Of a stretch of 43,787 nt of DNA, positions 1 to 43,787 are shown one piece after another. The translations under genes were made by a program, and so were the position numbers. Under the pieces are notes generated by a model. The model saw only the letters and a program-made list of their open reading frames with translations. It was not told the origin of the DNA and made no database searches. The DNA comes from Roseimaritima sediminicola (GTDB lineage: Bacteria; Planctomycetota; Planctomycetia; Pirellulales; Pirellulaceae): the NCBI RefSeq assembly GCF_009618275.1, contig NZ_WIAD01000050.1:1-43787 (forward strand), given 5' to 3'. How positions within the stretch are numbered: the stretch's first letter is position 1; the number at the start of each line of letters is the position of its first letter.

Positions 1-2
1 AC

Positions 3-79
3 CTTCACACACCGGGCGGCTTGCGCCGCTCCGCTAACGCTTCAATCGCAAGCGATGGTGAAAGTAGATGGCATTGGGC
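3..79. repeat. 77-bp dispersed direct repeat, copy 1
   Basis: These 77 bases recur without a mismatch that I can see at 27246-27322, about 27 kb away and in the same orientation. The block contains a small palindrome (GCGGC TTGC GCCGC) and ends where an element of the type GGGCTCGCGCCC begins. No protein-coding potential is apparent. It is an intergenic repeat module rather than a gene. Confidence 0.85.
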
Positions 80-91
80 GCGAGCCCGTGG

Positions 92-232
92 CTACATCCT
101 GCCGTCCCTTCGGGACTCCTTCATCTCGCTATTGAGCCACTCCCAGATCTCCACCAGTTCCTCAAGCCGATCCGGGTGAGTTCCCGAGCCTCGGGCAGGC
201 TTTGTCGAAGTTCGCGTTGCCGAACGGGTTAT
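92..232 (-). pseudogene. possible 3' remnant of an unidentified gene
   Basis: On the minus strand an open frame ends with TAG at 92-94. Its last 27 or so residues look like a real amphipathic helix (LEELVEIWEWLNSEMKES, then RRDGRM). Further upstream the protein-like reading (HNPFGNANFDKA) is in a different frame, so a frameshift would be needed to join them. The TAG lies at the start of a GTAGCC-type intergenic repeat, as for several real gene ends in this window. I do not recognise the family. It could equally be chance coding potential in a short GC-rich stretch. Confidence 0.22.
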
Positions 233-339
233 GGCGGTGCACGAGCGGGGCGGCGATGTTAAGCTTGTGCCCTCGGGCCGGTGTCGGACCGGTTGCTGGG
301 GTTTGCGGTACCCAACCTGACTTGTCGATTCACCGCGCC

Positions 340-344
340 GGAGG
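340..344 (+). promoter_or_regulatory. ribosome binding site of glpD (GGAGG)
   Basis: GGAGG lies 8 nt before the GTG at 353. It supports that GTG over the in-frame GTG at 281, which has no such site. Starting at 353 also removes 24 residues that precede the conserved FAD-binding N-terminus. Confidence 0.75.
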
Positions 345-352
345 TTCTACGC

Positions 353-1921
353 GTGCTGACCAAACGAAGCCAAGCCCTCGAGCGAGTTGCCGCCCGAGAA
401 ACGCCCTGGGACCTGGTCGTCATCGGCGGCGGGGCGACCGGCGTGGGCATCGCGATGGATGCCGCCAGCCGGGGCATCGACGTGTTGTTGCTGGAACAGT
501 CCGACTTTGGCAAAGGCACCTCCAGCCGCAGCACGAAACTGGTTCACGGCGGCGTGCGGTACCTGCAGCAAGGCAATCTCACCCTGGTCCGCGACGCCCT
601 GCACGAACGCACGCGGCTGCGGAAAAACGCGCCGCATCTGGTGCACGACATGCCGTTTCTGATCCCCTGTCGCAGCCGCTGGCAACGGTTCTACTACGGC
701 GCGGGCCTGAAGGTGTATGACCTATTGGCCGGACGCAATTCGTTTGGTCGCTCGCACGGCATTTCCGGACCCAAGACGGCCCAGCGGCTGCCGACACTGC
801 GTCCCGCACAGTACCGCGGCGGCGTGATCTACCACGACGGCCAGTTCGACGACACGCGGCTGTTGATCAACATGGCTCAAACGGCCGATGAACACGGCGC
901 GACCCTGCTGAATTACTTTCCCGTAACGGGCCTGATCAAGGACGACCAAAACAAGGTCGCCGGCGTGCAGGCGGTGGACCAGGAAACCGGTGAAACGTTG
1001 GAGATCGCCGCGCGCTGTGTGGTCAACGCGGCGGGACCGTTCTGCGACGACGTGCGGCGGATGGACGAGGCCGACTGTCAACCGATGCTGGCGGCCAGCC
1101 AAGGCGTGCACATCGTCCTGCCCCGTTCGTTCTTTCCCGGCGACACGGCCTTGATCGTCCCGGAAACCTCCGATGGACGCGTCCTGTTCATGATCCCCTG
1201 GCACGACCATGTCGTCGTTGGCACGACCGACACGCCAATCGAAAATGTAGAACTGGAGCCCTCGGCCCAGGAGCAGGAAATTCAGTTTCTGCTGGACACG
1301 ACCGCCGAGTTCCTTTCCGAGGTGCCCAGGCGAACCGATGTGTTGAGCGTGTTTGTTGGGATCCGGCCCTTGGTCAAAGGCGACAAATCCGCGCGGACCG
1401 CCTCCCTGTCCCGCGACCATGTGATCCGGGCCTCGGACTCGGGGTTGTTGACCATCACCGGTGGCAAATGGACGACCGTGCGCAAGATGGCCGAGGACTG
1501 TGTGGACCGGGTGATCGAGCAGACGGGGGTGTCGGCCGGCTCCTGTCAAACCAAACAGTTGCCGATCCACGGCGCGACCGAATCGTTGCCCTCGGGTCCG
1601 CGAGCGTACTACGGAGCCGATCTGGCCGAATTAAAATTGCTGGAAAAGGAACAACCGGCGTGGGCCGAGCCCTTGCATCCGGCGCTGCCGGTGTGCCCCG
1701 CGGACGTGGTCTGGGCGGTACGCAATGAGGCGGCTCGGACCGTCGAGGACGTGCTGGCTCGGCGCACACGCAGCTTGTTCCTAAATTCTCCCGTGGCCGT
1801 CGAGATCGCTCCCGCGGTCGCCCGGTTGATGGCTGGCGAACTGGATCGGGACCCCGCCTGGTGTGACGAACAAGTTGCCCAGTTCAAGGCCACCGCGAAA
1901 CACTTCCTGATGCACAATTAG
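353..1921 (+). CDS. glpD: FAD-dependent glycerol-3-phosphate dehydrogenase
   Basis: The product (522 residues from the GTG at 353) oxidises sn-glycerol 3-phosphate to dihydroxyacetone phosphate and passes electrons to the quinone pool at the inner face of the membrane. Near the N-terminus is the Rossmann FAD-binding motif (DLVVIGGGATGVGIAMDAAS), followed by the family signature around SSRSTKLVHGGVRYL. In the second half GIRPLVKG and TGGKWTTVRKMAED are typical of GlpD/GlpA. A DAO C-terminal cap domain (from about PADVVWAVRNEAA) closes the protein. The length is normal for GlpD (about 500-550). An in-frame GTG at 281 is possible, but GGAGG upstream of 353 decides the start. The glycerol facilitator gene begins 23 nt downstream, so the two probably form an operon. 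Glycerol kinase is not in this window. Confidence 0.95.
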   Translation: MLTKRSQALERVAARETPWDLVVIGGGATGVGIAMDAASRGIDVLLLEQSDFGKGTSSRSTKLVHGGVRYLQQGNLTLVRDALHERTRLRKNAPHLVHDMPFLIPCRSRWQRFYYGAGLKVYDLLAGRNSFGRSHGISGPKTAQRLPTLRPAQYRGGVIYHDGQFDDTRLLINMAQTADEHGATLLNYFPVTGLIKDDQNKVAGVQAVDQETGETLEIAARCVVNAAGPFCDDVRRMDEADCQPMLAASQGVHIVLPRSFFPGDTALIVPETSDGRVLFMIPWHDHVVVGTTDTPIENVELEPSAQEQEIQFLLDTTAEFLSEVPRRTDVLSVFVGIRPLVKGDKSARTASLSRDHVIRASDSGLLTITGGKWTTVRKMAEDCVDRVIEQTGVSAGSCQTKQLPIHGATESLPSGPRAYYGADLAELKLLEKEQPAWAEPLHPALPVCPADVVWAVRNEAARTVEDVLARRTRSLFLNSPVAVEIAPAVARLMAGELDRDPAWCDEQVAQFKATAKHFLMHN

Positions 1922-1944
1922 ATTTCTGATCGAGGACCCTGCGT

Positions 1945-2691
1945 ATGTCGCCGTTTGTGGCTGAGTTCATCGGAACCATGATGTTGATCCTGTTTGGCAA
2001 CGGCGTGGTCGCCAACGTCGTGTTAGCGCGTACCAAGGGGCACGGCGGCGGCTGGATCGTGATCACCGCGGGCTGGGGCATCGCCGTGTTTGTCGGCGCG
2101 TTCTGTGCAGGCGATTTCAGCGGCGCTCATATCAATCCGGCCGTCACCGTGGCGATGCTGTTGGCCGAAAAGATCCCGGTGATGGCGGCCCTGAGTTATC
2201 TGGTCGCACAGATGGCCGGCGCGATGACCGGCGGCGCATTGGTGTACCTGTTCTACCGCGAGCACTTCGGTCTGTCCGAGGACGCGGACGCCAAGCTGGC
2301 TTGTTTCTGTACGGCACCGAACGTCCGCAAGTTGCCGCAAGCGTTGTTCTGCGAGGTGGTGGGCACGTTCGCGTTGATCCTGCCGATCTTTTTGATCGTC
2401 ACGCCCAGCTTGATGATGGGCGAGACGCCAGCGGACACCGACCCGAGACTGGGGCTGGGATCGCTGGGATACTTGACGGTCGCGCTGTTGGTCTTCGGTA
2501 TCGGCCTCTCGCTGGGCGGGACGACCGGTTACGCGATCAATCCGGCTCGCGACCTGGGGCCGCGGATCGTGCACGCCCTGTTGCCGGTGCCGGGCAAACG
2601 CGACAGCGATTGGAGTTACGCCTGGGTTCCGGTGGTCGGCCCGGTCATCGGCGCCGCCCTGGCCGCTCTGACGTACCGGTTGATCGCGTAA
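1945..2691 (+). CDS. glpF: glycerol uptake facilitator (aquaglyceroporin, MIP family)
   Basis: A 248-residue inner-membrane channel of the MIP family for facilitated diffusion of glycerol and small polyols. The two half-helix NPA motifs are present, the first at residues 64-66 (GAHINPAVTVA) and the second in YAINPARDLGPR. The aspartate after the second NPA marks the glycerol-conducting GlpF branch rather than water-selective AqpZ. Six hydrophobic segments can be recognised and the length is typical. The ATG follows GAGGA by about 8 nt. The gene lies 23 nt after glpD, which gives a transport-plus-oxidation pair for glycerol. The reading frame ends in TAA, followed by a repeat-rich convergent junction with the kinase gene. 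Confidence 0.95.
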   Translation: MSPFVAEFIGTMMLILFGNGVVANVVLARTKGHGGGWIVITAGWGIAVFVGAFCAGDFSGAHINPAVTVAMLLAEKIPVMAALSYLVAQMAGAMTGGALVYLFYREHFGLSEDADAKLACFCTAPNVRKLPQALFCEVVGTFALILPIFLIVTPSLMMGETPADTDPRLGLGSLGYLTVALLVFGIGLSLGGTTGYAINPARDLGPRIVHALLPVPGKRDSDWSYAWVPVVGPVIGAALAALTYRLIA

Positions 2692-2719
2692 GCCGGGGAC
2701 GTGACCGGCTGTCGATTTA

Positions 2720-2796
2720 TTGAGCCGTTTAGGCGATAAGCACGTCGGCAGGAATCTCTCGGCAAAACCCTGAGAGTTCGACTCTCCCGGAGAAGA
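2720..2796. repeat. mixed intergenic repeat (TGAGCCGTTT box plus GAGAG hairpin family)
   Basis: Two repeat modules are joined here. The first, TGAGCCGTTTAGGCGATA, is a variant of the inverted-repeat arms at 10067 and 10249. The second, ending in CCTGAGAGTTCGACTCTCCC, belongs to the same family as 7871-7912 and 35461-35502. The bases TAAGCACGTCG between them also form the outer ends of the long hairpin at 16830-16910. The block sits between the convergent glpF and kinase genes. Confidence 0.7.
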
Positions 2797-2848
2797 CTCG
2801 TTAATGGCTTCTTGCCGATCAAAAACTCGTCAGAAACAAGATCACTTT

Positions 2849-2909
2849 CTCCCCTCTCCCCGCCGGCCTGGGCAAGCACCACTTGCCCAAACCGGCGGGG
2901 AGAGGGGAG
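2849..2909. repeat. REP-like palindrome, variant with nested stem
   Basis: The arms 2849-2866 and 2892-2909 are perfectly complementary over 18 bp. An inner stem (GGGCAAG at 2870-2876 with CTTGCCC at 2882-2888) caps them. The outer CCCCTCTCCCC and GGGGAGAGGGG halves match the other REP-like elements of the window, while the centre differs. It lies between the 3' ends of glpF and the kinase gene, where it could act as a bidirectional transcription terminator or an mRNA 3'-end stabiliser. Confidence 0.8.
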
Positions 2910-2977
2910 CAAATATTGGAATAGCGGTTCTAGGCCCGAGGCACTCGCTTGCGGCTCAGTTCGCTCGAACCACAGGA

Positions 2978-5900
2978 TCAAAACAACCCGCCGGTGGTCG
3001 CGGGGCCGCCTTGCTGCGAATGCTTCTCGGTCCACCGCTCTTTCAAAATAGGGATGGCCTTTTTAATGGTTTCAAGCAACGCCTGCGGAGCACCACCCTC
3101 GAGCCCTTCGAGCCTGCCTTTCCAGTCGAGCAGTGCCGGCATTGCTCGATCGCTCAGTTCGTCCTGGGCGACGATTCGCTCGACCGCTCGCTGCCAGTAC
3201 TCCACGTGCGGGACCAGTGTCCAGTGCGTCGCATTGGGATCGTAGGGTCCTCCGCCGCTGATGGGCCCGCCGTGGAAGGACATCTCGGTAATCCGGCCGA
3301 GCAGCTGTTCGGCCAGCTGGAGGTGGTGGTCCGGATACGCTTCGGCCACCTGCTCCAGCAGAGCATTCATCGAACGATCCATCTGAAGGATCGCGGCATG
3401 CGTTGCCGAGGCGATCACAAAGTCGGCGTCCAGTTGAAAGCGGTCTTCGGTGCGGTTCGCCAGCGCGTAGGCCAGAAAGTCATAGTTCGGCAACCAGACC
3501 GGGCGTGACACACCGTTGCTCATGCCCTGTCCGCCGTCGATGACGGTCAGCGTGCCATCGACCCATTGGCGATAGCGTTTCTGATAATCCTCCAGACGCT
3601 GGGCGATCGGTGCGGCGATCCAATCAGGCGTTTGGTCGGGACCGAGGTGCTGCGAGGCCAACTGCATCGCTAGGGATACGGCTGTGTCCACGGCCAGGGT
3701 GTGGATCCGGTCTGCCGGACGCTGTTCGAGCGACTGAACCGTTTTCTCCAGCCCGGTGAGTAATCGCTGCAGCAATTGCTGGTCGGCCGCCAGGTGTTGA
3801 TGCAGGCGTCCCTGTTTCTCGTTACGGGAGATCCCCGGTTGCTCCCCTAGGTACGGACCCTTTTCCGTTGCCAACACGAACAGAGCTGCCAGGCGACTGT
3901 TGAGGTTTCCCTCATGCAGTTCGGCGACCAGCAATGGCAGGCCCGGATCGGGCATGTATTGTGGAAATGTCTCCACGAAATCACCCATAAAGACTCCGGA
4001 CGGGTCTTGATTACTGGAACCCGCACCGAACCCGCGACTGCCGATCACGTATCCCCCCAGCTCCCGGGCTTTCATTAGCGTCACCCTTGCGGCGTCCCCA
4101 CGCCGGTCCGTACCACGCGAAAGGATTTCCGCCGCGTTCATCGCGTCGGCGATGCGGTCGACGTCCTGTTCGCGTCGGAGCAGGTCCAGCCAGTAGCTCA
4201 GCGGCTGGCCTTGGTAAACGCGGTTGTCGGCTGGGGACGCATCGCTGGGGGCGCTCGCCGTGTAAGGCGAACCAGAAGAGGATAGGGAAGGATCGGTTTT
4301 CATCTCGCCACCTTCTTGCTCCGTGGGTGGCTTACCGTCCGAGCGCTGCTGAAGGACGTAAAGTGCTTGGTCAATCGCTGCGAGCAGCTCTTGGGCAACA
4401 CCGCTATCGCGCTTTTGTAACCTTTCTTTGGCATGTATCATCGCCGTCAGTGCGCGATCGGTCAGTTCGCGTTCGGCGACGATTCGTTCGATTGCCTGCA
4501 TCCAGTAAACGGTATGAGAAGACAGGCGTCTGGGATCGGAGGCCGATACATCAAATTGCTCGTGATATAGCGATACATCAAATTGCTCGTGATATAGATG
4601 CATCGCTGGAAGCGATTCTAATAATTGCTCAGCCAGTTCGCGTTCATGCTCGGGGTAGACTGCTGCCACCGTCTTCAACAGCTCACCCATATCGCGATCG
4701 GCCTGAAAGAAGTGATGATTGGCGGCAGACGCGATTGCAAAGTCAGCATCTAAGCGAAAGCGGTCCTCTTCCTGGTGTCGGAGAGCAAAAGCCAGATAGT
4801 CATAGGTCGGCAGCCAACTGGGACGATTGGCTGCCAGGGGCGATTTGTATTCTGTCGATCGGTTGTAGCGTTGCTGGTTTTCCTGCAAACGCGAAGCGAT
4901 CGGTGCGGCTGTCCAATCGGGTATCTGATCGGGGCCGAGGTGAGTAGATGCTAGGTGCACAGCCAAAGAAACGGCCATTTCCACAGCCAGGGTATGGACC
5001 CGGTCTTCCGGGCGGTCCTGCAGCGACTGGACCGTTTTCTCCAGCCCGCCGAGCAGCTCCTGCAGTTGTTGCTTGTCGGATGCCGAGAGTCTTTGTGAAT
5101 CGCGTGTTTCCGTCCCGCTGCGATTCGTGCTCGCCGTCAGCTCGGAGCGGAAAAGCGTTTGAGCAGGGACCAAAACCGCTAGAGTCGCCAAGCGGCTATT
5201 GTGGTTTCCTTCGTGCAGTTCGGTAATCAACAACGTCAGGCCTGGATCAGGTAGGTAACGCCGGAATAACACACGAAAATCACCCATGAAAGCCCGCGAC
5301 GGATCGCTGCTAAGACCGATCACGAACCCGCCGAGTTCTCGAGCTTTTAATAGCGTTGCTTCCGCAGCGTCAACACGCTGGTCTGTGCCACGAGAGAGCA
5401 TTTCCACCGCGTTCATCGCCTCGGCAAACTGTTCCACGTCCTGCTCGCGCCGGAGCAAGTCCAGCCAGTAACTCAGCGGCTGGCCTTGGTAGACGCGGTT
5501 GTCGGCCCCGTTGTCGGCGGCGACGGACGTTCCGAGCTGACCGCCGGCGGCTTGGGAGAGTTCGACCGTGGTTTCGCCATCGCGCACGGACACGACCGCG
5601 TTGGCGTCGTCTCCCTCGATGGTCACGTCGCCGTGCTCGGTTTGCAGCTTGATAACGAAGCCGGCCAGCAGGACCAGCAGCGGCAGGCCGCCGGCGAGCA
5701 TCCAGCGTCGCAGACGTGGTCGCTCCGGCGGGGCGGCAACGGCGCGGGCCGGCGTCGGCATCCAAGACGGTGGCTCGAGGTTCTCGCCGGCCGGTTCGCT
5801 GTGCTGAGCATGACGGACCAATCGCTTCAGTTTGGCATCAGCCGCGAACGGCTTTAAACGCTCGGCAACCTCAGCGGCCGTGGGACGGCTCGCTGCGTCG

Positions 5901-6940
5901 TGGTCGAGCATCTCGCCCACCAGCGTCGACACCTCTTCAGGGCAGTCGCCGCGCAGGCGGTCCACCGGCGGGGGGCTCTGCTGGGTGATCGCCAAGACTT
6001 GACTGGCCAGTCCCCGCTGGGCCGGATGGGGCGTGCGGCCGCACAGCAATCGGTACAGCGTGGCCCCGAGTGCATACACGTCGGCGGCTTGCGAAACGCT
6101 ACGGCTGTCCAGCAGCTGTTCCGGCGGCATGTAGGGCATCGTGCCCATCAGGTGGCCCACGGTCGTCAGCCGGTCGTCGCTGCCCAGCGGATCATCGCCG
6201 GCCAGAACCAACCCCAGATCCAACAGCTTGACCGTGCCGCCCTGACACAGCATGAGATTGGATGGTTTGATGTCGCGGTGGATCAGGTCGTGCTGGTGGA
6301 CATACGCCAAGCCTAACGCGGCCTGATGCACGATCCCGCAGGCATCGGCCACGGGTAATTGCGACAGCGTGCTGGCCACGCGGCCGACGTCCATGCCCTG
6401 CAGATACTCCATCACCAAAAAGTGCCAACCGTTTTCGTGGCCGGCGTCGGTGGCACGGACGATGTGCGGGTGTTCCAAAGCCGCCACCGTAACCATCTCG
6501 CGATCGAAACGCCGCAGCCAATCCGCGTCGCTGGCACGGTGACGCGGCAGGAACTTGATCGCGCATTTGCGGTTCAAGCGTTGATGCATCGCCAGGCACA
6601 CCGCGGCCATCCCGCCCTGGCCAAGCGTCCCGAGCAGCTTGTAGGGGCCCAGCTGCATCGATTCCTCGAGCGGTCCGATCCGATCCGCCGGCGGGCTTTG
6701 ACGCACCAGGTTGCCGATCGCCAGCTCGCACTCCGAATCCACCGCGAGGGACGGTTCGGCCGGCAGCGACCACGAGGTGCTGGCGACGTTTTCCGAATCC
6801 AATCCTTCGATCCGCTCGCGGCATTCGTGGCAGCTGTCGACGTGCTGGATCAGCGAATCGGACTGGTCGGGCGACAGCCGGCCGTCGACGAGCGCCTGCA
6901 TTTGCGCTGCGGTCAAGCATTGCGTCGTGGTTGCGATCAT
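2978..6940 (-). CDS. membrane-anchored Ser/Thr protein kinase with N-terminal zinc-finger-like motif and duplicated C-terminal region
   Basis: A 1320-residue protein. Residues 10-50 resemble an anti-sigma zinc finger (H33, C37, C40 as HxxxCxxC). The kinase domain spans about 100-365: glycine loop G104/G107/G109, ATP lysine K129, catalytic loop HRDIKPSN at 221-228 and a DLG triad at 241-243 in place of DFG, a change known from many planctomycete kinases. One membrane segment covers about 413-430. The rest is presumably extracytoplasmic. It holds two copies of a roughly 400-residue region, each opening with NRVYQGQPLSYWLDLLRREQ (near residues 481 and 900). I do not recognise this region as a named domain. 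Within copy 1 nine codons are duplicated in tandem (4544-4597). The ECF sigma gene lies 124 nt upstream on the same strand, so the kinase and sigma factor probably form one signalling unit. Confidence 0.92.
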   Translation of the reverse strand: MIATTTQCLTAAQMQALVDGRLSPDQSDSLIQHVDSCHECRERIEGLDSENVASTSWSLPAEPSLAVDSECELAIGNLVRQSPPADRIGPLEESMQLGPYKLLGTLGQGGMAAVCLAMHQRLNRKCAIKFLPRHRASDADWLRRFDREMVTVAALEHPHIVRATDAGHENGWHFLVMEYLQGMDVGRVASTLSQLPVADACGIVHQAALGLAYVHQHDLIHRDIKPSNLMLCQGGTVKLLDLGLVLAGDDPLGSDDRLTTVGHLMGTMPYMPPEQLLDSRSVSQAADVYALGATLYRLLCGRTPHPAQRGLASQVLAITQQSPPPVDRLRGDCPEEVSTLVGEMLDHDAASRPTAAEVAERLKPFAADAKLKRLVRHAQHSEPAGENLEPPSWMPTPARAVAAPPERPRLRRWMLAGGLPLLVLLAGFVIKLQTEHGDVTIEGDDANAVVSVRDGETTVELSQAAGGQLGTSVAADNGADNRVYQGQPLSYWLDLLRREQDVEQFAEAMNAVEMLSRGTDQRVDAAEATLLKARELGGFVIGLSSDPSRAFMGDFRVLFRRYLPDPGLTLLITELHEGNHNSRLATLAVLVPAQTLFRSELTASTNRSGTETRDSQRLSASDKQQLQELLGGLEKTVQSLQDRPEDRVHTLAVEMAVSLAVHLASTHLGPDQIPDWTAAPIASRLQENQQRYNRSTEYKSPLAANRPSWLPTYDYLAFALRHQEEDRFRLDADFAIASAANHHFFQADRDMGELLKTVAAVYPEHERELAEQLLESLPAMHLYHEQFDVSLYHEQFDVSASDPRRLSSHTVYWMQAIERIVAERELTDRALTAMIHAKERLQKRDSGVAQELLAAIDQALYVLQQRSDGKPPTEQEGGEMKTDPSLSSSGSPYTASAPSDASPADNRVYQGQPLSYWLDLLRREQDVDRIADAMNAAEILSRGTDRRGDAARVTLMKARELGGYVIGSRGFGAGSSNQDPSGVFMGDFVETFPQYMPDPGLPLLVAELHEGNLNSRLAALFVLATEKGPYLGEQPGISRNEKQGRLHQHLAADQQLLQRLLTGLEKTVQSLEQRPADRIHTLAVDTAVSLAMQLASQHLGPDQTPDWIAAPIAQRLEDYQKRYRQWVDGTLTVIDGGQGMSNGVSRPVWLPNYDFLAYALANRTEDRFQLDADFVIASATHAAILQMDRSMNALLEQVAEAYPDHHLQLAEQLLGRITEMSFHGGPISGGGPYDPNATHWTLVPHVEYWQRAVERIVAQDELSDRAMPALLDWKGRLEGLEGGAPQALLETIKKAIPILKERWTEKHSQQGGPATTGGLF

Positions 6941-7064
6941 GGTCTGGTTCTCTGCGGTACGAGGTGCGACGTGGCGAGGCGGTACGAACCGCTGTCACCG
7001 TGAGCACTTCACACAACGGCGCGATTGGACAGGCCGGCGAAAAAAAGCGACTTTTTCTCGTCGG

Positions 7065-7772
7065 TCAGAGCAAATCCTTCAGTTCTCGCTGCAAACGCTC
7101 CAGGACCCGCGTGCGGGCTTTGTAAACCGCCCAGCGGCTGACCTGCATCTCCTGGGCAACGTCGCCGGCTGGCCGGCCGATGACGGTCGTTTCCCAAAAC
7201 ATCTGCCAGCTGCGCGGTTCGATCGATTGACGCAGGCACTGCAGCGCCCGCCAGCGGAGCAACTGGGAATCCTCGTCGACGGCACTGGGTGGCTGCGGCG
7301 CGGCGGCTGGCGAGTCGTCGGTTGCGGGGCCGTCGGCTGTAGGGATGTCGGTTGCGGGGATGTCGTCGAGTTTTCTCCGGGCCACGCTGCCGTCCAGCTC
7401 CTGACGCTGGCTCTGGCGGCGCTGCAGGTCACGCATTTTGTTGCGAGCGATCGTCCATAACCACCCGCGGAAGCTGGCGTCAGCCGCCGAGTGATCGAAG
7501 CGGTGCAGCGCTCCGGAAACGGCCAGGAACGTGTCCTGCATCACGTCCGCCGCGTCGGCCGGTTGCAGTCCACAGCGGCGGATCCAGCGATAGACGATCG
7601 GTCCGTAGATCTGGACCAGGTACTGCCAGGCCTGCGGGCCCCCGCCGGCAGCGCGAGCCAACAGCGACGGGTGGGTGGAGGGCTCGTCCTGTCGTGCTTG
7701 CGGGTGGATCATCGGCGGCAGGGAGAGAGAAAAGCTGACGAGCGCATTTGCAGGTTCGTGCTGGTTCTGCAT
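7065..7772 (-). CDS. ECF-type RNA polymerase sigma factor
   Basis: A 235-residue sigma-70-family factor of the extracytoplasmic-function type. Region 2 is seen around AWQYLVQIYGPIVYRW, DAADVMQDTFLAV and SFRGWLWTIARNKMRD. Region 4, with the helix-turn-helix, is at GDVAQEMQVSRWAVYKAR near the C-terminus. An Asp/Pro/Ala-rich linker joins them. The ATG at 7772 gives a 20-25 residue non-conserved leader; an internal ATG (MIHPQARQDE) is a possible later start. The kinase gene follows 124 nt downstream on the same strand. In planctomycetes ECF factors are often paired with Ser/Thr kinases instead of classical anti-sigma factors. That this kinase controls this factor is inferred from position. The gene is divergent from the symporter gene. 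Confidence 0.93.
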   Translation of the reverse strand: MQNQHEPANALVSFSLSLPPMIHPQARQDEPSTHPSLLARAAGGGPQAWQYLVQIYGPIVYRWIRRCGLQPADAADVMQDTFLAVSGALHRFDHSAADASFRGWLWTIARNKMRDLQRRQSQRQELDGSVARRKLDDIPATDIPTADGPATDDSPAAAPQPPSAVDEDSQLLRWRALQCLRQSIEPRSWQMFWETTVIGRPAGDVAQEMQVSRWAVYKARTRVLERLQRELKDLL

Positions 7773-7870
7773 GATAACCGATCGCCGGGCGAGGCGAATG
7801 GAAGGCGGTTTACCGGGGGGAGGGTTTGAAAGTGGCCGCGTGTTCGATCATGATCGGGCCCTGGTGTACG

Positions 7871-7912
7871 CCCTCTCCGGGCCTGAGAGCCCGACTCTCC
7901 CAGAGGGAGAGT
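7871..7912. repeat. GAGAG/CTCTCCC hairpin element in the leader of the symporter gene
   Basis: This element can fold through CCCTCT pairing with AGAGGG, with an inner GGGC/GCCC stem. Close relatives are at 35461-35502 (leader of the SelA-like gene) and 2753-2796. All share the core CCTGAGAG, two variable bases, CGAC, Y, CTCCC. The element ends 24 nt before the ATG of the symporter gene, so it should be transcribed in its 5' untranslated region. Confidence 0.65.
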
Positions 7913-7935
7913 GTTGCTTCAGGAAGCCATCGAAT

Positions 7936-10062
7936 ATGACAACGATTGATTACGCGGTGCTGGTCGGCTACTTCCTGGTCATGATTGGGATCGGGTTGTG
8001 GGCGATGCGGCGGGTGCGCGACCAGGAAGGTTACTTCATGGGCAACCGCGGCTTTGGCAAACTGCTGCAGACCTTCGCGGCCTTTGGCGCGGGCACCGGC
8101 GCCCACGAACCGGTGCAGGTGGGCAGCACGGCGTGGAGCAGCGGGTTGAGCGGCGTGTGGTCGGCCCTGATGTGGTTGTTCGTCACGCCGGTGTACTGGA
8201 TCACGGCCGTGTGGTACCGCCGCATGCGTCACCTGACGCTCGGCGATTGGTTCGTCGAGCGGTACGAGTCGCGGGCACTGGGAGCCGCGTACACGGCGTT
8301 CGCGATCGTCTTCTACATGGTTTATCTGTCGACCATGTTTTCGGCGATCGCCGCGTTCGCCGTGCCGCTGTTGGGCTTCGAAACCGGACTGTTCGGATGG
8401 GAGCTGAAGTACACGTTGGTCCCGGCGATCGCCGTGGTCGTGGTGTTGTACGGGGTGCTGGGCGGATTGACCGCCGCCTACTGGACCGATTTGATTCAGG
8501 GCCTGTTCATTATTCTGTTGTCGGTGCTGCTGATCCCCTATGGCCTGTGGGCGCTGGCCGCACGCTTTGGCGGCGAAGGCCAACGAGGCTTGATGGACGG
8601 CTTTCGGATCATGCACCAGCGGGTCTCCGAAGACCACTTCAGTTTGTTCGCCGGACCGAGCAGCGGCGAGTTTCCGATTCAGTACATCGTTTCGCTGACG
8701 TTGTTGGCGATGATCGGGATCGTCGTCCAACCGCACTTCATCGCCACCGGCGGCGGGTCGGCCAAGACCGAAGACGAGGCCCGGATCGGTCTGGTCGTGG
8801 GTAATTTTCTCAAGCGACTGTGCACCGCCGGCTGGGCGCTGACCGCTTTGATCGCGTTGGCCCTGCTGGCCGGCAGTGCCGAAATCGCGGCCAACCCGGA
8901 CCGCGTCTGGGGTGTGGCCGCTCGCGAGATCCTGGGACCGCTGAACCTGGGACTGGTCGGATTGATGTTGGCCTGCCTGCTGGCCGCGATGATGAGCAGC
9001 GCCGATACCTACATGATCGTGACTTCGGGTCTGGTGGTGCGAAACGTGTACGCCGCGTACATGAATCCCAACGCCGACGAGCGTACGTACGTTCGCGTGG
9101 GGCGTTTGACGGGGCTGGTGATCATCGTCGGCGCGGCCACGTTCGCGCTGTTGATCGGCGACGTGTTCGCTCAGTTCAAGATGGCGATGGAGTTGCCCAT
9201 TCTGTTCGCCGCACCGTTCTGGCTTGGGATGTACTGGCGGCGCGTCAACCGCTACGCCGTGTGGGGCACCATCCTGTTCTCGTTGTTGGTGTTCTTCATC
9301 TTGCCCGTGGCCGTTCCGCTGGCCAACCCCGGTTTGCGTTCGGAGCCCGCGCTGTCGACGACCACCAACGTGGTCGAGAAAACGTTCGAGCGGCCGGCCA
9401 CCGCGGCCGATGTGGCTCGCTACGAAGCCTGGCTCGAAACGGGCGGCGACGACGGTTCACGCCGCACCGGCACGGCTCCACCAGAGGCCGTCCTGGGCGA
9501 ACCGATCACCATCACGATGGTCAGCGGCGGTCAGGGAATCTACTGGCGCGAGGGCACGCGTCCGGTGGGCCGGCAGGAACGCAAATTGGTCGACGCTTGG
9601 ACCACCGACGAGGGCGATGTGCGCGTGTACCGGCAGGAAGGTCTGAAGTACGGCGTCGGCTCGTTGAACGTCGACCTGTTGATGTACTCGGCCATGGGAA
9701 TCGATCTATCGGGTGTTTCCAAAGCGACGCTGGAAACGCTCCGCTTGCCGCCCCGGTTGCTGATGCCCTTCCTGGTCCTGTTGCTGCTCAGCTACATCAC
9801 GCCGCGCGGTCATCTGGATGCGTTGACGCGGTTCTACGCCAAGATGAACACGCCCGTGTTGGCGGACCCCGAGGCCGATCGGTTGGCCCTGGAGCGAGCG
9901 TATGGCAAACCGTTCTCGTCATCCCGGCGCAAATTGTTCCCGGCGTCGGACTGGGAGTTCGTCAAACCGACGGTGAAAGACGTCGTCGGATTTCTCGCCG
10001 CCTGTGCGGTGTGCGTCATCATCGTCGGCTTGCTGATGTTCATCGCCAACATCGGCAGCTAG
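7936..10062 (+). CDS. sodium:solute symporter (SSS family)
   Basis: A 708-residue polytopic inner-membrane protein. The N-terminal segment (DYAVLVGYFLVMIGIGLWAM, then GYFMGNRGFGK) is typical of the SSS family of sodium-coupled transporters for sugars, amino acids or carboxylates. About 12 hydrophobic segments are visible. An unusually long hydrophilic stretch (about residues 470-610) separates two late membrane segments and lengthens the protein compared with the usual 450-600 residues. The frame stays open upstream of 7936, but that part overlaps the divergent sigma gene and is not conserved, so ATG 7936 is chosen. The substrate cannot be told from sequence. The convergent partner is a sulfatase gene, so sugar uptake is possible but unproven. 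The TAG stop lies 4 nt from the left arm of an inverted repeat. Confidence 0.93.
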   Translation: MTTIDYAVLVGYFLVMIGIGLWAMRRVRDQEGYFMGNRGFGKLLQTFAAFGAGTGAHEPVQVGSTAWSSGLSGVWSALMWLFVTPVYWITAVWYRRMRHLTLGDWFVERYESRALGAAYTAFAIVFYMVYLSTMFSAIAAFAVPLLGFETGLFGWELKYTLVPAIAVVVVLYGVLGGLTAAYWTDLIQGLFIILLSVLLIPYGLWALAARFGGEGQRGLMDGFRIMHQRVSEDHFSLFAGPSSGEFPIQYIVSLTLLAMIGIVVQPHFIATGGGSAKTEDEARIGLVVGNFLKRLCTAGWALTALIALALLAGSAEIAANPDRVWGVAAREILGPLNLGLVGLMLACLLAAMMSSADTYMIVTSGLVVRNVYAAYMNPNADERTYVRVGRLTGLVIIVGAATFALLIGDVFAQFKMAMELPILFAAPFWLGMYWRRVNRYAVWGTILFSLLVFFILPVAVPLANPGLRSEPALSTTTNVVEKTFERPATAADVARYEAWLETGGDDGSRRTGTAPPEAVLGEPITITMVSGGQGIYWREGTRPVGRQERKLVDAWTTDEGDVRVYRQEGLKYGVGSLNVDLLMYSAMGIDLSGVSKATLETLRLPPRLLMPFLVLLLLSYITPRGHLDALTRFYAKMNTPVLADPEADRLALERAYGKPFSSSRRKLFPASDWEFVKPTVKDVVGFLAACAVCVIIVGLLMFIANIGS

Positions 10063-10066
10063 GTTT

Positions 10067-10249
10067 TGAGCCGTTTGGGCGATAGCCCCGGTTTGTTAGT
10101 TTATTGTTGGGTGTGTCGGAAACGGCGATCCCCCTCACCCCCGGCCCCTCTCCCCCGAATCTTGACTCGCTTAGGCTCGCCAGGATTCGGGGGAGAGGGG
10201 AGAAAACGATTTCAATTTGGGGAACCGGGGCTGTCGCCCAAACGGCTCA
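10067..10249. repeat. inverted composite between two convergent genes
   Basis: The left arm 10067-10093 and right arm 10223-10249 are reverse complements at 26 of 27 positions. Both begin, read inward, with TGAGCCGTTTGGGCGA. The TGA at the outer end of the right arm (10247-10249 on the minus strand) is the stop codon of the sulfatase gene. The left arm starts 4 nt after the symporter stop. A REP-like palindrome lies between the arms at 10131-10206. A partial copy of the right arm's AACCGGGG motif recurs at 10253-10260. Confidence 0.85.
10131..10206 (+). repeat. REP-like palindrome (CCCCTCTCCCCCGAA family)
   Basis: The stem is formed by 10145-10161 with 10184-10200 (17 bp), with an inner arm of the type ACTCGCTTAGGCTCGC. 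It is preceded by CCCCCTCACCCCCGGC and followed by GGGGAGAAAA, as in the other family members at 12176, 18755, 28259, 36955 (inverted) and 37123. It occupies the centre of the inverted composite between the symporter and sulfatase genes. Confidence 0.85.
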
Positions 10250-11857
10250 GGGAACCGGGGACAGTGTCAACGCGGCGGGTTCGGCGTCTTTGGCGATGCG
10301 GCCCACGGGGCGTTGACCTCGTCCGGGCCGGCCGCGATCGCCGAGCTCCTCGCGCGCCTGCTCGGCCCGCCGCTGCAGGCTCGCCACAACGTCCGGGTGC
10401 TGGGCTGCGACGTTGTGCTCGCAAGCGATGTCCTCGACCACGTTGAACAGCAGCGGCTGTGGCGGAGTGCGGGCATCGAAGTGCGGATGCCGCGACGCCT
10501 TCACCGGCAGGAACAATTTCCACGGCCCGCTGCGCACCGCTTGCAGTTGATCCTGGGCGTAGTAGTAAAACGCCTCGTAGGGCGACTCGCCGGGGACCGC
10601 ATCGTACAGCAGCCCCGAGATGTCATGACCATCGATGATTCGGCGCCGGTCTGCCCCGTTGTCACCGCCTGAGAGCTTTGTGCCACCAGTCGCACGTTTC
10701 CTTTCATCGGCTGGAAGATTTCCGCCGTCACGCGGTAGATTTCTCTCGCCTAGTGATAGATTCTTCTCATCGGCTGGCAGACGCCGGTCCGCCAGGGCGG
10801 CGAGGGTGGGCAGCAGGTCCATGGTCGTGCACAGCGAATCACAGACGGTTCCCGCCGGAACGCGACCCGGCTGCCAAGCGATCGTGGGCACGCGGAAGGC
10901 ACCTTCGCTGGTCGTGTAGCCGCGGCCGTGTAGGGGCCTGTTGGAACCGCGGCGTGGGTCCTCGGGATCGCGGGCCAGCGGGGCGCCGTTGTCGCTCGTC
11001 CAGATCACCAACGTGTTTTCGGCCAAGCCGAGTTTGCGCAGCTGCTGCAGCATCACGCCCAGCGACCAGTCCAGTTCTTCGACGGCGTCGCCCCAGGGAC
11101 CGTTTCGGCTGCGGCCTTTGAATTCGGGGCTGGCAAACGGCTTGGACGTGCTGCCGGGCATGGCTTGCGGAAAGTACAGAAAGAACGGCCGGTCGCGATT
11201 CGCTTCGACCCACTGCATGGCTCGCTCGGTATAGCGCCGGGTCAAGCCGTCGCGGTCGCAGGGAGCTTCGATCACGCTCTCGTTTTCCATCAGCGGCAGC
11301 GGCGGCCACTCGGAGCCGTCGGTCCAGGTGCGCTGCGTCATGTCGTCGGAATAGGGCACGCCGAAGAACCAGTCGAAGCCGTGGCGGGTGGGCAGGAATG
11401 GAGGTTGGTCGCCCAGATGCCACTTGCCGACGATGGCGGTGGCGTAGCCGCGTTGTTTGAGCGCTTCGGCGATGGTTTCTTCCTGAGGATGCAGGCCATA
11501 GGGCGAGACGGGGCGGAGGACCCAGCCGTCGCGGGGATTGGTGTGCAGGCCGACTCGCTGGGAGTAGCAGCCCGTCATCAGGCTCGCGCGTGAGGGCGTG
11601 CAGACGCCGGCGGTGACGCAGAAGTGCGTGAACTTGCGGCCTTCGCGAGCCATGCGATTGAGGTTCGGAGTGCGATGCAGGCGAGAGCCAAACGGTTCGA
11701 TGTCGCCATAGCCCAGGTTGTCGCAAAAGATCACGATGAAGTTCGGCGGCCGATCCGCCGCCGGCGCGTTCGAGGCGGCGGATAGGAGGCCGAGCAGCGT
11801 GGCGAGGAATACGGCGAGCGGCAGCGTAGCGCGAACGCGGGGGCGGGCATGGTTCAT
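10247..11857 (-). CDS. secreted sulfatase (arylsulfatase A-like)
   Basis: A 536-residue sulfatase with an N-terminal signal peptide (hydrophobic core TLPLAVFLATLLGLL, cleavage near AAD at 33-35). The formylglycine motif CTPSR is at 86-90, followed by ASLMTG, so C86 would be converted by the formylglycine-generating enzyme. The first metal-binding motif reads CDNLGYGD, with Asn instead of the second Asp. WTSDNGAP supplies the later Asp/Asn pair. A low-complexity insertion of about six seven-residue repeats (variants of NLPADER, at about 10664-10790) interrupts the region between LPTLAAL and DGHDISGLL and is not typical of the family. Likely role: desulfation of sulfated polysaccharides in the periplasm or outside. 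The stop codon lies inside an inverted repeat arm shared with the convergent symporter gene. Confidence 0.93.
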   Translation of the reverse strand: MNHARPRVRATLPLAVFLATLLGLLSAASNAPAADRPPNFIVIFCDNLGYGDIEPFGSRLHRTPNLNRMAREGRKFTHFCVTAGVCTPSRASLMTGCYSQRVGLHTNPRDGWVLRPVSPYGLHPQEETIAEALKQRGYATAIVGKWHLGDQPPFLPTRHGFDWFFGVPYSDDMTQRTWTDGSEWPPLPLMENESVIEAPCDRDGLTRRYTERAMQWVEANRDRPFFLYFPQAMPGSTSKPFASPEFKGRSRNGPWGDAVEELDWSLGVMLQQLRKLGLAENTLVIWTSDNGAPLARDPEDPRRGSNRPLHGRGYTTSEGAFRVPTIAWQPGRVPAGTVCDSLCTTMDLLPTLAALADRRLPADEKNLSLGERNLPRDGGNLPADERKRATGGTKLSGGDNGADRRRIIDGHDISGLLYDAVPGESPYEAFYYYAQDQLQAVRSGPWKLFLPVKASRHPHFDARTPPQPLLFNVVEDIACEHNVAAQHPDVVASLQRRAEQAREELGDRGRPGRGQRPVGRIAKDAEPAALTLSPVP

Positions 11858-11970
11858 GGCGATTGGGCGGTGGGAAGCGAGAGGCGAGCGATAGTGTAGG
11901 GAGCGGTTCCCGCCGCCATTCTAAGCAGGAGGCAGGGATGATTTGGGAAAATTATTGTATCTCGACGTTT

Positions 11971-12030
11971 GCCCTCTCTCTGCCGGCCCTGGCCAAGATC
12001 CACTTACCCAGGATGGGCGGAAGGGAGCCG
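11971..12030. repeat. degenerate REP-like palindrome
   Basis: The block CCCTCTCTCTGCCGGCCC with its distant partner GGGCGGAAGGGAG resembles the element at 2849-2909 but with several mismatches. It looks like a decayed copy. It lies in the 526-bp gap between the sulfatase and oxidoreductase 5' ends. Apart from this and the intact copy at 12176-12252 I see nothing in that gap beyond the presumed divergent promoters. Confidence 0.5.
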
Positions 12031-12175
12031 GGGGAAGGGAGCTCCGGTGCATTTGTATGACTTCTTGCACCGGATGAAATGGCCGCTTTCGGAGTCGGCT
12101 GTACGGAACGACGATACCGTGTTGCCGCAGTCCATGGAGCGATTGTGCTGGACGGTTTGCAGTGCTGCGTTGCAT

Positions 12176-12252
12176 TCCCCCTCACCCCCGGCCCCTCTCC
12201 CCCGAAGCCTGACTCGCTTAGGCTCGCCAGGCTTCGGGGGAGAGGGGAGTAA
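12176..12252 (+). repeat. REP-like palindrome (best conserved copy)
   Basis: The arms 12192-12211 and 12228-12247 are perfectly complementary over 20 bp. The 16-nt loop ACTCGCTTAGGCTCGC is shared with 10131. The left flank CCCCCTCACCCCCGG and right flank GGGGAGTAAAAA are also shared with the family. Unlike most copies it lies upstream of a gene (12384), about 130 nt before the start codon, in a divergent intergenic region. Confidence 0.9.
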
Positions 12253-12383
12253 AAAGGTTTTTAACATAGATTTTGGCGGAGTCATAAAGGTTGCGGGCAA
12301 AGTGCGGCAACCGGTGGTGGTTTGGGTTAGAATCGGTGCCCTTCCCTTTGCTTTGTTTTTCCCGCCTGTACGGAATCCTGCCC

Positions 12384-13727
12384 ATGGTCGCTTCGCCAGA
12401 TCGTCGTTCCTTCCTGAAAACCGCCGCCGTTGCCGGGACCGCTTTGGCCCTGCCGGCGCTACAGTATTCCCGCGTTTACGGTGCCAACAGCCGGATGGGC
12501 ATCGCCAGTGTCGGCACCGGCGGCAAAGGCTGGAGCGACCTGCTGGGCGTCGCGGCCAGTCCGCACGTTGAGGTCGTCGCGCTGTGCGACATCGACAGTT
12601 CCAAAGAACACCTCGGCCGCGCCGCCGAGCGTTATCCGGCGGCCCGGCAGTACGCCGACTGGCGCAAACTGCTGGATGAGTCCCAGGACATCCAGGGCGT
12701 GCTGGTTTCAACGCCCGACTTCATGCACGCGCCGATTTCGATGGCGGCGATGCATCAGAAGATGCACGTCTTCTGTCAGAAGCCGCTGACGCATTCGGTG
12801 CATGAAGCTCGTCAGATGCGTTTGGCCGCGGCCAAGTACGACGCGGTCACGCAGATGTGCAATCAGATTCAATCGCATTCGGCGTACCGAACAGCCGTCC
12901 GCCGCGTGCACGAAGGCGTGATCGGCAAGGTCAAATCGGTTCACGCTTGGCAGGGCGGCAACCCCCGCTGGCCACGGCACCTGGCTCGGCCGACCGGCAG
13001 CGATCCGGTGCCCAGCCACGTCGACTGGGATCTGTGGCAGGGCGTCGCCCCGCGGCGACCCTACAAGGCAGACATGTACCACGCGTTCCGCTGGCGCGGC
13101 TGGCAGGACTATGGCACCGGGCAACTGGGCGATTTCGGTTGCCACATCCTGGACCCGGTCTTCAAAGCTTTACAGCTGACCGCGCCAACCAAACTGGTTG
13201 CCGAGGCGCCGGCGATGTATCCCGAGTCGTGGACCGATTGGGCGACCGTGCGGTACGTCTTTCCCGGCACGCAGTACACCGCGGCCGACACGATCCCCGT
13301 CACCTGGTACGACGGCGTCGACGTGCGGCCGCCGCGTGAAGCCCTGGGCGATGTGCCCCAGGACTACAAACTGCCCGGAGCCGGGTCGGTGTTGGTCGGT
13401 GAGAAAGGTTCGATGGTCATCCCGCACTACGCCCAACCCGTGATGTTCCCCGAAGAGCGTTTCGCGTCGCAGGATTTGCCGGTCGTCGAAAGCGTGAACC
13501 ACTACACTCAGTGGGCCGACGCGTGCCGCGGTGAGGGCAAAACGACGTCGCACTTCGACTACGCCGGACCGCTGACCGAAACGGTTCTGCTGGGAACCAT
13601 CGCGGTCCGTTTTGCCGGTCAACCGCTCGAGTGGAACGCCGACGCGGCGCAGGTCACCAACCTTCCGCCGGCCGACGCCTATGTCCGCAAGGCTTACCGG
13701 CCCGGCTGGGAACCCACCTGGGTGTAA
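12384..13727 (+). CDS. Tat-exported Gfo/Idh/MocA family oxidoreductase
   Basis: A 447-residue NAD(P)-dependent oxidoreductase of the Gfo/Idh/MocA type. The N-terminus carries a twin-arginine export signal (DRRSFLKTAAVAGTALALPA), so the folded protein is likely exported to the periplasm. The Rossmann fold follows (MGIASVGTGGKG, then VVALCDID). The usual EKP motif is QKPLTH here; its lysine, important for catalysis, is kept. The stretch around WDLWQGVAP and QLGDFGCHILDP is characteristic of the planctomycete secreted group. The frame is open 31 codons further upstream, but ATG 12384 puts the RR signal at residues 7-8 and is preferred. The 3' end overlaps the convergent SGNH hydrolase gene by 34 bp. 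Likely role: oxidation or reduction of a sugar or polyol; the substrate is unknown. Confidence 0.93.
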   Translation: MVASPDRRSFLKTAAVAGTALALPALQYSRVYGANSRMGIASVGTGGKGWSDLLGVAASPHVEVVALCDIDSSKEHLGRAAERYPAARQYADWRKLLDESQDIQGVLVSTPDFMHAPISMAAMHQKMHVFCQKPLTHSVHEARQMRLAAAKYDAVTQMCNQIQSHSAYRTAVRRVHEGVIGKVKSVHAWQGGNPRWPRHLARPTGSDPVPSHVDWDLWQGVAPRRPYKADMYHAFRWRGWQDYGTGQLGDFGCHILDPVFKALQLTAPTKLVAEAPAMYPESWTDWATVRYVFPGTQYTAADTIPVTWYDGVDVRPPREALGDVPQDYKLPGAGSVLVGEKGSMVIPHYAQPVMFPEERFASQDLPVVESVNHYTQWADACRGEGKTTSHFDYAGPLTETVLLGTIAVRFAGQPLEWNADAAQVTNLPPADAYVRKAYRPGWEPTWV

Positions 13728-14863
13728 GCCGCGCGTAGCACGGGTTCGAACGCGTCGGCCTGACGCATGAAGCCCAGGTCGTTGGCGTGGGAGCCGTCGG
13801 TCGCTCCCTCGCCGTCGCGGCCGTACAGGTGGTCGCCGGGGATGTAGTGCAGCCCGCCGACGCCCTCGTCGACCAATTGCTGGTAGGCGGCTTTCAAGGC
13901 CGCGTGATTGCGCGTGTGGTGCTCATGCCGCGCGGGCAGGATCCAGTCGTTGGTGTTGCGTCGATCCTCGACCAACACGATGGGCGTATCGGGGCGAGCG
14001 GCCCGCAGCTGGCGGACCAGCGGGACGCATTTGGTCGACACCGCTTCGGCGTTCATGTTGGGCAGACAATCGATGACGTACATGGCGGCATCGACCTGGG
14101 CCAGGTACTCGCCGACCGCCTTGTCCATGCGGCCGTTACCCGAAAAACCCAGGTTCGCCACCGGGTGGTCGAAGCGGCGGCCGAGGATCGCCGTGTGGAC
14201 CATCCCGGGCCGGCTGGCACAGGCCCCGTGCGTGATGCTGGTTCCGTAGAACACGATGGGTTTGCCGCGGGGGGCCAAGCCTTCGAAGTGGCTTCCCGGC
14301 GGGACCCCGATGCTCATGAATTCCACGCCGTTGTACAGCGGCAGGTAGGCGGCGTATTCACGGAGGCCCGGCGCCAGTCCGCTGACCAGCTGCGTCTTCA
14401 CTTCCTGGGATCCCGGCCGTGCCACCTGCACCCAGCGCCAGTCGCCGGCGGCGTTGCGAGCGTACAGGTCGACGCCGCTGACCCCCGTGGCCGGCATGTG
14501 AACCATCGAAAGGTTGCTCTTGCGCAGCTTGTAATGCACGTGCAGGGTGGTCGCGTCGGTTTTGAACCGCACCATCATGCCGGCGCTATCGCGGCTGAGG
14601 TTCCAGACGTTGCTGGTCACATGGCCTTCGGCCGCCGCAGGCAGCCGATCGAACCAACGCTCGCGCGGCTGGTCCGGCAAGATGCGGCCTTCCACGCCCC
14701 ACTGCGTCACGTCGTACCACTCGAGGCCGTCGGCAGACTTGCTGCTCAGCCGCATCTCCGGATCGAGCTCGCCGATGGCGACGTCTTGCGCGAAGACCGA
14801 TGCGTGCGGAAACGCGAGTACGGCCAGAGAACAAACAAAGAAGTTGCGGAGCACGGGGAGCAT
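13694..14863 (-). CDS. secreted SGNH hydrolase with N-terminal GxDLY domain
   Basis: A 389-residue protein. The signal peptide is at residues 1-25 (ends VFAQ). The N-terminal beta-sandwich region contains the GVDLYAR motif that names the GxDLY domain. The C-terminal SGNH hydrolase domain has block I as IVFYGTSITHGAC (Ser of GTSIT as nucleophile), the block II glycine in LGFSGNG, VIDCLPNMN as block III (Asn), and a C-terminal SHANDLG supplying Asp and His. Proteins of this build act as carbohydrate or lipid esterases. The gene is convergent with the Tat oxidoreductase and overlaps it by 34 bp. It is the only convergent pair of the window without an intervening repeat. Confidence 0.9.
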   Translation of the reverse strand: MLPVLRNFFVCSLAVLAFPHASVFAQDVAIGELDPEMRLSSKSADGLEWYDVTQWGVEGRILPDQPRERWFDRLPAAAEGHVTSNVWNLSRDSAGMMVRFKTDATTLHVHYKLRKSNLSMVHMPATGVSGVDLYARNAAGDWRWVQVARPGSQEVKTQLVSGLAPGLREYAAYLPLYNGVEFMSIGVPPGSHFEGLAPRGKPIVFYGTSITHGACASRPGMVHTAILGRRFDHPVANLGFSGNGRMDKAVGEYLAQVDAAMYVIDCLPNMNAEAVSTKCVPLVRQLRAARPDTPIVLVEDRRNTNDWILPARHEHHTRNHAALKAAYQQLVDEGVGGLHYIPGDHLYGRDGEGATDGSHANDLGFMRQADAFEPVLRAAYTQVGSQPGR

Positions 14864-15003
14864 TAGCGGAGCCTCGGTCAGGGTGATTCAGTCACGCCCG
14901 GTCGACGGGAATTATCACGAACGTGATCCGGGCGGACTCATTCTAACCACTCAGCCTCGGTGGCTGGGACGCCGGCGTGATGCCGTTCTGGAAACGGTTC
15001 GCT

Positions 15004-15696
15004 TTAGAAACCGAAGGTGATCCGCGAGCTGCCGCCGCCGATGGAGAACGAACGGCGACCACGTCGAACGTCGTGGCCGCGGTCGAAGCGGTGGCGGTCA
15101 AAGCTGTGGGCATCGAAGCGGTGGCGATCGAAGCCAGGGTTGTACCCGCCCCAGCGGCTCCGGTGCGAGTCGACATGGGGATGGACGACCGGTGGGTCGA
15201 CGATGATCGGCTGCGGCACCACGATTCGTCCGCTGTGATGACGGGCCGTGCCGGAGAGCGTCCGCAGGTCTTCCTGCAAGTGATGCAGGTCGTCTTCGAT
15301 CGCATGCAGCAGACTCCATACATGTTCGGTATGACCGTGCACATGCCCATGACCGTGTCGCGAATGACGTTCGATCGATTCGATCAAGTCCTCCAAGTGA
15401 TGGAAGCGGCGATCCAGCGAGGCGACATCGGCCTGCATGTGGTGCAGGCTGCCGTGATGGTGAGCGAGCTCGTGCAGGTGGTCGGCCAAGCGTTCCAGGT
15501 CGCGAGCGTCCGACAGCAGGTGCCGGTACTCGTGGGTGTGCCGGTAGTGCCGGGTTTCCGGGATCAGGCGGCGGGCATTTCCGGCGATCCGCAGGGCCAA
15601 CTGGTCGATGTGTTCGTAGGTGTCAGCCTGAGCGGTGGACAGCGAGCCGGTGGTCAGGAGCGTCAGGGTCAGCAGCGATTTTGTCAGCCAAGTCAT
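15004..15696 (-). CDS. histidine-rich secreted protein, unknown family
   Basis: A 230-residue protein with a clear signal peptide (SLLTLTLLTTGSLSTAQA, cleavage about residue 24). I count 33 histidines (14 percent). They cluster in a predicted helical or coiled-coil middle (about residues 45-150, for example LHELAHHHGSLHH and RHGHGHVHGHTEH) and in a tail with FDRHRFD-type repeats (about 190-215). The C-terminus ends SSRITFGF, and a terminal aromatic residue is often seen on outer-membrane-directed proteins. I do not recognise the family. The composition suggests periplasmic or surface binding of zinc, nickel, copper or haem. The helical part resembles small coiled-coil periplasmic proteins only in a general way. 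It appears to be monocistronic; the 453-bp region upstream holds its promoter and a repeat mosaic. Confidence 0.85.
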   Translation of the reverse strand: MTWLTKSLLTLTLLTTGSLSTAQADTYEHIDQLALRIAGNARRLIPETRHYRHTHEYRHLLSDARDLERLADHLHELAHHHGSLHHMQADVASLDRRFHHLEDLIESIERHSRHGHGHVHGHTEHVWSLLHAIEDDLHHLQEDLRTLSGTARHHSGRIVVPQPIIVDPPVVHPHVDSHRSRWGGYNPGFDRHRFDAHSFDRHRFDRGHDVRRGRRSFSIGGGSSRITFGF

Positions 15697-15957
15697 GTCA
15701 GCAATTCCTGTGCGGGGGGAGGAGCCGATGGGCCCCGTCGTGGGACCTGTTCAGCACTCCTATCAAGGTGCAGCGATCATGCCAAAGCGGGAGTCACAAC
15801 GTCGGAGCGAGCGCAACTCGTTTGCCGAAGGTAGTTTGCAGATAATCTGTCGCGGCGATCCGCATTTCTGTAGCGCCATCAGATTGATGTCGTAACGCCA
15901 GGAAGCTGTCGTCGATTTGACAACTGATCCGAGTCTAGCCCTCCGGCGGCGGATGTG

Positions 15958-16131
15958 TCCATCAGCCGCTGGCGCGCTAGCGTCCGGTTCTGTGGTTTGG
16001 CGCCTGCCGCAACGCGCTGAATCGCGAAGCGCCGACCTGGGATTGGCATCCCAGGCTATCGACGGTCGTTGCTTCGCAACTGGCGATTCTCTTGCGAGCC
16101 CCCAATAGTAGCTCGGCTGTCCTCAGCCGAG
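15958..16131. repeat. mosaic of palindromic intergenic repeat modules
   Basis: Module A (TCAGCCGCTGGCGCGCTAGC to GCTGAATCGCGAAGCG, about 15960-16030) recurs at 43600-43670 and inverted at 41160-41233. Module B (GACCTGGGATTGGCATCCCAGG, a hairpin with a TGGC loop, plus the next 35 bases, about 16033-16087) recurs inverted at 40931-40986. Module C (GTAGCTCGGCTGTCC and its complement, 16108-16131) belongs to the family at 24251-24308 and 26047-26137. The rest of the gap from 15697 to 15957 holds no gene that I can support. Confidence 0.75.
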
Positions 16132-16149
16132 TCACGATCGAACCGCGGG

Positions 16150-16755
16150 CTAGCGTTCGGCGGGGATGGTCGTGGGGGTGTCGCAGACGTCCGACGGCTT
16201 GATGATCGCGGCGATCGCCAGGCCGGCCAGGAACCAGCCGACGATCACGTCCAGGACGAACATGGCCGTGTAGTGCGCCGGAAACCACATCCAATTGAAG
16301 TACGCGACGTGTCCCATCAAGGCCAGGAAGACGCCGAAGCCGCTGACAAAACCCACTCGCTGCAGGTACGTCTTGCAGCAGCAACCGCCGGCGGCACAGC
16401 ACAGCAGCGTGGCGACGATTGAGGCGCCCAGAAAGTCGGTCAAAAAACCGAGCAGCATCGTGGTCGGCGGCATCGGCGGGCCACCTTCGCGATGAACGAA
16501 CAAGGTAAAAATCGGACCTTGCTGATGCCGCTGACGGTATTCCGATGCGGGATCCATCATCGCTTCGCTGCTGCCGTAGGGGACGACGTACACGCCGGTG
16601 TCCAAGTCCTGGGCGATGACCGCGTCGCGGATCGTATCCTCGTCGACCAAGGGGCCGACCGTCGGGCCGTGAATGGGCAATACCATCCAGGCCAGCAGCT
16701 GCCAAACGTAATAGATGACGGCGCCGGCGAGACCCGCCAAGACAATGCGTTTCAT
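16150..16755 (-). CDS. conserved-looking membrane protein of unknown function
   Basis: A 201-residue protein with four probable membrane segments (about 5-27, 98-122, 133-152 and 158-186) and a hydrophilic domain between the first and second. A cysteine cluster (LLCCAAGGCCCKTY, about residues 117-130) lies at the end of the second segment. The first segment has no cleavage site, so it is likely a true membrane anchor. I do not recognise the family. Nothing in the neighbourhood indicates a function. The ATG at 16755 is the only plausible start. Confidence 0.75.
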   Translation of the reverse strand: MKRIVLAGLAGAVIYYVWQLLAWMVLPIHGPTVGPLVDEDTIRDAVIAQDLDTGVYVVPYGSSEAMMDPASEYRQRHQQGPIFTLFVHREGGPPMPPTTMLLGFLTDFLGASIVATLLCCAAGGCCCKTYLQRVGFVSGFGVFLALMGHVAYFNWMWFPAHYTAMFVLDVIVGWFLAGLAIAAIIKPSDVCDTPTTIPAER

Positions 16756-16829
16756 CGGATTGAATTCCCGGTTGCTAGAAGAGCGGTGGATTCAGTGAGC
16801 CATGCGTTTACGGCTGGATCGCCAGTCCG

Positions 16830-16910
16830 TTAAGCACGTCGCAACATTTCATTCGGCTTTACTCTCTCAGTGGGAGAGTAAAGCCGAATGAAATGTTGCG
16901 ACGTGCTTAA
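16830..16910. repeat. perfect long hairpin, 37-bp arms
   Basis: Bases 16830-16866 and 16874-16910 are perfectly complementary over 37 bp, with a 7-nt loop (TCAGTGG). The outer end TTAAGCACGTCG recurs in part at 2738-2748. The inner part (ACTCTC / GAGAGT) resembles the GAGAG/CTCTCCC family. It lies between the divergent membrane-protein and sulfatase genes, so it is not a simple terminator for either. The rest of the 305-bp gap contains no gene. Confidence 0.97.
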
Positions 16911-17060
16911 TCTTCACTGATCGCACACCAAGGAAAATCTCCTGCTGAGATTTGCGTTTGTCGCGTTTGCCGCGTCATCGGCCCCGCAGCGTCGCCGCGG
17001 GGATTAGAATGAAACGCCTTGCGCCGCCCTTCACCCCGCCCTGCTTTCACCGGAATTGCT

Positions 17061-18494
17061 ATGCCTGTGTCTCGCTCCTGTGCACTGTCCTGCGCCTTGT
17101 TGTGGGCGATTGCATTCGTCGGTTTGGTGCCCGCGGTTGCCGCAGAGCGGCCCAACGTTCTGATCATCATCGCCGACGACTGCACCTTCAGCGACTTGCC
17201 GCTGTACGGTGGCCAGAACGCCCAGACGCCGAACATCGATCGCTTGGCCGCCGAAGGGTTGACGTTCAATCGAGCGTACCTGAGCGAGGCGATGTGCCAG
17301 CCGTGTCGTTCGGAGCTGTACACCGGACAGTACCCGATGCGCAACGGCTGCGCCTGGAACCATTCGGCCAGCCGACCCGATACGATCAGCATGCCGCAGC
17401 GGCTAGAGCGGGCCGGCTACCGGGTCGGACTGGCCGGCAAGGTGCACGTGAAACCGCGTGCGGTCTATCCGTTTGAAAGGGTAGCCGGGTTCGATCCGAA
17501 CTGCGTGCGCGACCCGACGCGCACCTGCGACCTGCAACCCGCCGCTGAGTTCGTCGCTGGCGACGATCCGTTCGCCCTGGTGGTGGCCTTGGTCGAACCG
17601 CACGTGCCATGGGTGATGGGCGACGCCTCGCAGTACCCGCCGGATCAATTGCGTCTGCCTCCGCACCTGGCCGACACCAAGCTGACGCGGGAAGCCTTCT
17701 CGCGATACCTGGCCGAGATCACCTACATGGATGGCCAAGTCGGACAGATCCTCGAGATGCTCGAGCAGAGTGGCAAGGCGGACGAGACGCTGGTGTTGTT
17801 TACGTCCGAGCAGGGCTCGCAGTTTCCCGGATGCAAATGGACCAACTGGGACACCGGCGTGCACACCGCCTTGGTAGCTCGCTGGCCGGGGCGCGTGCCC
17901 GCCGGCCGGCGAACCGACGCCATCGTCCAGTACGCCGACGTGCTGCCCACGCTGATGGAACTGGCCGGACTCTCGCCCTCTGCCGACGCCCCGCCGATCG
18001 ATGGACAGAGTTTCGTCGAGGTGCTGTTGGGACAGACCGATACCGCGCGGCGTTATGCTTACGGCCTGCACAACAATCTTCCCGAAGGACCGCCCTACCC
18101 CGTGCGGACGATCACCGACGGCCAGTACCGGTTGATCCGCAACCTGACGCCCGAGGAGCTGTACATCGAGCGGCATTTGATGGGCATCCAGGGCAACGGA
18201 AAATTGAACAACCCCTACTGGCAGTCCTGGGTCGGTCAGGCCAGCGAGGATGCCAACACGTATCGGCTGACCCGCCGCTACATGCGACGTCCGGCCGTGC
18301 AGCTTTATCATACGGCCGAGGATCCCCACGAGATGACCAACCTCGCGGACCAGCCGGAAATGGCGGAGAAACTAGCCGAGCTGAATCGCGAACTGGATCG
18401 CTGGATGACCGCTCAGGGCGATCCCGGCATCCCGCAGGACACCCTTCGGTCGCTGGAAGCCGCCCGCCGCGGTGAGCACCGGTTTGTGCCGTAG
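17061..18494 (+). CDS. secreted sulfatase, heparan N-sulfatase-like subgroup
   Basis: A 477-residue sulfatase with a signal peptide (cleavage near VAA at 26-28). The metal site opens with IIADDCTFSD (D39, D40). The formylglycine motif is CQPCR at 79-83, with C79 as the residue to be modified. The later motif reads TSEQGSQFPG plus KWTNWD, where most sulfatases have SDNG. That Glu/Gln version followed by KW is known from the sulfamidase (heparan N-sulfatase) branch, so an N-sulfated or related sulfated sugar is a reasonable substrate guess. ATG 17061 is used because it is the start that gives a proper signal peptide. The stop TAG (18492-18494) is followed directly by a GTTAGTT satellite. Confidence 0.92.
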   Translation: MPVSRSCALSCALLWAIAFVGLVPAVAAERPNVLIIIADDCTFSDLPLYGGQNAQTPNIDRLAAEGLTFNRAYLSEAMCQPCRSELYTGQYPMRNGCAWNHSASRPDTISMPQRLERAGYRVGLAGKVHVKPRAVYPFERVAGFDPNCVRDPTRTCDLQPAAEFVAGDDPFALVVALVEPHVPWVMGDASQYPPDQLRLPPHLADTKLTREAFSRYLAEITYMDGQVGQILEMLEQSGKADETLVLFTSEQGSQFPGCKWTNWDTGVHTALVARWPGRVPAGRRTDAIVQYADVLPTLMELAGLSPSADAPPIDGQSFVEVLLGQTDTARRYAYGLHNNLPEGPPYPVRTITDGQYRLIRNLTPEELYIERHLMGIQGNGKLNNPYWQSWVGQASEDANTYRLTRRYMRRPAVQLYHTAEDPHEMTNLADQPEMAEKLAELNRELDRWMTAQGDPGIPQDTLRSLEAARRGEHRFVP

Positions 18495-18647
18495 GTTAGT
18501 TGTTAGTTGTTAGTTGTTAGTTGTTGGTTGTTAGTTGTTAGTTGTTAGTTGTTAGTTGTTGGTTGTTGGTTGTTGGTTGTTAGTTGTTAGTTGTTGGTTG
18601 TTGGTTGTTGGTTGTTGGTTGTTAGTTGTTAGTTGTTAGTTGTTAGT
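18495..18647 (+). repeat. heptamer satellite GTTAGTT / GTTGGTT
   Basis: About 22 heptamers, alternating in blocks between GTTAGTT and GTTGGTT, begin on the base after the sulfatase stop codon. Because the period is 7, the TAG in the first type falls into all three frames within 21 nt. The same array is found at 27967-28079, and its complement at 19085-19137. Confidence 0.95.
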
Positions 18648-18650
18648 TCA

Positions 18651-18702
<52 letters not shown>

Positions 18703-18754
18703 TTGTTCGTGGTTGGGCATAAACGGCGTGGCGTTCCAGGCGTTTGCGCCGGAG

Positions 18755-18832
18755 GCCCCCTCACCCCCGACCCCTCTCCCCCGCAGCTTCACTCGCTGAC
18801 GCTCGCGGCGCCGCGGGGGAGAGGGGGGAAGT
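18755..18832 (+). repeat. REP-like palindrome, GCAGC/TCGCTGACGCTCGC subtype
   Basis: The arms 18771-18784 and 18813-18826 pair over 14 bp. The loop carries TCACTCGCTGACGCTCGCGG, the subtype also found at 37123-37198. It sits in the middle of a satellite block between sulfatase and PVC cytochrome genes. Confidence 0.85.
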
Positions 18833-18857
18833 GTTGCGCAGGAATGTTGTTCTCTTA

Positions 18858-19137
18858 ACCACCAACACACCAACACACCAACACACCAACACACCAACAC
18901 ACCAACACACCAACACACCAACACACCAACCACCAACCACCAACCACCAACCACCAACCACCAACACACCAACCACCAACCACCAACCACCAACCACCAA
19001 CACACCAACCACCAACACACCAACACACCAACACACCAACACACCAACACACCAACACACCAACCACCAACCACCAACCAACAACCAACAACCAACAACC
19101 AACAACCAACAACTAACAACTAACAACCAACAACCTG
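18858..19137 (+). repeat. C-rich satellite (CACCAAC, CAACACAC, AACAACC and AACAACT units)
   Basis: This is a 280-bp array. It runs through ACACACCAAC-type units, CCACCAA heptamers, AACAACC heptamers and finally AACAACT heptamers, the complement of GTTAGTT-type units. It mirrors the left heptamer array, so the whole block from 18495 to 19137 is an inverted composite around the REP-like palindrome. It ends 37 nt before the ATG of the PVC cytochrome gene. It carries no gene. Confidence 0.93.
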
Positions 19138-19174
19138 CTTCCCCTCCTTGCCCATCCTCCCGCCTTGGTGCTGT

Positions 19175-22100
19175 ATGTGTATTCCCTTCTTTCGGTCTGA
19201 TTGCCTTCGACGGTTTCTCGCGTCGCCGGCAGGCTGGCTGAGCGTGTTGTGCGTCCTGGTCGCTTTATCGCCGGCCTTGGCCCAGCAACCGTCGTCGCGT
19301 GATCCGTCCGAGCTGCCCGCGGGCAACGAGGAAGTGGCTCGCGTGATGCGCGAGTTCAAAGGACGCGGCGAAGTGGGAGACGACTCCCTGCCGGCCACCC
19401 CCATGGAAACGCTTCGGCGGTTGTCCGTGCCCGACGACCTGCAGGTGGAGCTGGTCGCTTCCGAACCCGAGATCGCTCAACCGCTGCACGTCAGCTTCGA
19501 CTTCAAGGGCCGGATGTGGGTCGTGCAGTACCTGCAGTATCCCTTTCCGGCGGGACTGAAAATCGTTCGCTACGACCAACACCTCCGCGCCGTCTTCGAC
19601 CGCGTCCCCGAAGCCCCGCCGAACCACGTTCCGGGCGAGGACCGGGTGACGGTGTTCGAGGACACCAATGGCGACGGCGATTACGACTCGCACCGCGACG
19701 TGATCACGGGCCTGAATATTGCGACCAGCGTGGCCGTCACCCCGGAAGGCATCTGGGTGATGAACCCGCCCTACCTGCTGTTCTATCCCGATGCGGACCA
19801 GGACGCCGTGATCGACGGCCCGCCGACGGTGCATCTGAGCGGCTTTGGGCTGGAGGACACGCACTCGGTGGCCAACAGTATCCGCATGGGGCCCGACGGA
19901 TGGTTGTACGGCGTCAACGGCAGTACGACCACGGCAGCGGTCCGAGCTCCGCTGGCCGAAGATCCCCAGGCCGTCACGCCGTTTCGCGGCCAGTGTGTGT
20001 GGCGCTACCACCCGACCGGCCACCGGTTCGAAATCTTTGCCGAGGGCGGCGGCAATACGTTTGGACTGGAGATCACCGACACCGGACTGACGTTCTCCGG
20101 GACCAATGCCGGCAGCACGCGAGGCATGTTCTATCCGCAGGGCAGCTACGGGCAGAAGAGCTGGGGCAAGCACGGGCCGCTGACCAATCCCTATGCCTTT
20201 GGTTTCTTTCGGCACATGCGCTTCGAAGGCGACACGCGTCGCTTTACGCAGTCGTTCGTGGTTTATCAGGACGACGTGCTGCCGCCGCGTTACCGCGACC
20301 AGATCATCGCCATCAACCCGCTGCAGCGCTGCGTCGTCAGCAGCCACCTGCAGGAGGATACATCGACGTTCCGCACCGAGGATTTCGAGCAGACCATCGA
20401 AACCGACGACCGCTGGTTCCGCCCGGTGAATATCGCCGTGGGTCCCGATGGCGGGGTGTACTTGGCCGACTGGTACGACACGCGGTTGACGCACGTCGAC
20501 CCCCGCGACAACTGGCACAAGTCCAGCGGCCGGATCTACCGCGTGCGGCCAGCCGATACAGAGGTTGACCAGCAGACCCAGGCGGCGGACGCGTCCGGCC
20601 CCTCCTCGGCGGCACAGCCGATCGCTTCTCGAACGCGTTTCGATCTGACGGCTTTGGACCGAGCGGACCTGTTGGCGGTGCTGTCGCATCCCAGCCGCAC
20701 GATCCGCTTCGCCGGTTTGGATGTGTTGGCAACGCGCGTCGACGAGGGCCTGGACGGCGAGCTTCAACGCATCCTCGACGACGCGTCCGACCCCCGTCGA
20801 CTGGAGGCCCTGTGGACGCTCAGCCGCCGTGGAGCCTTGCGCGACGGGGCCCTGTTGGGCTTGTTGTCCGCCGAGCAATCCGACGCCGACCTGCGGCGCT
20901 GGGCCATCCGCCTGATCGGTGACCGACGTTCGGCGACCGGCGACCAAGCGGCCGCGTTGGTCGCGTTGGCCAAACACGAAACCGATCCCCGCGTCCGCTC
21001 GCAGTTGGCTTCGAGCGCCGCGCGGTTGCCTTCGCAAACCGCCTTGCCGGTGATCGATGCGATGCTTCGCCGCGGCGAAGATCTGGAAGACCTGCATCTG
21101 CCGTTGTTGGTCTGGTGGGCTCTGGAGCGTCACTGCGCTTCCGCCCCGGACGCCGTGGTCGATCTGTTCGAGGATCCGTCGCTGTGGTCCCAGCCGCTGG
21201 TCCAGGAGATCGTCGCCGGCCGGTTGATGCGTCGGTTTGCGGCGGCGGGAGAAGCGGCCGACTTCGAGGCCTGTGCGGCCCTGATGCGGCGGGCGCCGGA
21301 CCTGGCGTCCCAGGAACGGTTGATGCGTGGCTTTGAAGAAGCCTTTGTCGGCCGAGCGGTCGAGGCCCTGCCGGAGGGTTTGCGCGAACAGATCGCGGAG
21401 TATCGCGCCCAGCGGCCCGAGTCGGATCTGCCGCTGCGGCTGCGTCAGGGCGAAGCCGAAGCGGTGAAGTTGGCTCTGCGGCACATCGCCGATACGGCCC
21501 GATTGCCGGGCGAGCGGATCCGCTTGATCGAGACTCTGGGAGAAACCCGTCCACCGGCCGCCGTCGGTGCGCTTCGCAGCCGCTTGACCGGAGATCCCTC
21601 GGTAGCCGTGCGCCGGGCCGCCCTGCAGGCGCTCAGCCGGTACGAAGACCCCGGCCTCGGAGCCGCGATCGCGTCGGCCTACCACCACGCCATGGACGAC
21701 AGCAGCAACCTGCGGGAGATCGCCATCCGGGTGCTGGCCAGCCGCCCGGCCTGGGCGGATGCTCTGCTGAATGAGATCGCCGCGGCCCGGATCGCTGCCG
21801 AACGCGTGCCGCCGGACGTGGTGATGCAGATGCGCACCCTGGAGGATCCGACGCTGGACGAGCGGCTGGAGCAGCACTGGGGGACGCTGCGGGCGACACC
21901 CGAAGCCAAGCAGCGGCAGATCGCGCAGGTCCAGCAGTGGTTGGCCGCCGGCGGCAGCGGACGACTCGACCACGGCGGTAAACTGTACCAGCAGCACTGC
22001 GGCAAATGCCACACGCTGCTGGGCGAAGGCGGCAAGGTGGGGCCGGATCTGACCGGATACGAACGCACCAACCTGGCCTTCCTGGCTCATGCCATCGTGG

Positions 22101-22366
22101 ATCCCTCGGCGGCGATTCGCGAAGAGTTCACGAACTACCGAATTTTGACCGTCGACGGACAAGTTTTAACGGGGCTGTTGGAGGATCAGACGCCCCAAAC
22201 CTACGTGTTAAGGACCGCAGAAGGGCAAGCGGTCACGATTGCTCGCGACGACGTCGAACAACTCGACGCTTCTGCGGTGTCTTTGATGCCTGAAAATCTA
22301 TTATCCTCATTGTCGCCTCAAGACGTCCGCGATCTGTTCGCGTTCTTGATGCGGCCCGCGAAGTGA
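19175..22366 (+). CDS. PVC-type membrane-bound dehydrogenase with HEAT repeats and C-terminal CxxCH haem domain
   Basis: A 1063-residue secreted protein. It has a signal peptide (LSVLCVLVALSPALAQ). An N-terminal beta-propeller follows, of the dehydrogenase type restricted to Planctomycetes and Verrucomicrobia (about residues 80-480, starting LSVPDDLQVELVASEPEIAQP). Next come alpha-helical HEAT-like repeats (about 500-920). The C-terminal cytochrome c domain has HCGKCH as haem site and GKVGPDLTGY as the downstream part of the fold. Likely role: oxidation of a carbohydrate or alcohol with electrons passed to the covalent haem. ATG 19175 is preferred to the TTG at 19148 because it is an ATG and still gives the full signal peptide. 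The region just upstream is a satellite array, so transcription may come from within it or from the sulfatase gene. Confidence 0.93.
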   Translation: MCIPFFRSDCLRRFLASPAGWLSVLCVLVALSPALAQQPSSRDPSELPAGNEEVARVMREFKGRGEVGDDSLPATPMETLRRLSVPDDLQVELVASEPEIAQPLHVSFDFKGRMWVVQYLQYPFPAGLKIVRYDQHLRAVFDRVPEAPPNHVPGEDRVTVFEDTNGDGDYDSHRDVITGLNIATSVAVTPEGIWVMNPPYLLFYPDADQDAVIDGPPTVHLSGFGLEDTHSVANSIRMGPDGWLYGVNGSTTTAAVRAPLAEDPQAVTPFRGQCVWRYHPTGHRFEIFAEGGGNTFGLEITDTGLTFSGTNAGSTRGMFYPQGSYGQKSWGKHGPLTNPYAFGFFRHMRFEGDTRRFTQSFVVYQDDVLPPRYRDQIIAINPLQRCVVSSHLQEDTSTFRTEDFEQTIETDDRWFRPVNIAVGPDGGVYLADWYDTRLTHVDPRDNWHKSSGRIYRVRPADTEVDQQTQAADASGPSSAAQPIASRTRFDLTALDRADLLAVLSHPSRTIRFAGLDVLATRVDEGLDGELQRILDDASDPRRLEALWTLSRRGALRDGALLGLLSAEQSDADLRRWAIRLIGDRRSATGDQAAALVALAKHETDPRVRSQLASSAARLPSQTALPVIDAMLRRGEDLEDLHLPLLVWWALERHCASAPDAVVDLFEDPSLWSQPLVQEIVAGRLMRRFAAAGEAADFEACAALMRRAPDLASQERLMRGFEEAFVGRAVEALPEGLREQIAEYRAQRPESDLPLRLRQGEAEAVKLALRHIADTARLPGERIRLIETLGETRPPAAVGALRSRLTGDPSVAVRRAALQALSRYEDPGLGAAIASAYHHAMDDSSNLREIAIRVLASRPAWADALLNEIAAARIAAERVPPDVVMQMRTLEDPTLDERLEQHWGTLRATPEAKQRQIAQVQQWLAAGGSGRLDHGGKLYQQHCGKCHTLLGEGGKVGPDLTGYERTNLAFLAHAIVDPSAAIREEFTNYRILTVDGQVLTGLLEDQTPQTYVLRTAEGQAVTIARDDVEQLDASAVSLMPENLLSSLSPQDVRDLFAFLMRPAK

Positions 22367-22379
22367 GCGCAGCCCGTAG

Positions 22380-22396
22380 CGGAAGCCGCCAGACTT
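22380..22396 (+). repeat. GTAGC-GAA-CGCCAGACTTT motif downstream of the PVC gene
   Basis: The motif begins about 13 nt after the stop codon. Its relatives are at 32305-32327, in the complement of each 66-bp unit at 22520-22849, and at 24317-24332. It is one of the short families that gather at gene ends here. Confidence 0.6.
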
Positions 22397-22430
22397 TGGG
22401 CCGGTGCGCTTGCCGCGCTGGTTAGAGTCT

Positions 22431-22443
22431 GGGGGGGGGGGGG
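22431..22443 (+). repeat. run of 13 guanines
   Basis: An uninterrupted G13 tract in non-coding DNA between the PVC gene and the 66-bp tandem repeats. Such tracts change length by slippage in other bacteria, and they are also prone to sequencing or assembly error. Nothing shows that it controls a gene. Confidence 0.85.
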
Positions 22444-22519
22444 AGCGTTGGAGTCCAGCCTTTAGGCGATGCCGGTTTGCGTACCGCAGCGGCTCGAGCC
22501 GGGATTCCGGTGCTGCCCC

Positions 22520-22878
22520 CTCCAAAGTCTGGTGACCTCGGCTACGAGCGTAGTGGCTACTTTCGGCGGAGCGAAAGGCGACACTCTCCAAAGTCTGGTG
22601 ACTTCGGCTACGAGCGTGGTGGCTACTTTCGGCGGAGCGAAAGGCGACACTCTCCAAAGTCTGGTGACTTCGGCTACGAGCGTGGTGGCGACTTTCGGCG
22701 GAGCGAAAGGCGACACTCTCCAAAGTCTGGTGACCTCGGCTACGAGCGTAGTGGCTACTTTCGGCGGAGCGAAAGGCGACACTCTCCAAAGTCTGGCGAC
22801 CTCGGCTACGAGCGTGGTGGCTACTTTCGGCGGAGCGAAAGGCGACACTCTTTAAAGTCTGGTGACTTCGGCTACGAT
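22520..22878. repeat. five 66-bp tandem repeats plus a partial sixth
   Basis: Units start at 22520, 22586, 22652, 22718 and 22784, and a partial one at 22850. They differ at a few sites (C/T in the GAC-TC part, A/G in CGT-GTGG). Each unit contains the complement of the TAGCCGAAGTCGCCAGACTTT motif and a hairpin CTTTCG GCGGAG CGAAAG. The unit length is 22 codons, and frames stay open through the array on both strands. One of them runs into the MFS gene. Confidence 0.95.
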
Positions 22879-23052
22879 TTCATTTTTGAGAGACCCAAAA
22901 TTACCGCGACCGATACTCAAGGAAAGATCCCTCACCCGTTCCCTCCGGCGCCGGCGGCGCCGATCGCGGATCCTGCCCAAGTCAGTCCATCCCGCGTCGA
23001 TCCGCCCCGCGTCAATCCCGCCGATGTCGGGCGTCCCAAGACCTGGCAACCG

Positions 23053-24237
23053 ATGCAGCTGCCGCTGTTTCGGCTGTTCTGGTTGGCGTCTTTGGCGTCG
23101 AACCTGGGGACCTGGATCCACGAGGTGGGGGCCAGTTGGTTGATGACCGATCTGGTGGATTCGCCCGTGATGGTTGCGGCCGTGCGGACGTCGATGTCGT
23201 TGCCGATCCTGTTGTTCGCCCTGCCGGCCGGGGTGTTGGCCGACCGCCTGGACCGCCGCCGGTTGCTGATCCTGACGCAGTTGATGATGTTTTCGGTGGC
23301 GGCGACGATGGCCGGCCTGTCGTGGGCCGAACGCATAACGCCTTGGGGATTGCTGTTTCTGACCACGCTGATGGGCATGGGCATGGTGTTGCACGTTCCC
23401 ATGTGGCAGGCGTCGACGCCGGAGCTGGTGCCGCGGCGATTATTGCCGCAGGCCGTGGCGATGGGCAGCATCAGTTTTAACTTGGCTCGTTCGGCCGGCC
23501 CGGCGCTGGGAGGCATCTTGGTCGGATCGCTGGGCGCGTGGGCGGCGTTTGCGATGAACGCCTGCTCGTTCGCCGGCGTCCTGGTGGTGCTGGGGCGGTG
23601 GAAGCGAACGCGGATGGAGCATGCCAACGGCCAGACCTTCGGGGCGTCGATGGCCGAGGGCCTGCGTTTTGTGACCGGCGACCAGACGATGCGGCACGTC
23701 CTGCTGCGGGTCGTGATGTTCGTCCTGCCGGCCAGCGCGATGTGGTCCCAGCTGCCGCTGATCGCGCGGTACCAGTTGCAGTGGGGGTCGACCGGATTCG
23801 GATTGTTGATCGGTGGCCTGGGGATCGGAGCCGTATTGGCGGCGACGCAGATCGACTGGGTCCGCCAGCGTCTGGGCAGCGACCGGCTGCTGATGGTGAC
23901 CGGAATCGTGTTTGCCGCTCTCGTGGTGGGGCTGGCCCTGTCGACTTCCAAGGCGCTGTCGTTTGCGGTGATCGTGCCGCTGGGAGCGTGTTGGATGATC
24001 GTCCTGACGACACTGAACGCGACGGCCCAGATGACCCTGCCCCGGCCGCTGCGGGCCCGGGGCATGGCGTGTTACCTGATGAGTCTGGCGTTGGGAATGT
24101 CGGGCGGATCGATGCTGTGGGGACAGGTCGCCGAGGTCTACTCGCCGGCGACCAGTGTGTTGGTCGCCGCGGCCATGATGCCGGTGTTGACCTGGGTGGC
24201 GAGGAATCTGACGATCGGAACCGCGCTGACGGATTAG
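23053..24237 (+). CDS. MFS transporter, enterobactin-exporter-like (MFS_3) group
   Basis: A major facilitator with about 11-12 membrane segments, 394 residues from ATG 23053. The beginning (PLFRLFWLASLASNLGTW, then GASWLMTDL) and the loop LPAGVLADRLDRRRLL are typical of the MFS_3/EntS-like drug or siderophore exporters. Homologues usually have several residues before the FRLFW motif, and the sequence before the ATG (GRPKTWQP) fits that conserved extension. However, the only in-frame upstream start of a usual kind is TTG 22477, which lies before the 66-bp tandem repeats. The true start is therefore uncertain: ATG 23053, a rare codon such as ATT near 22883, or translation through the repeats. 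The stop TAG lies 13 nt from a palindromic repeat. Confidence 0.85.
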   Translation: MQLPLFRLFWLASLASNLGTWIHEVGASWLMTDLVDSPVMVAAVRTSMSLPILLFALPAGVLADRLDRRRLLILTQLMMFSVAATMAGLSWAERITPWGLLFLTTLMGMGMVLHVPMWQASTPELVPRRLLPQAVAMGSISFNLARSAGPALGGILVGSLGAWAAFAMNACSFAGVLVVLGRWKRTRMEHANGQTFGASMAEGLRFVTGDQTMRHVLLRVVMFVLPASAMWSQLPLIARYQLQWGSTGFGLLIGGLGIGAVLAATQIDWVRQRLGSDRLLMVTGIVFAALVVGLALSTSKALSFAVIVPLGACWMIVLTTLNATAQMTLPRPLRARGMACYLMSLALGMSGGSMLWGQVAEVYSPATSVLVAAAMMPVLTWVARNLTIGTALTD

Positions 24238-24250
24238 GTGGGCGCCGATC

Positions 24251-24308
24251 GTAGCACGGCTGTCCCAGCCGTGATGGGTGTTTCTCTCGGCTGGGACAGC
24301 CGAGCTAC
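24251..24308. repeat. paired hairpins of the GTAGC-CGGCTGTCCCAGCCG family at a convergent junction
   Basis: The arm 24251-24273 and the inverted arm 24286-24308 match at 21 of 23 positions. Each arm is itself a hairpin (CACGGCT/AGCCGTG and CTCGGCT/AGCCGAG). The two mismatches between arms are compensatory within each hairpin, which suggests that the fold is kept. It lies between the convergent MFS and peptidase genes. Confidence 0.85.
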
Positions 24309-24328
24309 TATGGGAGTGGCGACTTCGG

Positions 24329-25978
24329 CTACAGGCCGAGGACGTCGACGCCTTGTTCGAAGACGACGTCGACGGGGATCCCCAGGTCGCTCAACCGATC
24401 CAGTTCGGCTTGCAGCTGGGCGCCGATCACACCCTGTTCGGCCAACAGTTTGCCGGCTCCGGCGTAGTCGCCGTCGCCCTGCAGCCGCAGCAGCACCGTC
24501 GACAACTTCTCGGTGGCTTGCTCGAGCCGCTGCATATCGACGCGGTAGTAACCGTCGTCGCCGCGCTGGAACGCACCCTGCTTTTGAAAGAAATTAAAAC
24601 GGATCATGTTGGCTTTGCCGTGGGCGCTGGAGGCGCCGAAGCGAACGCTGCGAAAGATGCCGGCCATGAACGTGACGTAGTAATCGGCCAGGTCGCCTTC
24701 GACTTCGCCTTTGGCGTGCAGCTGGGTGATCATGTGCAGGCCCAGGATGTCGGCCTTGCCTTCTTCGATCGCCGCGTAGTGCTCTTTCAAGGCTTCGCGG
24801 GCGGTCTGCGAACCGTCGATCGTGTTCTTGATGCCCAGCCCGTGTGCGACCTCGTGGAACATCGTATTGGCGAAGAAGGCGTCGAAGGTGACGTGATCGC
24901 GTTGTTCGGGTGCGATCAATTCGTCGGCGATGGGTTCCAGGATCTGATCGAATTTGGCGCGCATCGCGTTCTTCAGCTGCAAGCGGCGCGTGCCCTTACG
25001 CAGCTGGACCTGTTCGTCGTTGGGCAGGTTGATGGCGATGGTTTTTGATCCGGCGTTGCAGTCGCCGGCGTAGTAAACAACGTCGTAGGCGTTCAGTTCG
25101 GTATCGGTGCCGGGTTGTTCCCGCCTGTACTGCGGCGGGACCGGCAAACTGGCTTGCAGCTCGGGCAGGAACTGGGCGTAGTGCGCCAGCCGGCGACTCC
25201 ACTGCTTGTCCTTCAGCAACACATAACACTCGTGCGCCGTTTTGTATCCGAACAGTCTGTCCTCGTAGTTCTCGATCGGACCGATCACCACGTCGATGGT
25301 GTTGGTCTTCATGTCCAACCAAGCCAGGTCGCTGGGTTGGTAGTCGTCGGTCAGCAGCGCCTCGGCACGCAGCATCAGGTAGCGGCGCAGGCCGTTGTCC
25401 TCGGCCAGCGCCGCGGCCTCGCGCAGCAGTTCGGCGGCCCGCTGAACCTGGGGGGCGAACTGTTCGCGGTAGGGCACCACGATCAACTTGCCCTGGTCAT
25501 CGCGGCGCAGAAACGTGTACTGGCTGTCCTTGCCGCGCAGCGATGCCGCTTCGAACTCCTCGCGAGTCATGTCTTCGGGGTAGAAGTTCGCGCCGAGTGG
25601 CTTCTGGCCCACGCCGGGCAGAAAGGGTTCGTTGCCGCTTAGTCGATCCCAGGGACCGTAATTAATTTCGGCGAAGCGGCGGCCCGCCTGCGAGGGAATC
25701 GAACGCAGCAAGGCTTCCCGGTCGCCGTAGGCTTCGTACCAGAAGCAGGCGTCCATGATGTCGGCCGCTTCGATCAACAGCGGCAGCATCCGCTTTTGTT
25801 TCTCGCTCAGCGGCGACAGGTCGGCATCGAGACGCACCGTCGCGTACTGCTCAAGCCGCTGGGCAAGCGACGCTTCGGAAGGCTCGGCCGGATCCTGTGT
25901 CCAGCCGACCGTGGGCAGGAAAGCAGCGGCCAGCAGGGCGCAGCACAGCGAACGCACGGACGATTGAGTCATTTGCAT
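24329..25978 (-). CDS. secreted zinc peptidase of the M49 (dipeptidyl peptidase III-like) type
   Basis: A protein of about 549 residues with a signal peptide (SLCCALLAAAFLPTVGWTQ). Zinc site: FHEVAHGLG (HEXXH) followed about 30 residues later by EEGKAD, where M49 enzymes have EECRAD. The classical M49 motif is HEXXGH, with one extra residue, so this belongs to a shorter bacterial branch. Expected role: removal of dipeptides or similar peptide hydrolysis outside the cytoplasm. ATG 25978 and ATG 25972 are equally good starts; the frame is open to 26053 without support. The stop codon lies in a GTAGCCGAAGTCGCCA-type element. panB lies upstream on the same strand, 160 nt away, separated by palindromic repeats, so co-transcription is uncertain. 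Confidence 0.87.
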   Translation of the reverse strand: MQMTQSSVRSLCCALLAAAFLPTVGWTQDPAEPSEASLAQRLEQYATVRLDADLSPLSEKQKRMLPLLIEAADIMDACFWYEAYGDREALLRSIPSQAGRRFAEINYGPWDRLSGNEPFLPGVGQKPLGANFYPEDMTREEFEAASLRGKDSQYTFLRRDDQGKLIVVPYREQFAPQVQRAAELLREAAALAEDNGLRRYLMLRAEALLTDDYQPSDLAWLDMKTNTIDVVIGPIENYEDRLFGYKTAHECYVLLKDKQWSRRLAHYAQFLPELQASLPVPPQYRREQPGTDTELNAYDVVYYAGDCNAGSKTIAINLPNDEQVQLRKGTRRLQLKNAMRAKFDQILEPIADELIAPEQRDHVTFDAFFANTMFHEVAHGLGIKNTIDGSQTAREALKEHYAAIEEGKADILGLHMITQLHAKGEVEGDLADYYVTFMAGIFRSVRFGASSAHGKANMIRFNFFQKQGAFQRGDDGYYRVDMQRLEQATEKLSTVLLRLQGDGDYAGAGKLLAEQGVIGAQLQAELDRLSDLGIPVDVVFEQGVDVLGL

Positions 25979-26019
25979 GATGGTTCCAAGTCGAACTAGC
26001 GAGGGGGGGGAGGAAACCA

Positions 26020-26137
26020 GTGGCATAGGCTTCCAGCCTGTGAAAAGTAGCACGGCTCTCCGAGCCGTGACCGGTAGGAGCTCTCGGCTGGGACAACCGA
26101 GCTACTATGGTGGATCTCCTCGGCTGGGACAGCCGAA
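26020..26137. repeat. cluster of GTAGC/CGGCTG hairpins and an AGGCTTCCAGCCTGTGA repeat
   Basis: The block contains hairpins at 26047-26069, 26083-26105 and 26119-26137 of the same family as 24251-24308, and GTGGCATAGGCTTCCAGCCTGTGA (26020-26043), whose near copy is at 27049-27073. The third hairpin ends 1 nt from the panB stop codon (26139-26141). A run of eight G lies just before at 26003-26010. Confidence 0.8.
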
Positions 26138-26138
26138 T

Positions 26139-26948
26139 TTACTGGAAGCTGTGTTTTGATTCGGGGTAGCGACCCTGGCGAACATCGTCGCAGTACTGAC
26201 GCGTCGCTTCGGCGATCGTTTCGCGCACCTGTGCGTACTGCTTGACGAAGCGCGGCAGGTGACCGGCGGTCAAACCGAGCATATCGTTGGTCACCAGTAC
26301 CTGGCCGTCGACGTGAGGGCCCGCGCCGATGCCGATCGTGGGCACGTCGAGCGCTTCGGTGATCTGCCGGGCGGCGTCGACCGGGACGCATTCGATCAGG
26401 ACGGCAAACGCGCCGGCTTGCTGGACGCTGATCGCGTCGTTGACCAGCCGCTCGGTGTCTCGCTGGACGCGATAACCACCGTCTTGATGAACGTTCTGGG
26501 GGCGTAGTCCGACGTGGGCCATGACCGGTATCCCGGCCGTCGCCATGGCTTCGATCCGGGCGGCTTGTTCGTGTCCGCCTTCCAGCTTCACCGCTTGGCA
26601 GCGCGTTTCTTTCAGGACCCGGGCGCCGGCTTCGAGACTCCGTTCGATCGACATCTGACCTTCGGGAAACGGCAGGTCCACGACGACCAGAGCTCGCTCG
26701 GCCGCCCGGCCGACCATCTCGGCGTGGTAGATCATCTGGTCCAGCGTCACCGGCAGCGTGGTCTCGTGACCTTGAACCACCATCGCCAGGGTGTCGCCGA
26801 CCAGCAGACAGTCCACGCCCGCCTGGTCCAGAGCCTGGGCGGTGGGAAAATCGTAAGCCGTCAGCATCGTGATCGGTTGCCGCTCGCGAGCCATCTGGGC
26901 CAGTGAAGCGGTGGTGACGCGAGCCGAAGGAGATTGCTTGGAAGACAT
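26139..26948 (-). CDS. panB: 3-methyl-2-oxobutanoate hydroxymethyltransferase
   Basis: A 269-residue TIM-barrel enzyme of pantothenate (coenzyme A) synthesis. It transfers a hydroxymethyl group from 5,10-methylenetetrahydrofolate to alpha-ketoisovalerate to give ketopantoate, in the cytoplasm. Family motifs: ITMLTAYDFPTAQALDQAG, LLVGDTLAMVVQGHETTLPV with metal-binding Asp, ALVVVDLPF, and MAHVGLRPQNVHQDGGYRVQ. The length is the usual 260-280. ATG 26948 is the natural start. The adjacent peptidase gene has no known pathway link. No panC is seen here. Confidence 0.97.
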   Translation of the reverse strand: MSSKQSPSARVTTASLAQMARERQPITMLTAYDFPTAQALDQAGVDCLLVGDTLAMVVQGHETTLPVTLDQMIYHAEMVGRAAERALVVVDLPFPEGQMSIERSLEAGARVLKETRCQAVKLEGGHEQAARIEAMATAGIPVMAHVGLRPQNVHQDGGYRVQRDTERLVNDAISVQQAGAFAVLIECVPVDAARQITEALDVPTIGIGAGPHVDGQVLVTNDMLGLTAGHLPRFVKQYAQVRETIAEATRQYCDDVRQGRYPESKHSFQ

Positions 26949-27048
26949 ACAGTGGGAAACGGTCGGGAGGGGCTGGTAAGCGCGTAAACGAGTGCACCGT
27001 TCAGTCTATGCCCTGACCTGCAATGCGTCAGCGCGGGGCGTTAAAGTG

Positions 27049-27371
27049 TAGTGGCAGAGGCCTCCAGCCTGTGAGGACGGGATACACAGAGCCGTTTGGA
27101 GGGGCGTGGGGTAGCCTGGAGGAACCGTGGGCTAGCGCCCTGCGGCTGATGGGGGTCACTCTTTTGCGAGGAACCGTGGGCTAGCGCCCAATGCCACTTC
27201 CTTTGTAGCGGAACGGCGCGAGCCGTCCGGTTTTGCGGTGCGAATCTTCACACACCGGGCGGCTTGCGCCGCTCCGCTAACGCTTCAATCGCAAGCGATG
27301 GTGAAAGTAGATGGCATTGGGCTCGCGCCCTGCGGCTGATGGGGGCCACTCTTTTGCGAGGATGTTCGACG
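27049..27371. repeat. intergenic repeat field upstream of the metallophosphoesterase gene
   Basis: The gap between panB and 27372 contains one AGGCCTCCAGCCTGTGA element (27049-27073), two copies of CCGTGGGCTAGCGCCC (about 27126 and 27176), two copies of a GCCCTGCGGCTGATGGGGG block of about 40 nt (27137-27173 and 27327-27361), and a palindromic GGAACGGCGCGAGCCGTCCGG (27207-27230). The 77-bp dispersed repeat lies at 27246-27322. No additional gene is apparent. Confidence 0.7.
27246..27322. repeat. 77-bp dispersed direct repeat, copy 2
   Basis: Identical over 77 bases to 3-79. After the match the sequence continues into a GCGCCCTGCGGCTGATGGG block instead of the GCGAGCCCGTGG found at the left edge. 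Confidence 0.88.
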
Positions 27372-27977
27372 ATGAAGGTGCTTTGTTTCAGCGATTTGCA
27401 CTGCGACGCCCAGGCGGCGAAGCGGTTGGTTGACTTGGCTCGGGATGTGGATGTGGTGGTCGGCGCCGGCGACTTTGCCAATCGTCATCGCGGTCTGCCC
27501 GATACGCTGGACGTGCTGGCCGCGATCACCAAGCCAGCCGTCCTGGTGCCCGGCAACGGAGAGACGGTCGAAGAGCTGCGCGATGCGGTCGAGGCGGCTC
27601 GGTGGGCCAGCGCGACGGTGCTGCACGGCGGAGGCTGCAGCGTGGCCGGGCTGTCGTTCTGGGGCGTCGGTGGCGGGATCCCGGTCACCCCGTTCGGCGA
27701 CTGGAGCTACGACTTCGACGAACAGCAAGCCGCCGAGATGTTGGCCGGATGCCCCCAAAACGGTGTCCTGGTCGTTCACTCACCACCGCTCGATACGGTC
27801 GACCAGGATGCCGACGGCCGAGTCCGCGGCTCACAGGCGATCCGGGACGCCGTCCTGGAAAAGCAGCCGCGGCTGGTCGTCTGTGGCCACATCCACAGCG
27901 ACTGGGAAAAGCAAGTGAAGCTGGGCGAGTCGCTGGTTCTGAACGCCGGACCAAGAGGGGTGGTGGTTGGTTGTTAG
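27372..27977 (+). CDS. metallophosphoesterase (calcineurin-like, small YfcE/MJ0936-type)
   Basis: A 201-residue cytoplasmic protein with the binuclear metal site of calcineurin-like phosphoesterases: D8-x-H10 (FSDLH), GAGD at 31-34, GNGE, VVHSPP and CGHIH. The compact length suits a phosphodiesterase of the YfcE or MJ0936 kind; the substrate is unknown. ATG 27372 begins the conserved beta strand directly, and the longer open frame runs into intergenic repeats. The C-terminus (NAGPRGVVVGC) continues into the GTTGGTTGTTAGTT satellite, which supplies the last codons and the TAG stop. Confidence 0.9.
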   Translation: MKVLCFSDLHCDAQAAKRLVDLARDVDVVVGAGDFANRHRGLPDTLDVLAAITKPAVLVPGNGETVEELRDAVEAARWASATVLHGGGCSVAGLSFWGVGGGIPVTPFGDWSYDFDEQQAAEMLAGCPQNGVLVVHSPPLDTVDQDADGRVRGSQAIRDAVLEKQPRLVVCGHIHSDWEKQVKLGESLVLNAGPRGVVVGC

Positions 27978-28125
27978 TTGTTAGTTGTTAGTTGTTAGTT
28001 GTTAGTTGTTAGTTGTTAGTTGTTAGTTGTTGGTTGTTGGTTGTTGGTTGTTGGTTGTTGGTTGTTGGTTGTTAGTGGCGAGTGGCGAGTGGCGAGTGGC
28101 GAGTGGTGAGTGGTGAGTGGTGAGT
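27967..28125 (+). repeat. heptamer satellite (GTTAGTT, GTTGGTT, then GCGAGTG and GTGAGTG)
   Basis: A period-7 array starting within the last codons of the metallophosphoesterase gene. Nine or so GTTAGTT-type units are followed by GTTGGTT units, then by GCGAGTG and GTGAGTG units (from about 28078), keeping the period while the sequence changes. Stop triplets TAG or TGA occur in most unit types in all three frames. Confidence 0.95.
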
Positions 28126-28212
<87 letters not shown>

Positions 28213-28258
28213 GCGGTTGCGCCTGAGCGGTGGGGCGCGACAGGCGTTTGCGCCGGAG

Positions 28259-28335
28259 CCCCCTCACCCCCGACCCCTCTCCCCCGAAGCCTGGCTCGCT
28301 TGGGCTCGCCAGGATTCGGGGGAGAGGGGAGAAAG
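28259..28335 (+). repeat. REP-like palindrome
   Basis: The arms 28274-28293 and 28310-28329 pair over 20 positions with one mismatch. Loop and flanks match the family. It is the centre of the composite between the convergent metallophosphoesterase and FG-GAP genes. Confidence 0.88.
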
Positions 28336-28401
28336 TGTTTTTCCACGAGGAGCGTTGTCATGGCTAAGTGTCAACAACCACGAACCGCCTTTTACTACCT
28401 G

Positions 28402-28499
28402 CCAACCATCAACCATCAACCATCAACCATCAACCATCAACCATCAACCATCAACCATCAACCATCAACCATCAACCATCAACCATCAACTAACAACTA
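28402..28499 (+). repeat. heptamer satellite CAACCAT, ending in AACTAAC
   Basis: About 12 copies of CAACCAT followed by AACTAAC-type units. Read on the minus strand it is GTTAGTTGTTAGTT followed by GATGGTT units. The TAG stop of the FG-GAP gene (28497-28499, minus strand) is part of the array. The TGA in each minus-strand unit again covers all frames. Confidence 0.95.
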
Positions 28500-31400
28500 A
28501 CGTCGCCAGAAGTCGCGGAAGCGTTGTTGGCGGGTTCGCCCGGGGGCGTTCAACTGGCGGACGGCCTCGGCCTGCTCCGCTTGTTCCGGCGGCGGCGGGT
28601 AGCCGCTCATCTCGCGGAAGGGCAGCGGATCGAATTGCTGGCCGGTCAGGGTGTTCAGGTCGGCGTCCTTGTCCCAGCCGACGCTGTGCAGTACGAAGTC
28701 CCGCCGCCATCCGGGGCGCAGCGGTTCGGCCGGCAGCGAGAACTTCAGCCGGATTTCGTCCCCGGCGCCCATCACGACCATCGCGTCGTCCCACTCGCCG
28801 AGCAGCGGCAGGACGTCGCCGTAGCCGGTCAGCAGGCCGCGCAGCGGAGGCCAACGCGGCTGGGAACTGGCTGCCGCGTAGTCGTAGGTTTCGGGCAAAC
28901 GTTCGTCGTCGCGGATGCGTTTGGAAAACCCGTGCCAGGTCAGCTCCGCGCTTTCCAGACGCAGCGGTTGTTCGACGATCGGCGGCTCGGCCGGATTGAT
29001 CGCCACCGCCGCCCGGTCCCAGTAGATCTGCGCCGAGGTGCGAATGCGAACTCGCGGATCGGCCGCATTGATGTGTTCGCTCAGGTCGACCACGATCGTC
29101 TTGGTCTTGCCGCCGGGAAAGCCCATGAAGGGGATCGCTTCGCGCCACTGCTGTCCATCGGGAACCCACACCGAGGGCGGTTCGACCGCGGGCAGATCGG
29201 GGTTCTGGTCGATCTGGATATTCAGCGACGTGTCGGTGGGCAGGATCCATCCGCACAGTACCAACAGGACGCGATCGCCGTCGGCCACCTCGCCCAGATC
29301 TAGATCGATCCAGTGCGGTGGACACAGGCCCTGGCGGAGCCGCGCGTCGAAGCCTTTGACGAAGCGTTGGTCTTCGGCCGCAAGCGTCTCGCTGACGTCC
29401 CGGCCGTGGGTGTCGAGCGCTGCGTTGACGGGCCGCAGGCTGGCCGGGTCGAAGGCAAAGATCGTGTGCTGGGCGATCGAGCCGGGGCCGACCTTCTCGT
29501 TGGTAAAGATCTCGACGTCCGCGGGATGGTCCACAGCCGACAACTGGACGTGGTCGAAGTAAACGGCTTCCCACAGCTCTTCGGTAATCCGCAGCTCGTA
29601 GTGGCCATCGCGGGGAGCGACAAAGCGGCCGGGAACCTTCAGGTATTCCCAGGGGCGATCCGGTGCGACCACACCGTCGGCCAGCTGCAAACCCAACGGC
29701 GCGGCCCACAGGCAATCGGTGACGAAGGCAAACTTCTCGCCGTCCCAGGCGTACAGATATGGACAGGACCCTTTCAGGGTTTGCTCTTCGTCCAGCACCG
29801 CGTCGACCGGTGGGGCAACCGTGTTCTGGGTGATGCCGTTGGGCAGGATGGCTCGCACGGTGTCGACGCCGTCGTATCCGTCGATGCCGAAGTGGGTCGT
29901 CCGGTCGGTGATCACGCGGGCGCGGTAGTGCGGCCCAAAACGCAGCTCCAGCACCGTGCCGATGCCGTAGTGGTTGATGCGGCCGGAGTTCTCGTTGTTG
30001 TCATTCTTGCCGCGGAAACGAACGCCCAGGTAATGTCCGGCGCGGGGCGTCGTGTTGATCGCCGTCCAGACCTGGCCGTCGGCGATGCCGACCACGTCCT
30101 GCAGGCCATCGCCGTTCAGGTCGCAGGCAGCCAGGTCGGTCGTGTGCGGTGGCAGGTCGGCCTCCAGCGGCAGCGGTCGCTGGCCCCAGGGTCCGAGTGA
30201 ATAGGCCGACGCGGTCGGGGCGGAATTCTGTGGGGCGTCGTCCGAGCCTGCGGCGGGCGGCGGCGCGGTGCGGAGCAGGTTCAGCCAGGAATCGTTGTTC
30301 AAGTCGGCTAGCAAGCTGGCGCCGGCGGCGGCCTGCACTTCGGCAACCGTCGTCACGTCCACTTGGCCGGCGCCCGGGGTCTGGGTGAAGACGATCCGAG
30401 CGGCTTCGGCTCCGGCCGCGACGATGTCCCAGGACACGTCGCCGTCGACCTCCTCCAGCTGGACCAGCGACGGTTCGGCCAGCGGCGGAATGTCCTCCAG
30501 CGGTTTCCAGCGGAACTGCAAGTGCAACAGGTTTTCCAGAACCGCCACACGGCCGCTGTTTCCGTGCAGCAGCAGCACGTCCAGGTCCAGGTCGCGGTCG
30601 TAGTCGCCGATCGCGGTGGCCACGACCGGGTCGTCGGCCGGCGGCAGCGAGCTGTGCTCGGTGACTTCGAAGAAGGTCATGTTGCCGCGATTGATCCAGA
30701 TTCGCAGGCCGTCGCCGGGCGTTGCCAACAACAGGTCCAAGTCGCCATCGGCATCCAGGTCGCCGGCGGTCACGCCCGTGACCGGTCCGACCGATTCCAA
30801 GCCCGAGGGGGCGGTGGGCGGCAGCAGACGCCGGTCCTCGGCGGCCTCGTCGCGGCCGTCGATGCGAAACAGCTGGACGCCCGAGCCGCCGAAAACGACG
30901 ACGCTGGGGTAGGTCTCGTGTTGCCTGGACCGAGCCGCGGCGGTGGCGGCATCGGCATCGGGCGCAGCGGGCCGGCGCAAGCGGCCCGGTTCGCCGGCGT
31001 CGACCATGTACAGGTCCGTGATCAACACGCCGGCCGCATTCTCGGGGACTTCGGTCACGGCGAACGATTGCCACGCGGCCTCGCGCCAGCGCCACAGCGT
31101 CAGGCGTCCTGCGGCGACGGTGGCCAGATCGGTGATGCCGTCCAGGTCGAAGTCGCGGGTGGCAAAGGCGGTCGCGGAGATCGGTTCGGGGGTCGGCTGC
31201 AGCCGTAGCTCGACGCCGCCGGCGGTGTCCGGTTGTTCGCCCGCGGAGGCTTCGGCGGCCAAGCGCCGCAGGCCGTCGAAGGAAAGCAGATCGAGGGCGT
31301 TGGGGTGAGCACGTTTGCGGTCGGTGCGAACGATTTCCGTCGGTGTTAGAACGTTGCGAATCTGTTGAGCGAGGATGGCCGCGCGGGCCCAATTGTCCTG

Positions 31401-32273
31401 GGCGATGGCTTCGCGGATCGCGGCGGTTTGTGTTTCCATGAAACCGCTGTCGGCCGAAGCGTATCGCTGGAGCAGTCCGCCCAGCGGAATCGTCAAGTCT
31501 TCGACGCGGTCGACTAGCTGAGGGGCTCGCGGATCTTCCGCTTTCAACAGCCGCACCATGGTTTCGATCGCGAGAAAGAGATTCCGCGGGTATCGCTCCG
31601 ACGTCTCGTACAGCACGTCGACATAGCGGCCGGCGATCGCATCGGGCAGGCCCGCGGCGGCATCGTCCAGCAGGCTGGCCAGGTCGGTCAGCGGACCGAC
31701 CATGATCAACGGCTCCGGCGCCCGCTCGATCCGGTCGGCCAACTGCAGGAAGGCGTCGACGCGCGCCTGTTGTTGTTGTGCGGCCGGCAATTGATTGGCT
31801 CGTTGCATCGCGACCATGGCCTGCATCCAGCCGACCAGTTGTGGTTGGCCGTCGCTCTGAGCATAGGCGTCGATGGCCTCGCGGGCCGCTTGGGCGGCGG
31901 CGGGCAGCCGGCTCTGGGCCTCGGACCGCTGGTCCGGGGTGAGCGTGCCGTCGTACAGCCGCGCCGACAGCTGGCTCACGGCCGAGACGCGGTTCAGGGC
32001 GGCGTTGCGAAGCGCGTCCAGGTCGCCGGAGCGGAGCCGCAAGACATCCGACCAGCGTTGGTCCGCCGTTTCGACGTCCAGGTTCTCGGTGGCGGCCAGC
32101 GCGGCCCGCGTGGTTTCGAAAGCCAGCTGGGGGTCGTGCGGCGTTGGTTCGCCGGGGTCCGCGTCATCGCTGCGAATCAGCCAGAGGATGCCGGCCAGCA
32201 GCGCCAGGGCCACCGCCGCCACCGCGATCCAGGCGGCGCGGCCGCGTCGTTGTCGTCGTCGGCCGAACTGCAT
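28497..32273 (-). CDS. large membrane-anchored FG-GAP/VCBS repeat protein with ASPIC/UnbV-type domain
   Basis: A 1258-residue protein. A basic N-terminus and a membrane segment (AAWIAVAAVALALLAGILWL) anchor it. An Ala-rich helical region (about 50-330, TPR-like) follows, then FG-GAP/VCBS-type calcium-loop repeats (about 370-760, for example DFDLDGITDLATVAAG, DLDADGDLDLLLATPGDG and DYDRDLDLDVLLLHG). Next is an ASPIC/UnbV-like segment (HFGIDGYDGVDTVRAILPNG). A further C-terminal region with SCPYLYAWDGEKFAFVTDC is known only as part of such large proteins. Probable role: surface or periplasmic binding or adhesion; the substrate is unknown. ATG 32273 places the basic residues and membrane segment at the N-terminus and is preferred to the longer frame. 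The gene follows acnA on the same strand after 116 nt. Confidence 0.87.
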   Translation of the reverse strand: MQFGRRRQRRGRAAWIAVAAVALALLAGILWLIRSDDADPGEPTPHDPQLAFETTRAALAATENLDVETADQRWSDVLRLRSGDLDALRNAALNRVSAVSQLSARLYDGTLTPDQRSEAQSRLPAAAQAAREAIDAYAQSDGQPQLVGWMQAMVAMQRANQLPAAQQQQARVDAFLQLADRIERAPEPLIMVGPLTDLASLLDDAAAGLPDAIAGRYVDVLYETSERYPRNLFLAIETMVRLLKAEDPRAPQLVDRVEDLTIPLGGLLQRYASADSGFMETQTAAIREAIAQDNWARAAILAQQIRNVLTPTEIVRTDRKRAHPNALDLLSFDGLRRLAAEASAGEQPDTAGGVELRLQPTPEPISATAFATRDFDLDGITDLATVAAGRLTLWRWREAAWQSFAVTEVPENAAGVLITDLYMVDAGEPGRLRRPAAPDADAATAAARSRQHETYPSVVVFGGSGVQLFRIDGRDEAAEDRRLLPPTAPSGLESVGPVTGVTAGDLDADGDLDLLLATPGDGLRIWINRGNMTFFEVTEHSSLPPADDPVVATAIGDYDRDLDLDVLLLHGNSGRVAVLENLLHLQFRWKPLEDIPPLAEPSLVQLEEVDGDVSWDIVAAGAEAARIVFTQTPGAGQVDVTTVAEVQAAAGASLLADLNNDSWLNLLRTAPPPAAGSDDAPQNSAPTASAYSLGPWGQRPLPLEADLPPHTTDLAACDLNGDGLQDVVGIADGQVWTAINTTPRAGHYLGVRFRGKNDNNENSGRINHYGIGTVLELRFGPHYRARVITDRTTHFGIDGYDGVDTVRAILPNGITQNTVAPPVDAVLDEEQTLKGSCPYLYAWDGEKFAFVTDCLWAAPLGLQLADGVVAPDRPWEYLKVPGRFVAPRDGHYELRITEELWEAVYFDHVQLSAVDHPADVEIFTNEKVGPGSIAQHTIFAFDPASLRPVNAALDTHGRDVSETLAAEDQRFVKGFDARLRQGLCPPHWIDLDLGEVADGDRVLLVLCGWILPTDTSLNIQIDQNPDLPAVEPPSVWVPDGQQWREAIPFMGFPGGKTKTIVVDLSEHINAADPRVRIRTSAQIYWDRAAVAINPAEPPIVEQPLRLESAELTWHGFSKRIRDDERLPETYDYAAASSQPRWPPLRGLLTGYGDVLPLLGEWDDAMVVMGAGDEIRLKFSLPAEPLRPGWRRDFVLHSVGWDKDADLNTLTGQQFDPLPFREMSGYPPPPEQAEQAEAVRQLNAPGRTRQQRFRDFWRR

Positions 32274-32301
32274 CGTTGTATCCTTCAGAGGGAACACCGG
32301 A

Positions 32302-32385
32302 TCCGGTAGCCGAAGTCGCCAGACTTGGGGCTGTTCGAGGCTAGGCTGTCCCAATTCTGGCGAATTCAGCTACGTCGTGGTGGCG
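32302..32385. repeat. two diverged copies of the GTAGCCGAAGTCGCCAGA motif
   Basis: GGTAGCCGAAGTCGCCAGAC begins at 32304 on the plus strand. A diverged copy, GTAGCTGAATTCGCCAGAAT, is read on the minus strand from about 32375. Together they form an imperfect inverted repeat in the gap between the acnA stop and the start of the FG-GAP gene. Confidence 0.7.
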
Positions 32386-32389
32386 CCGC

Positions 32390-35098
<2,709 letters not shown>

Positions 35099-35179
35099 TA
35101 GCAAACCACCTTAAAATCGAACGAGCTGTAAATGACGAGCCCATTCTAGCGATCGCTGGCGCCGCTGCGAATAGCCTTA

Positions 35180-35269
35180 CTACTTCTTGCGGTGACGGAT
35201 CTTGGCGCGCATGCGACGCTTCTTACGACCAACTTTGCGACGACCTTTGCCTGTCTTTTTTGTACCCAT
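35180..35269 (-). CDS. 29-residue very basic protein, probable ribosome-associated (AURKAIP1/COX24-like)
   Basis: The frame from ATG 35269 to TAG 35180 encodes 29 residues, of which 18 are Lys, Arg or His; it opens MGTKKTGKGRRKVGRKK and closes KIRHRKK. This composition, size and the K/R-rich C-terminal helix recall the tiny ribosomal proteins of the AURKAIP1/COX24 (mS38-like) group annotated in Planctomycetes and Bacteroidetes. That assignment is from memory of the family and is not certain. A GGGAG-like site lies about 12 nt before the ATG. The gene ends 81 nt before acnA on the same strand. Being so short it is easily missed in annotation. Confidence 0.72.
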   Translation of the reverse strand: MGTKKTGKGRRKVGRKKRRMRAKIRHRKK

Positions 35270-35460
35270 CCAGTCAACGGCTCCCTACTGATAATGATGT
35301 AAATAAATCCTCGGGCGACGTGCAGAGACCACGCCGCGATTTTGGAATCCTAGCAGGATGTTCCGCAAACACAATGCCACTGTGGATGAATCGCCCCAAC
35401 GGCTCAGTGCTGGGAGGATGGTGCGGCGGTGAAGTATTATGGACGGACCGCACGGTAAAG

Positions 35461-35502
35461 CCCTTCCCGGTCCTGAGAGACCGACCCTCCCAGGGGGAGG
35501 GT
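35461..35502. repeat. GAGAG/CTCCC hairpin element in the leader of the SelA-like gene
   Basis: Same family as 7871-7912. The changes CCCTCT to CCCTTCCC and AGAGGGAG to GGGGGAGGG keep the pairing potential. The element ends 77 nt before the ATG at 35580. The remaining part of the 310-bp gap between the basic protein gene and 35580 shows no gene. Confidence 0.65.
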
Positions 35503-35579
35503 GATCGCGGTGTGTAGACATCAATGCCCGAGAGGGAGGGTGTCATTCCTTTCCTTCGATTCCAGCGAGAACTAGCGAT

Positions 35580-36908
35580 ATGGCGATTCCTGAATGGGCC
35601 GTCGAACAAGTGAAACGTCAACTCCGCGACGTGGCGGCCCAGCTGAAGAACCCCGAAGCGGTCCAGCAGCTGCGGGATCGCGCCGGAGAATGGCTGCAGG
35701 AGCTGCCGCAGGCGGCCCGAGAGGCTTGGCAGCAGGCGCGAGACGGAGCCCAGGCGGGGCCCGGTCGCCGTCCCGGCTCCGCTCTGGGGACGGCCGTCGT
35801 CAATGCCAGCGGCGTGTTCTACGGCGGAGCGGTCAGCGCCACACCGGTTGCCGCGGCAGCCGTTGCCGCGGGGACGGACAACCTGGCTTCCTTTCGCACC
35901 GCTCGCCACAGCTCGCGCGATTGGTTCGAGCAGGAAGCGAGCCGCGTGGCCCGGCGCGTGGGCTGTGAACGCATGCTGGTGGCCAGCGGCGTCGAAGCGG
36001 CCGTGTGGGCCTTGGCGGAAGTCGCCAAGCGGCGCCGGGCGACGGTGCTGGTGCCACGATGTTGTGCCATCGCTCTGGCCGGCGGGATGAGTCTGCCGGA
36101 ATGGTTGGTCGCCGCCGGAGCGTCGGTGCGCGAGATCGGCTCCAACGACGGACTGGACGCCGAGCAGTGGAAGCGGGCCGACGCCGGCGAGCGCGATGTG
36201 TTGTTGGTGGCCGAAGATCCGGCTCGTCTGGGCCTGGTCGGCTCGCAGGTCCAGTGCACGCTGGTCAGCCTGATTCGCGGCGCCAGCGTCGAACCGCTCG
36301 GCGGCGACGTTTCGCCCGCTCCGCCCACCTTCGCCCAATTGCTCGACGGCGCGACCGACATGGTCATCACCTCCGGCGGCGGCCTGCTGGGTGGGCCCGA
36401 GTGCGGTTTGATCATGGGCCGGCGGCCGGTGCTCGACGAGATCGCTGCGACGGAGCTGTGGTCGATCATTCAAGCCGATGCGGCCACGCAAACGATGTTG
36501 TTGGTGGCGGCCCAGCGGGCTGCGGGGAAAGCCACCGAGCGGGCGACGCCGGTCGCGGAGCTGCTGGAGACGTCGATCGACAACCTGCGACACCGCGCGG
36601 AAAACCTCTGCACCCGGTTGGCCGCCGCCGACGAATCCGACGGCGGCGTGATCCGCCGCTGCCTGGTCACCGACCGGCCCGCCCGCCTAGTCGCCGGAGC
36701 CCCCTACGAGGTCAGTTCGCGGCAGCTGCGCTTGCAGCACGTCACGCTCTCGCCGCAGAGCTGGGCGGCGCAGCTGCTGGATCAAACGCCAGCGATCTTG
36801 GCCGATGTCGACGACGATGCCCTCGTGCTGGACCTCCGCTGGGTCGACGCCGCCCAAGACGCCGCCCTGGCCAGCGCGTTGGTGGGAGGATTGCAAATTG
36901 CAAATTGA
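35580..36908 (+). CDS. SelA-like (L-seryl-tRNA(Sec) selenium transferase superfamily) protein lacking the PLP lysine
   Basis: A 442-residue protein aligned by eye to SelA-type fold-type I enzymes. VVNASGVFYGG corresponds to the INATGxVLHTNLGR region, LAGGMSLPEWLVAAGASVREIG to the GGSFRIPDVMxxAGAxLxEVG region, and PPTFAQLLDGATDMVITSGG to the segment before the PLP lysine. SelA has SGDKLLGGPQ there. This protein has S265-G-G-G268-L-L-G-G-P, so Lys (and the Asp before it) is replaced by Gly. It therefore probably does not form the usual PLP aldimine. The N-terminal 70 residues are helical and Gln/Ala/Arg-rich. The function is unknown. No selB, selD or tRNA-Sec is present. The stop TGA lies in a GCAAATT heptamer array. 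Confidence 0.82.
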   Translation: MAIPEWAVEQVKRQLRDVAAQLKNPEAVQQLRDRAGEWLQELPQAAREAWQQARDGAQAGPGRRPGSALGTAVVNASGVFYGGAVSATPVAAAAVAAGTDNLASFRTARHSSRDWFEQEASRVARRVGCERMLVASGVEAAVWALAEVAKRRRATVLVPRCCAIALAGGMSLPEWLVAAGASVREIGSNDGLDAEQWKRADAGERDVLLVAEDPARLGLVGSQVQCTLVSLIRGASVEPLGGDVSPAPPTFAQLLDGATDMVITSGGGLLGGPECGLIMGRRPVLDEIAATELWSIIQADAATQTMLLVAAQRAAGKATERATPVAELLETSIDNLRHRAENLCTRLAAADESDGGVIRRCLVTDRPARLVAGAPYEVSSRQLRLQHVTLSPQSWAAQLLDQTPAILADVDDDALVLDLRWVDAAQDAALASALVGGLQIAN

Positions 36909-36936
36909 ACATTGCAAATTTGCTGACTCCGGCGGA
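36890..36936. repeat. left arm of an inverted composite (GCAAATT heptamers)
   Basis: This arm is reverse complementary to 37235-37281 at 46 of 47 positions. Its outer part is a period-7 array (GCAAATT, GCAAATT, GAACATT, GCAAATT). The TGA stop of the SelA-like gene (36906-36908) falls within it. Inner part: TGCTGACTCCGGCGGA. Confidence 0.92.
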
Positions 36937-36954
36937 TTCTATGTACGAACAAAG

Positions 36955-37035
36955 TCGTTTACTCCCCTCTCCCCCGAAGCCTGGTGAGCCTAAGCGAGTC
37001 AGGCTTCGGGGGAGAGGGGTTGGGGGTGAGGGGGA
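36955..37035 (-). repeat. REP-like palindrome, inverted orientation
   Basis: The arms 36964-36983 and 37000-37019 pair perfectly over 20 bp. The flanks TTTACTCCCC on the left and TTGGGGGTGAGGGGG on the right are those of the family read backwards. With the forward copy at 37123 it makes a head-to-head pair inside the composite. Confidence 0.9.
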
Positions 37036-37122
37036 ATGCAGAGCAGCAGCACCATTGCCGTATCTCGAGGCGGTGCACGACCCTGGGGATCGTACGCCAA
37101 GAGCCATTGCGTTGCACCCGAG

Positions 37123-37198
37123 CCCCCTCACCCCCGGCCCCTCTCCCACCACTGCTTCACTCGCTGACGCTCGCGGCGCAGCGGGGGAGAGGGGAGAA
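37123..37198 (+). repeat. REP-like palindrome, forward orientation
   Basis: The stem is formed by CCCCTCTCCC (37138-37147) with GGGAGAGGGG (37185-37194), with the TCACTCGCTGACGCTCGCGG loop of the 18755 subtype. The left arm has CACCACTG where others have CCCGCAGC, so the inner stem is weaker. Confidence 0.85.
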
Positions 37199-37234
37199 AA
37201 CGTTGCATTCTATCGCTCCGAGCCATACATAGAT

Positions 37235-37288
37235 TCCGCCGGAGTCAGCAAATTTGCAATGTTCAATTTGCAATTTGCAGTTTGCAAT
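37235..37288. repeat. right arm of the inverted composite (AATTTGC heptamers)
   Basis: It pairs with 36890-36936 and contains one further heptamer (AGTTTGC). It ends 17 nt before the stop codon of the DUF1499-like gene, which reads in from the right. No gene lies in the 397 bp between the two stop codons. Confidence 0.92.
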
Positions 37289-37305
37289 CTCCCCTCTCCT
37301 CTTCC

Positions 37306-37776
37306 TCACATTCGTTCCCGAACGCCTCGAACCAGGTCTCGGATGTTCCGGGGGTTTTGGCCCAGGTCGCCCTTGCCCACGCGCGATTGACTGTGGACCG
37401 TCAGGGTGGTCTCGCCTGAATCGGGCTCACGGCGAATCGTCACGTGGATGTCGTCGGTGAAGCGGAAGATGCGGGTGCGCCGCGTCAGGTGGATGCGGAT
37501 CCCGCCCTCGGTGTCCTCCTGCTGCTCGACCTTCCATCGCGGCCGCTGCTCGGCCCACTCGCGGACCGCTTCGGCGACCTGCTCTGCCAGCCGGTCCACC
37601 CTCAGCGGCCGCTGGTCGGGATGTTCGGCCGCCGGGTCGGTCGCGGCGGTGTTGGTGGTGAAGTCGCGGCGCCAGTCGTCGACCAACCAGGCCATCCAGA
37701 CCAGCGTAACCGAGGCCATGGCCAGTATCCCGCAGCCGCGAGGACGTTTAATCTGCAGGTGTGTTTTGCTTGTCAT
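37306..37776 (-). CDS. DUF1499-like membrane-anchored protein
   Basis: A 156-residue protein with one N-terminal membrane segment (GILAMASVTLVWMAWLV). The C-terminal part, TRIFRFTDDIHVTIRRE then VHSQSRVGKGDLGQNPRNIRD, matches the hallmark of the DUF1499 family (TxxFxFxDDVxVxV, then RSxSRxGxSDLGxNxxRI). The function of the family is not established. ATG 37776 gives the membrane anchor at the N-terminus; the longer open frame antisense to rarA is not real. It is divergent from rarA with only 25 nt between start codons. Confidence 0.85.
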   Translation of the reverse strand: MTSKTHLQIKRPRGCGILAMASVTLVWMAWLVDDWRRDFTTNTAATDPAAEHPDQRPLRVDRLAEQVAEAVREWAEQRPRWKVEQQEDTEGGIRIHLTRRTRIFRFTDDIHVTIRREPDSGETTLTVHSQSRVGKGDLGQNPRNIRDLVRGVRERM

Positions 37777-37801
37777 CTTGATCGTCGATGCGGGGAGTCT
37801 C

Positions 37802-39148
37802 ATGAACCTGTTTGCCCAGTCCGAAGCCGAGAACCTGAACGAGGCAAAGCCGTTGGCCGCTCGGATGCGCCCGCAGCGGCTACGCGACCTGGTCGGCCAA
37901 CAGCATATCCTCGGGCCCGGGAAACTATTGCGGCGGATGATCGATGCGGGACGATTGGGTTCGATCATCCTGTACGGTCCGCCGGGAACCGGCAAAACCA
38001 CGGTCGCTCATCTGTTGGCCCGCGAAACCGAAGGCGCCTTCCGCCAGCTTAGCGCCGTGGCCAGCGGGGTCAAGGAAGTTCGCGAAGTGATGCAGTGGGC
38101 GCGGGACTGCGTGGCCGCCGGCGACGGCCGACCGATCCTGTTCATCGACGAGATCCACCGCTTTTCCAAATCCCAGCAGGATGTGCTGTTGCCGGACGTC
38201 GAAGACGGCGTCGTCAATCTGGTTGGGGCGACGACCAGCAACCCGTACTTTTCGGTCAACGCCGCGCTGCTGAGCCGCAGTCAGCTGTTTCAGTTGGAAG
38301 CGTTGTCGGCGGAAGAAATCGCCACGCTGCTGCGGCGAGCGATCGAAACGCCCGGGCGGGGACTGGGCGATTGGAAGATCCAGGCCGATCCGCAGGCCAT
38401 CGAATTTCTGGCGACCATCTGCGAGGGCGATGCCCGGCGGGCGCTGACCGCCCTGGAGATCGCCGTGCTCAGCTCCACCGAAACGGGCTCCGCCACCGAA
38501 ACGGGCTCCGCCCAGAGCGGTGCGGTGCATCTGACCGAAGCGTTGGTGCGGGAATCGGTCCAGCAGAAGCAGGTCGGTTACGACGGCAGCGGTGACGACC
38601 ACTACGACTTGGCCAGCGCCCTGATCAAGAGCATCCGCGGCAGCGATGTCGACGCCGCCCTGTACTGGTTGGCCCGGATGCTCGAAGGCGGCGAGGACAT
38701 CCGTTTTATCTGTCGCCGGTTGGTGATTTTGGCCAGCGAAGATATCGGCAACGCGGACCCGCACGCCCTGTCGCTGGCCGTGGCGGCGATGCAGGCCTGC
38801 GAGTTCGTCGGCTTGCCCGAGTGCCAACTGACGCTCAGCCAGTGCGTGGCGTACCTGGCCTGTGCGCCCAAGAGCAACGCGGCCACCACGGCCATCTCCG
38901 CCGCTCGCCGCGATGTGCGCGAAGGCCAGACCGTGCCCGTTCCCAAACACCTTCGCGATGCCCATTACGGCGGAGCCAAGCAGATGGGCCACGGCGAAGG
39001 CTACCGCTCGGCGCACAACGCTCCCGATGGCATCGCCGCCCAGGATTATCTGGGCGTCGACCGCGTGTACTACGAACCCACCGATCGCGGCTTCGAAGCC
39101 GAGCTGCAGGCGCGGCTGGAAACGATCCGCCAGCGGTTGAAGTCGTAG
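37802..39148 (+). CDS. rarA: replication-associated recombination protein A (AAA+ ATPase)
   Basis: A 448-residue AAA+ ATPase of the RarA/MgsA/WRNIP1 family acting at stalled replication forks. LAARMRPQRLRDLVGQQHIL is the family N-terminus. Walker A is GPPGTGKTT and Walker B is LFIDEIHRFSKSQQD. GATTSNPYFSVNAALLSR is sensor 1 with the arginine finger. A C-terminal tetramerisation domain follows (ARMLEGGEDIRFICRRLVI and VAYLACAPKSNA). GGGGAG lies 5 nt before ATG 37802. An 18-bp unit is duplicated in tandem (38477-38512), giving TETGSATETGSA in a surface loop. The length is as usual for the family. Confidence 0.95.
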   Translation: MNLFAQSEAENLNEAKPLAARMRPQRLRDLVGQQHILGPGKLLRRMIDAGRLGSIILYGPPGTGKTTVAHLLARETEGAFRQLSAVASGVKEVREVMQWARDCVAAGDGRPILFIDEIHRFSKSQQDVLLPDVEDGVVNLVGATTSNPYFSVNAALLSRSQLFQLEALSAEEIATLLRRAIETPGRGLGDWKIQADPQAIEFLATICEGDARRALTALEIAVLSSTETGSATETGSAQSGAVHLTEALVRESVQQKQVGYDGSGDDHYDLASALIKSIRGSDVDAALYWLARMLEGGEDIRFICRRLVILASEDIGNADPHALSLAVAAMQACEFVGLPECQLTLSQCVAYLACAPKSNAATTAISAARRDVREGQTVPVPKHLRDAHYGGAKQMGHGEGYRSAHNAPDGIAAQDYLGVDRVYYEPTDRGFEAELQARLETIRQRLKS

Positions 39149-39170
39149 CCCTGCCAGGTGGCTTGCCGCG

Positions 39171-39214
39171 CCTGTCGATTTCGTCGAAAACGCACGGCTC
39201 ACTAAATCGACAGG
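39171..39214. terminator. possible hairpin terminator or small inverted repeat after rarA
   Basis: CCTGTCGATTT (39171-39181) pairs perfectly with AAATCGACAGG (39204-39214) across a 22-nt loop, beginning 23 nt after the rarA stop. There is no T run, so it could be a Rho-dependent or mRNA 3'-end structure, or simply another intergenic inverted repeat. Confidence 0.45.
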
Positions 39215-39291
39215 CCATTGCCGCGCCGGTACGCTTACCTTGAGTACCTTGCCGTAAGCCTTCGATAACCTGTTTCCTCTAGAACAACTTG

Positions 39292-40710
39292 ATGCACATG
39301 AGTTTGCCACCAAACGCGGATCTCCCGACCCTGCGAAACCACTTGGCCCAGTATTCCCAGTCGCACCTGGTTCAGTTCTGGGAGCAATTGTCGGCGCAGG
39401 AGCAGGATCGCTTGCGGAAGCAATTGGCCGAGATCGACTTCGAGCAATTGGCTCAGTTGGTCGCCGGCAAGGACGACGAAGTGGACTTTGCGGCGCTGGC
39501 GGCGCGCAGCACGCCGCCGCCATCGGTCGACGCCCGGGGCGAGGGAGCCGACTGGACGGTCGAGCAGGCGTTGGCGAAAGGCCGCGAGGCGCTCTCGCAA
39601 GGGCAGGTCGCCGCGGTCATCGTCGCCGGCGGACAGGGGACGCGGCTGGGCTTTGACAAACCCAAGGGCATGTTCCCGATCGGCCCACTGTCGGAGCGGA
39701 CCTTGTTCCAGATCTTTGCCGACCGTCTGTTGGCCATCGGCGACGCGTTCGGCGTATCGATTCCACTGTACTTGATGACCAGTCCGGCAACGCACGACGA
39801 GACCGTGGCGTATTGGGAAGAGAACCAGTGGCTGGGGATGTCGCCCGATGACGTGCGTGTCTTTTGCCAAGGGACGATGCCGGCGGTCGATGCTCGTTCG
39901 GGCCGCGTGCTGTTGGCCGATAAGGACCAGATCGCGCTCAGTCCCGATGGTCACGGCGGCACCGTCGCGGCGCTAAAAAAATCCGGCTGCCTGGCCGATG
40001 CGCAGCGCCGTGGCGTGCGGTACCTGTCCTACGGTCAAGTCGACAACCCGCTGGTCTACCTGTGCGATCCCGGCTTGATCGGCCATCACATCGCCGCCGA
40101 CAGCGAGATGACCACGCAGGTGGTCCGCAAGCGTTATCCGACCGAGAAGGTCGGCAACGTCGTCCTGGCCGACGGCAAGGTTCAGATCATCGAGTACAGC
40201 GACTTGCCCGAGGAAGCCGCTCATCAAAAGGACGACGACGGCCAGTTGAAACTGTGGGCCGGCAGTATCGCGGTGCACGTCTGCGACGTCGACTTCTTCC
40301 AGCGGATGAGCGACCAGGCCGACGCCCTGCCCTTCCACCGCGCCAACAAAAAGGTGCCCTACATCGACGAGCACGGCGATCAGGTCTCGCCCGAGCAGCC
40401 CAACGCGATCAAGTTCGAGCGGTTTATTTTCGACCTGTTGCCGGCGGCCAAGAACGCGTTCGTGGTCGAAGGCTTGCCCGAGGATGTGTTTGCGCCGGTC
40501 AAGAACGCCGACGGAGCCCCGGCCGACACGCCCGAGCTGGCTCGGCAGGCCATGGTCGAACAGGCTCGCCGCCAATTAGAGGAGGCGGGCATCGAAGTGG
40601 CCGAGGGCGTGCAGGTGGAGATCAACCCCCGCTTTGCCCTCGACGCCGAGGCGCTGCGCAGCAAGCTGGCCGGAACGAAGCGGATCGAGCGGGACACGTA
40701 CTTCCAGTAA
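39292..40710 (+). CDS. UDPGP-family nucleotidyltransferase (UDP-N-acetylhexosamine / UDP-glucose pyrophosphorylase type)
   Basis: A 472-residue cytoplasmic enzyme. The nucleotide-binding loop VIVAGGQGTRLGFDKPKGMFPIG is that of the UDPGP family. SPDGHGGTVAALKKSG, YGQVDNPLVYLCDPGLIG, and a C-terminal NAIKFERFIFDLLPAAKN match the eukaryotic-type UAP1/UDP-GlcNAc pyrophosphorylase branch better than bacterial GalU. It likely makes UDP-GlcNAc or another UDP-sugar from UTP and the sugar 1-phosphate. ATG 39292 and ATG 39298 (two codons later) cannot be told apart; no Shine-Dalgarno site is seen. It lies 143 nt after rarA. Confidence 0.9.
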   Translation: MHMSLPPNADLPTLRNHLAQYSQSHLVQFWEQLSAQEQDRLRKQLAEIDFEQLAQLVAGKDDEVDFAALAARSTPPPSVDARGEGADWTVEQALAKGREALSQGQVAAVIVAGGQGTRLGFDKPKGMFPIGPLSERTLFQIFADRLLAIGDAFGVSIPLYLMTSPATHDETVAYWEENQWLGMSPDDVRVFCQGTMPAVDARSGRVLLADKDQIALSPDGHGGTVAALKKSGCLADAQRRGVRYLSYGQVDNPLVYLCDPGLIGHHIAADSEMTTQVVRKRYPTEKVGNVVLADGKVQIIEYSDLPEEAAHQKDDDGQLKLWAGSIAVHVCDVDFFQRMSDQADALPFHRANKKVPYIDEHGDQVSPEQPNAIKFERFIFDLLPAAKNAFVVEGLPEDVFAPVKNADGAPADTPELARQAMVEQARRQLEEAGIEVAEGVQVEINPRFALDAEALRSKLAGTKRIERDTYFQ

Positions 40711-40779
40711 CGCACGGCGCCTTTCCGTAAACGTTGGGCGGTCCACAGCGGTCGCGCTTGTGAAACCCGCCATCCGCGG

Positions 40780-41240
40780 TTCGGGCGCTAGCCCACGGTT
40801 CGATCAGCCGCAGGGCGCTAGCCCACGGTTCGATCCACGCAACACATCACGGCAGGCGCCAGACCACAGAACCGTACGCTAGCGCGTCGCGGCTGATAGA
40901 CGCATCAGCCGCAGGGCGCTAACCCACGGTTACGCCAGTTGCGAAGCAACGACCGTCGATAGCCTGGGATGCTAATCCCAGGTCGGCTACACCCCACCCC
41001 ACGGATAGTCGCGAAGCGACGACCTTTGGCTTGCGCGACACAATTCCTCGATGGACGCTCTAAGGCACGAGCACAAACGACTGCCGTCGCTCCGCGACTC
41101 CCGACGTATCTTGGGGGGCTCCTACCTCGGATTGCCATCCGAGGCTATCAACTGCCATCGCTTCGCGATTCAGCGCGTTGCGGCAGGCTCCAGAGCACAG
41201 AACCGGACGCTAGCGCGCCAGCGGCTGATAGACGCATCCG
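40780..41240. repeat. large mosaic of intergenic repeat modules
   Basis: Between 40711 and 41367 no gene is seen. The stretch holds three or more copies of GGGCGCTAGCCCACGGTT (about 40787-40935), module B inverted (40931-40986), and a long block 40989-41233 that is the reverse complement of 43597-43787 with an extra segment of about 55 nt (about 41061-41117). Hairpins such as CCTCGGAT GGCA ATCCGAGG recur in it. Together with the copy after 43592 it forms inverted repeats around dapL and the following gene. Confidence 0.8.
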
Positions 41241-41367
41241 CGGTTCGGGCCGCGGTTGCCGAAGCAACCTGGTTTGGTAGGCTGGCGGCTCGTTTACCGG
41301 TTCCCAGCCGTTTCAGACTGTTCGCCCGCCGCGGCAGTCCCCCCCTCGTTAAGCTTCCACTGAAACC

Positions 41368-42630
41368 ATGTCCACGACGCAGCAGAGCACGACCGACGCC
41401 GCCGATCCTTATTTCCAACAGTTGTTCGCCGACCGCATCGGAGGTGCCGAGTACGGCAAGGGCACGGCGATCTACAAGTTCGAAAAGATCAAACGCGCCA
41501 AACGCAAGGCGTTGGCTGATCATCCCGACCGCCAACTGCTGGACTTTGGCATCGGCGAAAACGATTCGATGGCCGCCCCGCAGGTTCGCCAGACCATGGC
41601 GGCGGAGATCGACAAGCCCGAGAACCGCGGTTATGCCGACAACGGGGTGGCCGAATTCAAGGCCGCCGCAGCCCGCTTCATGCAGCGCCAGTTCGGCGTG
41701 ACACTCGATGCCGACACCCAGGTGAATCACTGCATCGGCAGCAAACCGGCTTATGCGATGTTGCCGGCCTGCTTTATCAATCCCGGCGACGTGACCTTGA
41801 TGACCGTTCCCGGGTACCCGGTGGCCGGCACGCATACGCAGTACTACGGCGGCGAAGTCTTCAAGTTGCCGCTGTTGGCCGAGAACGATTTTCTGCCCGA
41901 CTTGGACCGCGTACCCGAAGACGTGTTTCGCCGCACCAAGATGTTGGTGTTGAACTATCCCAACAGCCCCACCGGACGGACCGCTCCGGCGGAATTCTTC
42001 GAACGCGTTGTGGCCTTGGCCAAAGAGAAGCAGTTCATCGTTGTGCACGATGCGGCCCACATCATGCTGACCTTTGACGGTCCGCCGCGCAGCTTCCTGC
42101 AGACGCCCGGCGCCCTGGACGTGGGCGTCGAAGTGCATTCGATGAGCAAGGGCTATGACATGATCGGCTGGCGGATGGGCTGGGTGTGCGGTCACGAGCG
42201 GATCGTGCAGGCCTTTGCCGACGTCAAGGACAACAGCGACAGCGGCCAATTCATCGCCACCCAAAAAGCGGCCGCGGCGGCCCTCGACGACGACTCGATT
42301 CCCACCGCGGTGGCCAGCAAGTACCGTCGCCGGCTGGAAAAGTTGGTCGCCGTTTTGAAGGATTGCGGATTCCAGTGCGAGATGCCCGGCGGCACGTACT
42401 TCCTGTACACGGCCGCTCCCAAGGGCACCGAAGACGGCGTCTCGTTCGACGCCGCCGAGGATGCCACGCGTCACCTGATCGAACAGCACGGTATCGTGAC
42501 CGTGCCCTGGGACGACGCCGGAGCGTACCTCCGCTTCAGCGTCACCTACGAGGCCGCCGACGAAGCGGCCGAAGATGCCTTGATGCAGGAAACGCGCCAG
42601 CGACTTTCGGCCGCCAAGTTGAAGTTTTGA
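41368..42630 (+). CDS. dapL: LL-diaminopimelate aminotransferase
   Basis: A 420-residue fold-type I PLP aminotransferase that converts tetrahydrodipicolinate directly to LL-diaminopimelate in lysine and peptidoglycan precursor synthesis. DapL features: the N-terminal segment YGKGTAIYKFEKIKRAKR, LLDFGIGENDSMAAP, NRGYADNGVAEFKAAAARFM, LNYPNSPTGRTAPAEFF, and the PLP lysine in HSMSKGYDMIGWRMGWVCG. The length fits the 400-430 of the family. ATG 41368 is the only good start. The last codons (KLKF, stop) form the first units of a GAAGTTTT octamer satellite, so the stop codon belongs to the repeat. The upstream gap is a repeat mosaic. Confidence 0.93.
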   Translation: MSTTQQSTTDAADPYFQQLFADRIGGAEYGKGTAIYKFEKIKRAKRKALADHPDRQLLDFGIGENDSMAAPQVRQTMAAEIDKPENRGYADNGVAEFKAAAARFMQRQFGVTLDADTQVNHCIGSKPAYAMLPACFINPGDVTLMTVPGYPVAGTHTQYYGGEVFKLPLLAENDFLPDLDRVPEDVFRRTKMLVLNYPNSPTGRTAPAEFFERVVALAKEKQFIVVHDAAHIMLTFDGPPRSFLQTPGALDVGVEVHSMSKGYDMIGWRMGWVCGHERIVQAFADVKDNSDSGQFIATQKAAAAALDDDSIPTAVASKYRRRLEKLVAVLKDCGFQCEMPGGTYFLYTAAPKGTEDGVSFDAAEDATRHLIEQHGIVTVPWDDAGAYLRFSVTYEAADEAAEDALMQETRQRLSAAKLKF

Positions 42631-42699
42631 AGTTTTGAAGTTTTGAAGTTTTGAAGTTTTGAAGTTTTGAAGTTTTGAAGTTTTGAAGTTTTGAAGTTT
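42621..42699 (+). repeat. octamer satellite GAAGTTTT, nine perfect copies
   Basis: Nine uninterrupted copies (42621-42692) and a partial tenth start within the last codons of dapL. TGA occurs once per unit, and with a period of 8 it falls in all three plus frames within 24 nt. The minus strand is free of stop codons. It is followed by AACTGAGCCGC (42706-42716), which resembles the TGAGCCG box at 10067. Confidence 0.97.
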
Positions 42700-42851
42700 G
42701 CGGCGAACTGAGCCGCTTGTTGGGCTCCGGGCCAGTGGGGTGTGGGGCGCGGTCACGGTGCGCAGGCGAACGAGGGGACAGTGCGGCCCAGGCGGTGACT
42801 AAACTGTTCGGAGCATGATTGTGTGTTCCCTACCCTGTTTTGGAGTTTTCC

Positions 42852-43592
42852 ATGCGACGCTTCGTGCTGTGGACTTTGATTTCCTGCTGCGTGCTGAGTA
42901 CCGCCAGTGCTGACGACGACCGTGTACCGGCCGAGCCGTCGACCGAGACCGACTCGGCCGTGTTCGCTCCTTATGAAGCGGCGGCGGTCAAACGCTGGGA
43001 AACCACGATTGCTGCCCTGGAGCGGTTGGATGTGGAGCAGTCGCATCCCGAGGAGGCCATCCTGTTTGTGGGCAGCAGCAGCATTCGCTTGTGGGAAACG
43101 CTGGCCCAGGACATGCACCCCTACCCCACGATTCGTCGCGGTTACGGCGGCGCCAAATTCTCGGACCTCGCCGTATTCGCCGAGCGACTGATTCAGCCGC
43201 ATCGTTACGGTGCGCTGGTCCTGTTCGTGGCCAATGACGTTTCGGGTGGCGACGACGATCGCACGCCTGAAGAGGTGACCGAATTGCTCGAGTACGTGAT
43301 CGGGGTCTCGCGCCGGCACCAGCCCGAGGCCCCGGTGTTTGTGCTGGAGATCACGCCTACCGAGCGGCGCTGGGATGTGTGGCCGCAGATCCGCGACGTC
43401 AACTCGGCGATGCGCCAGTTGTGCTTGACCACGCCCCACACGTACTTTGTCCCCACGGCCGATTATTTCCTGGACCCGCAGAAGCAGCCGCGACCGGAAT
43501 TGTTTCGCGAAGATAAATTGCATCTGACCCACGACGGGTACAAAGTTTGGACGAAACTGTTGAAGCGTCGGTTCGAGGAAGTGTTGCAGTAG
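42852..43592 (+). CDS. secreted SGNH/GDSL hydrolase
   Basis: A 246-residue protein with a signal peptide (MRRFVLWTLISCCVLSTASA). The SGNH blocks are visible: block I as LFVGSSSIRLWETL (Ser nucleophile), block II glycine in IRRGYGGAKFSDL, block III as FVANDVSGGDD (Asn), and block V as DKLHLTHDGY (Asp and His). This build is known for small esterases or acetylhydrolases acting on polysaccharides or lipids. ATG 42852 gives the signal peptide directly; the longer open frame adds 11 unconserved residues. Upstream is the dapL satellite, downstream a repeat mosaic. Confidence 0.92.
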   Translation: MRRFVLWTLISCCVLSTASADDDRVPAEPSTETDSAVFAPYEAAAVKRWETTIAALERLDVEQSHPEEAILFVGSSSIRLWETLAQDMHPYPTIRRGYGGAKFSDLAVFAERLIQPHRYGALVLFVANDVSGGDDDRTPEEVTELLEYVIGVSRRHQPEAPVFVLEITPTERRWDVWPQIRDVNSAMRQLCLTTPHTYFVPTADYFLDPQKQPRPELFREDKLHLTHDGYKVWTKLLKRRFEEVLQ

Positions 43593-43596
43593 GCCG

Positions 43597-43787
43597 TCTA
43601 TCAGCCGCTGGCGCGCTAGCGTCCGGTTCTGTGGTCTGGAGCCTGCCGCAACGCGCTGAATCGCGAAGCGATGGCAGTTGATAGCCTCGGATGGCAATCC
43701 GAGGTAGGAGCTTACAGCGTCCATCGAGGAATTGCGTCGCGCAAGCCAACGGTCGTCGCTTCGCGACTATCCGTGGGGTGGGGTGTG
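43597..43787. repeat. right copy of the long inverted repeat mosaic (cut by the window end)
   Basis: The segment is the reverse complement of 41233-40989, apart from scattered mismatches and the absence of a segment of about 55 nt. It begins 5 nt after the stop codon of the SGNH hydrolase gene. The first 70 bases also match 15960-16030 in direct orientation. Confidence 0.88.

Follow-up and report, generated by a model that had tools for sequence, protein, structure and literature searches.

Why should the spacers between convergent genes be built as inverted composites whose arms begin at, or in, the stop codons of the flanking genes? The question is raised by a 43,787-nt stretch of Roseimaritima sediminicola DNA (contig NZ_WIAD01000050.1; hereafter the window), for which an earlier note had suggested a process that builds or selects symmetric 3'-end boundaries. 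Our analysis leads to a different answer: the composites probably formed as several small, mutually unrelated repeat families settled one within another downstream of stop codons, where such repeats are tolerated and concentrated. The arms consist of GTAG-type REP hairpins (F4, F5), a TGA-headed repeat (F6), a TA/CTAG MITE (F7) and period-7 arrays, set around a central palindrome (F8). Described earlier as unrelated in sequence yet alike in architecture, the arms do share one placement habit; they are not arbitrary, however, and belong to several dispersed families.

Composites at gene ends in the window

All six convergent pairs previously listed are present (Table 1), including one with a 34-bp overlap, and the gene names at the four named pairs are backed by Pfam. 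Inverted arms exist at each of these four: the 27-nt F6 arms at symporter/sulfatase are 96% complementary, the 30-nt arms at MFS/M49 (24245-24274 and 24285-24314) are 87% complementary, and arrays take this place at the other two. The count of four composites in five non-overlapping spacers was too low, as palindromic repeats occur in all five; the fifth spacer (2692-2977), absent from the earlier note, holds a palindrome and a TGAGCCGTTTAGGCG repeat. Stop codons lie inside repeats at the sulfatase, metallophosphoesterase, FG-GAP and SelA-like genes, and also at the M49 gene, which had been missed. Convergence is not required, since the tandem junction from sulfatase to DUF7133 (18495-19243) carries an inverted composite like those at convergent pairs, and two divergent genes have a REP palindrome (12192-12247) between them. 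A complete F7 MITE also occupies a divergent spacer; at other loci this family sits on stops.

Table 1. Convergent junctions, stop codons within repeats, and repeat elements of the window (positions in nt).
Feature	Position	Strand	Remark
Convergent pair ends	2691/2978		aquaporin-family (MIP) side left
Convergent pair ends, symporter/sulfatase	10062/10247
Convergent pair ends, overlapping	13727/13694
Convergent pair ends, MFS/M49	24237/24329
Convergent pair ends, metallophosphoesterase/FG-GAP	27977/28497
Convergent pair ends, SelA-like/DUF1499	36908/37306
Sulfatase stop TGA inside repeat	10247-10249
M49 stop = TAG of GTAGCCGAAGTCGCC repeat half	24329-24331
Metallophosphoesterase stop TAG inside repeat	27975-27977
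FG-GAP gene stop TAG inside repeat	28497-28499
SelA-like stop TGA inside repeat	36906-36908
F6 (TGAGCCGTTTAGGCG repeat) fused to F7 (TAAGCACGTCG MITE) end	2721-2747	+	29 nt behind aquaporin-family (MIP) gene
CCCCTCTCCC..GGGAGAGGGG REP-like palindrome	2851-2907	.	fifth convergent spacer
F6 repeat, head TGA	10067-10093	+	4 nt behind symporter stop
Central REP-like palindrome (F8)	10131-10200	.	CCCCTCACCCCC tail
F6 inverted mate	10223-10249	-	its TGA = sulfatase stop codon
Complete 79-bp F7 MITE	16830-16910	.	near-perfect palindrome, between divergent genes
Tandem-junction composite	18495-19131	.	GTTRGTT array 18495-18648, inverted arrays to 19131
REP palindrome in tandem-junction composite	18757-18826
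F4 (GTAGCACGGCTGTCCCAGCCG, GTAG-type REP)	24250-24271	+	head out
F4 inverted mate	24288-24309	-	head out
GTAGCCGAAGTCGCC, half of F5 GTAG-type REP	24318-24332	-	TAG = M49 stop codon
(GTTAGTT/GTTGGTT)n array	27966-28070	+	starts inside metallophosphoesterase gene, includes its TAG
Central REP-like palindrome (F8)	28260-28329	.
(GATGGTT/GTTAGTT)n array	28403-28501	-	includes FG-GAP gene stop
(GCAAATT)n array	about 36890-36920	+	runs into SelA-like gene and its stop
Double REP-like unit	36923-37248		flank CTGACTCCGGCGGA 36923-36936, inverted flank 37235-37248
Palindromes of double REP-like unit	36964-37019 and 37138-37194
(GCAAATT)n inverted array	37251-37288	-	ends 18 nt from DUF1499 gene

Repeat families and their placement across the genome

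The genome sample comprised 2.38 of 6.25 Mb (38%); the gene caller and family patterns were our own, and gene calls outside the window are provisional. Inverted arms were scored in spacers of 60-2000 bp (1117 of 1608 junctions), with 30 rounds of partner swapping as control. Anchored inverted arms at both gene ends were found in 41 of 196 convergent, 15 of 662 tandem and 1 of 259 divergent spacers, compared with swapped means of 9.1, 3.5 and 0.0 and maxima of 14, 9 and 0, respectively; convergent spacers led within each of four length classes. The earlier note had staked its reading on an excess at convergent stops over other intergenic sites of equal length. Within the 38% of the genome sampled, this excess is present, the composites being much commoner in convergent spacers and nearer to stops than random placement would put them. 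A congener (G003) displays the same pattern with partly different repeats (11 of 31 convergent, 5 of 120 tandem and 0 of 32 divergent spacers), and both this comparison and the arm test are independent of the choice of families. Of two contig scans, the one using the SelA-like protein yielded no confirmed relative; in the other, with aconitase, Roseiconus and Rubripirellula came out nearest.

REP palindromes number 1.11 per kb in convergent, 0.26 in tandem and 0.04 in divergent spacers, and none of 132 lies inside a gene; the other families have 0 to 6 genic copies each (F5, 6 of 191; F4, 0 of 132). Among repeat-holding spacers, the outermost repeat lay at most 3 nt from the gene at 0.33 of 272 convergent and 0.28 of 172 tandem 3' ends, versus 0.08 and 0.04 under simulated placement, with corresponding values of 0.05 of 172 versus 0.04 at tandem 5' ends and 0.01 of 90 versus 0.02 at divergent ends. 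Repeats thus avoid start codons and are scarce near them. The F5 tag falls exactly on a stop 18 times and F7 does so 15 times, while 36 F1 copies lie within -3 to +7 nt of a stop, counts that are not independent because words found to gather at stops guided the choice of families. TGA stops are rarer beside repeats, with shares of 0.15 and 0.20 where a repeat lies within 7 nt and 0.39 where there is none, a deficit expected if repeats supply TAG or TAA and therefore not counted as evidence.

Every family except the central palindrome points its head mostly toward the flanking gene, and the heads carry TAG, TGA or TAA, often the very stop codon of that gene. Summed over F1 and F3-F7, with the middle third of each spacer excluded, forward and reverse copies stood at 110:9 (convergent), 206:39 (tandem) and 13:2 (divergent) in the left third and at 17:98, 10:40 and 8:23 in the right third. 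Single F6 copies run against this rule (convergent, 3 out and 5 in; divergent, 2 out and 4 in). From the gene inwards, the usual layers are an F5 hairpin, a period-7 array, a REP flank and the central REP palindrome.

F5 (148 copies, 44 distinct; GTAG-C-N7-GCCA-N6-GG) and F4 (81 copies, 15 distinct; AGTAG-C-N7-TCC-N7-G) are palindromes of 20-40 bp with GTAG at one end, intergenic and near the 3' ends of convergent or unidirectional genes. Their stems beat 200 of 200 shuffles, stem pairing in the 44 distinct F5 copies being 0.889 versus 0.794 in shuffles, and GTRG-C-N7-TCC-N7-G with all 8 pairs occurs 280 times versus 0 in the reversed control. F1 and F3 share a hairpin with a TCC loop and lack the GTAG head, their consensus heads being GTGG and GTCG. 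Inverted mates of the same family occur in 17 of 50 F5-bearing and 7 of 28 F4-bearing convergent spacers, and singles in 31 and 15. Flanks of about 1.5 kb at seven Y1_Tnp loci (shorter on one side at a single locus) contained two F5 copies, at distances of 1.0 and 1.1 kb, and no other family. No REPtron, in which a RAYT gene is bordered by its own repeats, was thus seen at these loci, although not every REP genome needs to have one, and mobilization by a resident Y1 transposase was rejected for want of a link there. A replication-strand bias of F5 was likewise rejected, given 13 forward and 13 reverse copies in 400 kb of the congener.

Period 7 is common among the arrays in intergenic DNA (41 of 56 convergent, 38 of 79 tandem and 6 of 18 divergent arrays, versus 4 of 163 genic ones), as in the Xanthomonas/Nostoc type. 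They also share its strand habit, coding near stops and non-coding near starts: among arrays with a period of 6-8, those lying no more than 20 nt from convergent stops were 25 sense and 3 antisense, those in tandem spacers nearer the downstream start were 24 antisense and 3 sense, and those nearer the upstream stop were only weakly biased (16 sense, 12 antisense). G-quadruplex-type runs of at least 3 G were not found in the common units when the unit list was read by eye, GG being the maximum. Elhai, in 2008, reportedly described small dispersed repeats (small hairpins) embedded in tandem heptamer arrays of Nostoc.

F7 offers a direct view of a target, as the identity of the codon struck can be read. 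Its 34 paired copies have TA-ended terminal inverted repeats (TAAGCACG...CGTGCTTA), and the pre-insertion site was CTAG in 16 and YTAR in 25. Twelve of the 34 lie on a stop, versus 3.7 expected from other intergenic TA sites, and the codon before insertion was TAG or TAA in 11 of these 12; part of the latter figure stems from F7's own preference for CTAG-like sites. The earlier suggestion of insertion targeted to stop codons thus gains direct support for this one family, and the threefold excess over target expectation calls for targeting or selection in addition to the use of the motif. A search of DDE_3, the sole IS630-type family tried, recovered one 55-aa fragment and nothing intact as a partner transposase; near the fragment were only end-like words with mismatches to F7. 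Across the seven Y1_Tnp matches and DDE_3, no mobilizing enzyme could be tied to the families.

Competing accounts of anchoring and symmetry

Selection might instead keep a hairpin or GU-rich array behind stops as a functional 3'-end module, with mobile repeats as the raw material; such modules would be predicted to terminate transcripts arriving from either side, shield mRNA 3' ends or make ribosomes pause. Anchoring at stops and not starts is consistent with this account, as is the finding that F5 and F1 hairpins pair best when read head first, on the strand that is transcribed behind a stop. Moreover, several orthologues of window genes have other repeats at or close to their stops in the congener, and a repeated 12-mer lies within -4 to +25 of the stop at 229 of 396 convergent and 175 of 669 tandem 3' ends (spacers of at least 60 bp). 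We nevertheless consider it unlikely. At about two-fifths of convergent ends (167 of 396) no repeat lies near the stop, and in small samples of 57 or 66 orthologue pairs, depending on the filter, occupancy is not significantly correlated between the two genomes (10/23 versus 13/43, odds ratio 1.8, p 0.21; convergent ends, 5/7 versus 5/7), and a hairpin at a stop in one fails to predict the other (1/5 versus 14/52). Conserved occupancy of orthologous ends was thus not significant. Bidirectional termination, as floated by the earlier note, finds little support: intrinsic terminators (GC stem plus T run) were rejected, with 17 terminator-like sites versus a mean of 15.2 in shuffles over the 19 kb scanned (10000-29000), one of them in an F6 arm (10075-10091), and no T run follows the stem in 30 REP palindromes inspected by eye among 132. 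Rho binding to the CA-rich strand would be a further conceivable mechanism.

Alternatively, repeats may hit gene tails at random, the first in-frame stop becoming the gene end, so that anchoring is an artefact of gene calling. Five F5 copies at offset -4 do close genes in a second reading frame, and the SelA-like gene reads into its own array. This account is still very improbable: F7, for all its copies on stops, has none at offsets -150 to -1, so that no out-of-frame tail insertions are seen; 11 of 12 of its pre-insertion codons were already stops; and the C-terminal overhang differs by -6 to +5 residues across five pairs of orthologues that carry an element at the stop.

Replication template switching at the central palindrome, copying one arm onto the other, would fit arms that differ between loci and the sharing of the outermost family by both sides (46 of 94 convergent, 37 of 84 tandem and 7 of 14 divergent spacers; 12.9, 11.0 and 2.0 expected), yet is scarcely credible, because direct-orientation matches between convergent spacer ends are enriched (21 of 196 versus 2.4 expected) beside the inverted ones, left and right arrays at 18495-19131 and 27966-28501 differ by eye in unit order and composition, and the arms are members of families present at many other places. 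A locus-level symmetry-building process was rejected on the same direct-orientation control; heads face outwards, moreover, when unrelated junctions are compared, and they do so in tandem and divergent spacers as well.

On the preferred reading, nested deposition behind stop codons, insertions into coding DNA or promoters would be lost to selection, and those at stop codons that keep or supply a stop would be retained. F7 is the concrete case: its insertion sites are TA, preferably CTAG, and TAA is restored by its end, making amber and ochre stops ready targets; GTAG-headed REPs may do likewise, bringing their own TAG. A convergent spacer, with two facing 3' ends, would collect two head-out elements and so become an inverted composite, the two frequently belonging to the same family, since copies cluster or occur in doublets. 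Fixed orientation and same-family clustering account for the symmetry, and a symmetry-building process is unnecessary. Several observations speak against this reading: selection on transcripts leaves the head-out orientation near start codons unexplained, F6 singles and the arrays near upstream tandem stops depart from the orientation rule, no enzyme could be linked to the families among the Y1_Tnp and DDE_3 matches, and F7 exceeds what its target motif predicts. Any effect on the host, such as a 3' RNA hairpin, end protection or termination, would be secondary and putative. A bolder proposal, which we entertain only tentatively, is that several mobile families independently evolved stop-containing ends and the habit of landing on or behind host stops, the stop within CTAG being the target and TAA being restored in the case of F7; if so, the translation-termination site would be a general safe harbour for mobile DNA.

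Repeats at stop codons in known systems

The window and its genome provide a countable case of mobile DNA with stop codons as safe harbours, in which several kinds of repeats follow one placement rule and the repeats found at a given gene end differ between two related species. It also cautions against automatically taking inverted repeats at convergent ends for terminators. Repeats at stops are a known habit; here it is unusually strong and common to several unrelated families. In the GTAG-tagged REP superfamily (BMC Genomics 2013, PMC3733652), GTAG REPs supply TAG stop codons, and REPs lie no more than 20 bp from the 3' ends of both convergent genes. F4, F5 and a family of the congener resemble them in the GTAG head, short hairpin, intergenic location, proximity to both convergent 3' ends and TAG used as a stop. 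In contrast to that superfamily, several such families share one genome, layered in order with TGA-headed and TAA-ended repeats; F1 and F3 have GTGG and GTCG heads, and none of the seven Y1_Tnp loci is bordered by these repeats. REPINs, inverted REP doublets presented as a possible mobile unit (PMC3116915), may have a counterpart in the inverted doublets here, although mate spacing varies, other families are nested between the mates and single copies are frequent.

Heptamer arrays of Xanthomonas and Nostoc (PMC4692102) lie downstream of genes mostly within 50 bp of the stop and on the coding strand, some overlapping the stop, whereas those in front of genes mostly occupy the non-coding strand. 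The present arrays share the period of 7 and a similar strand pattern, but use many units (GTTRGTT, GATGGTT, GAGATTT, GCAAATT, GGCGAGT) in place of a single G-quadruplex unit, and often form inverted-arm pairs around a REP palindrome. MITEs with TA/CTAG targets are known from RUP of pneumococcus (PMC2229807) and MITEPsy1 (PMC3189936). F7 (79-173 bp), which has no intact partner transposase in DDE_3, the sole family searched, resembles both in its terminal inverted repeats, TA ends and preference for CTAG; it departs from them in that about one-third of its paired copies lie on stop codons, with TAA restored.

Convergent gene ends in the window and the genome sample

The window contig belongs to a 6.25 Mb genome of 185 contigs, whose aconitase is closest, among the named loci listed, to those of Roseiconus nitratireducens (78%) and a Rubripirellula MAG (76%), which would probably place it in the Pirellulaceae. 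Gene calls bear out the six convergent pairs described in an earlier note made from the sequence alone, Pfam supports the gene names given there for four of them, and the inverted arms with stop codons inside are real in the window sequence. Composites (inverted repeat arms around a central palindrome, between gene ends) had been claimed for four of five spacers; those four stand, and a palindrome and a fused repeat occur in the fifth as well.

Repeat features (window positions unless a contig is named; F3, F5 and F7 are repeat families)
Feature	Position	Remark
Fused repeat	2721-2747	fifth convergent spacer
Palindrome	2851-2907	fifth convergent spacer
REP palindrome	12192-12247	divergent spacer
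81-nt near-perfect palindrome	16830-16910	79-bp F7 MITE between divergent genes; sole genome match to the short exact pattern searched
Inverted composite of same type	18495-19131	tandem junction; downstream gene, plus-strand DUF7133 protein
13-G run	22431-22443	spacer behind DUF7133 gene; could be a slippage site or assembly weak point
66-bp-step tandem array	22522-22877	minus strand, behind DUF7133 gene; six F5-like copies alternating with five F3 copies
M49 stop inside repeat	24318-24332	addition to the earlier claim
Long repeat composite	40780-41170	CGCTAGCCCACGGTT and TCGCGAAGCGA words; tandem spacer between two plus-strand genes
43-copy heptamer array (TAGCGAG)	C97:239774-240372	window genome (G000); starts at stop codon; longest in convergent array list

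With 2.34 Mb of further genome, the sample came to 2.38 Mb in 23 stretches, in which a simple hexamer caller called 1631 genes; in the window, its calls at the genes treated here match the ORF list and Pfam. Palindromes of the type CCCCTCTCCC numbered 74 in 212 convergent, 46 in 777 tandem, and 4 in 261 divergent spacers of 30-2000 bp (1.11, 0.26, and 0.04 per kb, respectively), and none of 132 lay within genes. Anchored arms were scored without any family definition by aligning the two ends of each spacer, its first 80 nt, with 6 nt of gene added, against its last 80 nt in reverse complement, with a cut-off score of 14 or more and 30 rounds of partner swaps between junctions of similar length as the control. 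Inverted arms were present in 41/196 convergent, 15/662 tandem, and 1/259 divergent spacers of the 2.38 Mb, against swap means of 9.1, 3.5, and 0.0 (maxima 14, 9, and 0). By length class (60-150, 150-300, 300-600, and 600-2000), the counts were 14/67, 9/48, 15/57, and 3/24 for convergent, 5/278, 8/196, 2/146, and 0/42 for tandem, and 0/27, 1/84, 0/117, and 0/31 for divergent spacers. Taking spacer class, swap control, and length class together, composites are thus commoner at convergent stops, the reverse of the outcome named beforehand as refuting the claim; stop-anchored composites are genuine and strong, and within the part examined they occur genome-wide.

The further suggestion of a symmetry-building process is not supported: in the same test, arms in direct orientation were enriched too, at 21/196 convergent (2.4 expected) and 18/662 tandem spacers (1.2 expected). 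The symmetry of the composites requires no builder, because same-family copies cluster and their heads (the end usually facing the flanking gene, often its stop codon) mostly point outwards, which yields inverted pairs.

Repeat families and their placement

Frequent 14-mers resolve into dispersed families.

Families forming the composites (copies counted under set mismatch limits)
Family	Sequence	Copies
F1	CAGTGGCATAGGCTTCCAGCCTGTGA	236
F3	AGTGTCGCCTTTCGCTCCGC	130
F4, GTAG-type REP	AGTAGC[AT]CGGCTGTCCCAGCCG	132
F5, GTAG-type REP	CCGTAGCTGAAGTCGCCAGACTTTGG	191
F6, TGA-headed repeat	TGAGCCGTTTGGGCGATAGCCCCGGTT	78
F7, MITE (ends)	TAAGCACGTCG	86
F8, tail half of central REP-like palindrome		119

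A hairpin with a TCC loop is common to F1, F3, and F4, and GTRG-C-N7-TCC-N7-G with all eight pairs occurs 280 times, versus 0 in the reversed sequence. Stem pairing exceeded every one of 200 shuffles for F5 (0.889 vs mean 0.794; 44 distinct copies), F4 (0.833 vs 0.674; 15), and F1 (0.773 vs 0.648; 11), and did not for F3 (0.549, mean 0.493, maximum 0.580; 32). Read head-first, as the strand transcribed behind a stop, F5 has many G-T cells and few A-C cells. Tandem arrays, built from many different unit sequences, had period 7 in 41/56 convergent, 38/79 tandem, 6/18 divergent, and 4/163 genic cases.

In offset counts that are descriptive only, since the families were chosen after stop clustering was seen, F5 heads fell exactly on the stop 18 times and in a second frame 5 times, F7 heads 15 times on the stop and never upstream, F4 heads 6 times and F6 heads 3 times on it; 36 F1 copies lay at -3 to +7, and F8 showed no anchoring. 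A cleaner test, limited to repeat-bearing spacers, measured the distance from gene to outermost repeat against simulations that place repeats at random within each spacer. Gaps of 3 nt or less made up 0.33 of 272 convergent (0.08 simulated) and 0.28 of 172 tandem 3' ends (0.04), compared with 0.05 of 172 tandem 5' ends (0.04) and 0.01 of 90 divergent ends (0.02). Gaps of 20 nt or less fell below chance at 5' ends (tandem, 0.10 vs 0.25; divergent, 0.01 vs 0.11). Thus, repeats hug stops and avoid starts. In the sampled stretches, TGA was the stop at 0.15 of convergent and 0.20 of tandem ends with a repeat within 7 nt, and at 0.39 of ends in repeat-free spacers.

Going inwards from the gene, the layers had a usual order: F5 preceded arrays (17 vs 8), arrays preceded the REP flank (30 vs 2) and F8 (35 vs 0), and the REP flank preceded F8 (43 vs 2). 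Heads face the flanking gene in convergent, tandem, and divergent spacers alike. Single copies of F1, F3, F4, F5, and F7 in tandem spacers were head-out in 61/72 cases and sense in only 45/72, so the direction of the gene accounts for only part of the rule; for F6, single copies were head-out in 12/13 tandem, 3/8 convergent, and 2/6 divergent cases. Of the arrays with period 6-8, those lying within 20 nt of a convergent stop comprised 25 sense and 3 anti; tandem spacers held 24 anti and 3 sense closer to the downstream start, and closer to the upstream stop there were 16 sense and 12 anti.

The F7 MITE at stop codons

F7 displays the mechanism best. This MITE spans 79-173 bp with ends TAAGCACG...CGTGCTTA, and was found as 34 paired copies and 18 single ends. 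The pre-insertion site was CTAG in 16/34 and YTAR in 25/34. Twelve of the 34 paired copies sit on a stop codon (pre-insertion codon TAG 7, TAA 4, TAC 1), where 3.7 would be expected were TAs in stop codons used as often as other intergenic TAs sharing their four letters; this excess may be overstated, because the background covers promoter regions as well, from which copies may be lost. R occupies that place of YTAR at 49/59 ends away from stops (both ends of the element counted), and the YTAR preference partly explains why the pre-insertion codon is a stop. The codon is now TAA at 15/15 stop-anchored F7 ends. DDE_3, the one transposase family searched as a partner for F7, matched a 55-aa fragment.

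A congener and published counterparts

The first 400 kb (250 genes) of a congener, G003, whose SelA-like protein is 63% identical, gave inverted arms (14 or more) in 11/31 convergent, 5/120 tandem, and 0/32 divergent spacers, against swap means/maxima (50 swaps) of 2.0/6, 0.8/3, and 0/0; direct-orientation arms numbered 3, 1, and 0. Period-7 arrays were few (2 convergent, 2 tandem). A frequent repeat there, GTAGCATGGGCCCCCGGCCCGTG, is another GTAG-headed hairpin, with 562 matches genome-wide (<=2 mismatches). F5 is shared (528 matches, <=1 mismatch) and matches 15/149 family genomes searched, the window genome and G003 included, with no match in congeners G001 and G002.

Orthologues of the window genes carry other sequences at their stops in G003. 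For the SelA-like gene, the TAG of an F5 copy serves as the stop; a GTAACATGG repeat head starts 1 nt behind the sulfatase stop; a GTAGCATGGG repeat lies ~9 nt beyond the FG-GAP stop; and the metallophosphoesterase gene ends in the TAG of a GTAG word that may itself be a repeat, with a known repeat piece ~25 nt on. In a comparison of 66 orthologue pairs, whether one genome carried a repeat near the stop was no significant predictor of a repeat near it in the other (10/23 vs 13/43, p 0.21), which, in this small sample, points to turnover where repeats are tolerated, not to a need at every site. As to function, we can only infer one for the composites.

Among top-ranked open-licence papers, we noticed no planctomycete composites of this kind. 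Passages of one study place REPs mainly between convergent and unidirectional genes, with most convergent REPs of two genomes no more than 20 bp from either 3' end, and describe GTAG REP ends as often supplying the stop codon (PMC3733652). Heptamer arrays downstream of genes are reported, in sections of another, on the coding strand, mostly <=50 bp from stops or overlapping them, and those upstream mostly on the non-coding strand (PMC4692102); MITEs with CTAG/YTAA and TA targets are likewise described in parts of two papers (PMC3189936, PMC2229807). Every component of the composites is of a known kind; what sets this case apart is their combination, along with the stop-hitting MITE and turnover at orthologous ends.
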